Assembly (NCBI GenBank): GCA_001972305.1
Contig: BDDD01000266.1
Coordinates: 337,467-401,466 of the forward strand
Reading direction: 5' to 3'
From: Cephalotus follicularis
Lineage: Eukaryota > Streptophyta > Magnoliopsida > Oxalidales > Cephalotaceae
Length of the DNA stretch: 64,000 nucleotides
Of the stretch, positions 1-64,000 are shown one piece after another; within the stretch, counting starts at the first letter, position 1; each line of letters opens with the position of its first letter. The notes beneath the pieces are model-generated. The model worked only from the letters and a program-made list of their open reading frames with translations. It was not told where the DNA came from and did not search any database. The translations under genes and the position numbers were made by a program.

Positions 1-306
1 TGTTTTTGTTTTCAACTAAAATTTTTCCAGGAAAAGATTGAACGAGGAAAGTCGAGCTTTGGCAGGAGCTCATAAGTGATATTTCAGAAGGAAATTATTT
101 TACGAATTATGTTACGAATATCGTTTTGTGTAATAGTTTATGACATTATAAACTAATGTTTTCCGCTGTATTATGCCTTTTGATAGATCCTGTGGAAATG
201 TAAGATGATGACTATAATTGTTATGATGTATGACGATTTAAATAAGAGTATAAAATTTAAAGGTTTAATATATCAAGTTATTTATAGGTAATAGAAATTA
301 GTAGGA
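1..306 (+). other. Cop-A leader (untranslated)
   Basis: This AT-rich stretch precedes the gag-like reading frame of Cop-A. No promoter, RNA gene or repeat is recognisable in it. By position it is the end of the 5' leader, with the rest beyond the window. Confidence 0.5.
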
Positions 307-1110
307 TTGATAAAGGATAATAGGTTTCAACAACACGTAACGCACCGACTCCCCAAAGTTTGCTTTGAGCATAAAGTAGACTTGGATCTGGGGCGTTACA
401 AAGCTCGTTGCTTAGCGATTTCGGGTATGGTCCTGGAATTGCAACGACAACATGAGAAGCTTGATACCCTAGAAGGCACACTTCTCCATCTTCAAGAGTT
501 GTATGGATCCCGATCAAGGACCGAGAGGTTTAATTTGTCCCGTCAGCTCTTCTGCACGAAGATGGCCGAGGGATATTCAGTCCACGCTCATGGATTGAAG
601 ATGATAGATCTTGTTGTGCATCTGGCTCAATTATTTCTTACAATGGACAATGACTTCTACGTTGACCTGGTTTTATCATCCCTCCCTAGGTCATACTCTC
701 AGTTCATCACAAATTTCCATATGAATAAGGTGGATACTAATTTGCCTGAACTTGTGGAAATTCCTCATACGACCGAAGTAGACATGGGCAACGATAGGCC
801 CAAGTCTGATGTGATCTTTCTCCCATCTACTTCTTCCAGGACAGCTCCGAGAGGGAGCGGATCGAGAGGATCCAAGTCCAAGGGCAAGGCGCCCATGAAA
901 CCTAAAGGGAAGAAGAAGAACAAAGGGAGACGACCAGCTACGCCGGCGGGGCCAGTTGTTGGCGAATCGTTCTAGATACGATCCGCCAGCTATAGGATGA
1001 TGACTGCTATTTCTATTGTGGGAATCATGGGCATTGGAGATCATAGTGTAGTGAGTTCCAAAAGTCCAAATCTGGAGGTGCCTCAAGGTCAGGTACTTTC
1101 ATGATTGAGC
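307..1110 (+). pseudogene. Cop-A gag remnant
   Basis: This is the structural capsid/nucleocapsid part of a copia polyprotein. It contains the plant copia gag pattern ELQRQHEKLDTLEGTLLHLQ, then HGLKMIDLV and LPRSYSQFITNFHMNK. A basic lysine-rich tail (about 860-950) and a zinc-knuckle-like CxxC...H region near 1000-1060 follow. Cop-C has the same motifs in the same order at 58813-59440. It is a fossil. Confidence 0.8.
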
Positions 1111-1215
1111 TTTTTCTAGCTACCAATGTCAGTTCAACTTGGGTTTTGGATTTGGGTTGTGGTACTAACATTTGTAACTCTTTGCAGGGGCTAAGAGGAG
1201 CTAGACAGCTGAGAG
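1110..1215 (+). pseudogene. Cop-A protease remnant
   Basis: The translated motif WVLDLGCGTNICNSLQGL sits where the copia aspartic protease belongs, between the zinc knuckle and the integrase. Cop-C has the matching WVLDTGCGTNLCNSLQGL at about 59535-59590. In the intact family this enzyme cuts the Gag-Pol polyprotein. Here it is part of a fossil. Confidence 0.65.
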
Positions 1216-1554
1216 AGGCTGAAGCTTTGGACTTGCATTTATGAGATGGATCGAGGATTCACACCACGACTATAGGCATTTTTGGGAAATGGTCATGTAA
1301 TTAAACTTGATCCTTGTTCTTTTGTAAAGAACTTGGTTAGAAATGTTGTATCGGTTTCTTATTTATATAAGATGGGCATGGAGCTCACTTTCTCTACATA
1401 TGGTTGTAAACTTATACTTAACAATGTTCTTTTATGTGATGGACACATTGACAATGGGATCTACGTTTTAATACTAATGCATAAATGGCTTTAACAATTC
1501 AAACTGGAACAAGCACTAAAAGACAATGACAGATAAGTGATGTAAACCCTTCAT

Positions 1555-2460
1555 ACATATGGCATTGTAGATTTGGTCATCCTAGTCTGGGTAGACTAAC
1601 ATGCTTGGTTAAGGATAGTCTTTTAGACATCAAGGATGTGGAGTCCTTTCTCGAGTGTGAGCCATGTCTCATTGGCAAGATGACCAAATCACCATTCTCC
1701 GGGGTAGGAGAAACCGCAGTGGACATACTGGCTCTTGTCCACACCGACGTCTGCGGACCTATGTTGGTCAATGCTGGTGGAGGTTTTCTCTACTTCATCA
1801 CCTTTACTGATGACTTGTCACGGTATGGTTATGTGTTGCTGATGAAACACAAGTCTTAGGCCTTTGAGAGGTACAGAGAATTTAGACTAGAAGTAGAAAA
1901 GCAAATGGGTAAACCCATCAAGGTCCTTCGGTCGGATTGACGTGGTCAATACCTATATGCTGAATTCCTGGGTTATCTAAGGGATAACAGAATTCTCTCT
2001 CAATGGACACCTCATGGAACACCACAGCATAATGGTGTTTCTGAGCGGAGGAATCAGACTTTGATTAACATGGTCTAGTCCATGATGTCTTTTGCGGATC
2101 TTCCTATATCATTCTTGGGTTATGCACTGCACGCGGCGGTGTACATCCTATACCGGATTCCTTCAAAATCCATCCCCTCCACTCCGTATGAGGTGTACAA
2201 AGGGTGGAAACCCAGCCTAAACCATTTGAGGGTTTGGGCTGTCCAGCTTATGTTAGAAGGGCAGAACCTTCTAAGCTGGAGGCGCGAGCGGATCGCTGCC
2301 GATTTGTGGGATATCCCAAGGAGAGCGTAGGATATTTCTTTTACCATCCCAACAATCAAAAAGTATTTGTATCGCGTACTGCTAAATTCCTAGACAAGGA
2401 ATACCTGCATGCAGGGAGTAGTGGGAGCAAGGTGGAGCTAAGAGAGCTGTCACCTGGATA
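1555..2460 (+). pseudogene. Cop-A integrase remnant
   Basis: The GAG-pre-integrase/HHCC zinc region is visible as WHCRFGHPSLGRL followed by CEPCLIGKMTKSPFSG. The catalytic core then shows LVHTDVCGPM and YFITFTDDLSRYGYV. The C-terminal part shows the copia GKR-type region FVGYPKESVGYFFYHPNNQ around 2300-2360. In living relatives the protein inserts the cDNA into chromosomes. This copy is a fossil. Confidence 0.8.
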
Positions 2461-2589
2461 TCAGTTAGGCGCTCCTTTAACAAGGAGATCAGGCAGAGTT
2501 CTGGTCCCCCCTGATAGATATGGCTTTCTCATTGACGACACTAAGGAACTCAACGACGTCGATGATAATGAGCCTGTCAGCTGCGAGGA

Positions 2590-3430
2590 GGCAGCGAAGA
2601 GCACGGAATCCAGCGCATGGCTAGAGGCCATGAAATCCGAGATGGACTCCATGGACGCCAACCAAGTATGGAACTTGGTTGATGCACCCAAGGGTATTAA
2701 CCCTATTTGTTGCAAATGGATCTTCAAGAGGAAGATTGGCGCTAATGGTAAGATAGAGACTTACAAAGCGCGATTGGTCACAAAAGGGTATAGGCAAAGA
2801 CATGGAGTCGATTATGCTGAAACTTTCTCACCAGTCGCTATGCTTAAGTCCATCCGGATATTGCTTGCTATTCCCACTCATTACGATTATGAGATATGGA
2901 AAATGGTTGTCAAGACAGCGTTCTTGAATGACTTTCTTGAAAAGGACATTTACAACCAAATGGGTTTGCATCCATGGAGCATCCACAGAGAGTGTGTAAG
3001 CTCCAAAGGTCGATCTACAGCCCTAAGCAAGCATCCCGTAGCTGGAACATCCGTTTTGATGAGACTGTTAAGACTTTTGGTTTCATCAAAAATGTTGATG
3101 AGCCTTGTGTTTACTGGGAATAGGACGATGCGAATATCACGTTCTTGGTACTATACGTGGACGACATACTAATCATAGGGAATGATGTGGGTATGTTGCA
3201 GTCCGTCAAAGTATGGTTATCCAAGAACTTCTCCATGAAGGATTTGGTAGAGGCATCCTATATCTTTGGTATACCGATTTATAGAGATAGATCTAATAGG
3301 TTGCTCGGACTCTCCCAAAGCCAGTACATCAGCAAGGTGCTGAAACGGTATGGCCTTGAGAATTCCAAGCGGGGCCTTCTTCTGATTGTCCAGGGAATTT
3401 ACCTCTCCAAGAGGATGTCTCCATAGACAA
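2590..3430 (+). pseudogene. Cop-A reverse transcriptase remnant
   Basis: Copia RT motifs are clear. WLEAMKSEMDSM and NQVWNLVDAPKG are followed by CKWIFKRKIGANGKIETYKA, YKARLVTKGYRQRHGVDYAE and TFSPVAMLKSIRILLAI. The catalytic YVDD box lies in LYVDDILIIGND near 3145-3185. The enzyme would copy the element's RNA into DNA. It lies directly upstream of RNase H, as is usual for copia. Confidence 0.85.
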
Positions 3431-3469
3431 ATGAGGAGAGGATTCACATGAGTAGGTAGCCATAAGCTT

Positions 3470-4143
3470 TGGTAGTTGGCTCCATCATGTATGCCATGCT
3501 ATGTTCAAGACCTGATGTCGCCTATGCCTTGGGAATGGCTAGTCGATTTCGGTCTGATCCTGGTGAGAAACATTGGGGGGCAATCAAGGGGGTACTCAAA
3601 TACCTTTGAAGGTCTCAGGATACCTTTTTGGTCTATGGAGGAGACAATGAGTTGAAATTAGAGGGCTTTATTGACTCTAATTTCAATAGTGATCCGGATG
3701 ATCACAAATTCATGTCGGGATATGGTTTTATCCTAAACAGAGGTGTTGTGAGCTGGAAGAGTTCTAAGCAGGAGACTAATGCTGGCTCCACGACTGAAGC
3801 AGAATATGTTGTAGGCTTGGATGCCGCTAAGGAAGCTGTTTAGATGCGAAAGTTCATTGCTAAACTTGATGTGGTTCCAACCATTGCACGTCCAATTGTG
3901 GTATACTGTGACAACAATGGGGCTGTTGCACAAGCCAAAGAACCCCGGTCTCATCGTCGTTCCAAGCACATACAGCGATGGTATCACCTGATTAGAGAAA
4001 TCATTGACAGAGGGGACATTACCATTGAGAGAGTTGCCATGGAGGCAAACTTAGCAGACCCACTGACCAAGGCCTTGAGCAGCACAGTTCTAGAGAGACA
4101 TCAGAGTGCTATGGGCTTAGGCTATCAGTCATCGTGGCTATAA
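3470..4143 (+). pseudogene. Cop-A RNase H remnant
   Basis: The copia RNase H signature is recognisable. GSIMYAMLCSRPDVAYALGM lies near 3480, GFIDSNFNSDPDDHKFMSGY at about 3660-3720, and SKQETNAGSTTEAEYV near 3765-3810. Then come VYCDNNGAV and RSKHIQRWYHLIREI, and ANLADPLTKAL near the end. The coding region stops just before the polypurine tract. It is a fossil. Confidence 0.85.
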
Positions 4144-4146
4144 GGA

Positions 4147-4158
4147 CAAGTGGGAGAT
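4147..4158 (+). other. Cop-A polypurine tract
   Basis: The purine-rich CAAGTGGGAGAT lies between the pol stop and the 3' LTR. Plant copia elements use this kind of site to prime second-strand DNA synthesis. It fixes the element as plus-strand and marks the LTR edge. Confidence 0.8.
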
Positions 4159-5465
4159 TATTAGGTTTGGAGTCCTTGTATGCCACAATATGGCTCGTTT
4201 ATATATATAAACTCTTGATTTATACAATTCTGAATTCCTTTTATATTCCATGTGCATCTTTATATATTGGCAAGGCTATGTGGTTCAACCCAACCAACCA
4301 AAAGCAACCGACTAATTATACGTAATTAACTGTATGCCACAATAGAGTCCTGTCAAATACAAAGGGTTGGATTTCTTGTCAAGAGGCTATGAGAATAAGA
4401 TCCTTATGCCCTGTGACAAATGTTCCAAGTCATAGGTTCACTTTCTTACGGGCCATTGATGAACCTTGAAGACTTGTCACGTGAAGCTTGCTCCCTGGTT
4501 AGCTGTGGAAGTTGGTTATCTAGTAGCCAATTGGGGTAATCCCTAAAGCTAAATGTGAGGTGTATGCTAGAGTGTATGATAGTGGACAAACCCACAAATA
4601 GGAAACCTATTTGGATGTTCTATACCCAATGTCAATAGGATTCCTATGGTCACGATAGTGTATAGTCTATGGTGACTAGTAGGTCTATAGCCTACGTTGT
4701 CTCCTTTGACCTGAATGGCTGGCATGCATTTTGTGGTAACTAGTTGACTTTGATTTCTGCCTTCCTAAGCACTAGCCAGGTGCTGGCAAAAGGGTTGTCT
4801 TTGGGTCTTGTGGGAGCTGCATTGAGATGTATGGGCGAGTGCGCAAGATGGGATCGTCACACCCGGACAGAGGGTGACCGACTCTATTTGTCTATGTACG
4901 TTGCAGACTTTAAAGTCCTGATCATGCATAGGTGGACTGGGAACAAGAGGTTCCCATGGGAGGTCCACCGATAGTCTCAGTGCAATCATAGATTCTTAGC
5001 TATCAGAGCACTACTAGGGGTGACATTCATCCAAACCCTAGGCTGTGATCGGAGCCATGTATGACGAGGGAAACATGACACATATGCCGATGACTGGATA
5101 AAACGAATGGCTATTTGGACTATCATTGATAGACGTGATAATACACGGATCAAGGGGTGACTGGCGCTCACACCGGGGGTGCTCTGATAGTTGGTGTACT
5201 ATTAGAGTGCTCATACTAGATGACGAGGTGCACTGGGAATTCATCATCATACCGGAGATCGACATGCTTTCAGGTCCTGCCTGACTTTGAACAAGTTGAT
5301 ATGTGGTGGGACACATATCATTTAGTGAAAGGACAACATCAGGGAAGATGTTGTTTGGCTATTGAATATTTCATTTGCATGGAGTTAGGTTCGTGCAATA
5401 CCATGATGAAATATTCCATGCGAAGGCTTTTTTGGAAACCGAAGAGATTGTTCTTTGTCTTCGGC

Positions 5466-5976
5466 GTCGACGCGATGAGTATGCGTTAACGCCTATGTCT
5501 AGTTGGGCAGCTTGACGTTGATGAGAAGGGATTACGTTAACACTGGAAAAACCAGTAGATTTGCATGTCGACGCCAAGAGGGCATCACGTCGACCTCTAA
5601 ACCTGAAAGTCCACTGGACGTTAACGCTATAGAGAGCATTGCGTTAACATTGGAAAAACAAGGGACTTTGAGCGTTGACCCCATGGGGTTTTGGCGTTGA
5701 CAAAAAGACAAATGGACTAGGTGCCTATGTTATCTTATCCATGGCGTTCACGCCTAGATGAGATGTACGTGACGACTCCTTGTTTGTGGGTTGACGCTTG
5801 ATGCGCGCTACAGTAGGAGAGAGAAAGTCAGCACTATAAATAGTTTGAGAGAAACTTGCTGAACACACTCCAACTCTTTCTTTCTCTCCATTCCCTCCCA
5901 TGCGATCTCTTCTACATGCTCTCGTGCACGTCGACATCTATCGCCTACGTGTCAATGCCTGTGTCACCTAGTGCGT
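5466..5976 (+). repeat. Phased GTCGAC-type palindrome array in Cop-A LTR
   Basis: Hexamers GTCGAC, GTTAAC, GTTGAC and one-base variants start at 5466, 5485, 5517, 5536, 5567, 5589, 5620, 5643, 5674, 5696, 5746 and 5790. The intervals are 19, 32, 19, 31, 22, 31, 23, 31, 22, 50 and 44. This alternates about 2 and 3 helical turns. Most sites are extended by GC on both sides, as in GCGTCGACGC. Isolated further sites lie past the TATA-like box, near 5932 and 5970. Confidence 0.85.
5835..5843 (+). promoter_or_regulatory. TATA-like box in Cop-A LTR
   Basis: TATAAATAG lies directly downstream of the main palindrome array and about 25-45 bp upstream of a CT-rich stretch. That is the expected arrangement at the U3/R border of an LTR promoter. 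Activity is inferred only. Confidence 0.55.
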
Positions 5977-6225
5977 TAACGCAGCCATTTCCAAGCCTCC
6001 TTTCACCACTCAAACATCATAATTGGTGGAGATAACTTGCACACATCTTCTTATCTTTACCTAGAGTGATTTAGACTAGGTTTAAACACTTGGCCTTCAT
6101 CCTCCTCTTACGTCGCTTGAGGATTCGCTTGGAGAAGCTTGGGTTTTTGAGGACAAAGAATAGAGAGAGCTATCTTGAAGGAATGAGTCTTCACCTCCAG
6201 TAAGAATCCGTTTCTTCCCTCTCTT

Positions 6226-6574
6226 GTGATGCCATGGCAGTGGGTGTTGATGTAGGTGTGTGAACCTTTGCCAAACCTCCATGGTTCTCTTCCTTTGTTT
6301 TGTGTAACATCCCATAGGGTTAGGGATGTTGTGGGTGAGGGTTGATTGGGCTATGGCTAGGGTTTTGTGTGTTTTCCTTGTGAGCCATTGTTAGAGTCCT
6401 TTCTAGAGTTTATGGCAACCCTAGCTTTATCAACCTGTTGTACCCAATAATTGCTTTTTGGTTTCGGTTTAATTGGATGTCGATTAGATGTTCCTTGGCA
6501 TTTATTCGGACCTTTTGGACTTAGCTTAGGGAATCCCTTTGCTTGGGGATTAACCATTTGAGAGAATTTTAAAG
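6226..6574 (-). other. Gyp-D 3' untranslated stretch
   Basis: This stretch has no gene. It follows the Gyp-D coding end and matches 54838-55175 in reverse complement, including the segments around TTAATCCCCAAGCAAAG and GAACCATGGAGGTTTGGC. A purine-rich run on the minus strand near 6215-6230 could be the polypurine tract. The matching LTR is not visible beyond it, where Cop-A LTR sequence begins. Confidence 0.6.
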
Positions 6575-7900
6575 TTAATCAACCCTCAATCCCCAAGTCC
6601 GAATTGTAAAGTCTTCCGCTGCGGTCGGGCCGCGAGCTCCCAATAGCTCCCACGTAGCTTCCTCTGCTACATGGTTCCTCCACAAGACCTTCAACAACGG
6701 GATGGTGTTGTTCCGCAGCACATGTTCTCGGCGATCCAGAATTTGTTCTGGGGCTTCCTCATAAGCCAAAACTGGTAAATCCTCCTCGGACAACACAATT
6801 GGGTCAAGCAACACATGGGAAGGATCAACAACGTATTTCCTCAACACGGATACATGGAGCACATCATGCACACTGGCTAACTCTGAAGGCAATGCCAGAA
6901 ATTAAGCCACTGGCCCGATCCTCTACACGATCTCCAAGGGACCTATGTACCTCAAGCTAAGCTTACCACGCTTACCAAAATGAACAATTCTCGTGTATGG
7001 TGATACTCTGAGGAACACCTTATCACCTACCGAGAACTCCAAGTCCTTACGGAGTTTGTCTGCATAGCTCTTCTGCCTACTCTGAGCCACGCTCAGACGA
7101 TCTCGGATCACCTTTACCTTCTCTGCTGCATCTCGGACCAACTCTAGTCCCAACAACTGGTGGTCTCCCACTTCATTACAACATAAGGGGGTTCGACAAC
7201 GTCTGCCATACAAAGCTTCATAAGGAGCCATACCTATGCTCGCTTGATAGATGTTGTTGTAGGCGAACTCGATCAAGGTCAAGTGGTGATCAAAACTCCC
7301 TCAGAAATCCAAAACACAAGCTCTCAACATGTCCTCAAGAATCTGGATAGCACGCTCAGACTACCCATCACTCTGAGGATGGTACACTGTACAGAGTCGC
7401 AACTCCGTACCCAACGTCCTCTGCGAACTCTGCCAGAACCTCAAAGTGAACCTCGAATCCCTGTCCGAAACTATGCTGCTGGGAATCCCATGTAACCTGA
7501 TCACACCATCCATATACAACCAAGCAAACTTGTCCAAACTAAAGTCCTTCCTTATCGGCAAGAAGTGAGCAAACTTGGTCAGACGATCAACAGTCACCCA
7601 GATAGCATCATGCTTACTCCTTGTCCGAGGAAAGCATGCGACAAAGTCTATTGATATGTTGTCCCATTTTCACTCTGGGATAGGAAGCGGTTGGAGAAGT
7701 CCTGGAGGCTTCTGTCGCTCAGCTTTCAGCTGCTGGCAAATTAAGCATCTTTCCACAAACCTGGCAATCTCATGCGTCATGCCTTGCCACCAAAAGGATT
7801 TCCTTAGGTCATGATACATCTTGGTACTTCCAGGATGCATCGACCAAGGAGAATGATGAGCTTCCTCCAAAATCTATTGCTTGATCGTCTCAACATGTGG
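6575..7900 (-). pseudogene. Gyp-D integrase and C-terminal region remnant
   Basis: Motifs in minus-strand order: the zinc region [20 protein letters not shown] and CLICQQLKAERQKPPGLLQP, the core motif VDRLTKFAHFLPI, YHPQSDG, and [20 protein letters not shown] with ALYGRRCRTPLC. The C-terminal part shows GDKVFLRVSPY and RYIGPLEIV, then VLHVSVLRKYVVDPSHVL. It ends with VLWRNHVAEEATWE, a chromodomain-like end typical of gypsy chromovirus integrases. It is a fossil. Confidence 0.85.
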
Positions 7901-8113
7901 AACACATATCCTCTGCCCAAACATCAGGGCACCATCACCTCTGATGTGGAAGTTAGTCCGAGAACCCTCTTTATGTTGTTTCATTAACTTAGCCAACCTC
8001 CGATCCTTCTCTTACGCTCCTCCGATCTGCTCTTCCCAAACAAATCTCACTCGCAGAGAAGCCAACATTGCTCCACTATCCTTGGCAGACAGCTCTGCCC
8101 TCAAAGATCTCAA

Positions 8114-9504
8114 CTATTCCCACATCGGTAAGTAAACCAACTGTATGTGAGCCAAGGAAACAACAGACTTGCTGCTTAACACATCAGCAACCACATTGGC
8201 CTTACCAGGATGATACTCAATGGTACAATCATAATCCTTGATGAGCTTGATCCATCTCCTCTGCCTTATGTTCAAATGTGGTTGAGAAGACAAATACCTC
8301 AAATTCTGGTGGTCTGTAAAGATCTAGCAGACTTCACCATACAGATAATGACGCCATATCTTCAAAGCAATCACCACCGCAGCTAGCTCCAAGTCATGGG
8401 CAGGGTAGTTGAGCTAACGAACCTTCAACTGCCGAGAAGCATTGGCAATGACACCTTTCCCTCTTGCATCAACACGCAACCAAGGCCAGGCAGAGAAGCA
8501 TCATTGTAAACCACAAAACAAACACCTGGAGAAGGAAGGGTCAACACTGGAGCTGACGTTAAATTATCCTTCAACATCTTGAAGCTCTTCTCACAGTCCT
8601 CTAACCATATGAACTTCAAATCCTTCCTCGTCAATCTTGACAGAGGAGCAGCTATTGCCAAGAATCCCTCAACAAATCTTCGGTAATAGCCAGCAAGTCC
8701 AAGGAAACTGCGCACCTCAGGTATGCTCTTAGGTCTTTCCCAAGCTAACACAGCTTCAGCCTTCCTCAGGTCCACCTCGACGCCTTGGCCCGAGATCACA
8801 TGGCCCAAAAACACAATATTGTCTAACCAAAACTCACACTTACTGAGCTGACCATACAATTCGTGGTTTCTCCAGGTCTGCAAAATGATCCTCAGATGTT
8901 CCTCGTGCTCGGCCATACTCCGTGAGTACACCATCACATCGTCTATAAACACCACCACAAAAGTGTCCAAGAAAGGTCGGAACACCCGATTCATCAAATC
9001 CATGAAAGCGGCCGGTGCATTTCTTAGCACAAACGGCATAACTGAGAACTCATAGAGACCATACAAAGATCTAAAAGCTGCCTTTGGAACATCCTCTTCC
9101 CTCACCTTCAACTGGTGATATCAAGACTGGAGATCTATCTTTGAGAACACACAGGCGTTTTGCAAATGGTCAAACAAGTCATCTATCCTTGGAAACGGAT
9201 ACTTGTTACGCACAGTGACCTTGTTGAGCTGCCTATAGTCGATACACAACCGCATAGCTCCATTCTTCTTCTTCACGAACAGGACCGGAGCACCCCATGG
9301 AGAACCACTAGGTCCAATAAATCCTTTATCCAACAAGTCTTCCAATTGCACTTTTACCTCCTTCAACTCCACCAGTGCCATACGGTAAGGAGAAAGGGAT
9401 ATAGGAGCTGCACCAGGGATCAACTCAATCTCAAACTCTATTTCCCTTTCCAGAGGAGGACCTGGTAACTCATCAGTGAAAACATCGGGGAACTCACAAA
9501 CCAC
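8114..9504 (-). pseudogene. Gyp-D reverse transcriptase-RNase H remnant
   Basis: RT motifs include [53 protein letters not shown] and FSKIDLQS. Then come [18 protein letters not shown] and the catalytic FIDDVMVYS box. [15 protein letters not shown] marks the RT-RNase H connection. RNase H shows [14 protein letters not shown] and the end motif YHPGKANVVADVLS. It is a fossil. Confidence 0.88.
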
Positions 9505-10137
9505 GGGTATATACCTTACCTATGGCTTAGACATCCGAGTGTCTACCACATGAGCTAAGAATCCCTGTGCACCTTTCCCTAAGGTCTTACGTGCAACCGT
9601 AGCCGAGATCATCTTCAGAGGTGCCGAGCACTGCTCGTAGACTAACTCCATGCCTGACTCGTCGGGCAAACGAAAGGAAACAACCTACCTCGAATGATCA
9701 ACCATTGCTCGGTGCCTCACCAGCGAATCCATGCCTAGGATGGCATCAAAATCCTCAATCTTGAAGGGGATAAGGTTAGCTACAGAAATCTACCCTTTAA
9801 CCATGATATCATAACCTCTGTAGACTTGGCCAACATGTTAACTCTGGCACGTAGGAACATATACACTAATCTCTTCGTCCAAGGAATTCAACACTCCACA
9901 TGCATGTATGCAAAATGCATGGGCAACAAAAGATAAAGAAGTACCCGTGTCAAGCAAAATCGTGGCATGCCTACAAAAGATAAGAGCCTTACCTATAGCC
10001 ACGTCCATAGATCCAAGAGCATCCTCTTTGTTCAGAGCATAGACTCTGGCAGTCGCTGCAGGTCTGCCTTGCTGACGGCTACCGCTGGCTTTGGATGAAC
10101 CCACTTGTGAAGCCGTTGATCCACCTCTAGCTCCCAC
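9505..10137 (-). pseudogene. Gyp-D protease remnant
   Basis: The aspartic protease active-site motif appears as ILLDTGTSLSFVAHAF on the minus strand at about 9915-9965. It lies between the zinc-knuckle region of gag and the RT, which is the gypsy position. It is a fossil. Confidence 0.7.
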
Positions 10138-11349
10138 GGATTTTCTACTCTAAGACGCCAGTCCAGGAGTCGTCGAGGTTTTCTGAGCCTGTGGACAATT
10201 CATCTTGATATGTCCAACCTAGCCACACTGGAAACACTCTCGGGTCTCTGTTCTATAATTGCCAAAGTGAGAACGACCACACCTTTGGCACCTTGGAGGT
10301 TGTTGAGAAGCCGATGAACTCTGAGGCGTACTTTGCCTCGCACCACTGGCGATAGGAGGATTCGTCAGTTACGGAGAAAACGCCCCCTGCCCGTCAGACT
10401 TGGCCTGTTCTCAGTTTCCACCATTGGCTTCTTTGTGGGAGAAATGCTTCCTCCATTTTCCTTGTCCTCAGGAGGAAACCTCCCCTTGAGCAGCCTGCTG
10501 TCCATCTCTCTTATGTCCTCTGTCTTGCCGGTTCCTCTGCTTTGTAATACTTTGTTCAACTCTCTTGGCAAATTCCACCAAATCGCCAAAGATGGTCCGA
10601 TTTGTCGCTGCCACTGTATGTCTCACCTCGGGCCTCACCAATCCAAGAATTTCTCACACCTCTCCTCTTGGTTTGCAACCAACGCCAGAGCAAAGTGAGA
10701 CAACTCCATAAAACGGTATTCATATTGCGTCAATGTCATGTTCCCCTGACATAAGTGCAAGAACTCTCTCCTCTTCTCTTTCACAAAAGTAGCTGGGAAG
10801 AAGTACTAACGAAACTCTCTTTTGAAAACATCCCAAGTGATCGCCGCAACATTGCCATGTCTAGCCTAGAGAGCTTCCCACCATCGAAGAGCATTCTTCC
10901 TTACCAATAAGATTGCAAGTCCAATGCGTGAGTCATCAGAAACTCCCATCTGTACAAAGATCATCTCAAAATGATTCAGCCATGCCTCTAGATCCGCTGG
11001 ATCATTCCTACCCTAAAAGGTTGTAGCGCCCAAACGTTGCAGACGTTCAACTCGTAGAACTTGAGATCAAGAACCACTCAAACTCTTGCGCTATCATCAT
11101 AGCAAATTGCATCCACTCAGCCTGATTACCTGAACCAATAGGAGGAGGCAGTTGTGCTGCTGACTGCGCTGCTGGGACCTTGGCTGCCATCGCCGGTGTA
11201 GTCTTTTGTCCAACCATCCCAGGGTTTGCCTGCACACCAAGCTCAACAGAAGGTAGTTCTTGATCCACATGTGGTGGGGAACTTTCTCTTCCTCTGACCC
11301 AACCACGTCCTCTAGTTGGGGGAACTCCCTTAGGTTGACTCTGAAGCAT
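10138..11349 (-). pseudogene. Gyp-D gag remnant
   Basis: The start at 11349 gives MLQSQPKGVPPTRGRGW and a Pro/Ala-rich N-terminus. Retrotransposon-gag-like sequence follows at about 10600-11000, with residues around NDPADLEAWLNHFEMIF and NALRWWEAL. A zinc-knuckle region lies near 10190-10310, with ECFQCG and GHIKMNCP. In live relatives this forms the virus-like particle. It is a fossil. Confidence 0.75.
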
Positions 11350-11462
11350 CGTCTACCTTCACATGCAAGGTTAGGGTATTACTAACAAGTATACTACATG
11401 AAATGCATGCAATGCATACCCCCAAAAGTCTCCAAAGAAAACACAAGGAAACTAAACCGGTC

Positions 11463-11475
11463 TCTCTGATACAAA
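11463..11475 (-). other. Gyp-D primer-binding site
   Basis: On the minus strand this reads TTTGTATCAGAGA, close to the initiator Met-tRNA complement TGGTATCAGAGC. It directly follows the 5' LTR end and confirms the element's minus orientation. Confidence 0.65.
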
Positions 11476-11478
11476 AAA

Positions 11479-14430
11479 GCCGACACGCCCCATTCTCGAA
11501 CACCCCGCCAGAGGACGGCGTGCCAGGAGGAAGGATCCTCCACCTGGATCCCTAACCTCGGTCACCATAACACCAACACTAAAGCCTGACACTCAAGGTT
11601 GGAAAAGCAAACGTGGAAATATGCTGCATAGGAGAATCAAGCTGTCCACGAACCAAGTACACTAAGGCATTTGAGGCCCGGGGAAACAACATCGTATAGC
11701 AAAGCCTTAAGCCTGGGATCAACTCTAAGGCCCGGGGACAAAACACCTTGCAAAGGACAATGACCCTAGGTCCTCCAAGCATTCAACTTACACTAAGGGA
11801 ATAAATCTCAGAACATCCGAGCACTCAAATTATCCACATCGGTTCATACATCAAAACATCTCAAGGAACTTCGCTGGTCAGGGTCAGGGGGTCGGGCAAA
11901 ACCAAGGAAAACCCCAAACCATTACCTAACGATTGCGAGCTACATCCGAGGACGCCACCAGACTTCAACTCTAAGGTCAAACTAACTCGAGCTGAAAGGT
12001 CAACTTAAGGTATGCCTAGTCTATGATCCTCATCATCCCCTCCTCAGCATCTCGGTAGAGGTGCCAACAGCTCCCTAAAGATATGAGAAGGATCTCATAT
12101 GTTCTCACCCAAGGCATGGACCAAGGAGGCCTACTCCGCTACCAAGGTCAGAGGACTCCCGAGCACACACTCTGGTCATCTCTGCATCTATACACTTAGA
12201 CAAAAACATCCACATCCATCAGAGGAAGATCACATGACATATGTAAGCATATGAAAATATAAAGCAAACCATAAAAGATCCTCTGAAAAATACCTCAAAT
12301 TACCAAGGACGCGCATCCTGTAAGATTCATATACAGAGATGATAAAAAAAAAAGAGGTTACAGATCTTAAGATTATAAAATCTATACAAAACCCCAAAGA
12401 ATGCTCCAAAATGCATGAAGGTCGGGCATGACGAAGGAGCCATCCTAGGGTGCTTGCATCAGACGTCTACCTCTCTCAATACGCTTTATCTTAGTGGATC
12501 TCAAGAACTTTGCAACCCTGCTTCCTCTGCACCCAAAATTGAGAAGGGATTAGTGCAATTGACTAGTGAGTAAGATTAGGAAACTTCCTGAGCAACCCAC
12601 CACCACTGGGTGCTAAGAACAAGGTAACGTGCCATGCCCCAACCGGGCCGAGGACACCACGTATTCACTGTTCAATAAGAATAAGCCCGAGGTGAATATG
12701 TACATAAATATCAACAACAAAAGAGAGTCCGAGGAGACGTTAGAGCTACCAAACTCAATGACTAACCTCAAGGAAAGATAATAATAACAAGTTAAAATAA
12801 ATATGTCGATGATCTGAGAATCAACAAAATGATCAAGACTACAAGGATCAACAATCATCAAAAGGACTACTGGTACTGCATCAATCACAAGCACAATCCC
12901 ACACACATATGCACACATCATTCTCACACATTTCCATAGCCGGAACCACCTTGGCAAACACAAGTAACAGCTCCGCTGAAATCCATCAACGAGGTCATGG
13001 GCTACAGGACTGTACACATTCCTCATATACGAATATAGATACCCACTTCAAGAACACCGTATGAACATCGATGGAAGGGCTACGTAATCACCCCTTCGTC
13101 TAAAATCACACATTGGCGCACCTCACTACAAAAACAACGATCAAGGGGCTACGCAAGCACACCCTCATCGACAATCACGAGTTTAGTACTACACCTTATG
13201 AACATCAATCAAGGAGCTACCTCATCGGTAATCACATAGGGTTAAGATCGTCCAAGGGGTCCGCGAATCACCGCTCAGCTCCACCCTTGTCAAAATGACA
13301 GAGGACAACTTCGGCTTAGAGTTAAGTGTATCACCACTTAGACCATCACGGCATGTAATCTCATGTCCGAGGAGTCCATCATGGCTTGACCAAAGAAAGT
13401 AACGGATCCTCGACTGCCCCCACACATCATTCCGTCATACACAAACGAAATGAGCAGATCCAGGTATGGAACCCAGGCACAGTCCCACCCGACAGTTCAT
13501 CATAGACTATGGAACTGCTGAATGGAATGGGGATCAAACGCCCAGCCATAACGAGTCTCATTCATATACAAATACCAGTAACCTCTATCCGAGGAAAACA
13601 ATAACACATGATATCAAGAAAAAGCATGAATACTCAATAACAGGGGATACACATAAACCCAAGACATCAAGCAACTCTGCTCGAAAATAGTATTCACATG
13701 CAATAACCAGCAAGATAACAAGAGAAGAATCCTGGTTAAAGATAATACCATGGAAAAGCATATTTAGAAGTAGACTCTCAGTATCAAATGATAGGAAAGG
13801 AAAACATCCCGCCCACTACTATCTGCAGTACTCTGCTAGCTACCTTGCTGTGCGGACTCCGCCCCTAGATCCTCCTCTGCAAGATCAACACACACAGCTT
13901 AGCCATAACCAACCAACAAACGTCCGAGGAGCATGCATGAACCACACACATGTACAAGAACTAGAGCCAGGCTCTTCCTCAGTCTCACAAACCACTACTA
14001 TGCCATCGAAGCTCCACAACATAACCAAGCCGAGGAGAACACTCGCCTACTAAACGCGTAGACTGGTAAGGAAGTTCCAACCTCAGATGATGAACGAGGC
14101 TTCAGGGAGAAAGAAGAAGAAAAGAAAGAAACCTTCAGCAACTGCTTCTCCCAACGGAAACTGATGAAATAATCACTCCCTTCACAAAAGCCAAAGTCAA
14201 AAAAAAAAAAACAAAACTTCCTCAAGAAGCTTTACACATCTCCCAAAGAACCACACAAAATATCTTCCATCTCTTCCATCTTCTTTCAACACTTGTCCAA
14301 CTCTCTACTTAACACATGTCCAATGGGCCTTATACCACAAGCCCAAAACTGAACCCAAGCAAGGAGAAAAGAAAAATTTTTCCCACGAGCCCAAACATTA
14401 ATTTATCCAAAATTAATGTGGGTCGTTACA
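11479..14430 (-). repeat. Gyp-D 5' LTR
   Basis: The LTR runs on the minus strand from TGTAACGACCC at 14430 to about 11479, next to the primer-binding site, so it is about 2.95 kb. It carries degenerate 57-67 bp internal repeats at about 13040-13275. It holds no coding region: the 137-codon open frame at 12613-13026 matches nothing I know. The LTR-like part of the remnant at 53199-54740 has a similar beginning and similar inner repeats. Confidence 0.7.
13040..13275 (-). repeat. Degenerate 57-67 bp repeats in Gyp-D LTR
   Basis: Three to four imperfect units share TGATT near their start, CGATGAGG in the middle, and GTAGCCCCTTGAT followed by a GATGTTCATA-like end on the minus strand. The remnant at 54170-54290 has matching phrases such as GCGGTGATTCG and GATGTTCACA. 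This is a by-eye alignment. Confidence 0.55.
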
Positions 14431-14481
14431 GTAAACCCCATGGAAAAGATGAAACAGGCACTGAGTCTCATTTGTCTTCGC

Positions 14482-14698
14482 GTCAATGCCTAAAACCCAT
14501 ACCGTCAATGCATAAACCTACTGGTTTTTAAATCATCAAAGCCATGCTCTCAATAGCGTTAACGCCCAATAGATTTTCTTATTATGGCGTCGACGCATGC
14601 TCTCCTTGGCGTTGATGTTTAAAGCTACTAGTTTTATCAGCGTCAATGCAAGACATTCGCGTCAACGCCCAGCAACTCAACTAGACATGACGTCGACG
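14482..14698 (-). repeat. Phased GTCGAC-type palindrome array in Cop-B
   Basis: Hexamer starts on the plus strand are 14482, 14504, 14558, 14589, 14611, 14642, 14661 and 14692. The intervals are 22, 54, 31, 22, 31, 19 and 31. The 54 equals one missing site in a 22+31 rhythm. The array is collinear with that of Cop-A, but many sites differ in sequence. The spacing is therefore better kept than the letters. Confidence 0.85.
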
Positions 14699-16754
14699 CA
14701 TGCTCTTCATGGTGTCTCGCCTAAGACAAAGATGATACAATCTCTTCTATTTTCAAAACCCTTCGCATGGAATATTGCATCATGGCATTGCATGGACCTA
14801 AATCCATCAAATGAAATACTCACTAGCAAAACAACATCTTCCCTCATGTTGCCCTTGTACTAAATGATATGTGTCCCACCACATATCAACCTGTTCAAAG
14901 TCAGGCAGGACCCGAAAGCCTGTCATTCTCTGGTATGATGATAATTCCCAGAACATCCCGTTATCTGGTATGACCACTCTAATTGTACACCGACTATCAG
15001 AGCAGCCCCAATGTGAGCGCTAGTTAGCCCCCAGATCTGTGTATTACCACATCTATCAATCATGGTCCAAATAGCCAGTTGCTTTATCCAGTCATCGACA
15101 TATGTGTCATGTTTCCCTCGTCATACTTGGCTCTGATGACAGCCTAGGGTTTGGATGAATGTCACCCCTAGTATTGCTGTGATAGCTATGAATCTATGAT
15201 CGCACTAAGACTATCGGTAGACCTCCCATGAGAACCTCTTGTTCCCATTCCACCTATGCCTGACAAGGACTTTTAAGTCTACAACGTAAATAGATAAATA
15301 GAGCCGGTCACCGTCAGCCCGGGTGTGACAATCCACTATTGCTCACTAGCCCATACATCTCAAAGCTACTCCCAGAAGACCCAAAGACAACCTTTTTGCC
15401 AGCAGCTGACTAGTGTTGAGGAAGGCAGAAATCAAAGTCAAGCAGTCACCACACAATGCATGTCAGCCGCTCAGGTCAAAAGAGACAACGCATGATATAG
15501 AACTACTGGTCAACCATAGACTATACACTACCAAGACCATAGGAATCCTATTGACATTAGGTATTGGCTATCTAAATAGGTTTCCTATTGGTGGGTCTGT
15601 TCAGTGTCTGGCTCTCTAGCATACATGTAGCGCCCCCCATCCGAGTCCGCTAATTTCTCAAAGCGAGCCTAGAGGAATCGGTGCGTTACGTGGGGTGAAA
15701 CATTAACCATCAAATCGTTTAATAATTTAACGATTCATTAACCATTAAATCTTCACTTAGAATTAAAACCTAACATCATTACTCATCGAAAACATCACAT
15801 CATAATTAATAGCTTCACAGGATCACAATATGCTTACATCTTTGAACATCAATTTTCAAAACATCATATTCTCATTATCGTGATCGTTTCTAATACCTTT
15901 ACATTTATACATCACTTAGCATATAACCTTACACAGTGGAAAAACATAAACTTATTACATCATAAAATAGTCATATTCGTTTCTCACCTTTACCATTAAC
16001 TTCTCATACTTTAAAGTATGTTCAATAACTTTTGATATCATTATCTTACATGAAAGCATCATAACCTATAGCATTCATTTCCTTACTTTAACATCTATAC
16101 ATCGTCTATCATAAAACGTTACACAGTGGAAAACATTAACGCATGACATTAAGCATAAAACTTCATAGCATAACATACTTCCTTTCGGATACTTCGTTTA
16201 CGAACTTCCTCTAAAGCTTGCAATTTTACGTTCGACGTCTCTTGGAAAATTATTTGAAAACAAGACATTGAAAGGAGTAAGCTCAAATAGCCCAGTTAGG
16301 GTCATAGTTGTAAAACGTCATTGAAATCCGTTGTTTTTGATAATCTTTATCAAAACGTTTGCATTGATACATTTCAAAACGTCATTGAAAATCATCTTCT
16401 AGTTTTATAAAACTAGAACATTTCCAAAATCATTCTTTTGCTGGTATATAGCCCAGCCATACTTGAAAACGTCATTAAAATCATTTTCTGGTATATTATG
16501 TAAAATCATAGCATTTCACATTCATTTCCTTTTTCTGATCATATCACATGAATCAGAACATGTTATAAAAACTTAATGAACCCTTTTACACCTCTTCACC
16601 GGGGCATTGTGCACTCCCCGATTACTATCCTTACATCACATGCATGTCCGTGACCATCTCGCTCCATTAAAATTAATCCATCTCAGATTCATTCCCCTTG
16701 GATCGCAATCCAAGTGTGGTTCATTTCATCATTTCATAAAACATTACTTAATAC

Positions 16755-16922
16755 TTTGAGTGATCAGCTCAAAGCATTTATAAAACATTTCTCTTCATTT
16801 GAGTAGTTAACTCAAATGCATTCATAAAACATTTCTCTTCATTTGAGTAGTTACCTCAAATGCATTCATAAAACATTTCTCTTCATTTGAGTAGTTAACT
16901 CAAATGCATTCATAAAATCATT
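16755..16922 (+). repeat. 44-bp tandem repeats with hairpin core in Gyp-S
   Basis: Three direct units start at 16791, 16835 and 16879, with a shorter degenerate unit before them. Each unit contains the dyad TTTGAGTAGTTAACTCAAA (one copy differs at one base), which could form a stem of about seven base pairs. The unit length was counted as 44 bp. Confidence 0.85.
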
Positions 16923-17803
16923 TCATAAAACATTTATAAAATAGCCTTGTACAACATTTCTAAAACTAGTTTCTCATGTAGAAACATTCATTTCATTTCC
17001 TTTCACAATTCATAAAGCATTTTCATCACATACTTCAACTCAAAACATTCATAAAACAACTTTGCATAACATTTCTAAATCTTGAATTTCATATAGAAAT
17101 AAACACCTTCAGACAAAACTTAAAACATAAACATTAAAGTAGACATCTTCACAAATTCAGAAAGCTCAAGTTCATAAAATTTTATTGAGCATCAAATCCG
17201 ATATAAATTTTTAAAGTGACTGGTTCCATATGAACACAAGACATGAGCAATAAAATGAAACATGGATTCTCGTCAAGAATTCGACAGAATTTTGATAAGC
17301 ATAAAACATGTCTGTTGAAGAAGACATCTTGAAGTTTCTAAAACATTAAATCATTCAAAATTTCATCACGAAACGAGCAAGATATGAATAAAACAATCTG
17401 TTGCATAATTGGGAAGTAAAACAAAGGAATAACTTGTCATGAAAGAGTTTGATTTTCCTTACCTTACTTTAATCTCCTTCTCTCATTCTCTCCTATGAAT
17501 TATCCCAGCCAAACCCACCAGGAAAACAACCATTCTTAAGCTGAGAATGTACACATATATATATATAAAAGAGAGACTTGGAGAGTAAGCTTGCATAGTG
17601 AGTCATCATGACATCACCCATGTGAGTTTGTCCCCTAGTTGACCATGTGATGGAATTCCTCCATCCAAATGAGGCCACATGCCTCTTTTTATCAAAATAT
17701 CTTAAGTCCTCACTTCTTTGCTTGACATGTGACCCTCTATAAAGATAATTAACTCACAAAAGGACAAACAGTTAGATTTTGTAGCTGATCTGCTGGTTTG
17801 GGC

Positions 17804-18160
17804 GTCAACGCTTACGAATGGGATTGATGTCTATACTCTTTACACGTTAACTCCATTAGCTCTTCGTGTTGACATCTTATGTTGTAGGCCAAAAAGTGCA
17901 CTCATTCGCGTTGACGTCTAAACATGACGTTGATGCCTTCCGGTTTGATGTTGACACTATGAAGGTTTCACGTTAACGTCTACATCCGCTGTCCGAAATT
18001 GTGCCTCGTGGCGTTGACGTCTTTCCCAAAGGCGTTGACACGTATATGCAATCCCCAGCACGTCGATGATAAAAAGCATCACGTCGATGAGAATCATCTT
18101 GAAATGCCTAGAACCTGTGCTCAAACCCAACACGTTGATGTATATAACATAGGCGTTGAA
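17804..18160 (-). repeat. Phased GTCGAC-type palindrome array in Gyp-S
   Basis: Hexamer starts are 17804, 17823, 17846, 17868, 17910, 17929, 17950, 17972, 18013, 18033, 18062, 18083, 18134 and 18154. The intervals are 19, 23, 22, 42, 19, 21, 22, 41, 20, 29, 21, 51 and 20. Most sites are decayed forms (GTTGAC, GTTAAC, GTTGAT). All intervals fall near 2, 3, 4 or 5 helical turns. Confidence 0.8.
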
Positions 18161-18344
18161 GCCAAAAAGACTGTTCTGTATATTTTGCCTGTTTTGATCC
18201 TACTATTTTGCTTGTATGTTTTGCTTAAGCATTCCTTTACACAAAGAACAAGTTATGTTCTTTCAAAGTCCAGATTACAAGGCAAACAACATATTCCTCA
18301 GCATATAATAAACAAATTTCCAGTCCAAAACAAATAGACAAATA

Positions 18345-18470
18345 CGATTTTCTTCTGGGGGCGCTGCCCTCGAGCCCCTGCCTGCTGTCCAGCCAGCGGG
18401 ACCCCCCGTCCGCTCACCGGGGAGTGGAACCCCCAAACCCCTTGAGCGTTAGGGTCATAACATAGGTCCC
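18345..18470 (-). repeat. GC-rich hairpin-prone block in Gyp-S
   Basis: This is a sharply GC-rich island in AT-rich surroundings. It contains GGGGGCGCTGCCC and a CCCCGGTGAGCGG-type segment on the minus strand, with several short inverted repeats. A shorter relative lies in Cop-C at about 61010-61095 and again at about 62180-62262. In all cases it follows the LTR tip that begins TGTAATGA. Confidence 0.65.
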
Positions 18471-18959
18471 TTGAAATATTTGCCAACCTTAACCATAGTA
18501 ATCATATTCCATTAATAGTACCTCTAATGGAAATTCCGTTCATTACAATACACCTCACATTTAGCTTTAGGTGTAAACCCAATTGGCTATGAGATAACCA
18601 AACTCCACTGCTAACCCGGTAGCAAGCTTAGCATGACAAGTCTTCACGGTTCATCAATGGCCCAAAGAAAGTGAACCTATGACTTGGAACATTTGTGACA
18701 GGGAGTAAGGACCTCATTCTCATAGCCCTCTCGGCACGAGATCCAACCCTTTGGATGTGACATGGCGCTGTATGGCATACAGTTAATTACGTATAATTAT
18801 TCAGTTCGTTTTTGTTGGTTAGGATGAGCCACATAGCATTGCCAATATATAAATATGCACATAGAATATAAAAGGAATTCAGAAATGTATAAATCAAGAG
18901 TGTTTATATACAAACGAGCCATATCGTGGCATACAGGGACACCCCAAACCTAACTCAAA

Positions 18960-19700
18960 CTATATGCCTTACTGATTGTGGATGATTTTTCAAGGTTTAC
19001 ATGGACTTTGTTTTTAGCTCATAAAAATGATGCTTTTAATGAATTCAAATTTTATTGTAAAAAGGTTCAAAATGAAAGAAATTCTACCATTAAATCTATT
19101 AGAAGTGATCATGGTAGAGAATTTGAAAATATTGATTTTGAAAATATGTGTAATGAAAATGGTTTTTATCATAACTTTTCTACCCCCATAACTCCTCAAA
19201 AAAAATGTAGTTGTAGGGAGAAAGAATAGGACTTTACAAGAAATGGCTAGAACAATGCTTTGGGAAAATTCTTTGCCAAAATTTGTTTGGGCTGAGGCTG
19301 TTAATACTACATGTTATGTGTTAAATCATATAACAATAAGGAAAATTCTCAAAAAGACTCCATATGAATTATGGATGGAGAGAAAGCCTAACATTAGTTA
19401 TTTTCATGCATTAGATCACAAGTGCTTTATGCACAATAACGACAAGGATAATCTTGGTAAGTTCGATGCCAATGTAGATGAAGGTATTTTCCTTGGTTAC
19501 TCAAACTCTAGTAAAGCTTATAGAATTTTTAATAAGAAAATATTAATAGTAGAAGAATCTGTACATGTTATATTTGATAAATCTAATCTTGTTATTTCTA
19601 GTCAAGTAGATAATGATGATGATATAGATTTTCTTCAAAAGAAAGCTCATGATATATCTTTAAGTGATGACCAACCCTTAAGTGATGAGTTACCACAAAC
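18960..19700 (+). pseudogene. Cop-E integrase remnant
   Basis: It begins inside the integrase core with VDDFSRFTWTLFLAHKNDAF, then IRSDHGREFENIDFE. The later part shows LPKFVWAEAVNTTCYVLN and TPYELWMERKPNISYFHA. A copia C-terminal region with DEGIFLGYSNSSKAYRIFN follows near 19470-19530. It is a fossil. Confidence 0.85.
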
Positions 19701-19879
19701 GTTAGAAGAAACATCTTCACAAAAATTACAAAATCTCATTCCTCAAATTAGGAATAGGAATCTTAGGAGCAATCACCCTCTTGATGCTATCATAGGTAAC
19801 CCTACAAGAGGTGCAACTAGTAGATCTTCATACAATGCATGTAACTATTTAGCTTTTCTATCTCATATCGAGCCTAAGA

Positions 19880-20740
19880 ATATAGCTGAGGCCGAAAATG
19901 ACGAGCATTGGATTATAGCTATGCAAGAAGAGCTAAATAAGTTTAAATGCAATAATGTATGGGAACTAATAGCTAGGCATGATGATCGTTCGATTATTGG
20001 TACAAAATGGGTTTTTAGGAACAAAATGGATAATCAAGGTATTGTTGTTAGAAATAAGGCTAGACTAGTTGCTAAGGACTATTCCCAAGAAGAAGGAATA
20101 TATTTTGATGAAACATATGCCCCCTAGCTAGACTTGAATCTATACATATGTTGCTTGCAATTGGATCTCATAAGAATTTTACTTTATATCAAATGGATGT
20201 TAAGAGTGCTTTTTAAAATGGATTTATTAAAGAAGAAGTATATGTTGAACAACCCCCTGCATTCATTGATCCATTTTTTCCTAACCATGTTTTTAAATTG
20301 CAAAAAGCTCTATATGATTTGAAACAAGCTCCACGATCTTGGTATGAAAGATTGAGTAATTTTTTAATTTCCAATGATTTTAAAAGAGGTTTTGTTGATA
20401 TTACTTTATTTACTAAAAGAAATCATGATGATATATTAATAGTACAAATTTATGTTGATGATATTGTTTTTGGATTGACTAATGAAATTATGTGTAAGGA
20501 CTTTGCTAAACTGATGCAGGACGAATTTGAGATGAGTTTGATGGGAGAGCTTAGTTTCTTTCTCGAACTTCAAATAAAACAACTCAAAGATGGAATCTTC
20601 ATCAACCAATCCAAGTACGTAAAGGATCTTCTCAAATGCTTTGGATTGGAAAATGCAAAGCAAAGTAAGACACCAATGAGCACTGCCACAAGTCTTGACA
20701 ATGATGAAAAAGGTAAATCTATATCAAAAGATATATAGAA
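19880..20740 (+). pseudogene. Cop-E reverse transcriptase remnant
   Basis: Motifs present are WIIAMQEELNKFKCNNVWEL, GTKWVFRNKMD and KARLVAKDYSQEEGI. These are followed by LQKALYDLKQAPRSWYERL and the catalytic YVDD box within IYVDDIVFG near 20450. The continuation SLMGELSFFLELQIKQ is typical of copia RT. It is a fossil. Confidence 0.87.
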
Positions 20741-21395
20741 GCATGATAGGCTCATTGTTATATCTTACTGCTAGTAGACCGGATATCTTATTTGCTTTGT
20801 GTTTATGTGCAAGTTTTCAAGCTAATCCTAAAGAGTCTCATTTATTTGCAATAAAACATATTTTTAGGTATCTTGCATATACATCTTAACTAGGCTTATG
20901 GTATCCTAGAGAATCTAGTTTTGAATTGCACACCTATTCTGATGCCGATTTTGGCAGATATAAAGTTGATAGGAAGAGCACAAGTGGATCGTGTCAATTC
21001 TTAGGAAGCATGTTAGTTTCATGGTTTAGTAAAAAGCAAATCTCGGTTGCTCTTTCCACTACTGAGGCTGAATATATAGCGGCCGGAAGTTGTTATGCCC
21101 AAGAAATTTAGATGAAACAATAATTAGTGGACTATGGTTATAAGTTTAATATAATTCCAATTAAATGTGATAACACAAGTAGTATTTGTTTATCAAAAAA
21201 TTCTTGTTCATCACTCTAGAACTAAACACATTGATATTAGGCATCATTTCATTAGAGATCATATAGAAAAAGAAGTTTTAGTTCTCACATATATTCCAAC
21301 AAAAGAGCAAATAACAGATATTTTAACAAAACCCCTTGATGAAAATACCTTTTCAAATCTTAGGAGAGTATTTGGCCCGTGTGATCTAGAATAAT
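20740..21395 (+). pseudogene. Cop-E RNase H remnant
   Basis: The order is GSLLYLTASRPDILFALCLC, SDADFGRYKVDRKSTSG, QFLGSMLVSWFSKKQISVAL and STTEAEYIAAGSCYAQ. The C-terminal RTKHIDIRHHFIRDH and ILTKPLDENTF close the polyprotein shortly before the polypurine tract. It is a fossil. Confidence 0.87.
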
Positions 21396-21520
21396 GTGTA
21401 TTTGTGTTCATGACCTTTTTGATAATTTCCAAAAATTGGGAGAACTTTTCGTGTTTATAATATGTGTTTAGCTTGGTTTGGTATTACTTAAGCTTTTATT
21501 GTGAATGTTTTGTCATCATC

Positions 21521-21534
21521 AAAAAGGGGGAGAT
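21521..21534 (+). other. Cop-E polypurine tract
   Basis: AAAAAGGGGGAGAT lies immediately upstream of the TGTTAG LTR start at 21535. It is the plus-strand priming site of the SIRE-like group. Confidence 0.85.
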
Positions 21535-21678
21535 TGTTAGCTCCTATGTTACAATCTTGGTTTTGATGATAACAAAACACCTAACTTGTTTGTTGATGTG
21601 AAGGATTGTTTAAATGAAACATAAAAAATAAAGTTGCATGTGAAAAACAAGCAAAATATGCAGAATAGACCTATTGGC

Positions 21679-22152
21679 GTCAACACCTAGATCATTGGTG
21701 TCATCGCGCTGGGTTTAAGCATGTGTTCTGGGCTTTGGAATATGATATTCGTCAACGTGCTGATTATTTTCATCAACGTTCTAGGTTTTGTAATATTGGC
21801 GTCAACGCCATAATGAAGACATCAATGCCAACAGGTGCAAAAATCGGACAGTGACTTAGATGTTAACGTGAAGACATATTAGCGTCAACACCTATGAGGA
21901 AGACGTCAAGGCTATAGTTAGACGTCAACACTATAGTTAGACGTCAATACAAAAGAGTGCAAAAATCTTAAAGTGACTTATTTAACGCAGAAGGAGAATG
22001 GAGTCAACACAAAGGATATTCGCGTCAATGCCATGAGTACACGTTAACACGAATAAAGCAAAAATCAGACAGTAGCTAATGGAGTCAACGCAAAGAACCA
22101 AAGGAGTTAACGAATAAGGACATAGACGTCAATGCCATGCGTAAGCGTCGAC
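21679..22152 (+). repeat. Phased GTCGAC-type palindrome array in Cop-E LTR
   Basis: Sites (mostly GTCAAC, GTTAAC, ATCAAC) start at 21679, 21700, 21751, 21772, 21801, 21821, 21862, 21884, 21905, 21924, 21943, 22003, 22024, 22043, 22084, 22106, 22128 and 22147. Intervals are 21, 51, 21, 29, 20, 41, 22, 21, 19, 19, 60, 21, 19, 41, 22, 22 and 19. The array ends about 120 bp upstream of a TATA-like box. Confidence 0.82.
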
Positions 22153-22273
22153 ACCCAAGAAAGCCAGACAGAAAAATCTACAAGATTTGAAGGTGCTAAA
22201 ATGGGGATAACTTTTCGTACATAAATCCAACGACTCTTTGATGATTACAACGGCTATATGACTACAAGAAGCA

Positions 22274-22281
22274 TATAAATA
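22274..22281 (+). promoter_or_regulatory. TATA-like box in Cop-E LTR
   Basis: TATAAATA, followed by GAGG, lies downstream of the palindrome array, at the position expected for the LTR promoter. Function is inferred. Confidence 0.55.
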
Positions 22282-22498
22282 GAGGTCTGAATCAATGGTG
22301 AATAACAAGAAATCAACAAGCAACAATATCTACATTACTTTGCCATTGTCAAAAGCTTTACCTGTGTTACGACATTGAGTGTTTGTTTTGAGCCATAGTG
22401 TTTCATATTCAACCTTGTTAGAGGTCTTTATAAACACAAAAACACTATAATGAAAAATCATTTGTGTATACCCCAGGTTATTATTACCTGAAATCAAA

Positions 22499-22617
22499 GT
22501 TAGGATTGAGCTATAAAATCCAAGTTAGAATTTCTCGTGTAAAAATCCAGAAGTTAGGATGTAGCTTGTAAAAATCCAAGTTAGGATTTGTCTTGTAAAA
22601 ATCCAGAGTTTAGGATG
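22499..22617 (+). repeat. Imperfect ~35-bp repeats in Cop-E LTR
   Basis: Three to four units share AAAATCCA followed by GTTAGGAT and a TTGTAA link. They lie downstream of the TATA-like box, so in the R/U5 part of the LTR. Confidence 0.65.
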
Positions 22618-22802
22618 AAGGCATATTTAGCCGAACCACTTTAAACTGTTTCCAATCTCTTATCCTACTCTTTTATTTAATTGTGATTTATTATTTGATT
22701 GATTTTAATTGTTAGAGTAATTTTATTGGTTGATTATCTATCTTGTGTTTGTATTGATCATTAAAATCGGAAAGGGGTAATTATTTCGCATAACCTATTC
22801 AT

Positions 22803-23105
22803 CATTAGTGGACCTAAAAATTTCTTATGCATAATGGTAGGCTTGGGGCTAGACCTAGCTTTCTGGTTTCTTTTGTGGATGATTTAAATTCTTTTTTTAT
22901 GTGTATGGAATTCATATGGTCTGCAATAAGGCTATCTGCATGTGCCATCGTTATTTCTTGCTCTTATTTTTATTCGTGGTAGAATAGAAATCTCTTGTCC
23001 CTCAATTGTATTTTTATTTCTTTTAATGTATACAATGGATGTAATGATTCAAGAAAGGAGAGTAATAGAGATTGAAGAGAGGATTAAGAAGATTACAAGA
23101 CCAAA
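22803..23105 (+). other. Segment J, piece 1: copia leader like that of Cop-C
   Basis: This gene-free stretch aligns by eye with the Cop-C leader at about 58088-58330. Shared landmarks are CTTATGCATAATGG, a GCAATAAGG...TGCATGTGCCAT segment and the purine-rich AAGAAAGGAGAG / GATTGAAGAGAGG end. It looks like the untranslated leader of a Cop-A/C family member, broken up by Gyp-F. Confidence 0.55.
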
Positions 23106-23238
23106 TGAAGCTTACAAACCCTAATTATGAGAATGTTGAGTTTTTGAACCCAAAAGAAGCTTACAAACCCTAATTATGGTTTTGGAAATGGAAAGTGTAT
23201 GTCAAAAGCTTGAAACGGCATTGTTTTGGGACAAAGAC

Positions 23239-23381
23239 ATCGACGTCTTTGGAAACACGTCGAGGCCTTTGGAGACAGAGGTACAGGTGAATGCATGGGC
23301 ATGCACATCGACGTGGAGAGAAGGCATCGACACCTTCTTACAAAATGGAAAAGACATCGACGTCTAAGGAAAGACGTCGAC
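23239..23381 (+). repeat. Palindrome cluster 1 in Gyp-F 5' LTR
   Basis: Sites start at 23239, 23259, 23307, 23326, 23356 and 23376, with intervals of 20, 48, 19, 30 and 20. Arms often extend to a perfect AAAGACGTCGACGTCTTT-like palindrome. The same cluster recurs in the 3' LTR at about 30750-30895. Confidence 0.85.
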
Positions 23382-24139
23382 GCCTTTGTAAAGAATGTGT
23401 GTCGTGCTTTTTCGCTGGTAGAGTAACATGCAATGGGATCTTTGGGGGCTTTACCAGATGCCTTTACAAGTGCATGGTGACGAATGGATCATGATGGGGT
23501 GTTGCCTGGCATGCTCCAAACCTGCTCTCGCATGGAACATGCAAGGAATTATGCCATCCTAACATGCAACCTACAAAAGGAAGGTTAAAGAAAACAAAAG
23601 AAATGCAGAAAGAAGGAAAGTGGGAGAGAGCACGAAAGTGGCCATTATATGTAAGGGAAAGAATGTTAGGGGAGCCATCTGCATAAGGATAAACCTCCCC
23701 ACTTCTCTCTCTCGTTTTAAAACACCAGAAGAAAGGGAAGAAAGAAAACAGTGAGTGTGAAAGCCACCATTGTTGAGTTTGCTTGGAGCTTGAGATTGGA
23801 GCTTGTGGCCAGCAGTTGCTGAGGGAACTTGGAGCTGCTGGTGGCCAGAACTTGGGAAGTTAAAGGGGTGGACTTTCCAGTTCCTAACTTGGAACAATAA
23901 GGTAGGGGAAATTGATGTATTTATACATGCATTTTGGGTTCTAAGTTAATGGATAACATGGTGAATTGCATGTTAATGATTTAATTGTGATTCTGGACTT
24001 GTTGTAGTGTTACTGGGATACACTGAGTTAATTATGCATGTACAATTACATGAATATGTGAGTTTATTGTGTAAAGGCTGGATTGATAGTGGCTTGGTAT
24101 ATTGAAACTGTGGAAAAGGACGTTCTGGGCTGTGAAGAC

Positions 24140-24473
24140 ATCGACGCCTAAGTAAAGACGTCGATGCCTTCGTGGGAATATGTGAAAGACATCGATGTCT
24201 TTTTATTGACATCGACGCCTTTTCTGGGAAGCCGTTGAAATGCAATGTTCATTTCGGATGGCCATTTTAGCCACTTGGGAATCACCTGTTTGATTTCGAT
24301 TTGATGTTCTGGTTATGTTGCTGTTAACCAGTAGCATTCCTTACACGTTTAGAGAGTGATATTCAATTACATGAGGGATTAATAGGTCGGATTTCACCCT
24401 CCCGAATCAAAACTCGCGTATTGATACTCTCTGGTATGATAAAGACGTCGACGCCTTAGGGATAGACATCGAC
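24140..24473 (+). repeat. Palindrome clusters 2 and 3 in Gyp-F 5' LTR
   Basis: Cluster 2 has sites at 24140, 24160, 24191 and 24211 (intervals 20, 31, 20). Cluster 3 has 24447 and 24468 (interval 21). Both recur in the 3' LTR at about 31650-31735 and 31957-31990. About 240 bp without sites separate them. Confidence 0.85.
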
Positions 24474-24969
24474 GCCTTTTCCCCTGATCAGTAGAATTTC
24501 GCTTGAATGGGACCTGTTAGACCCAAAATGACTCTAGGAACGAACCTAGATGCATTCTGAGCATATGTTTGCATTGTTACTGTGATTTGCATTATGGTTG
24601 CTTTCCTGAAATTGTTAAACCATTTTGAAAAACTTGCATGATTATTATGATCATTTGGGTACGAAAATGTATAATTGTCAACATATAAATTTATATATTT
24701 TCGAAATGTCTGGGGAAGTATTTCCAATGACAGATAAATGTTTTAAAGGTTTGATTATGAAACCAAATGTAATTTGCGAAAATGTATAATTTATGAATGT
24801 ATACGTTTTCGAAATAATTGGGGAAGTATTTCCAAAGATAGAGAAATGTATTAATTTAAGTTTATAACTTATTACAACTTGCGAACAGAATAATATATTT
24901 TAAATAAATATATTTGATCAAGTAATTATATGTAACTGCTTGACTTGTACTGTGAAATGCTTGTGCTTG

Positions 24970-25083
24970 TTGATTATTAGCCACCGTGCTAATAACTTGT
25001 TGATTATTAGCCACCGTGCTAATAACTTGTTGATTACTTAGCCACTGTGCTAGTAACTTGCTGTTGGTTTAGCCGCCATGCTA
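24970..25083 (+). repeat. ~30-bp tandem units in Gyp-F 5' LTR
   Basis: Three to four units share TTAGCCACCGTGCTAATAAC and a TTGTTGATTA link. Each holds an inverted pair TTAGC...GCTAA. The 3' LTR has the same set at about 32478-32597. Confidence 0.8.
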
Positions 25084-25801
25084 AACAACTTACTGAGGAC
25101 TTACTCCAAAACCGTTCGCACACGGGGATGGATTAAGAGTGCATGACGTTGGGGCCAGGAGGTGGCGACGGTCATGACGATTGGCTTGTCTGGATCCTTT
25201 TTGGGAACATATTTACTGCTTGTGTTGATATAACTTATGAGTTATACTTGTACTGTGAGCATGCATATATTTTTTTATATGTACATACGGAAGTATACTT
25301 ACTGTGAAAATTACATGTCATGGCTCATCATTATGCATTCATTCATGAAACTCATTATCATATGACTCGAACTGTATTTATGGGTTTATTCACTTAGCCG
25401 AGTGAGGACAAAGGCTAACCCCTACTGTAACAGATTGATGGAGTTGACATGAGATGGAGCACGCATGGGGACTTACAGAGAAGACTTGTTATCTCTCTTA
25501 TTTATGTTTTTGGGTTATTGAACATTGATCATGTTGTTCAGTTTTGTAACAAATGATATTTTGTTATCTCGTATTGTATTATTTCACGCTCCGTTTTGGG
25601 CGATCGACAGTTATGTTTGGATTTTGCGCATCACGTAGTATGGGATGCGTGATGCGTGTTTATTTTTTGGCTCATTTACGTTATTGCTTCCGCTATTGAA
25701 GGTTTTATTTATTGGTATTTTGCATGAGCTGGATTATTTCATGTTGATTGCCTTACCACTTTATGTGTTGTCTTGCTGTGGAAAGACGGGGTGTGACAAC
25801 G

Positions 25802-25813
25802 AGGTATCAGAGC
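25802..25813 (+). other. Gyp-F primer-binding site
   Basis: AGGTATCAGAGC lies four bases after the 5' LTR end. It is complementary to the 3' end of initiator Met-tRNA, the usual primer for plant gypsy elements. Confidence 0.85.
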
Positions 25814-25965
25814 TTATATTCCTTTTATAAGCTATCGCTGGGATACTATCCTCGGCAACTGAATAGTTGGATGAAGGAACTTGTCTAGGCTAATAGGTTC
25901 CTTGGCAATTAACGAATTGTTTCCTTGAGATGATTGCTAATGACATCTTTTCCATATAGGAACAA

Positions 25966-27010
25966 ATGGACCGAAGGAGAACGCGCCGTAGGGCTAGAGC
26001 CGCTGGAGCCAATGCCCCTGAAGGAATGAATGTGCTGCAAGGAGGGAATGTTCCTCAAGATAATAGAGACCCAATGACCCGGATTACGGACTATTTCCAG
26101 CAACAGATGGCCTTTAATATGGCCAATGCGGAGGAGATGCACCAGTACTACGCGCAAGCTCGACCGCAACACAGAGCTCCCGATCACTGCCCGGGAGAGG
26201 ATGGTAGTCAATTTGGAAGGGACATCGAGAGATTCATGAGACAGAATCCACCTAGTGTCCGGGGAGAGCTTGATGCCACGATTGCTGAAAGATGGCTTCA
26301 AGACATGGAGAAGATTTTTGCAGTGATAGACTGTACCGATGCTCAGAAGCTAAAATTTTCCGTGTACCGTCTATGGGGAGAGGCCACTCACTGGTGGGAG
26401 ATGGTCAAAGCAAAGTGGGAGTCAGCTGGACTTGACACTACATGGGAGAGGTTCCAGACAGAGTTCCTCGATTCCTATGTACCTCGGATGGAGCAAGAAT
26501 GGAGGGAGAGTGAGCTTCTGGAGTTACGGCAAGGGGAGATGTCTGTGGCCGAGTACCAGGCCAGGTTCATGGAGCTATCTAGACACTCACCATATCTGGT
26601 AGCTGATGATGTGAAAAAGATAAGGAGGTTTTTGAAGGGTTTGTGACTGGACCTTCGGTCGATGATTAGGACTATGGAGCTGGGTACCTTTTCAGAGGTC
26701 GCTCAGAAAGTGAGGCTGCTGGAGAGCATATCTGGTGAGGACCGAGCAGAGAGGGCTCGGGGGCAACAAATTAAATAGAACCCGACAAGAGCAGCTTCTT
26801 CGAAATGGCAAAATAGTGTTTCTCCGAATAAGTCATCCAAGAACCGATCTGGGCAGACTGCCACATTGGGGACTCCTAGTCAGGGGAGTAATGCGGGAAC
26901 CGGAGCTTGTTATCACTGTGGTCAGAAGGGCCACTTGCAGAAGGATTGTTGGAGGATGAACGGGCTGTGTTTGAGGTGTGGAGCATCTCGCCATTCGATG
27001 AAAGATTGCC
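25966..27010 (+). pseudogene. Gyp-F gag with two zinc knuckles (remnant)
   Basis: The frame from 25966 starts MDRRRTRRRARAAGANAPEG. It shows the retrotransposon-gag domain at about 26270-26640: ERWLQDMEKIFAVIDCTD, LWGEATHWWEMVKAKW and FLDSYVPRMEQEWRESELLE. Two CCHC knuckles follow at about 26908-27010, [14 protein letters not shown] and [14 protein letters not shown]. In active relatives gag packages the RNA. It is a fossil. Confidence 0.85.
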
Positions 27011-27109
27011 CAAAGAATCAGACTACAGCACCTACCGGACCAGCTAGCAGCAGCAGGGCCGCAGTGGGGCCTTCACAGCGAACGGACACCGGAAAGGGCA
27101 TAGCAAAAG

Positions 27110-27500
27110 GTAGAGTTTTTACCCTTTCACAGACAGAGGTTTCAGAGTCTACCTCAGTAGTTGGAGGTACACTGTATATTTATGGTTTTGCTGCTAGAGT
27201 ATTGATGGATCCTGGAGCATCACATTCTTTCATTTCATCACATTTTGCATCATGTTTTGATATGACACCTGATTGCATGCCATATACCTTGGATTTAAGC
27301 ACACCTGTCAGAGTTTCCATGTATACAGACACTGTATATAGGGGTTATGAGATGTCTATGTCAGGCATTCCCTTCTGCGCGGACTTGATAGTTCTACCTA
27401 TCCGCGACTTTGATATTATGCTGGGGATGGATTGGCTGTCAGCACATCATACTTACATGGACTGCTACAGCAAGACGGTTGATTTTCGTCTGCCCGATGG
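27110..27500 (+). pseudogene. Gyp-F protease remnant
   Basis: The retroviral-type aspartic protease region lies after the zinc knuckles. The active-site-like stretch is [18 protein letters not shown] near 27195-27250. Later come [15 protein letters not shown] near 27405-27450, a flap/C-terminal pattern common to plant gypsy proteases. It is a fossil. Confidence 0.8.
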
Positions 27501-27639
27501 AACTACCTTCCAATTCAAGGGAGACAAAGGGTTTTCTACACCGATTATATCCTTCATCCGTGCGTCGAGGTATCTCGAGAAAGGATGTGAAGGGTATCTT
27601 GCTTATGTGATTGATCGGAGGAAAGAAAAAGGTTTGAGC

Positions 27640-28520
27640 TTAGAGGAGATCCCTGTAGTGTGTGAATTTCCAGATGTATTTTCGGATGACTTGGGATCTT
27701 TACCCCCGAGAAGAAATATGGAGTTTGTTATCGATCTTATACCAGGTACAACTCCTATTTCGAAAGCACCATACAGGATGGCTCCTGCAGAATTGAGAGA
27801 GCTAAAACTACAGTTACAGGATCTGATCGATAAGGGTTTCGTTCGACCCAGTGTTTCGCCGTGGGGTGCACCTGTGCTGTTTGTCAAGAAGAAGGATGGG
27901 TCGATGAGGCTCTGCATCGACTACAGAATGTTGAACAAAGGAACTATCAAGAACAAGTATCCTTTGCCTCACATCGAAGATTTGTTCGACCAGTTGCAAG
28001 GAGCGAGAGTGTTCTCGAAGCTTGATCTGAGAACAGGATATCACCAGTTGAGGGTGAGGGAAGGAGATATTGAGAAAACTACCTTCCGGGCAAGATACGG
28101 TCACTATGAATTCCTGGTGATGCCTTTTGGTGTTACCAATGCACCGGCTGCGTTCATGTCATTGATGAACGATGTGTTCTGACCGTACTTGGACCAGTTC
28201 CTCGTTGTGTTTATTGACAACGTACTTGTATACTCGAAACGTGATGAAGAACATGCTTCCCACCTGAGGTTGTCTCTACAGATTCTCCGAGAGCACCAAC
28301 TGTATGCCAAATTCAGTAAGTGCGAATTTTGGCTAGACCATGTGATCTTTCTTGGTCATATAGTATCTAGAGAGGGTCTGGCGGTGGATCCGTCAAAGAC
28401 AGAGGTGGTACGAGATTGGCCACAGTCGAGGAATGTGACGGAGGTACGCAATTTTCTTGGCTTGGCGGGGTATTACAGAAGATTTATCCAGAATTTCTCG
28501 AGAATAGCTGAGCCTTTGAC
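27640..28520 (+). pseudogene. Gyp-F reverse transcriptase remnant
   Basis: Clear gypsy RT motifs run from [20 protein letters not shown] and [20 protein letters not shown] to [19 protein letters not shown]. These lead to [20 protein letters not shown] and then the YxDD-box region. [19 protein letters not shown] and [17 protein letters not shown] follow, linking RT to RNase H. It is a fossil. Confidence 0.9.
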
Positions 28521-28529
28521 AAGACTGAC

Positions 28530-29000
28530 CCAGAAGAAGACTTTGTTTGTCTGGGATGATGATTGCGAAGCTAGTTTCCGTGAGTTGAAGGATCGGTTGG
28601 TTTCCGCTCCTATCTTGGCATTACCCGAGGGTAATGAGGGCTTTGCAGTTTATAGCGATGCATCGGGTAAGGGCTTGGGCTGCGTGCTAATGCAGCGAGG
28701 AAAGGTGATTGCTTATGCTTCCAGGAAGCTGAAGCCGTATGAAGAAAACTACCCGACTCATGACCTTGAACTTGCATCTATTATCTTCGCCCTTCAGAAG
28801 TGGAGACACTATCTTTACGGGGCACAGTTTGAGATCTACACCGATCATAAGAGTCTGAGGTACCTGTTCTGCCAGGACACGCTGAACATGAGACAGCGCA
28901 GGTGGGTAGAGTTCTTTAATGATTATGACTACAGTATCCAGTACCACCCGGGGAAAACAAATGCTATCGCTGATGCCTTGAGTCGCAAGGCTATGGTCGC
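28530..29000 (+). pseudogene. Gyp-F RNase H remnant
   Basis: Motifs are [73 protein letters not shown] and [17 protein letters not shown]. This is the normal gypsy RNase H order and length. It is a fossil. Confidence 0.9.
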
Positions 29001-29149
29001 TAGTACAATGGTGTCGAAGTGGAAGATGTTGGAAGACTTCCAGGAATGGTCTCCATTCAATCAGTCACCGGGGATCTTTCTAGCCGACATGCGGGTAGAA
29101 CTAGTGTTACTGCATTGCATCAATGATGCACAACCGCATGACCCTGAAC

Positions 29150-30528
29150 TGCAGCGGATTCGAGAGAATCTGAATTCGGAGTTTGATTTTAGAGTACATG
29201 ATGATGGTATTATGAGATATCGAGGACGTGTATATCTTCCGAATGACCCGACAGTGAAGGATGAACTACTCCGCGGGGCTCATAAATCCCCGTACAGTAT
29301 TCATCCTGGTAGCACCAAGATGTACCAAGATATGAAGAAGACTTATTGGTGGCACGGTATGAAGCGCGAGATTGCTGAATATGTCGCGAAGTGTTTGACT
29401 TGCCAGAGGGTCAAGGCCGAGCACCAGAGACCTGCGGGACTGTTACAGTCATTACCAGTGGCAGAGTGGAAATGGGAACACATCATGATGGACTTTGTTT
29501 CTGGGTTTCCACTGACTAGGCCTCGACATAATGTCGTGTGGGTTATTGTTGACAGACTCACCAAATCAGCACACTTCTTGCCCACACATGTCGCTGATTC
29601 TGCGAGCAAGTTGGCTCAGTTATATGTAAAAGAGATTGTGAGACTGCACGGTGTTTCGGTGAGAATCGTTTTTGATAGGGATTCGATCTTCACTTCCAAC
29701 TTCTGGAAGAGATTCCAGACAGCCTTCGGAACAAGACTGAATCTCAGTACTGCTTTCCACCCTCAGACAGACGGACAGTCAGAGCGTACTATCCAAACCT
29801 TGGAGGATATGCTTCGGGCCTGTGTGATCGATTTTGGCGGGACCTGGGAAGACCATATTCGTCTGATAGAGTTTTCTTATAACAACAGCTATCACTCGAG
29901 TATTGGTATGGCCCCATACGAGCCACTGTATGGGAGGTAGTGTAGGTCAGCTGTCTGTTGGGACGAGGTTGGGGAACGACCACTGCTTGGGTCGGATTTG
30001 GTGGAGGAGACTTCAGAGAAAGTCAAGTTCATCAAAGAGAAGTTGCTAGCAGCGCAGAGTCGGCAAAAGAGCTATGTCGACAATGTGAAGAGAAGGCCTT
30101 TAACCTTCAATGTTGGGGATCACGTGTTTTTGAAGGTATCTCCGTGGAAAGGAGTGCAAAGATTCGGGAAAAGGGGGAAGCTAGCGCCACGCTACATTGG
30201 TCCTTTTAAGATTCTGGAAAGGGTTGGGAAGGTAGCATATCAGCTAGCCTTGCCTCCTACCTTGTCGGGTGTACATCATGTCTTTCATGTATCGATGCTA
30301 CGAAGTTATATCCGAGACCCATCACATGTCCTGGATTATGACTCGGTTACAGTGAGATATGATCTTTCCTGCGAGGAGTCACCCGTGAGAATCTTGGATC
30401 GGAGGACACAAGTGTTGAGGAACCGGTCCATTCCGATGGTAAAGGTTCAGTGGCAATTTCATCAGCTGGACGAAGCGACTTGGGAACGCGAAGATGACAT
30501 CCGAGAACGTTACCCACACTTGTTCTAG
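29150..30528 (+). pseudogene. Gyp-F integrase with chromo-like C-terminus (remnant)
   Basis: The zinc region shows [20 protein letters not shown] and [20 protein letters not shown]. The core shows [60 protein letters not shown] and [20 protein letters not shown]. The C-terminal part shows VGDHVFLKVSPWKGVQRFG, VFHVSMLRSYIRDPSHVL and VKVQWQFHQLDEATWERED. The last resembles the chromodomain-like tail of plant gypsy chromoviruses. It is a fossil. Confidence 0.9.
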
Positions 30529-30558
30529 TGTTGTGTTAATTTCGAGGATGAAATTTCT

Positions 30559-30573
30559 TGAAGGAGGGGTGAA
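30559..30573 (+). other. Gyp-F polypurine tract
   Basis: The purine-rich AAGGAGGGGTGAA-type run directly precedes the 3' LTR start TGTAACGCCC at 30574. Confidence 0.85.
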
Positions 30574-33311
30574 TGTAACGCCCGGTATTTTCCTGGATGT
30601 AATGTTTCGATTTATGATGTAATCTTAAACTTGGATTAATGAGAATGTTGAGTTTTTGAACCCAAAAGATGCTTACAAACCCTAATTATGGTTTTGGAAA
30701 TGGAAAGTGTATGTCAAAAGCTTGAAACGGCACTGTTTTGGGACAACGACATCGACGGCTTTCGAAAGACGTCGACGTCTTTGGAGATAGAGGTACACGT
30801 GAATGCATGGGCATGCACGTCGACATGGAGAGAAGGCATCGACACCTTCTTACAAAATAGAAAATACATCGACGTCTAAGGAAAGACGTCAATGCCTTTG
30901 TAAAGAATGTATGTCGTGCTTTTTCACTGGCAGAGTAACATGCAATGGGATCTTTGGGGGCTTTACCAGATGCCTTTACAAGTGCGTGGTGACGAATGGA
31001 TCATGATGGGGTGTTGCCTAGCATGCTCCAAACCTGCCCTCACATGGAACATGCAAGGAATTATGCCATCCTAACATGCAACCTGCAAAAGGAAGGTTAA
31101 AGAAAACCAAAGAAATGCAGAAAGAAGGAAAGTGGGAGAGAGCATGAAAGTGGCCATTATATGTAAGGGAAAGAATGTTAGGGGGGACCATCTGCATAAG
31201 GATAAACCTCCCCACTTCTCTCTCTCATTTTAAAACACCAGAAGAAAGGGAAGAAAGAAAACAGTGAGTGTGAAAGCCACCATTGTTGAGTTTGCTTGGA
31301 GCTTGAGATTGGAGCTCGTGGGTAGCAGTTGTTGAGGGAACTTGGAGCTGCTGGTTGCCAGAACTTGGGAACTTAAAGGGGTGGACTTTCTAGTTCCTAA
31401 CTTGGAACAATAAGGTAGGGGAAAGTGATGGATTTATACATGCATTTTGGGTTCTAAGTTAATGGATAACATGGTGAATTGCATGTTAATGAGTTAATTG
31501 TGATTCTGGACTTGTTGTAGTGTTACTGGGATACACTGAGTTAATTATGCATGTATAATTACATGAATATGTGAGTTGATCGTGTAAAGGATGGATTGAT
31601 AATGGCTTAGTATATTGAAACTGTGGAAAAGGACGTTCTGGCTTAGGAAGACATCGACGCCTAAGTAAAGACGTCGATGCCTTCATGGAAATAGGTGAAA
31701 GACATCGATGTCTTTTTATTGACATCGACGCCTTTGCTGGGAAACCGTTGAACTGCAATGTTCATTTCAGATGGCCATTTTAGCCACTTGGGAATCACCT
31801 GTTTGATTTCGATTTGATGTTCTGGTTATGTTGTTGTTAACCAGTAGCATTCCTTACATGTTTAGAGAGTGATATTCGATTACATGAGGGATTAATAGGT
31901 CGGATTTCACCCTCCCGAATCAAAACTCGCGTATTGATACTCTCTGGTATGATAAAGACGTCGACGCCTTAGGGATAGACATCGACGCCTTTTCCCCTGA
32001 TCAGTAGAATTTTGGTTGAATGGGACCCGTTAGACCCGAAACGACTCTAGGAACGAACCTAGATGCATTCTGAGCATATGTTTGCATTGTTACTGTGATT
32101 TGCATTATGGTTGCTTTCCTGAAAGTGTTAAACCACTTTGAAAAACTTGCATGATTATTATGATCATTTGGGTACGAAAATGTATAATTGTCAACATATA
32201 AATTTATATATTTTCGAAATGTCTGGGGAAGTTTTTCCAATGACAGATAAATGTTTTAAAGGTTTGATTATCAAACCAAATGTAATTTGCGAAAATGTAT
32301 AATTTATGAATGTATACGTTTTCGAAATAATTGGGGAAGTATTTCCAAAGACAGAGAAATGTACTGTTTTAAGTTTATAACTTATTACAACTTGTGAACA
32401 GAATAATATATTTTAAACAAATATATTTGATTAAGTAATTATATGTAACTGCTTGACTTGTACTGTGAAATGCTTGTGCTTGTTGATTATTAGCCACCGT
32501 GCTAATAACTTGTTGATTATTAGCCACCGTGTTAATAACTTGTTGATTACTTAGCCACTGTGCTAGTAACTTGTTGTTGGTTTAGCCGCCATGCTAAACA
32601 ACTTACTGAGGACTTACTACAAAACCGTTCGCACACGAGGATGGTGTAAGAGTGCATGACGTTGGGGCCAGGAGGTGGCGACGGTCATGACAATTGGCTT
32701 GTCTGGTTCCTTTTTTGGGAACATATTTACTGCTTGTGTTGATATAACTTATGAGTTATACTTGTACTGTGAGCATGCATATATTTTTTTATATGTACAT
32801 ACGGAAGTATACTTGTTGTGAAAATTACGTGTCATGGCTCATCATTATGCATTCATTCATGATACTCATTATCAAATGACTCGAACTGTATTTATGGGTT
32901 TATTCACTTAGCCGAGTGAGGACAAAGGCTAACCCCTACTGTAACAGATTGATGGAGTGGACATGAGATGGAGCACGCATGGGGACTTAGACAGAAGACT
33001 TGTTATCTCTCTTATTTATGTTTTTGGGTTATTGAACATTGATCATGTTGTTCAGTTTTGTAACAAATGATATTTTGTTATCTCGTATTGTATTATTTAA
33101 CGCTCCGTTTTGGGCGATCGACAGTTATGTTTGGATTTTGGGCATCACGTAGTATGGGATGCGTGATGCGTGTTTATTTTTTGGCTCATTTACGTTATTG
33201 CTTCCGCTATTGAAGGTTTTATTTATTGGTATTTTGCATGAGCTGGATTATTTCATGTTGATTGCCTTACCACATTATGTGTTGTCTTGCTGTGGAAGAC
33301 GGGGTGTGACA
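30574..33311 (+). repeat. Gyp-F 3' LTR
   Basis: The 2738-bp LTR runs from TGTAACGCCCGG to GGGGTGTGACA. It repeats every feature of the 5' LTR: palindrome clusters near 30750-30895, 31650-31735 and 31957-31990, and the TTAGCC...GCTAA units at 32478-32597. At 30765-30782 it holds a perfect 18-bp palindrome, AAAGACGTCGACGTCTTT. No coding region is present. Confidence 0.92.
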
Positions 33312-33901
33312 ATATGTAATAAGGTAATTTAAATTAGTACACCTAGGAGACCAAGCGATCACGTTGGCTCGCTTGATCACTAATAGTTTAAGTTCCAAGT
33401 CAGGCCACTTTTAGGATGCGTGAGATGGATGCTTTCTTTTTACAAACAATCAAAACACGTCTAAGCATGTAAAGTCGTTCCAAATGGATTGGAAGATTAA
33501 AATGAATCTTAAAAATGGCTTTGGGTAAAATAATAAAATTTGATGAGAACTCAAAATTCCTCCAACCTGGAAATAATAAGTCCATAAGCGGTGGGGCATA
33601 TGGCTAACCTGTCGTTGGCCTTCCATCATCTTCGTTGAATGGGGTGGACATATTGGCAATGGCACTATAAAATCAGACATCTCTTGTATGACCATTTCTA
33701 TTCAATTTTAGTACAGTGGTTGTACTGGAAGGAAATGACTTTGTTTTTACATCAGGACATCGATACATGTGGGAGTTTGAAGACAAGTTATTTTCTGTTA
33801 GGATTGTAGGTTTGACTTATACCACGACCATATTGTTTGCACAGAGAAGTTGGGACTATATGGGCCTGCAGGTCAAATCTTGTATCGGATCTTACACTAA
33901 A
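33312..33901 (+). other. Segment J, piece 2: copia-type leader and unassigned sequence
   Basis: The first ~200 bases resemble the Cop-C leader at about 58375-58510 (ATGTAATAA followed by ACACCTAGGAGACC-like sequence). The remainder, about 33560-33901, has no recognised relative and no convincing gene. It continues across Gyp-K at 52684. Confidence 0.5.
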
Positions 33902-34096
33902 TGTAACGTCCGGGATTTTCATATGTTGTAATTTCATGATGCAAATGTACATTTATTGTGGAATTAATAAAATGATGTATTTCCCAACCTTGATGATGTT
34001 TTCCAAACTCTAATAATATTTATTTTGGAAAGGGGATGTCAAAGAAATGTTAAAGCAATTGTTAAGTCAAAAACGGCGCAGTTTTGGGCTAAACAC

Positions 34097-34239
34097 GTCT
34101 ACGACTTAAGGAAAGCGTCGACGCCTATGGGGACAAAGGGCGCACGTAAGTGCATGCACATGCATGTCGATGCAGGAGAGAACATCGATGCCCTCGTGTA
34201 AAAAGGGAAAATACGTCGACGTCTAAAGAAGACGTCGAT
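34097..34239 (+). repeat. Palindrome cluster 1 in Gyp-K
   Basis: Sites start at 34097, 34117, 34166, 34184, 34215 and 34234. The intervals of 20, 49, 18, 31 and 19 nearly copy the spacing of Gyp-F cluster 1 (20, 48, 19, 30, 20). Confidence 0.85.
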
Positions 34240-35504
34240 GCGTAACATCGAATGTCAGGCACGTTATTTTGTAGACCGAATAACGTGCAAAGGGAAACGA
34301 TTTAGGGCCTTTTGCAGACACCTTGAGGCACCAAATGGGACATGTTAAGCATGCATATGACTCCCTGACCTGTATGACTGAAGTTGTGAGGGTAAGGGTG
34401 ACACATGTGATAGCATGCAACAAGTGCAAAGAGCAGAGGGACATGTGTGCGTGCAATTGACGATTAGATGGAGTGTGGCATTATCTGGCGTTAGAGCTGA
34501 GACAAGGGCTGAGAAATGAGTTCAGCTATTGCATGCAAGGGTGGGAAGTGTCCTAGACACATGTGACCTGCAAAAATGCAGAGAAAGAAGAGAACAAAAA
34601 CGGGAAAAGGGAAAAGAACAGGTGTGTGGGTGTGAGAGTGCATTCATGGTAGGGGGGGAGAAAGAGAAGTGAACCATCAGCTTAAAAGCACCTTCTCCTT
34701 CACCTCTTGTAACGCCCCAAACCCCAAGGGTTAACCCCCAAGGTTTGACGCGCTAATAGCAGTATCATGCATTACCCAATAATCAACGGAAATTAAAAAC
34801 TTTTAATATAATAATGCATGTGGAATAAATCTAATTAAATATCATTTGTGTGGATAAACCCGAAGTTATACAATATTGTTCGTAAAAGCTCTGCCACAAG
34901 CCGGCAGGTCATAAAACAAAAATACAATTTATTTATACTCCTGTGTCGTTGAACTGCAATAAGAGGGAGGAGACTCACCCGGGGCTTCAATCTTCAGCTT
35001 GCATGCGAAGCTCCTCCTGTACCTGACCCATTACATTAAATGCAATGGGTCAGCGACCACTGGTCGTGTAGGAACTACAACCCACTCATGCATAGAGATG
35101 CATATGTAGTAGGCAGTATGCAATGCAATGAGATGCAATAATAACAGTACAGCATAACACTTCATTCATTCCATATCAGTCCTTAACATTCATTAACAGT
35201 CACTAACAGTCATTCACAATCATTAACTACCATAATAAATCCTTCATCGGCATCCCCTACTAAAGGAGTAGTAATAACGCACTCTAGACGTTAAGGCATA
35301 GGAGCCGGGACAGGAATAATCATTACATTTTAGGCAGACCCATTCCTCGGATTCCTCGGCTTTAGGAAGAGTAATATACGCGCTGTAGGCGATATAGGTA
35401 GAGGAGAGGAACATAAATATTATACAGTATCAGTAACGGTCATTCAGTACACTATACAGTAATAATAACAGTAACAGTAACCGTAACAGTCCGTGTGGCT
35501 CATC

Positions 35505-35668
35505 TCGGTCGGTGATCAGTCAGCTCATCTAAGTTGGTGATCCGACGGGTCATCTTGGTCGGTGATCCATTGGGCTATCTCGGTGATCCTCCAGGCTCAT
35601 CTCAAAGATAGCCATACCACCTCATCTCGGTCGGTGATCCCGTAGGCTCATCTCAGTTGGTGATCCGG
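35505..35668 (+). repeat. 25-bp GGTGATC repeats in Gyp-G 3' LTR
   Basis: Units like CTCATCTCGGTCGGTGATCC place GGTGATC at 35511, 35536, 35561, 35582, 35633 and 35659. The intervals are 25, 25, 21, 51 and 26. The other LTR has the same array at about 48395-48568. Confidence 0.85.
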
Positions 35669-35671
35669 TAC

Positions 35672-35735
35672 AGTACACTACATTATACTACACTACACTA
35701 CATTACAGTACATTATCATTACAGTAACATTACAT
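35672..35735 (+). repeat. TACACTACATTA-type simple repeat
   Basis: A degenerate run of TACACTA, TACATTA and TACAGTA words follows the GGTGATC array. The CAGTAACAGTAAC words at 35455-35492 are similar. The same occurs in the other LTR near 48570-48635. Confidence 0.7.
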
Positions 35736-35989
35736 AATGAGGTGTGCCTTCAATACCCCTTTCCTGTACTACACTTATCATTTATATTTCTCTACACTTA
35801 TCACTAATTCGCTTGTCTCTTACTTCACTCATATTCACTTATCATTCTATTATATAATTCTCTTCACTGTTGCCGTCATTTCAATACACTCATTTCTATC
35901 ATTCATTCACTATGATTATTCATAGGCATCTAAGGTCGGGCACATAACTGCACTTGCAAAACACATGTTATGGTATGCACAGTCCATAA

Positions 35990-37110
35990 CGCGTGCACTG
36001 GTCACTCGTTCAAGAATGCATGCGGCAAGGAACTGGGTACTGCACTAAAGCGCCTGCAACAGGTAGCGCATACATTGAAGGGGCTCGGTGTCGTGGCGTG
36101 TATGGGAGTAAGCACTGGACGCCGCTCAATATCATAGCACACGCTCGATATACATGTGTGACGTACCTGAGCATCATCTGGCACACACAGGCGTTATAGT
36201 AGAGGATGAGCTAGGTAGTGCTCATGGCAGAGGATGACGGCGTCCTCAGGCACTACGGTGGTGCGTGACATGAGTAGAGGACAATGGCGTCCTCCGCACC
36301 CTGACACCTTCGCGCACTCCTAGAGTAGGCATGGTGCACTTCGGCACTGGACACCTCGACGTGTATCCTCAGCGCCTTACAAACGGCGCATGCATGATGG
36401 TTGGACGCATGGAAGAGAAAGCCACGGTTGGCTCCTCGGCATGCACAACATTGGTGCATCCTTGACCTCGTATATTGAGACCTCAGGTGCGTTACTGGAA
36501 ACGTACAACCGAGGAGAGCTCTCGTCCTCTGCACTTGGCGCTTTGGGCATCTCGGCATATAGGTTCCTCTGCCCAATCGCAATCTCAGCTCATGGTGGAG
36601 GAAGGCATGCTCCAATGCGTGGCAGAGGATGGCTTAGTATATATATATTACTATTGGACGCATGGGAGAGAAATGCCATGCACGAGTGGAGAGCCCTGGT
36701 GGTCGACTTTGCATGCTAAGGGCGCATGCAGACAGAGGTGAGCTCGGCATGTACGGCGTTGATGGCATAGGAGAGCGATGTGGCATGCTCGGGAAACATA
36801 CAGAGGAGAACACAACGCCGTGGCATGATGTGCTGGGCACATGGCACCTCGGCTGTGTGTCCTCAGATGCCAAGATGCACGACACTGGTGTCGTTGGCAT
36901 AAAAACTACTCTACACAAAAGTGCTTGTGTTCCTCAGTACCATACGTTCCTCTGCACGATGGTTTCATTGGCCGCATAAGTTTGGAGGCTTAGGATCCAT
37001 ACACAGGACGCACGCATTGGGGAAGCTTGGACAATACATGCTACATTTCAAATGCGTGCTCCTAGTGCTAAGGTGTGTGACGGTAGCATGTGTAAGGTGC
37101 CAGAGGACAC
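35990..37110 (-). repeat. GC-rich word-repeat block in Gyp-G 3' LTR
   Basis: This is a GC-rich stretch of about 1.1 kb inside an AT-rich LTR. It is built from recurring words: GCAGAGGA, its complement TCCTCTGC, CCTCGGCA, GCATGC and ACGCATGG. It matches 48885-49995 in the other LTR. A region with similar words, about 45210-45835, lies inside the Gyp-G coding region. Long open frames on both strands follow from composition and are not accepted as genes. Confidence 0.65.
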
Positions 37111-37421
37111 CATTTTTGCTTTAGAGCCAAATATTCACTATGTCTAACACCCACCATTTAATCCATCCGAGTTAGTTTGCATTGTAACCTCTGTCTAATT
37201 CTAGCCTAAGCATCCATTATTAGCATACTATTTATAGCAGTACACATTATAAGAGAAGACACTGAGTAGGAGTAGTTCGTACCTCAATCTGACGAGGTTG
37301 TTGCACCATTTCCTTTGCTCAGCTCCACTTCTTCTATTTCTCTCTCCTTTGCTGCTTCGCTGGTAGCCTCTCCTTGTCCACTTCTCTCCAAATTTAGCAG
37401 CAGCCTTTTCCATACCCTTTA

Positions 37422-40400
37422 TGTAACACCCCATATTCGGAGGGAGTCGTCACGGGTCCTAATCCTAAACTATTCATAACTGATCTTATAACATGGCTCA
37501 ATTTTATTATTTTTATCAAGATATTAACTTATCCTTTATTCAAATTGCGTGATGGTCTAAAACTTAATATTCAAAATCTAAAACATCGTCTAAGACTTTA
37601 TTCATTATATGAAAACTTAAACATAATCTGGAAGGTTAAACATAAACCAAAGGCTTAAACATAATTCTAAGTCATAAACTGAAAAGCATAACATTGTTCG
37701 AATAGGGGTCTTAACATGACCCTAAATAACTAAGCATAAACGGTTCCATCTCCTAAGTGATCCTTATCATAGGTGACATCTCGCTCATCACACATTGCTC
37801 GGATGTTGTCCCAGAATACCTGCCGCATGGAAACAAAACGCGGCTGAGCAAATCTCAGTACGGATATAGAATCATAAAACAGAAAACGATAATTTAAAAG
37901 ATGGAGAATACCTGAATCTTCAAATATCACATACTTTATACATAAAATAATTTAAACAGTATCTTCAAAAAAAAACGAAGATTAGTAGTCATACAATCAA
38001 TTCAAAACGTATAACAAATTTTCAAAACGTTATTCAATTTAAAAACATAATTCAATTTCAAAATCCCAAAACACATTCAAAACGAAAAACAAACAGTATC
38101 CAAATCAAACGTTCAAATTACTTTAATGTCAGTCAAGTTAAAGATTTCAAAATAAAAACTTATCCGGTTCCATAATCTCATCATAGAGATCCAAACATAT
38201 CACAGAGACTTATCCGATTCCGATATCTCATTATCGAGATCCAAAGCGCATACACATATGCGAAGTTGCAAGGGGTTCATGAGGCCCGCATGCCAAACAG
38301 AAAGACGTGTACGGCACTACACAATCAATCCCCAGAATCCAAATCCATATCATAACAAAAACTAGAGTATACCCATACGTCTCTATCACAAAATCGGATC
38401 CATAAATCCACCTCATGGGATTTATTCATAACAAAGAGAGATGTCGTAGTCGAATCACACTGCTACGGAAATGTCACGTCCCTGTGCCAGGCCCATGACG
38501 TGCCTATGGTACCTCCATAGGTAGGAAATATCTCTGTGTGTATCCTTATTTCAAACATTGTTTTATCTCTAAAAACAATTTAAAAATGTAAACACGTTTT
38601 CTAAACATTTTCTGGACATAGCAAAATTATTACGTAACATCAAATCATTTATTTTTCACCATAAAGAGATGATCATTTCATAACATATCGTAAAAACATA
38701 ACCAAGTCTATAAAACGAGATTATAGAATAAAACTGATTTTAGTTTGATAAACAGATAGCCAAAGAACGAAAGCATCCGTACTTTAATCATAAAAAGTAA
38801 AACGGGACAGTTTCAATAAAATCGGATAGCCAAAGAGCAGAAAATCTGTGCATTATTCATAAGGTAAAAGTATATTTTTTTACCATAATAAAAACAGTAG
38901 GAGGGTATCAAGGAACGAAACATCCGTACCTTAAGCGATCACAACAAATATAGACAAATTGATCAACAATTCAAAAGTCCCTCGAAGCACAAAAATCTAA
39001 AAGATGCAATATCATTCGTATAAGCATTCAAATATCACTTCCAATCATCAAACAATAATTTGATAGTGTTTAAAACAGACTCCAAATCATTAGACGAACA
39101 AACGGATTACAAAACTTAAAACTAGAAAATTCTTGGACAATTCCAGTAGACTGTATCAAGATCCAGTCGACTACTCATAGGGTGGCAGTCGACTACACAA
39201 CCTCGGCAGTTGGCTACTCAAACTGGGTTGAATCCAGTCGACTGTGACAGGGGGTCCAGTCGACTGTGCAAGGCCAAACAGTCGACTGTTTCACAAGGCA
39301 ATCGACTGTTTTGGGCTACAGAACAGCAAAAACATAGCAATTCATATCCAATTTTCTATCAAAACCATGTTACAACATTACCAGATGATCTTAGACACTT
39401 ATACAGGTCTTATGTGACTTAACCGTGGCATTTAAACATTCAGAATCAATAAATCATGCAATTGGTGATCATGCTTTATAGAGAGGCAATTTCAATTCAT
39501 TGCATGCATGCTTATATGATCAAGTTTTTTGTCATTAATCATTATCCATAATCAAAACTAGTATGTATCATCTACCTAATGCATGTTGACAGATTCATAA
39601 ACCATGATAGCAAAAATCAAACAAACCAAAACATACTAGCAACCAATCATGCAAAAGACTTTGATAACAAAACTAAATGCCAAACCATAACAGTGGAGGA
39701 TGACAAACCTGATTCAATGAAGCAATGCAGCACAAAACAGATTCCAATTCATGCAATTTCGGCTACCAAGCACAATGACATAGTGGAGGCATAACAAAGA
39801 GGTATAGTATATATATATACCACTTAGAAAAGGCAATTTAGGTCATGCTAAGGCAAAAAGGAAATCAAAATCTGTTATGATCAGGAAAAAGGAGCAAAAT
39901 TTCAGGATTGATAGGGAGAAAGAGGCAGAAAATCGTTTCTGTGAGGGAGATGGAAGAGGTGTACGGGAGAGGGAGGGAAGAAATAGAAAGTTAATAGGTT
40001 TTAAAATAGAAAAATGGATTTATTTCCCAAAATGCTTTAATTTGCCATAATACATTAATTTACTTTCAATTTAAAACAATTTTTGCCATAATAATAATAA
40101 AATCTGATTTAATATTTACACAAAATATAATTCGATTAATTTTACCTATTTATGTACATAATCCAACCAATATTCATTAGCCCAAAGTTAACGTCTTTAA
40201 GCCTAAAACGTAAAAGCCCAAATTAATATCCACAAACCATATTAATATTTTAAAATACAAAACAATAAGTTTTTTATTTTTCCATAATCCTTATTCCCTT
40301 AACTTATCAAAAGCCAAAGATGGTATTATTTAGCCTACGACATAAAAGCCTAAAAAAAAAAATTATATCATATAGTCCAAACAAAGAGTCCATAAATTAA

Positions 40401-40482
40401 AATAGGCCAACATAATATAACAAAGCGAAATAAAATCAAATAAAGATCCGAAAATATGCACGTAAATGAACGAGGTATTACA
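37422..40482 (-). mobile_element. Gyp-H: solo gypsy LTR with CTTTA target duplication
   Basis: This is a 3061-bp insertion in the Gyp-G 3' LTR, flanked by CTTTA at 37417-37421 and 40483-40487. On the minus strand it begins TGTAATACCTCG and ends GGGGTGTTACA. It shares with Gyp-I the segment around CATAGGCACGTC, GGGCCTGGCACAGGGA and CCATGAGGTGGATTT. It holds the eight-site AGTCGACT array and no coding region. Confidence 0.92.
39145..39307 (-). repeat. Eight-site AGTCGACT array in Gyp-H
   Basis: Octamers (AGTCGACT or close variants) start at 39145, 39165, 39187, 39208, 39236, 39258, 39280 and 39300. Read in element direction the intervals are 20, 22, 22, 28, 21, 22 and 20. The flanks are often C...G, giving CAGTCGACTG. 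Confidence 0.9.
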
Positions 40483-40835
40483 CTTTACTTCTCTTTTTAT
40501 AGTCATTCCAAGGAAGGCTCTAGAAATCTCTACGCATTTCTACCACTTTCATCACTAATTCAGACCTGGGGTATTAAAATGGTCAGCCCAAATTCCCCTT
40601 CTTTCCTTTAATTCTAATTGGCCCAAAACCATTTATTTCTCTCCCTTTTTTTCTCTATCAATCCATAACTTGGCCCAAATGCTTCCACTATCTATTTATC
40701 AATTTGGCCCAACACCAAAAATATTTCAAGGCCCAATCCGACTCCAGTCCAACAATAATAATCCCAATAAAGCCCATAACACTATTTAAGATCCAAAAGG
40801 CCATTCTTTTACATTATAAAATTCCAGATATTACA

Positions 40836-42181
40836 ATCATCCCCCCTCTTAGAAGAATCTCGTCCCGAGATTCTAGGGTCAAAATGGGTGAGGATATGTC
40901 ACTCCCACATCATTTCCCGTTCTCATGTAGCTTTTCTAATTTCCATGTCATTACCACAATACTTTCTCTACCGAAACATTTGCTCCTCGACTGTTTCACC
41001 TTTAAATCAAGGATTCGGACAGGAGTCTCGACATAGCTCATGTTCGGTTCCAACTTAAAAAATTTCCAGTGAAGCACATGGGAAGAATCGAGCTGGTCCA
41101 TCCTTAACATTAAAACGTGGAAGACATTCTATGCATTCATTAAACTGGGAGGCAAGGCAAGTGGGTAGACCGCCATACCGACTCTTCAAGGCTCCTAAAA
41201 TCTCCTACAAAGCGAGGAGGCAACTTTCCTTTGTTGACGAACCTCATAATACCTCCAAAAAGGTGAGACCTTAAGGAAAATAAGGTTTGTCGCTGCTAAT
41301 TCCAGTTCTCTTATGGGGAAATCCGCATAACTTTTTCATCTATTTGCACCATTTAACCGTCTTTCTTTGATCATTTTGACCTTTTCCTCGTTTCTTGTAC
41401 CAACACTGGTCCCAAAATACTCTGATTACCCATTTTGAACGAGCAAAATGAGGTTCTTCCATACTGATTATCAGCCTAGGAATGGACAACAGTGTTGTAA
41501 TGCTGTCGGGTACCAAGAGTTGCTTGAAATTTTATTTTATTTTATTATTATTATGTTTTGAATTGGGACGTAATAACAAGGGTCCCTATCAGACATTACG
41601 TGGATCGGCACTTCATGACGCCTTACATTCTCTGCAATGTACAAGGCTGCTATCCGTTTAAGAGAGTAGATGGTTTTCATCGCAGGGAGAAGAGCACTTT
41701 TAGAGAAGCGATCAACAATTATTCATGTAACATTCAGGTTAGTTTTTTGTTCTCGGTAAACAAAGACGTTTCCCATTGTACTACTCTAATTCACGGTATA
41801 TACTTTACCATCTAGGTTAGGCATCGATCCCGTAAGTTGAGGGACGAGGCAAGCCCGTGGTAACGGTGCCTGCATTTCTTCATATCATTCAAATAAAATA
41901 AGCTTCAGATCCCAGTACATCTTGCTAATCGTCAGATGCACCAAAAATCTGGAGCGATGAGCGTATGACATCAACTCATCCCCTAATTCTATAAAGGATA
42001 CAAACTCTGCCTCAGGATCTTATTAATTCGTTACCAGGAAACAAGAATCACATTTCAATTCACCTTGATCATTCATTGTAGCCTTAAGCGGGATTCCATC
42101 CGTACATCGAGTTTTCCAATAACATTAGCGTACCTGTATACGAGAACTCGTTAAGTAGGCTAACTGGCGACTTACTACGTC
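40836..42181 (-). pseudogene. Gyp-G integrase region remnant
   Basis: On the minus strand near 40910-41110 a chromo-like tail is recognisable: SSHVLHWKFFKLEPNMSYVE, then TPVRILDLKVKQSRSK. The rest, up to the Gyp-I insertion, reads as a much-decayed gypsy integrase without clean motifs. A short TTTTA run lies at about 41528-41553. It is a fossil. Confidence 0.6.
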
Positions 42182-44876
42182 TGTAATACCCTGTTCGTTC
42201 ATAAATATATTTTACGAATTTTATATGTGTTTTTGGGCTTTTAATTTTGTTTAATTTTAAAAGTCCGGTTGCCCTATGATCGGGTTTATGTGAATTGTGC
42301 AGAATGATACCGGTCCGAAATTCGGGTATGTTATGCTATGTTTGGGTTTGGGTTTTATTAATTCTTATTTTAATCCAAAACTTATTGTATTAAAAGCAAT
42401 TATTGTTCTTTTAATTTTTATAATTCCAAATTCTTTTTATTATTAATTCATTTTATTATCAATTCATTTTATTTCCTTTTCCTATTTTATCCATTTCTCC
42501 TACTTCCTCCCACCTTCTTCCTTCTTTCCAGCAAATCCCACTATCAATTCACATGCTAAATCCTTCCTTTTCCATTTCAAATCCAGAAAAGTTCCTTTCT
42601 ACCTCCTTTTGTCTCCTCCATCCTCCATTATTAGAGTATCTTGCCATTTTATATGTTGCCCACATCATTCTTGCAAGCTACTGCAGTTTCTATCTTGATT
42701 GTGTGAAATAATCTGCTGTGTAAATCATTCTTCAAATTCTAGGAGGTAATCTCAACCCTTAATTGTTTCTTTTGGATCGAATTCTCTTAGTTTGCTATGT
42801 ATGTCTAAGTATGCTATGGTTTTGTATTCTTCTTTCTTTGTTTCTGTTCACAGCAGATTGTGTGTTTGTACTTGTGTTCTTCCTACTATTTTCTAGGTTC
42901 TCTAACATCATTAAAGGTCAGTAAATTCGTCCCCTTTAATGATAATCTTGTTCTAATGGCATACTTTGAGTTTTTATGCTCTTGGTGTCTTTGAGTCTTT
43001 GATTCTTGCCTAAACATGTTGTCATGTGTTAGTAATGTTATCTGCATGTTTTATACACCTATATATGTCACAAACTGAGTTTATAACATCTGCTATCAAT
43101 CAGAAACAAAATCTGGACATGTACATCCATTGTCTTCTTAGTGCCTTTTTCAAGTTAAATCACCATCAAGTCGTTTCCTTGCCAAATTTGTGTTTGTAAG
43201 TCACCTACAAGTCATACATGATCATATGTTTATGTCCATATGTCTCTAGTTTAATGTAGAAACCATTTGAACCAATTTCAGTAGCAAATCGTCGGATTTC
43301 CAACTGTTCTGTCGCCCAGAACAGTCGACTGTCTTAGTGGACAGTCGACTGGAATGGTTGTGTAGTCGACTGGAGGGAAGAACACAGTCGACTACCTGCA
43401 TTTTTTGATTGAGTAGTCGACTGTTCATATGGTCCAGTCGACTGCCAAGCCTCCCCAGTCGACTGGACCCCTGTTATAGTCGACTGTTGTGCCCTGGAAT
43501 GTGCTGTTTTCAACTGTTTTGATTCGTTTGATCCCCGAATCGATCCGAATCTTTTCCAAACACTTTTATGAGTCTGTTTAATGCTTCTGATGTGTTTTAA
43601 ACTCTTATACATATGATTTTTGATGTCTTTATAGATTGTTGAGTTTCAAGTGGATTCCGTTTAAATTTGTCTATTCGTAAGTACTTTGCAAGTGCATAAG
43701 GTACGAATTTTCTGTTCCTTGGCTATCTGACATTCAAACTGAAACTGTTTTGATAAACATCTTCGTTTGTGAAACCAACGATGTTTCATGATTTTGATAC
43801 GTTTCGAATTTAAGTTGGTTTGACATTTTAATTGATTTCGACTTTATCTATACGATATGTTATGGTACGATATGTTAGGATACGATATGTTATGATATGA
43901 TATGTTATAATACTGTTGTGAGCTGTTTTTGAATATGTGTGTGAAAACATATTTATGTGATTTAAGTTGATTTTGATAAATCAATTATTTTAAATTAAAT
44001 ACTGAGTATTGTACCCACCTATGGGGCGTATCCATAGGCACGTCGTGGGCCTGGCACAGGGATGTGACACTTCCGTAGCGGTGTGATTAGACTACGGCGT
44101 CTCTGAGTGTATGAACAAATCCCATGAGGTGGATTTGTGGATGCGCTATGTGCTAGAGGCGTATGAATCGATTCTAGTTTATGTGATCTGAGGTGAATTC
44201 AGATATGTGGTCCGAGGTGTGATCGGACATGTGTATGTGAGAATTGACTTGTGTAGTACCATACACTTCAATTATAGTGGGCATGTGGAATTAGAGTCTC
44301 CCTTGCAAAAATTATGATATGTGATATGAATATGGCTCAGTATGTTTTACGAACTACGATGTATAGCATTTTGAATTGTTCCGTAATTGTTTTGAAAAAT
44401 ATGCAACTGTCATTTGAATATGATTAAACTATCTTAACTGTTTACGATTTCAGTTACGTTATTATTGAAATATTAACGTTTTTAAATTACCGTTTATTGT
44501 TTTATTTCCCTTATCCGTATTGAGGTTTGCTCAGCCGTGTTTTTGTTTTCCATGCGGCAGGTTTTCTGGAGCAGCGGGGGAAAGTGTGATTGAGTGATGA
44601 CCGCCCTTTATGTTGGATCCTTAGGAGAGTGATCCTTATGTTATGTTTAGTGGTCTGATACATGGATTTGTATGTGTTATTTTTTAAATTAGAACTAAAT
44701 TATGTTTTGAGTTTTCCGCATCTACCAAATATGTTAAAATGTTGAGTTTTAATGTTTAGATAAGACTGCCACGTTTTCGGCTGTTCTTGGTTAATAAAGC
44801 AAACTTTATGAGTTTGTTAAGTTATGTTATGCATGATATGACCCTGTGACGACTCCCGCCGTCCGGGGGTGTTACA
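42182..44876 (+). mobile_element. Gyp-I: solo gypsy LTR with ACGTC target duplication
   Basis: This is a 2695-bp insertion in the Gyp-G internal region, flanked by ACGTC at 42177-42181 and 44877-44881. It begins TGTAATACCCTG and ends GGGGTGTTACA. It is the same family as Gyp-H but in the opposite orientation. It holds the AGTCGACT array and no coding region. Confidence 0.93.
43323..43486 (+). repeat. Eight-site AGTCGACT array in Gyp-I
   Basis: Perfect AGTCGACT octamers start at 43323, 43343, 43364, 43386, 43415, 43436, 43457 and 43479. Intervals are 20, 21, 22, 29, 21, 21 and 22. The sequences between sites are unrelated to each other, unlike ordinary tandem repeats. Confidence 0.95.
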
Positions 44877-44881
44877 ACGTC

Positions 44882-46470
44882 TGTCATAACATTACCTTTG
44901 CCTGGATGGTACTAGGTTCATCATTATAGTCATTGTGTAACTTCGTGAGGCATATAGGGTCACCCCTCCGTTTTTGCATCAAGACACAACTCAATCCACT
45001 GCCTGATGCATCACTGTACACCACAAAACCTTCACTGCCTTCCGGCAAGGCCAAGATAGGTGTAGAAGTCAAACGGTGTTTGAGCTCCTGGATCTCCATT
45101 CACATTGTCCATTCCATTCAAAAGCTACTTTCTTATACGTCAATCGGGTCAGAGGGGTAGCTATGTGCGAGAATCGTCTAACAAAACGCTGGTAGCATCC
45201 TGCTACGCCAAGGAACCGTATTCACATCATTGGGCATGCATGCAAGGCAATGGCCATGATTATATTATGCGTAGAAGGGGGAGATCGTAGTTTCTAGAGG
45301 AAATCTTAGCGATGCACGCTCACAATGTGAAGCACTCGGCATGCCTAGCAGAGCTCCAGATAGTGCTCGGTACTATGGTATGCTTAAGACACAGGATGTT
45401 CATCCTCGGCGCTATACGCAATTCATAGCATAGGAGATTTCTTATGCAAGGGAGATACGGTGCACTTCACCGTTGTGTCCTCGGATGCCTGGGTTGGAAG
45501 CTCGGGACACAGGATCTGCATGCAGGGCAGAGAAACACTCAGTGCATACTGACACATAGTTGCAATGTTTATCGTTGCCTGTGGAGAGCTTGGCATGGCA
45601 CGGTCGTTGCAAGAGGAGAGCCATACACGACACCTCAGTGCATGCCAGTGGGCAGCTATGCGCGGTGCCTCAGTTGCAGGCAGTGGTGCCTTGGGCGTAT
45701 AACGATGGCTCCTCAGTTATGTTAGTGGAGCTCAGAATGGAGAGCTCGATACTGTCACATGCAGAGGAGAGCCACGCGCGGTACAATAGATGCATCGGCC
45801 CTCAGACCTCCGCCACATTCATTGGTCATTTCTAGAATTTACCCGCTTCAATCATTGAAGGATCCACTTAACAATCTGGGACTGGATATGCTATGTCCCA
45901 GAAAGTCTACCTCTGACAAACGGAATTTTCATTTGCTGACTTGGCATATAGCCGAGTTTGTAGTGCCAAGTATAGATGTTCTCTGTGTTCCTCCATTGTC
46001 CTTGAATATACCAAGACATCATTAATAAAGATTAAGATAAATCGATCAAGATATGGACTGAACACTTAATTCATTATACTCATAAATGCATTTGAGGCAT
46101 CAGTCACCATGAGTGGCATTCTCACAATTCCCATGATGTCCATATCGTGATCTAAAAACTGTCTTTAGAATATCCTCCCATCAGACTCTGAGCTGATGAT
46201 ATCCGGCTCTCAGATCTAGCTTAGAGAACACCGCTAATCCCCTCAGTCGATCAAATAACTCATCGATATCTAGCAGAAAATATTTATTCTGAGCTGCGAT
46301 AATCGGTGCCCATTGACAATGATTCGTTCTTCCTTTAACAAGACGGGTACTTCACATGGAGAAGCACCCGGTCGGAGGAAACCTTTATCGAGTAACTCCA
46401 GCAACTTAGGGGGAGCCCTCAATATAGGTGATGTTCCGGTATCAAGTATGTAGAAAACTCTACATCTCTA
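44882..46470 (-). pseudogene. Gyp-G reverse transcriptase-RNase H remnant
   Basis: On the minus strand 44884-45099 gives [20 protein letters not shown] and VYSDASGSGLSCVLMQK, the RT-RNase H junction of gypsy elements. About 45100-45205 resembles the [12 protein letters not shown] connection. RT-like sequence resumes at about 45840-46470. The block between (about 45210-45835) looks foreign. It is a fossil. Confidence 0.7.
45210..45835. other. Foreign GC-rich block inside Gyp-G RT region
   Basis: RT-like sequence stops and resumes around this block. Its words (CCTCGG, CCTCAG, GAGGAGAGCC, GCATGC) resemble the GC-rich centre of the Gyp-G LTR. No TSD or coding motif is clear. It may be a piece of a related LTR. 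Confidence 0.45.
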
Positions 46471-47609
46471 TCAGGAGGTATACACGTTAGTTTTCCTGGA
46501 ACACGTCCGGGTATTCACTAATTATCGGGATAGCCTGTAATTTTGGTATTCATCTGCCACTGTCCATAACATGTGTCAGGCAAGTATTACAACTTTACCT
46601 TAAGAGTCTATGAGTCTTCATGGTAGACATTATTTTGTTCAGATACCGTTCCAAGGCTGCAACGGAGACTGTTCTAGCACATTGAAGGTCACACCTTCCT
46701 GTCTCAATCCATGCATGCATTGCGTGCAAGTAGCCCATCATTCCATAATCATTTCCATGACCATACAATCCGTAATCATTCAATTCATTCATCCATTCAA
46801 TGACGGTCCATTCAATAACAATCCCTTCATTCTTAGTCCACTCAGTCTCATTCCAATATCTTAACAATCTATTGGGAATCTAGAAGCTGACTAGGTATAT
46901 GTCATCCCATACCACACAGTTTAGGTCCACTCAGTAATAATCCGTAACAATTCAATACGATAAAGTTTAGGCCCACTTAACTTTCTGCTGGAAATCTAAA
47001 AACTGACTAAGTATGTATATCGTCCAATCAATCATTCAATCATTCACTTAGTCATACATTCAATCATTCATTATGCAGTCATAAATTCAATCCTTCACTC
47101 AGTCAATCCATTATGCAAGCAGTCATTCACTCAAATACTCATTGGCTAGTCCCCGAGGGTTCTACCTTAGGGTCCATTAATCCATTCACTCAGTCAATCA
47201 TTTAATCAGCCAATCATCATTCGATAAATTTCGTTCTGTCAAACACTTATGCTTTTAGGTCCAATTGATCAATCACTTATTCATTCCGGTCCATACAGTA
47301 GGTCACTTATCCATTTCAGTTCATTCTATCAATCACTTGTCCATTTCACACGAAATGGACCTCGCTACCATTTCAGCCTCTTTGGCTACATTCACTCCTT
47401 ATGCATCTCTACTTGCTCGAGTATGTCAAATAAACGTCTCGGCTCTCGCTCCTCGTGCAGTTTCACTTCGACGACCTTCAAATTTCACTTTTTGTATAAA
47501 TCCAAGGGGTTAATATCCACTTATCTTGTCCGCATGCAATAACTTTATTAGCCAAGGACTTCTTACTGGTGTATCCAGAATAGGAGAACCATGTCTCTGA
47601 TACAAAGTT
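46471..47609 (-). other. Gyp-G 5' internal region, CATTCA-rich
   Basis: This should hold gag and the leader, but no gag motif survives clearly. From about 46730 to 47345 the plus strand is dominated by CATTCA, TCATTCA and CAATCA words, a degenerate simple-sequence domain. A primer-binding-like site (minus strand TTTGTATCAGAGA) lies at 47594-47606 next to the 5' LTR. Confidence 0.55.
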
Positions 47610-50600
47610 TGTAATGCCCCAAACCCCAAGGGTCAACCCCCAAGGTTTGATGCGCTACTAGCAGTATCATTCATTACCCAATATTCAGAGGAAATTAAAA
47701 ACTTTTAATATAATAATTCATGCGAAATAAATCCAATTAAATATCATTTGTGTGGATAAATCCAAAGTTATACAATATTGTTCATAAAAGCTCTGCCACA
47801 AGCTGGCAGGTCATAAAACAAAAATACAATTTATTTATACTACTGTGTCGTCGAACTGCAATAAGAGGGAACAGACTCACCCAGGGCTTCAATCTTCAGC
47901 TTGCTTGCGATGCTCCACCTGTACGTGACCCATTACATTAATTGCAATGGGTCAGCGACCACTGGTCATGTAGGAACTAAAACCCACTCATGCATGGAGA
48001 TGCAGATGTAGCAGGCAGTATGCAATGCAATGAGATGCAATAATAACAATATAGTATAACACTTCATTCATTCCTTATCAGTCCTCAACATTCATTAACA
48101 GTCACTAACAGTCATTCACAATCATTAACCATCATAATAAATCCTTCATCGGCATCCCCTACTAAAGGAGGAGCAATAACGCACTCCAGACGTTAAAGCA
48201 GAGGAACTGGGACAGGAATAATCATTACATTTTAGGCAGATCCATTCCTCGGATTCCTCAGCTTTAGGAAGAGCAATATACGCACTCTAGGCGTTATAGC
48301 CAGAGGAGAGGAACATAAATACTATACAGTATCAGTAACAGTCATTCAGTACACTATAAAGTAATAATAACAGTAACAGTAACCGTAACAGTCTGTGTGG
48401 CTCATCTCGGTCGGTGATCAGTCAGCTCATCTAAGTTGGTGATCCGATGGCTCATCTTGGTCGGTGATCCATTGGGCTATCTCGGTGATCCTTCAGGCTC
48501 ATCTCAAAGATAGGCTTACCACCTCATCTCGGTCGGTGATCCCGTAGGCTCATCTCGGTTGGTGATCCGGTACAGTACACTACATTATACTACACTACAT
48601 TACAGTACATTATCATTACAGTAACATTACATTATGAGGTCTGCCTTTAATACCCCTTTCCTGTACTACACTTATCATTTATATTTCTCTACACTTATCA
48701 CTAATTCACTTATCTCTTACTTCACTCATATGCACTTATCATTCTATTATATAATTCTCTTCACTGTTGCCGTCATTTCAATACACTCATTTCTATCATT
48801 CATTCACTATGATCATTCACAGGCATCTAAGGTCGGGTGCATAACTGCATGTGCAGAACACATGTTATGGTATGCACAATCCATAACGCGTGCGTTGGCC
48901 ACTCCTTCGAGAATGCATGCGGCATGGAACTGGGTACTGCACTAAAGCGCCTGCAACAGGTAGCGCATACATTGAAGGCGCTCGGCGTCGTGTTGTGTAT
49001 GGGAGTAAGCACTGGACACCGCTCAGCTTCATCGCACACCCTCGGTATACATGTATGACGTACCTGAGCATCATCTGGCACACACAGGCGTTATAGCAGA
49101 GGATGAGCTCGGCAGTGCTCATGGTAGAGGATGATGGTGTCCTCAGGCGTTGCGGTGGTGCGTGACGCGAGCAGAGGACAATGGCGTCCTCTGCACCTTG
49201 ACACCTCGACGCACTCCCAGAGCAGGCATGGAGCACCTTGAAACTGGACACCTCAACGTGTATCCTTGGTGCCTTGCCGACGGTGCATGCATGATGGTTG
49301 GACGCATGGCAGAGAAAGCCACGATTGGCTCCTCGGCACGCACAACATTGGTGCGTCCTCTGCCGCGTCTATTGAGACCTCAAGTGCGTTACTTGAAACG
49401 CACGACAGAGGAAGGCTCTCATCATCTGCACTTGGCACAATAGGCATCTCGGCACATAGGTTCCTCTGCCTAATCGCTATCTGAGCTCACGGTGGAGGAA
49501 GGCATGCTCCAATGGTTGGCAGAGGATGGTTAGTATATATATATTATTATTTCACGCATGGGAGAGAAGTGCCATGCACGAGTGGAGAGCCCTGGCTGTC
49601 GACTTTTCATGCTAAAGGCGCATGCAAACAGAGGTTAGCTCGGCATGTACGGTGTTGATGGTAGAGGAGAGTGATGTGGCATGGTAGGGAAACATGCAGA
49701 AAAGAACACAACGCTGTGGCATGACGTGCTGGGCGCATGGCACTTCGGCTGTGTGTCCTCAGATGCCAAGATGCACGACACTGGTGCCCTTGGCATAAAA
49801 ACTCCTCCTCACAAAAGCGCTTGTGTTCCTCAGTACCATACGTTCCTCTGCACGATGGTTTCATTGGCCGCATAAGTTTTGAGGCTTAGGATGCATACAC
49901 AGGACGCATGCATTGGGGAAGCTTGGACAATACATGCTACATTTCGAATGCGTGCTCCCAGTGTTAAGGTGTGTGACGGTATCATGTGTAAGGTGCCAGA
50001 GGACACCATTTTTGCTTTAGAGCCAAATATTCACTATGTCTAATACCCACCATTTAATCCATCCGAGTTAGTTTGCCTTGTAACCTCTGTCTAATTCTAG
50101 CCTAAGCATCCATTATTAGCATACTATTTATAACGATACACATTATAAGAGAAGACACTGAATAGGAGTAGTTCCTACCTCAATCTGACGAGGTTGTTGC
50201 ACCATTTCCTTTGCTCAAGTCCACTTCTTCAATTTCTCTCTCCTTTGCTGCTTCGCTGGTAGCCTCTCCTTGTCCACTTCTCCCCAAATTTAGCAGCAGC
50301 CTTTTCCATACCCTTTACTTCTCTTTTTATAATCATTCCAAGGAAGGCTCTAGAAATCTCTACGCATTTCTACCACTTTCATCACTAATTCGGGCCTGGG
50401 TATTAAAATGGTCAGCCCAAATTCCCCTTCTTTCCTTTAATTCTAATTTGCCCAAAACCATTTATTTCTCTCCTATTTTTCTCTATCAATCCACTACTTG
50501 GCCCAAATGCTTCCACTATCTATTTATCAATTTGGCCCAACACCAAAAATATTTCAAGGCCCAATCCGACTCCAGTCCAACAATAATAATACCAACATAG

Positions 50601-50662
50601 CCCAGAATACTATTTAAGGTCCAAAAGGCCATTCTTTTATATTATAAATTCCAGATATTACA
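47610..50662 (-). repeat. Gyp-G 5' LTR
   Basis: About 3.05 kb, matching the left copy throughout, including the GGTGATC array (about 48395-48568), the simple repeat near 48570-48635 and the GC-rich block (48885-49995). It lies next to the primer-binding site, so it is the 5' LTR of this minus-strand element. The right edge is exact because of the CCTCT duplication. Confidence 0.88.
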
Positions 50663-50667
50663 CCTCT

Positions 50668-52683
50668 GTCCTGCTGAAACACGTGTGAAATGAGAAAGGT
50701 GTGAAACCAGTGAGTTTCAAGAGAAGCCAGCGAGAGAAGGAAAGGAAATCTCCACCATTGTGGAGCATCTTGGAACTTGAAGCTCGTAGGGTGGCAACTC
50801 TGGACGAACCTTGGAGCTGCTGTGGCCGGTTCTAGGACTTAACGAGGTGGACTTTCTAGTTCCTAACTTGAAACAAAGAGGTAGGGGAAGCCATAATCGT
50901 AATTATGAGCTTAATATTAATGAAGGGAAAATGGTTTTTGTGCATAGTTTCCAAGGTTATTGAATTTTTTTTTATCACAAGATCAATGCTATGTTATGCT
51001 GGGTATGTGATATGTATCTGAATGTTGGTTTTCTGGCTTGAGTACATGTTGTCTTGCATGTATATGGACTGTGTTGATTACTGTTTGTCACATCGTGAGG
51101 AAGAAGACGATTGGTGCTCGAAACACGTCGATGCCTTTGAGGAACATCGACGCCTTTTGGATATCTGCTTGGATATTGATCTATTATACGTCGACGCCTA
51201 AGGTTTGTAACTTAACGCGTCGACGCCTTAAGCAATACGCTGACATTTAAGGTTCCATAACTTGAGCGTCGATGCGTATAAGTTGGACATCGACGTCTTT
51301 GAATAGTGGAAAGCACTGACGGTAAGGACTTGAGCGTCAACGCTTATGGGACAAAGACATCGACACCTAATGATAGACATCGACGCCTTCTTGTACTGTT
51401 TGGAAGTTTTCTTAATTAATAATACGAAACGATCCCAACTCCTGTTAGGATTATTTGAGCATTTATATGCATTGCATATACACTGTTTACTGCCTGTTTA
51501 TTGACTGTCTATAAATCGTTTATGATTTCTAAGTTATGATGTTTAGAAATGCATATGTGAACTCGGAATACACTATTTGAGTATGAAATTATATAATGGT
51601 TAATAACGTATTTTCAAACAAATTGGGAAAGCGATTTTCACTACTAAATTGTTTAAAGTATTTTCTATCTATTAGAAATACATATTTCAAATGTTATCAC
51701 TTTCAAAAATGGTTTGAAATAAATTGCATGTTGTTGATCTAACGATTATTACTGTACTGTTTACTGTGAGTATTCACTGTTTGCTCTGTGAATTGACTGT
51801 GTTTGTGCTTGAGTCACTAGTTGCGTGGCAAAGTCTGCCAGTGTTGGCTAGTGGCAGGGTTGACCTAGGATCCAGGAGTTGGCTGGGTAACTCACTGTAC
51901 TGTACTGTTGTCTTGCTTGGTTGCTTGGAGAAGGGACCGAAGTGGGAGTGCAACATGGGACAAGGAGTTGGCGGCGTTGTACATATTGCCTGCCTATTGT
52001 TAGGCCCTTTATGGACAGATTGTACTATTTACTGGTCCTATTCGGACATTACTGTGCCTGTTGATGTAGCCCTGGCCAGGCTACTACTGTACTTTTATTG
52101 CATACATATATTTTCATATTTATGCCCCTATTGTTATTTTACTGTACTTCTAACTTATATATATTTTCATATATATATATATATGTATATAAACTGGTAT
52201 TTTCTACTGCACTGCATCATCTATGCATACATTTCATGACATGCATGTAATATTGGTCCCAAAGTACTCTTATGACTTAGCCGAGTGAGGACAAAGGATA
52301 ACCCCCTACTTTACAGATTGATGCAGTGGATCAGCTTGGGAATCAGCATGGATGAAGTACAAGTTTTTAATAATGTTTTCATCAGGGGTTATGTCCCTTT
52401 GTGTGTTATGTATCGTATTTTCCGATTTACTCGACTTTTGGATGTCACTGATTAATGTATTATGGATCACGCTCCATTTTGTGGGCTTTTGACAATGACA
52501 GACTTCTATTGAGTAGCGTGCAGTATGGGATGCATGTTACGTGGTTTCAGCTTATGAGTTTAATGCTTCCGCAATTGATATCTTATTTGAAAAGTTTAAA
52601 TTTTATGGTATTTGCATAAGCTGAATCTTAATGTTAATTGCCTTTACCACCTTATGTGTGTTTATCGAAAGCGGGGTGTGACA
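50668..52683 (+). repeat. Gyp-K second part, with palindrome cluster
   Basis: This continues the Gyp-K LTR to GGGGTGTGACA. GTCGAC-type sites lie between about 51127 and 51390 (51127, 51146, 51190, 51219, then around 51238, 51268 and 51289). TACTGT words are frequent at about 51480-52130, and an AT dinucleotide run lies near 52169-52186. A 171-codon hydrophobic open frame at 51724-52239 has no known relative and looks like chance. Confidence 0.85.
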
Positions 52684-53198
52684 CTAAAGGCAAGAGGTCC
52701 TAATGTAAACTGTTATACATACCTACCTATTCAAGTATAATGGTTTGCATGGCGACAGTCAGGACCATAGTATGCTGATAGATTCCGATCCCCACTAGGA
52801 GGCGAGAGGCTTCCCGAGTTCCGCATTGGAAGTGTGGGATACTATTAGAATAGTGACAAGAGCCATAATTACTAAAGGCCATAGGTTATGGTAATGACAT
52901 TAATTGGAATAATATGTTAATACTTCTCTCATTTTTCTGTAAATAGGTTGTTAGACATATTCAATCCTACTCAATTGGTAGTCAGCACCACACAAATAAG
53001 ATTAATGGTCCAAACATCATGTAATGGTAGCGTTAGGTATGCTTAATACTCATGAGCATGAGAGAGGCTCATGTGATGACTGAATATTCCCAACCCTTCA
53101 TGCTAACCTATCAAAAATTAACATGACCAAGGAGGTCAAATGGTCACATGAAAATGAGCGAGCTTGTTCTTAGCACTCGATAGTTGTAACACCCCGCG
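52684..53198 (+). other. Segment J, piece 3: unassigned, no gene seen
   Basis: This continues 33312-33901 after Gyp-K is set aside. No coding motif is seen. The end, about 53185-53198, carries TGTAACACCCCGCG, which looks like the tip of a gypsy LTR set directly against the next one at 53199. Confidence 0.4.
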
Positions 53199-55175
53199 TG
53201 TAATGACCCAGGTCCAATTTGGGTATTGGACTTTGTATGTTTTGGGCCTTAGAATTTTTTTTCCTTTTGGATAAGAGGAGTTTGGGCCTTGGTTTTGTTT
53301 GTCTTTGGTGTTGTTGGCCTCCTTCATTTTGGTGCGTTGGAGTTGGTATGAGCTTGTGTTGGTGGCAGGTCCATATTGTCAAGCACACGACCATCTCATG
53401 TTAAGGCAGTAAGGAGCTGTTGTAGTAGTTATTGGTTCCAGAAGTGAGTAGTCGTGAGAAGTGTAAGTTCGTTGTGCTTTCCTTCTTCCTTCTGAAGTTC
53501 TCCTCTGGCGAGGACGAGTTTTGCTTGGAGAACGAGATCCTCGCGTTTGTAGAGGTGAGCTCTTCGTTTCTTCATCTTCTTTCCTATGTTCATTTGGCAA
53601 TGTGCGTGCCAACCTCCAGTTTACAGTGAAGGCAGAGATGGTGATGGTGATCGTGGTGCTCCATGGTGGAATGTTGAGTTGGTGGATGGTCAGGGAGACT
53701 ATCCGAGGAGCGATCATGCATGTAGGCCATATGCATGTTTTCCCTCTATTTTCGTTGCAGACTATGCTAAGTCTGTGTTCTTCGTTCTTGTAGCTGAGGA
53801 ATCTAACGTTGATCCTGAGCTATAGGAAGAGGTGCGGTGGAGAGCGGATAAGTGGTGAGTGGGACATTCCTTCTTTATTCTTGAAACAGTTGAGAGTCTT
53901 AAGCTTAACGTGTGTCTTCAGGTTTTATGTTATTCCTTCCACGGTGTCTTTGTTCTGGGAGTCATTTCTTCCTTTTTTTGACATATTCTTTTCAGATGAT
54001 ACTGATTTTCGAGCTGGTGAGCTTGCGGTTCTGGGTGATATTTCCCCTTGTTTATCCTGTTTATATATGTCATAACTTTTCCTTGATACCATGTGTTGTT
54101 TTGTATGGATACTGGATACTGGGGACCATGGTGACTGATGGTATGTTTCTATGGGATTCCCGGTGAGAGATGGTCTATGCGGTGATTCGCTGACCTTCCA
54201 ATCGATGTTCACATACATGATTGCTGACGAGGGTGGTACCTTGCGGTGATTCGTTGGCCCCTCAGTTGATTTTCGCGATCTGCTTGCCTCCCAGGGGTTG
54301 GGTTCGACACTGATCAGTTGGCACCTCTGGTGGAAGGCCAAGACTTGTGGCTCTCTGTATCGATACATGGCAGGGGGTGCACTCCCTGCAAGCCCATGAT
54401 CTTCTTCTCCAGTCAGGGACTATTGAGATTTGCTATCGTGAAACTCGGCGCCCACAGATGTATGGAATGGCCGAGGTGGTTTTTGGTAATGTGACAGGTT
54501 CCAGTAGTCCTCTGATCAGTTGATCCCTAGACTTTTTGATCCTTAGGTTTGGGCCCTCGGGAAATTGGGTTTGAACACCTTGCTTTACTTCTATCTCTCA
54601 TACTACCGTTTCATAGCATTGTTGATATATTTATCTTTTGCTAGCTTTGTATACTCCAAGTTGTCTTTCGATCCTTGTTGAGTATCCTCAGATGGTGAGC
54701 CAAGGAACGTTGTTTGGCCAGTTGGGCATAACCTTTTGCTCATCATCCAGTGTTGTTGGACATTAAGGAATGCTTTCTCTATTGGGAGCGCACGGCCCGA
54801 GCGTCGCGGAAGACTTTTCAATTCAGGCATAATTTAGGGTCGATTAACTTTAAAATTTTGTCAAATGGTTAATCCCCAAGCAAAGTGATGCCCTAAGCTA
54901 AGTCCAAAAGGTCCCAATAAATGCCAAGGAATATCTAATGAACATCCAATTAAACTGAAACCAAACATCATGCATCGGGCACAACGGGTTGATAAAGCTA
55001 GGGTTGTCATAAACCCTAGAAAGGACTCTAACAATGACTCACAAGGAAAACACACAAAACCCTAGCCATTTCCCATTCAACCCTCACTCACAATATCCCT
55101 AACCTAAGGGATGTTACACAAAACAAAGCAAGAGAACCATGGAGGTTTGGCAAGGGTTCACACACCCATATCAAC
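53199..55175 (+). mobile_element. Gyp-D-like remnant (plus strand)
   Basis: It starts TGTAATGACCC, like a gypsy LTR, and has phrases such as GCGGTGATTCG in common with the Gyp-D LTR. At about 54740-54835 it carries the end of a gypsy coding region, matching the end of Gyp-D around GGGAGC and CGGAAGACTTT. The Gyp-D-type 3' untranslated stretch follows to 55175, where Cop-C is inserted. The element is broken and incomplete. Confidence 0.65.
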
Positions 55176-57366
55176 TGTTAGATATAGTGACCCGACAAGC
55201 CATTAGATGGGTTGTCATATTATATCTTATCTTGTATGAAACAATCTTATTCCTTGTATATATATATATGATGCGTGCTAAAATTTATTATGGCTATATC
55301 ACTTGTGTTTTATCACTTAATTGAAGTAGTTTATTATTTACCTGCTTACAGTTGTGATGCCCTGACATAAGGTTGGATGCCTAGCATGGAGGCTGTGAGA
55401 TTGGTTACCTTATTCCTTATGTCAAATTAGTTCCAAGTCATAGGTTCACTTTGTGGGCATTAGTGAACCGGATAGACTTGTACGTATGTTGCCTGCTCAT
55501 GCAATTGGAGGATGGATTCTCTCACTACCATCTGTGTTGGACATTAGGGCAAATATGGGGTACGCGCTGGGAGCATGTACACTGAACAGGACCCGCGTAG
55601 GAGACACTATTTGGATAGTTGCTATTCTCATGTCAGTAGTGACCCCTACTTGTTGCGGTTGTGTATAAGTGATCATCACTTAGCGAGTTCTTTAACTCGT
55701 CTGATCCTTAGAGCTGAGCGACTACTCTATATTGTATGGAGACGGTTATGCATTGATCTCCATCTTACCCAGTCCTTACACAGGGCTGGAAATCAGGAGG
55801 TCTTTGGGTATGATCGAATCTATACGAATATAAGTGAGTGCGCAATATGGGATTGTCACACCTGAGCGAAGGTGATCGTCTCTATTGTGGTCTGATTATA
55901 CTTTGGACTTATGAAATCCTTGGCCAAGGTTGAGGTAGACTGGAAATTAGATTTTCAGAAAGTTTACCAAACTTCCTAGTAATGATCAGATATTTTAGCC
56001 ATTGAGGTATCATCTAGGGTTGACACATATCCTTACCCTAAACCTTAATCGGGGCCAAGCATGACAAGGGATTATAGTACACGTGAACCAACGACTCAGG
56101 GAATCTAGGGTTAATGAGGTGTGTAATAAATTATGGGACAATTAATTATATTAATTTTTTCTTATGGATAATATTAGATATTATTCTGAGAGCATTTAAA
56201 TGGTTTGGGATCATTTAGAATGACTAAACCGAACCCTAGGGGTATTTCGGTAATTTATGAACACCTCTTATTTTAATCAAGATTTTAAAGGGTCCCTGCC
56301 TTATAATGATTAGATCTTCAATGTGTTAGACATATTAAGTCTTGGTGTCAAATATCGGTTATGTGGATTTGGCATTTTGTGGAAACACATATGTTTGATC
56401 TTACTTAATCAATATTGAAAAGGTACATGAGATCACTAAAAGAGTTAGACTCTTAATGCTTCACTAGCCAGACAAAGACGTCGATATCTTTTAGAAAGTC
56501 GTCGATGCTTAATGTTTTTAAAGACGTTGATGTCTTTTAGAAAGCATCGATGTCTTTAGTGTCACATTACATGGACGTCGATGTCTTTTGGAAGGCGTCG
56601 ACGTCTTTGAGCAGGACGTGCGGCCTGCGCACGACCTCACATCATGGACACGTTTTCTCTCACATCTTCAACCAGTTTCTCATAATTTTACACGTTTCAA
56701 AAACGTGGGAAGTGTGGCTTCGGACTCCCAGGGAGTGAGAACCATGATCCTAAGTGAATGGGAGATTGGGAGAGAGAAAATGGGACTAGATATAAGCATT
56801 TTTCTGCAGAAAATAAGTGTGGAAGTTGAGCGCTTTGCTGCGCAAGGTGACTTCATGTTTCTCTCTGCAGATTGTGAGTGTTCTTTTGATTTGTAATACA
56901 CCAAGCAAGAACTTATCTAGGGTGGATTGATTTTGACTTCATCGGTCAATATCAATTTACTTTACCTAAGCTTAGAAAGAGTGTGAGAGAACTTTACTTC
57001 TTGGTGCTTGGAGCTTCAAGGTGATTCGACTTGGATCAGAAGCAGAACGCATTGGAAACTTTGGAAGGGAGTCTTCGCAAGCTTGGTGCGGCAAAGAAAG
57101 AAGGAGCCATCACCGTGTGGTAATGAACTTCTAGTCTTTCCTTTGTAGTCTTTTGTGTTTGTGTCACTTTTGGTTTTCATTGGTGACACTAATTCAATCA
57201 ATGTGATGATATGGTGATCCATATGGTCTGTGGACATCCCATAATGGATTGTTTTATTTTAATTGGGTTTTTTTCCGCTGCCATGTTTGTATGTTTTGTT
57301 TTGTTTTACACCCAACACACCATTGTCCATATATGGCATTAGATTCGGTTTTGTCCGTTTCTATCA
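55176..57366 (+). repeat. Cop-C 5' LTR
   Basis: It runs from TGTTAGATATAG to CTATCA, directly before the primer-binding site, at 2191 bp. Parts resemble the Cop-A LTR, for example TTCCAAGTCATAGGTTCACTTT. A palindrome array at 56480-56602 lies about 190 bp upstream of a TATA-like TATAAG at 56791. The region 56645-57160 is the source type for the LTR pieces at 61104-61624 and 62271-62876. Confidence 0.85.
56480..56602 (+). repeat. Palindrome array in Cop-C LTR
   Basis: Sites start at 56480, 56501, 56526, 56546, 56577 and 56597, with intervals of 21, 25, 20, 31 and 20. Arms extend toward AAAGACGTCGATGTCTTT, as in Gyp-F, although the LTRs are otherwise unrelated. Confidence 0.82.
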
Positions 57367-57378
57367 TGGTATTAGAGC
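57367..57378 (+). other. Cop-C primer-binding site
   Basis: TGGTATTAGAGC immediately follows the LTR end. It is one base from the initiator Met-tRNA complement TGGTATCAGAGC. Confidence 0.85.
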
Positions 57379-58599
57379 GTCCCACATCATCCTTTATTGA
57401 ATATATATGCCTTAGATGATGTACTGATTAATGGTTTAATTATTGGATATGTTTTATGATCAAACTAAATTTTCAAAGTGCCTTAATGAAAATTGCATGA
57501 AATTGGATTTCATTGTGTTTTTGGTGCTGGGAATGATGTTTTAATGTGTTTAGAATTATGTTTGGAACATGCATAGTGCATTTTAGAATGCTAGAATGGT
57601 ATACCATACTCTAAACCATTGATTTCTGCATTTTTGAAAGTGCAGAAACTGCCCAGGGGGCTATAGACGTCGACGTTCTTGGTAGAGTCGATGTCTTGTT
57701 CATATTCCCAGGAAACACGTCGACGTTCTTGATAGACGTCGATGTCTTGTTCGTTTCCCAGAAAACGCGACGATGTTGTTGATAAACGTCAACGCCTTTT
57801 TCCAACTATTCATGAGAAAGGCATTGATGCTCCTATTATGCATCGACGCCTTGTTCATGTGTTTCCAGAAAATACGTCGATGTTGTTGATAAGCGTCGAC
57901 GTCTTTTAAAAAAAAAAACTGTTTTTAATAAAATTGGATTTTATACATTATGGCACTTAGAAAATCAAATATCATTGCTTGATTTGGTGGGAGTTTGATC
58001 AATTAACAGTCCTTGAATTAAATTGAGTAATTGGTTATTATTTATGGCATTTGTTTTGTGGTTTTATTATATTGGATATAATATAGATCTTATGCACAAT
58101 GGATGGCCCGAAAAGGACATTGACCTAGATTATTGTTTTCTATGTGTGGATGGATTTTATTTATTTATTATCTTTAAAGGTCTGTAATAAGGTTCCTGCG
58201 TGCACCATTTATTTTTTCCCTTACTTTTATTATTTCTCCTTGTAATTTTTAAATGTATTTTTCCTTTTGAAAATGTAATGTTCTTTTTGTAAAAGAAGAT
58301 CATGCAAGAAGAGATTGAGGAAAGGAGAAACGAAGTACAAGATTTTTGAAGGCCATGAATGCATGGTTATTGATGTAATAAATAGAATTAAATCTTTACA
58401 CCTAGGAAGACCTAGTAGTGACTTTGGGCTCAAGTCATTACTAATATTGTCCTGGCCAATCCATTGACACATTTTAGAAATATGTCCAAGGTGCATAAGA
58501 TACACGTCTTGCATGATAAGCCGTAATTAATTTGAATTGGATAATAAAACCAATGAATTAATTAATGGCTCGGTATTTAAAATTTGAGACCGCAAATTC
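57379..58599 (+). other. Cop-C leader, with a palindrome array
   Basis: This is a gene-free stretch between the primer-binding site and gag. It holds a GTCGAC-type array at 57669-57900, outside the LTR. The part after about 58088 resembles segment J at 22803-23105 and 33312. It is AT-rich, with no other feature seen. Confidence 0.65.
57669..57900 (+). repeat. Palindrome array in Cop-C leader
   Basis: Sites start at 57669, 57687, 57719, 57738, 57767, 57788, 57823, 57842, 57876 and 57895. Intervals are 18, 32, 19, 29, 21, 35, 19, 34 and 19. The paired rhythm of about 20 and about 31-35 matches the LTR arrays, but this one lies downstream of the primer-binding site. Confidence 0.82.
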
Positions 58600-59440
58600 C
58601 CTCACTGTATACTTGAGACAAACAAACTTGAGGGGCCCAACTTCAACGATTGGCACCGCAACCTCAAGATCTTCCTTACGGCCAATAAAATGGCCTATGT
58701 GATGACTGGGGGGCCTTCTTCACTGGGTGAAGATCCGACGCCCGAAGAGAGTGAGTGACTAGCCAAGTGGCTAGACGATGATGAGCAGGCTAGATGTCTT
58801 GCCCTTCTTGGGATGACACCTGAGCTTCAACGTCAGAATGAAAAGATTGAGACCTTTTCTACTATACTACTCCATCTCCAGGAGATGTATGGAGTTGAGT
58901 CTAGGACTCAAAGGTCCAATCTATCTCGCAAACTCTTTAAGGCTCGGATGCAAGAGGGAGCTTCTGTCCATGAGCATGGATTGAAGATGATAGACATGAT
59001 TGAGCAGCTGGCTCAATTAGGGTTTGTCATGGACCATGATCTATATGTAGATCTTATTCTGACGTCCCTTCCTAAGTCGTTCTCACAGTTCTTGGTGAAC
59101 TTTCACATGCACAAGATAGAGGTAACTCTACCTGAGCTGGTTTCTATGTTGAGGACGGCTGAGGCCGGTTTTGACTCTGGGAAGTCAAAGACCCAATCCC
59201 TACTTCTTCCTTCTAGGTCTGCCCAAGGAAAGGGCAGTGCCTCGTCTTCCTGTAAAGGGAAGGGCGTACTCATGCCTGTCAACTCAAAAGGCAAGGGTAA
59301 GAAGAAGCAAAAGTAGAAGAAGGGGAAGCTTGGAGCTAGTGGGGGTGTTGCCAAAGATCGTATGAAGAAGTTAGCTGCTGAAGGTGCATGTTTCCAGTGC
59401 GGTAAGACCGGGCACTGGAAAAAGGATTGTCGTGTTGCTT
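58600..59440 (+). pseudogene. Cop-C gag remnant with zinc knuckle
   Basis: The start region reads GPNFNDWHRNLKIFLTANKM near 58640-58690. The main domain follows: ELQRQNEKIETFSTILLHLQ, HEHGLKMIDMIEQLAQLGF and LPKSFSQFLVNFHMHKIEVT. A lysine-rich tail comes next, and the zinc knuckle CFQCGKTGHWKKDC lies at about 59389-59430. It matches Cop-A gag step by step. It is a fossil. Confidence 0.85.
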
Positions 59441-59676
59441 TTGTTGCAATCTCTGCTGATAACCCGCATGGTGCGAGTACATCAGGTATGTTCATGATTG
59501 AACTTAATCTAGCTTTGAATAGTAGTTCTTCATGGGTATTAGATACTGGATGTGGAACTAACCTTTGCAATTCATTGCAGGGACTAAGAAAAGTTAGAAA
59601 CCTTGGAGCTGGGGACCTGGACTTGAGGCTTGGCGATGGATCTAGGATCATTGCTCAAGCTGTTGGTGTTGTGTAA
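59441..59676 (+). pseudogene. Cop-C protease remnant
   Basis: WVLDTGCGTNLCNSLQGLRK lies at about 59535-59595, with a DLRLGDGSRIIAQAVGVV continuation. It corresponds to the Cop-A protease region at 1135-1200. It is a fossil. Confidence 0.75.
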
Positions 59677-59929
59677 TAATTTTATTTTGACATTGGATCC
59701 TTGTTATTATGTTATGAATATTGTTCGGAACATTGTGAATGTTTCTCACTTATGTAATTTGGGCTTGGAGCTTCGGTTCTGAGACATTGGATGTCTTATA
59801 TATTCAAACAATGTTTGTGTTGGTAATGGTGTTATCGACAATGGATTATATGTCTTAAATACTTCACAATCAAATATCTTGTCCATTGAGCAAAGTAATA
59901 ACAAGAAAAGACAAAGAGAAACTGAGTTA

Positions 59930-60941
59930 AATAAAACCTATACCTGGCACTGTAGACTTGGTCATCTTAGTGATGCAAGACTATCATAGTTGGTTAAGGA
60001 TGATCTTCTTGATATCCAGGACTTAGAGTCCTATCCAACTTGTGAATCCTGTTTATTGGGAAAGATGACCAAATCACCCTTCTCTGGTCAAGGAGAAAGG
60101 GCTATGGACTTACTGACGTATGTGGTCCTATGTCAGTCAGTGCACGAGGTGGTTATATCTACTTCATAACTTTTTCCGACGAATTATCTATGTATGGTTA
60201 TGTGTATCTGATGAAACACAAGTCAGAATCCTTTGAGAAATTTAAGGAGTTCAGACTTGAAGTAGAAAAACAAACCGGTAAATCCATTAAAATACTTCGG
60301 TCGGACTGAGGTGGGGAATACCTGTCAGCAGAATTCCTAGGTTATCTTAGAGATAACAGAATTCTATCTCAGTGGACTCCTCTTGGAACACCATAGCATA
60401 ATGGTGTGTCCGAAAGGAGGAATCGGACTTTGTTAGACATGGTTCGATCGATGATGTCTTTTGCTGACCTTCCTACCTATCTCTGGGGTTATGCCCTAGA
60501 TACAACCGCTTATATCTTGAATCAGATTCCTTCAAAATCTGTGCCTTCTACTCCATACCAGGTATGGTCAGGGAGGAAACCCAGCCTAAGCAATTTGAAG
60601 GTTTGGGGCTGTCCTGCTTATGTCAAGAGGCTTGATGCAGATAAGCTGGAAGCGCGGTCGGACCGTTGCAGGTTTGTGGGGTATCCTAAAGAGACTAAAG
60701 GATACTATTTCTACCACCCTAGCGAACACAAGATATTTGTTTCGCGAAATGTTGTGTTCCTAGAGAAGGAATACCTTCTTGAAGGAAACAGTGGGAGCAA
60801 GGTGGAACTCAAGGAGTTGCCACAGGTAGAAACCACACAGGAGATGGAGGAGTTTGAGGTTATACCTTCAACAGACACAACTAAGATTGGATCTCAGACT
60901 GAGAATAGTTCTCAGTTTGGCAGAGCTCCTTTGAGGAGATT
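59930..60941 (+). pseudogene. Cop-C integrase remnant
   Basis: The zinc region shows WHCRLGHLSDARL and CESCLLGKMTKSPFSGQG. The core region contains RRNRTLLDMVRSMMSFADLP, YLWGYALDTTAYILNQIPSK and TPYQVWSGRKPSLSNLKVWG. The C-terminal region follows with RCRFVGYPKETKGYYFYHPS and KIFVSRNVVFLEKEYLLEG. The last part (from 60458) is repeated in the tandem duplication. It is a fossil. Confidence 0.85.
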
Positions 60942-61624
60942 TGTAATGACCCAGATTTCCAGTAAAGATATTAATAATGGAAAGCTGATTGCTATTGTGT
61001 AGCTGGAAAATGGTTTAAGGGACCCGTAGTATGACCCTACGCTCGGGGAGTACGGGGGTTCCGCTCCCCGGTGACCCTACGCTTGGATGTTGGAAGAAGT
61101 AATGGACATGTTTTCTCTCACATCTTCAACCGGGTTCTCTTGATTTTACAAGTTTCAGAAACGTGGGAAGTGTGGCTTCAGACTCCCAGGGAGTGAGAAC
61201 CATGATCCTAAGTGAATGGGAGATTGGGAGAGAGAAAAGGGGACTAGATATAAGCAATGTTCTGCAGAAAATGAGTGTGGAAGTTGAGAGCTTTGCTGGG
61301 CAAGGTGACTTCGTGTTTCTCTCTGCAGATTGTGAGTGTTCTTTTGATTTGTAATACACCAAGAATGAACTTATCTAGGGTGGATTGATTTTCACTTCAT
61401 CGGTCAATATCAATTTACTTCACCTAAGCTTAGAAAGAGTGTGAGAGAACTTTACTTCTTCATGCTTGGAGCTTCAAGGTGATTCGAGTTGGATCAGAAG
61501 CAGAACGCATTTGAAACTTTGGAAGGGAGTCTTTGCAAGCTTGGTGCGGCAAAGAAAGAAGGAGCCATCACCGTGTGGTAATGAACTTCTAGTCTTTCCT
61601 TTGTAGTCTTTTGTGTTTGTGTCA
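60458..61624 (+). repeat. 1167-bp tandem duplication, copy 1
   Basis: This unit joins three pieces: Cop-C integrase sequence (60458-60941), a gypsy LTR tip (60942 to about 61096), and Cop-C LTR sequence (about 61104-61624). Copy 2 follows at once. Three checkpoints along the unit each give an offset of exactly 1167. Confidence 0.93.
60942..61096 (+). mobile_element. Gypsy LTR tip of the Gyp-S type inside Cop-C
   Basis: It begins TGTAATGACCCAGATTTCC and continues with AAGGGACCCGTAGTATGACC and GGTTCCGCTCCCCGGTGA. This follows the same order as the start of Gyp-S on the minus strand from 18547. Only about 155 bp is present before Cop-C LTR sequence begins. The second copy is at 62109-62263. Confidence 0.75.
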
Positions 61625-62791
61625 CTTTTGCTGACCTTCCTACCTATCTCTGGGGTTATGCCCTAGATACAACCGCTTATATCTTGAATCAGATTCCTTC
61701 AAAATCTGTGCCTTCTACTCCATACCAGGTATGGTCAGGGAGGAAACCCAGCCTAAGCAATTTGAAGGTTTGGGGCTGTCCTGCTTATGTCAAGAGGCTT
61801 GATGCAGATAAGCTGGAAGCGCGGTCGGACCGTTGCAGGTTTGTGGGGTATCCTAAAGAGACTAAAGGATACTATTTCTACCACCCTAGCGAACACAAGA
61901 TATTTGTTTCGCGAAATGTTGTGTTCCTAGAGAAGGAATACCTTCTTGAAGGAAACAGTGGGAGCAAGGTGGAACTCAAGGAGTTGCCACAGGTAGAAAC
62001 CACACAGGAGATGGAGGAGTTTGAGGTTATACCTTCAACAGACACAACTAAGATTGGATCTCAGACTGAGAATAGTTCTCAGTTTGGCAGAGCTCCTTTG
62101 AGGAGATTTGTAATGACCCAGATTTCCAGTAAAGATATTAATAATGGAAAGCTGATTGCTATTGTGTAGCTGGAAAATGGTTTAAGGGACCCGTAGTATG
62201 ACCCTACGCTCGGGGAGTACGGGGGTTCCGCTCCCCGGTGACCCTACGCTTGGATGTTGGAAGAAGTAATGGACATGTTTTCTCTCACATCTTCAACCGG
62301 GTTCTCTTGATTTTACAAGTTTCAGAAACGTGGGAAGTGTGGCTTCAGACTCCCAGGGAGTGAGAACCATGATCCTAAGTGAATGGGAGATTGGGAGAGA
62401 GAAAAGGGGACTAGATATAAGCAATGTTCTGCAGAAAATGAGTGTGGAAGTTGAGAGCTTTGCTGGGCAAGGTGACTTCGTGTTTCTCTCTGCAGATTGT
62501 GAGTGTTCTTTTGATTTGTAATACACCAAGAATGAACTTATCTAGGGTGGATTGATTTTCACTTCATCGGTCAATATCAATTTACTTCACCTAAGCTTAG
62601 AAAGAGTGTGAGAGAACTTTACTTCTTCATGCTTGGAGCTTCAAGGTGATTCGAGTTGGATCAGAAGCAGAACGCATTTGAAACTTTGGAAGGGAGTCTT
62701 TGCAAGCTTGGTGCGGCAAAGAAAGAAGGAGCCATCACCGTGTGGTAATGAACTTCTAGTCTTTCCTTTGTAGTCTTTTGTGTTTGTGTCA
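61625..62791 (+). repeat. 1167-bp tandem duplication, copy 2
   Basis: It appears identical to copy 1 wherever I compared them. The junction and both outer ends share the six bases CTTTTG (60458-60463, 61625-61630, 62792-62797). After the second copy the Cop-C LTR sequence continues to 62876. Confidence 0.93.
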
Positions 62792-62876
62792 CTTTTGGTT
62801 TTCATTGGTGACACTAATTCAATCAATGTGATGATATGGTGATCCATATGGTTTGTGGACGTGCCATAATGGATTG

Positions 62877-63508
62877 TGTTGGAAAACTATGGCAACCTTT
62901 AAACTTAACAAAATATGTATGCGGAAAATACAAATTAAGCAATGAACATAAATAAGCACACAAGAGCAAATAAATTAAAGAAATAAGGGATAAAAGGTTT
63001 GCAAACGAATTTATAGTGGTTCGGCAAATCCGTGCCTACGTCCACTTTCTCAAGAACCCCTTGAGATTCCCCTAGCTACCACTAGCAACCTTTGATTTTT
63101 GGCTTCCGGGTGCAAATCAAAGAAACCACCTTACACTTGATTTTGGGTTCCGGCTGCAAATCAAACAAACACCTTACACTTGATTTTGGGTTCCGGGTGC
63201 AAATCAAACAAACACCTTACAAGGGTTCACTCCCCTCTAAATTCTCAGCAAGGGTTTTAACACCCTTTTTACAAAGAAGGTTTTGTAAAGAAAGTTTGTG
63301 TTTACAAGTAACCTCTCAAAGGTTGGATATGAAAGTGTAAACTAATTGCAAGCTTTGAATGTGATTTCTCTGGAAGGTCAATGTCTTTTGTCCTGCAGAA
63401 GATTTTTGCCTTTGACAGCAAACTTTCCAATGTCTTGCACATTAAACAAACATGTTAAATACAAATTTGTAATCATTAAAACTTAGGATTGAGTTTCAAA
63501 CCCCAACA
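62877..63508 (-). repeat. Cop-L 3' LTR
   Basis: A 632-bp LTR, shorter than the others here. It contains three direct units of 43-45 bp at 63091-63222 sharing TTGATTTTGGGTTCCGGGTG and GCAAATCAAACAAACACC. No coding region is present. Confidence 0.85.
63091..63222 (-). repeat. 43-45 bp tandem units in Cop-L LTR
   Basis: Units start at about 63091, 63136 and 63179. The last two are nearly identical and the first is more diverged. Confidence 0.85.
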
Positions 63509-64000
63509 ATCTCCCCCTTTTTGATGATTACAAAAATTTGCTTCATTATGGAAAAATCATATGACATTTCAAAGCAAAAAGATTTTCTTTTAGATATTTA
63601 CATAAAAACATTAGATATGTGCTCCCCCTAAATATGATATCTAACTCAAACCCAACAATCTCCTTCTTACCACATTTTCATCATTAATTGCACATTTCAT
63701 CTCTATCTCCCCCTTAATATCTATCTCCCCCTTAGCATAGGCTATCAATTTTCCATAATTCTCCCCCTTTTTGTTAACATCAAAAAGAGAATTCCAAAGA
63801 GTTGATACCAACTAAAATAATATTAGAGGGATACCAATGGAGAATAAGACAATATCAATTGAAATGAAATCCATTGATGGTTTAAAAATCAATATCATAA
63901 AAAATTTAAGAGATACCAATTGAAAATAGGATCAAAACAAAGAGAGCAAAATGATACCTCCCCCTCAATAAGAGCTTTCTCCCCAAGTTATTTACTTGAA
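63509..64000 (-). other. Cop-L polypurine tract and untranslated 3' region
   Basis: The main tract on the minus strand is AAAAAGGGGGAGAT next to the LTR (63509-63523). Further CTCCCCC runs lie near 63622, 63707, 63726, 63761 and 63959. Several tracts like this are known from SIRE-type copia elements. No coding region is seen before the window ends. Confidence 0.75.

Follow-up and report, generated by a model that had tools for sequence, protein, structure and literature searches.

Why should retrotransposons of both the copia and the gypsy superfamily carry, in one small part of a plant genome, arrays of what looks like the same short palindrome? The question is raised by a 64-kb stretch of DNA from Cephalotus follicularis (the window; 64,000 bases), in which 36 copies of GTCGAC are present where 5.8 are expected, making it the most over-represented of all 64 six-base palindromes, GACGTC being the runner-up (32 against 5.8). 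Sites of the RCGTCGACGY type, with CpG transitions permitted and at least one CG retained, number 86, against 4.3 +/- 2.2 in 40 Markov-1 simulations, none of which placed two such sites within 150 bp of each other; the 86 fall into twelve clusters (4-10 sites each), with three pairs and six singles besides. A looser scorer finds 6-17 sites in every one of twelve array regions, compared with 0.69 per shuffled 500 bp. Ten LTR or leader intervals (17,228 of the 64,000 bases), some of them drawn approximately and with the arrays already known, contain 80 of the 86 sites. LTR D (3,054 bp), also within the window, has no site of this type, so the arrays are a property of certain families. The GTCGAC-type arrays (Table 1) that a preliminary description had claimed in both superfamilies are real.

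Table 1. Palindrome arrays of the window and the elements in which they lie (positions are those of the window).
Array	Position	Strand	Boxes	Element
A1	5464..5797	+	12, GGCGTTGACGCC-like	copia 3' LTR about 4159-6245, bounds approximate
A2	14480..14699	-	8	inverted copy of A1's copia LTR family; LTR split by insertion
S1	17802..18162	-	13, GGCGTCAACGCC-like	relative of S2
S2	21677..22154	+	17	copia LTR starting at 21535 after PPT AGGGGGAG; TATA at 22274
T1a	23237..23383	+	6, AAAGACRTCGACGYCTTT-like	chromodomain gypsy 5' LTR (to 25798, left end damaged)
T1b	24138..24475	+	6 clear (two groups) and one weak	same 5' LTR as T1a
T2a	30749..30895	+	6	3' LTR of T gypsy element (30574-33311)
T2b	31651..31988	+	6 clear and one weak	3' LTR of T gypsy element
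U	34095..34241	+	6	left half (33902-34707) of T-related solo LTR
V	51125..51386	+	10	right half (50663-52683) of U's solo LTR, target duplication CTAAA
W	56478..56604	+	6	copia 5' LTR about 55176-57362; TATA-like ATATAAG downstream at 56790
X	57667..57902	+	10	leader of W's copia element, PBS-gag interval; partly 50-bp tandem repeat
C1	39144..39308	-	7 CAGTCGACTG-type palindromes, gaps 20,22,49,22,22,20	solo LTR 37422-40482, target duplication CTTTA
C2	43322..43487	+	8 CAGTCGACTG-type palindromes, gaps 20,21,22,29,21,21,21	C1-related LTR about 42180-44876

The carriers had been described as six unrelated families (our assignment of those family names to individual arrays is a guess). Several lineages are indeed unrelated, but there are only three, several arrays being homologous copies: a copia lineage (A and W/X), a distant second copia lineage (S) and a chromodomain gypsy lineage (T and U/V). 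The arrays at 5464 and 14480 are inverted copies from one family (82.6% identity), and the LTR of A is a relative of that of W (64% across 764 bp); the arrays at 17802 and 21677 are related (70.8%); and those at 34095 and 51125 belong to the two halves of a single solo LTR, related to the T LTR and interrupted at 34708-50662 by a gypsy element nested in it (target duplication CCTCT). These sequence relationships (A1/A2, S1/S2, A/W and T/U/V) rule out six unrelated families. In RT/IN pieces, matches between the two copia groups are at 28-34%. A further correction concerns the array at 56.5-57.9 kb, whose owner is a copia element with a PBS at about 57367 and a gag ORF from 58759. Between lineages the LTRs, earlier described as otherwise unrelated, give no alignment at E 1e-5 among nine pieces compared on the plus strand only (X left out). 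Weak cross-lineage matches are found in the arrays only, between T1 and X (79% over 63 bp in inverted orientation, E 5e-7), T and W, and S1 and U, and they span boxes plus their arms. A fourth LTR family (C, at 39144 and 43322) has a different palindrome, CAGTCGACTG, and a scan of its two arrays with the looser scorer detected no RCGTCGACGY-type site; the single palindrome attributed to all listed families is therefore shared by the three lineages but not by C1 and C2.

Boxes number 12+3 in the LTR of A1, 13 in S1, 17 in S2, 13 in T1 and 16 in U+V, and 6 (W) plus 10 (X) in the W/X copia element. Each family has its own box variant, and the lineage consensus cores are CGTYRACG, CATCGACG or CGTCGATG. 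The box centre is CA in 22 of 30 S boxes (TG in one) and TG in 8 of 20 A boxes (CA in one), counts that are not independent, since S1 is related to S2 and A1 to A2. Because of this orientation bias, random CpG decay is rejected as the origin of all box variants, and many of the forms previously called decayed are oriented family consensuses. In T, the symmetry of the bases flanking the core is above chance (p 0.025, one of ten tests). Diverged copies show no clear excess of conservation in boxes over spacers (0.717 versus 0.750 in A, 0.780 versus 0.761 in T1a/U, 0.950 versus 0.950 in T1/T2), S being the sole copy pair in which boxes have the advantage (0.778 versus 0.688).

The gaps between boxes had been placed near two, three, four and five helical turns. 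Among 62 non-redundant gaps (140 and 209 bp dropped; the homologous copies A2, S1, T2 and U excluded; C uncounted), 35 are of 18-23 bp, 3 of 24-28 bp, 12 of 29-32 bp, 2 of 33-40 bp and 10 of 41-60 bp. Two classes are sharp, about 20 and 29-32 bp, fitting two and three turns; both are present in all seven gap sets tested, including that of C's different palindrome, and 13 of 18 gaps of 24-40 bp fall at 29-32 bp (post-hoc binomial p 1.7e-5). When all gaps are jittered, six of nine arrays exceed the null in 10-11 bp phase coherence (p<0.05), and in eight of nine it is the 10-10.8 bp band that has the highest coherence (0.78 on average, as against 0.51 in the next band). With the short gaps held fixed, p<0.05 is retained by A1 and S2 only, of nine arrays, and both have internally repeated spacers, so tandem duplication accounts for part of the regularity. 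For the non-redundant gaps above 24 bp, R at 10.5 bp is 0.34 (p 0.044-0.060) and a 15-bp period fits better, and arrays picked for non-repeating spacers give p 0.10 (13 gaps). The two- and three-turn classes thus stand, whereas phasing past the class at about 20 bp is marginal; likewise, the proposal of selection for sites on one face of the helix, as opposed to a satellite, gains from the recurrence of the classes in each lineage and loses the part of the regularity that tandem duplication explains.

In three cases a TATA-like box follows the main array, at a distance of 37 bp in A (where A1 ends before a CTATAAATAG box at 5834), 120 bp in S and 186 bp in W; in T (24684) and U/V (51509-51590) the only TATA-like matches, which are putative, are downstream of the arrays. 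Three more A boxes (5928-5982) are downstream of the TATA box and X is in a leader, so an upstream promoter role is not universal to the boxes.

Copia LTRs of the Tnt1/Tto1 type carry tandem cis-regulatory boxes (repeated transcription-factor boxes) in two or three copies, as against 6-17 in the arrays of the window, and we know of no sharing of such boxes with gypsy elements. The preliminary description knew of no comparable system, but one is already published: the repeated motifs (RM boxes) of Sirevirus LTRs are multicopy CpG-rich palindromes, reported as Sirevirus-specific and absent from other, classic copia elements (PMC2829016, Bousios et al. 2010). In the available text of that paper they lie upstream of TATA, at a mean distance of 37 bp between CpG island and TATA, their binder is not known, and they have a CGG-CCG core in 12 of 13 cases, Tnd-1 being the exception (PMC2829016 Table 3); the Vitis RM, CGGTCGACCG, includes GTCGAC. 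The arrays of the window resemble them as clustered multicopy CpG-rich palindromes in LTRs, with family-specific variants, extra noncoding copies outside the LTR and at least eight palindrome copies per element, and the last upstream box of A is at the same 37 bp from TATA as the average Sirevirus CpG island (PMC2829016). They differ in an RCGTCGACGY-like core in which CGG-CCG is absent (as it is from Tnd-1), in their carriers, among them a chromodomain gypsy as well as a copia failing the multi-PPT test, and in their two prominent gap classes, spacing being undiscussed in the available text (PMC2829016). The S2 element has a Sirevirus-like PPT and attachment site (AGGGGGAG at 21525, then ATTG, an AT/TG attachment site) and flanking inverted-repeat arms (GTTTTGTCATCATCAAAA / TTTTGATGATAACAAAAC); this is its one exact PPT, in place of the 3-5 in a long linker that mark a Sirevirus, and its linker after the pol stop (21392-21394) is 130 bp, so S2 is not classed as a Sirevirus. 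Sharing across superfamilies has precedent, since the palindrome CACCGGACNNNGTCCGGTG is the top motif of structured regions in both Copia and Helitron elements of maize, two unrelated superfamilies in one genome; that case involves other superfamilies and another palindrome, with no gypsy and no spacing analysis in the text available (PMC10760457). Among the literature matches listed, none describes a gypsy palindrome array or a palindrome common to copia and gypsy, and the use of a box array by both, where, within copia, palindrome arrays had been reported for Sireviruses only (PMC2829016, in the text available), may be new.

From this one 64-kb window of one plant, we give about even odds (roughly 0.5) to the reading that the arrays are putative palindromic cis-regulatory boxes of retrotransposon LTRs and leaders, of the same general kind as the Sirevirus repeated motifs, upon which unrelated elements converged. 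Each box would be bound by a candidate dimeric host DNA-binding factor; spacing by two or three turns would place neighbouring dimers on the same face, permitting cooperative binding that would drive LTR transcription or keep the LTR open. The boxes would have been multiplied through tandem duplication, and shared exploitation of one putative factor would lead unrelated elements in one host to converge upon a common box. Self-complementary boxes might also give hairpin RNA from which the host would produce small RNAs. A single box type present in distant copia lineages and in a chromodomain gypsy, all within one genome, suggests a host factor that they have in common. That one candidate factor made copia and gypsy elements independently evolve the same box with two- and three-turn stacking, as a host-wide "LTR code", is a doubtful extension; if it were true genome-wide, LTR control regions would be shaped by host regulation and not by element ancestry. 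The WRKY W-box is TTGAC, and the bZIP motif is TGACG/GACGTC; by eye, neither supplies a half-site that recurs in every lineage consensus, and for that reason we name no factor.

Convergence on cis-regulatory boxes has to be weighed against neutral minisatellite growth, in which each LTR gained a short palindrome that multiplied through slippage or unequal exchange, with gaps set by the inherited unit length and no binding function. The text between sites had been described as non-repeating, which holds within S1, T1 and U, where no spacer similarity was found; between lineages no clear repetition is seen, but spacers are internally repeated in A1, A2, S2, W and X, and weakly in V. TRF identifies units of 50 bp in X and of 19 bp in S2, parts of both arrays consist of whole units repeated head to tail, spacers included, and some arrays expanded via tandem duplication of units with one or two boxes; the A arrays also diverge faster than the flanking LTR (0.869 identical outside the array versus 0.717 at the sites). 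The similarity of the W spacers may reflect only the long arms of the W palindrome, and minisatellite growth leaves unexplained why three unrelated lineages have one core and the same gap classes, and why S1, T1 and U lack spacer similarity, which makes it quite unlikely. Alternatively, a box array could have been passed between lineages by template switching or recombination, its spacers diverging afterwards. Such an exchange would suit one core motif in one genome, LTRs brought together by nested insertions and the local in-array matches T-X, T-W and S1-U. Among 15 comparisons of spacers between families, the three lowest p values (0.025, 0.03 and 0.045) all involve T, and nothing survives correction; alignable inter-site sequence between families, the mark of descent from one repeat, is thus not clearly seen. 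As LTRs of different lineages fail to align, the local matches consist of boxes and arms, and box variants are lineage-specific, we judge exchange very unlikely.

An RNA-level feature, with boxes selected or tolerated in foldback RNA as small-RNA precursors or as packaging or translation structures and spacing set by loop size, would accord with strong folding: against 64 background tiles, whose 5th percentile is at z -3.38, 19 of the 24 array strands lie lower, with z reaching -10.2, and the other five are not extreme (A2 both, S1 both, S2 sense). Since any array of palindromes is bound to fold, the strength of folding cannot tell the readings apart and was set aside as proof of an RNA role. 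The palindrome clusters of maize Sireviruses fold strongly as well and are small-RNA hotspots (Bousios 2016, as cited in the available text of PMC5311732 and PMC10760457). Compensatory change between core arms is found in none of the five lineage sets (p 0.19-0.58), a result that also counts against the host-factor reading, and the main A, S and W arrays, lying upstream of TATA-like boxes, may be absent from the 5' transcript; an RNA role is unlikely. Sites for an element-encoded anti-silencing protein would recall the VANC targets of Arabidopsis VANDAL transposons, where noncoding transposon DNA has a short motif repeated in tandem, with rapid contraction and expansion (PMC10398659). VANDALs are DNA transposons, however, their binders are element-encoded and described as family-specific, whereas one core across three lineages requires a shared factor, and the word "palindrome" is absent from the available text (PMC10398659). 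The sense ORFs of at least 100 aa in the best-kept carrier, the gypsy at 23.1-33.3 kb, are gag-pol, and a VANC-like system is extremely improbable.

Relatives were sought by single-protein scans, whose reach is limited to close relatives: pattern matches in IMG/VR and GTDB contigs numbered 3, 9, 41, 3 and 593, with none confirmed by tblastn, and one further scan of IMG/VR viral contigs gave no match. Fifty viral-contig loci matched none of the four window proteins tried and 49 of them are GC-rich (0.55-0.73; the exception, L005, is 0.32), so they are treated as chance matches. The gypsy element at 23.1-33.3 kb encodes Retrotrans_gag, RVP_2, RVT_1, RNase H and Integrase_H2C2 domains and, C-terminal to the integrase, a Chromo match of 25.1 bits at a cut-off of 25.1; with gypsy RT/RNase H and an integrase bearing a C-terminal chromodomain it is a chromovirus, presumably of the Tekay/Del lineage. 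Its 5' and 3' LTRs are 96.4% identical, and antisense ORFs of at least 100 aa are present in both its LTR and its internal region.

GTCGAC occurs 36 times in the window, against 5.8 expected from dinucleotides, and ranks first among the 64 six-base palindromes, followed by GACGTC (32 against 5.8). Sites of the RCGTCGACGY type, with CpG transitions permitted and at least one CG retained, number 86, against 4.3 +/- 2.2 in 40 Markov-1 simulations, and fall into twelve clusters of four to ten, three pairs and six singles; none of the 40 simulated sequences had a pair of such sites less than 150 bp apart. With enrichment and clustering so far above simulations and shuffles (the graded scorer used for the table has a baseline of 0.69 sites per shuffled 500 bp), the presence of arrays, as given in the preliminary description, is sound.

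Palindrome arrays and related LTR features (window positions; sites by the graded scorer)
Feature	Position	Sites	Carrier or nature	Remarks
A1	5464-5797, plus three boxes at 5928-5982	15	copia 3' LTR, ~4159-6245	TATA box at 5834
A2	14480-14699	8	inverted copy of the A1 family	82.6% identity
S1	17802-18162	13	inverted LTR related to S2	70.8%
S2	21677-22154	17	LTR of second copia	
T1 (T1a, T1b)		6, 7	LTR pair of one gypsy element, with T2	96.4% mutual identity
T2 (T2a, T2b)		6, 7	LTR pair of one gypsy element, with T1	
U and V	33902-52683 (LTR)	6, 10	two halves of one T-related solo LTR	target duplication CTAAA
Nested gypsy	34708-50662		element splitting the U/V solo LTR	target duplication CCTCT
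C1	39144-39308 (-)	0	solo LTR, related to C2, opposite orientation	other palindrome, CAGTCGACTG; target duplication CTTTA
C2	43322-43487 (+)	0	LTR related to C1	other palindrome, CAGTCGACTG
D	47609-50662		LTR without array	no site over its 3,054 bp
W	56478-56604	6	copia 5' LTR, A-related	64% over 764 bp
X	57667-57902	10	leader of W's copia element, PBS-to-gag interval	

The window reads as plant-like DNA crowded with nested LTR retrotransposons, in which one box type is found in three lineages and a fourth family (C) has another palindrome. The carriers are a first copia (A, W/X), a second copia (S), with 28-34% identity to the first over pieces of reverse transcriptase (RT) and integrase, and a gypsy lineage (T, U/V) of which the T element encodes gag, protease, RT, RNase H, integrase and, at threshold, a chromodomain. 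Several copies are thus related, and the six unrelated families described previously reduce to three lineages that carry the box, among which the claim of one palindrome type common to copia and gypsy holds. No LTR alignment was found across lineages at E 1e-5 (plus strand, nine pieces); at E 1e-3 on both strands, matches within arrays join T1 to X (inverted, 79% over 63 bp, E 5e-7), T to W (up to 91 bp) and S1 to U (28 bp, inverted). A 44-bp tandem repeat (16768-16924, 3.6 copies) lies inside an insertion splitting the A2 LTR, and a 30-bp tandem repeat (about three copies) lies downstream of the boxes in both chromodomain gypsy LTRs (24966-25060 and 32479-32576). Inverted copies of one sequence (6246-6646 and 54779-55175, 88.5%) adjoin the approximate ends of the related A and W LTRs, perhaps reflecting two insertions into one target family at an identical position.

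The box consensus differs by lineage: gGCGTTGACGCc in A, GgCGTCAACGCc in S, AAAGACATCGACGCCTT in T, ACGTCGACGCCT in U/V and aCGTCGATGTCTTT in W/X. The variants had been taken for decayed forms, but among 30 S boxes the centre is CA in 22 and TG in one, and among 20 A boxes TG in 8 and CA in one, a bias in orientation that random decay of a symmetric site would not be expected to give and that marks family consensuses, with the caveat that copies inside a lineage have a common history. The core arms did not co-vary in five tests (p 0.19 to 0.58), and among five flank tests symmetry was detected in T alone (p 0.025).

The preliminary description of spacers as non-repeating fails in several families, since repeats were found inside A1, A2 (long spacers), S2, W and X, and weakly V, and were not found inside S1, T1 and U. 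By Tandem Repeats Finder (TRF), X has a 50-bp unit (57667-57790) and S2 a 19-bp unit (21879-21947). In W the short spacers consist mostly of AAAG/CTTT arms that belong to a longer palindrome, so their similarity may not reflect duplication. Repeats within families imply that the arrays grew at least partly by tandem duplication inside each family; the 15 comparisons between families (T-X p 0.025, T-W 0.03, A-T 0.045, others higher) do not establish common spacers.

Spacings of two and three helical turns are a fair description of the gaps: of 62 non-redundant gaps (homologous copies A2, S1, T2 and U, the C arrays and gaps of 140 and 209 being left out), 35 are of 18-23 bp, three of 24-28, twelve of 29-32, two of 33-40 and ten of 41-60, and 13 of the 18 gaps between 24 and 40, C2 included, are of 29-32 bp (post-hoc binomial p 1.7e-5). 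Phase coherence peaks at 10-10.8 bp in eight of nine arrays (T1a peaks at 9-9.8), with a mean of 0.78 against at most 0.51 in five other bands, and jitter of all gaps gave p <0.05 in six of nine. This signal is driven by the class of about 20 bp, without which R is 0.34 at 10.5 bp (p 0.044-0.060) and a 15-bp period fits better. Nine arrays pooled, with S1 and S2 each included, gave p 0.0016 for 31 gaps >24 bp and 0.036 for 14 gaps >36 bp; arrays picked for non-repeating spacers (S1, T1a, T1b, V, C2) gave p 0.10 for 13 gaps, a set that includes V, although its long spacers give p 0.037, and, as a presumed case, C2. With short gaps held fixed, only A1 (0.016) and S2 (0.022) fell below 0.05 among the nine arrays. 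The helical phasing proposed earlier holds in part; the gaps do not establish it at four and five turns.

The boxes are best read as candidate cis-regulatory palindromes that unrelated elements would exploit through one common host factor, and that tandem duplication would have multiplied. We infer from the arrays that such a factor would bind the boxes, that the lineages may have converged on it, and that helical phase may have an effect. Comparison of diverged copies in the window does not show purifying selection on the boxes, sites being about as alike as spacers in A (0.717 and 0.750, remaining LTR 0.869), T1a/U (0.780 and 0.761) and T1/T2 (both 0.950); sites are ahead in S (0.778 versus 0.688), and CpG decay could mask conservation. 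Set against 64 background tiles, folding of 19 of 24 array strands falls under the 5th percentile, which is expected of palindromes and so does not discriminate between DNA and RNA roles; foldback RNA would be a likely by-product of the boxes.

Of described systems, the Sirevirus repeated-motif array comes closest: the excerpted text of PMC2829016 describes family-specific, multicopy palindromes upstream of the TATA box in the LTR, forming CpG islands in 13 elements, and states that classic copia lack them. GTCGAC is contained in the motif from Vitis, CGGTCGACCG. On that text, the arrays of the window are alike in copy number, symmetry, CpG and (in A) position, but differ in core signature and carriers, chromodomain gypsy being beyond the published Sirevirus scope. 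A palindrome common to maize Copia and Helitrons, as excerpted from PMC10760457, is a precedent across superfamilies; no published array common to copia and gypsy was among the literature matches listed. The S2 element has the Sirevirus polypurine tract (PPT), attachment site and inverted repeat, with a single exact PPT and a 130-bp linker, and thus falls outside the multi-PPT definition. The window's one exact-PPT cluster, six copies of AGGGGGAG (63511-63965, minus strand), corresponds to the multi-PPT signature of Sireviruses and precedes a copia 3' LTR (~62880-63508) in which neither the RCGTCGACGY-type pattern nor the graded scorer detected an array, and which contains a 43-bp tandem repeat (63092-63221). 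A direct duplication of 1173 bp at 100% identity (60458-61630 and 61625-62797), within a copia element, connects pol to an LTR piece and is either very recent or an assembly artefact. A partly GC-rich block of about 145 bp (75.5%) recurs in differing element contexts at 18414-18557, 60932-61074 and 62099-62241.
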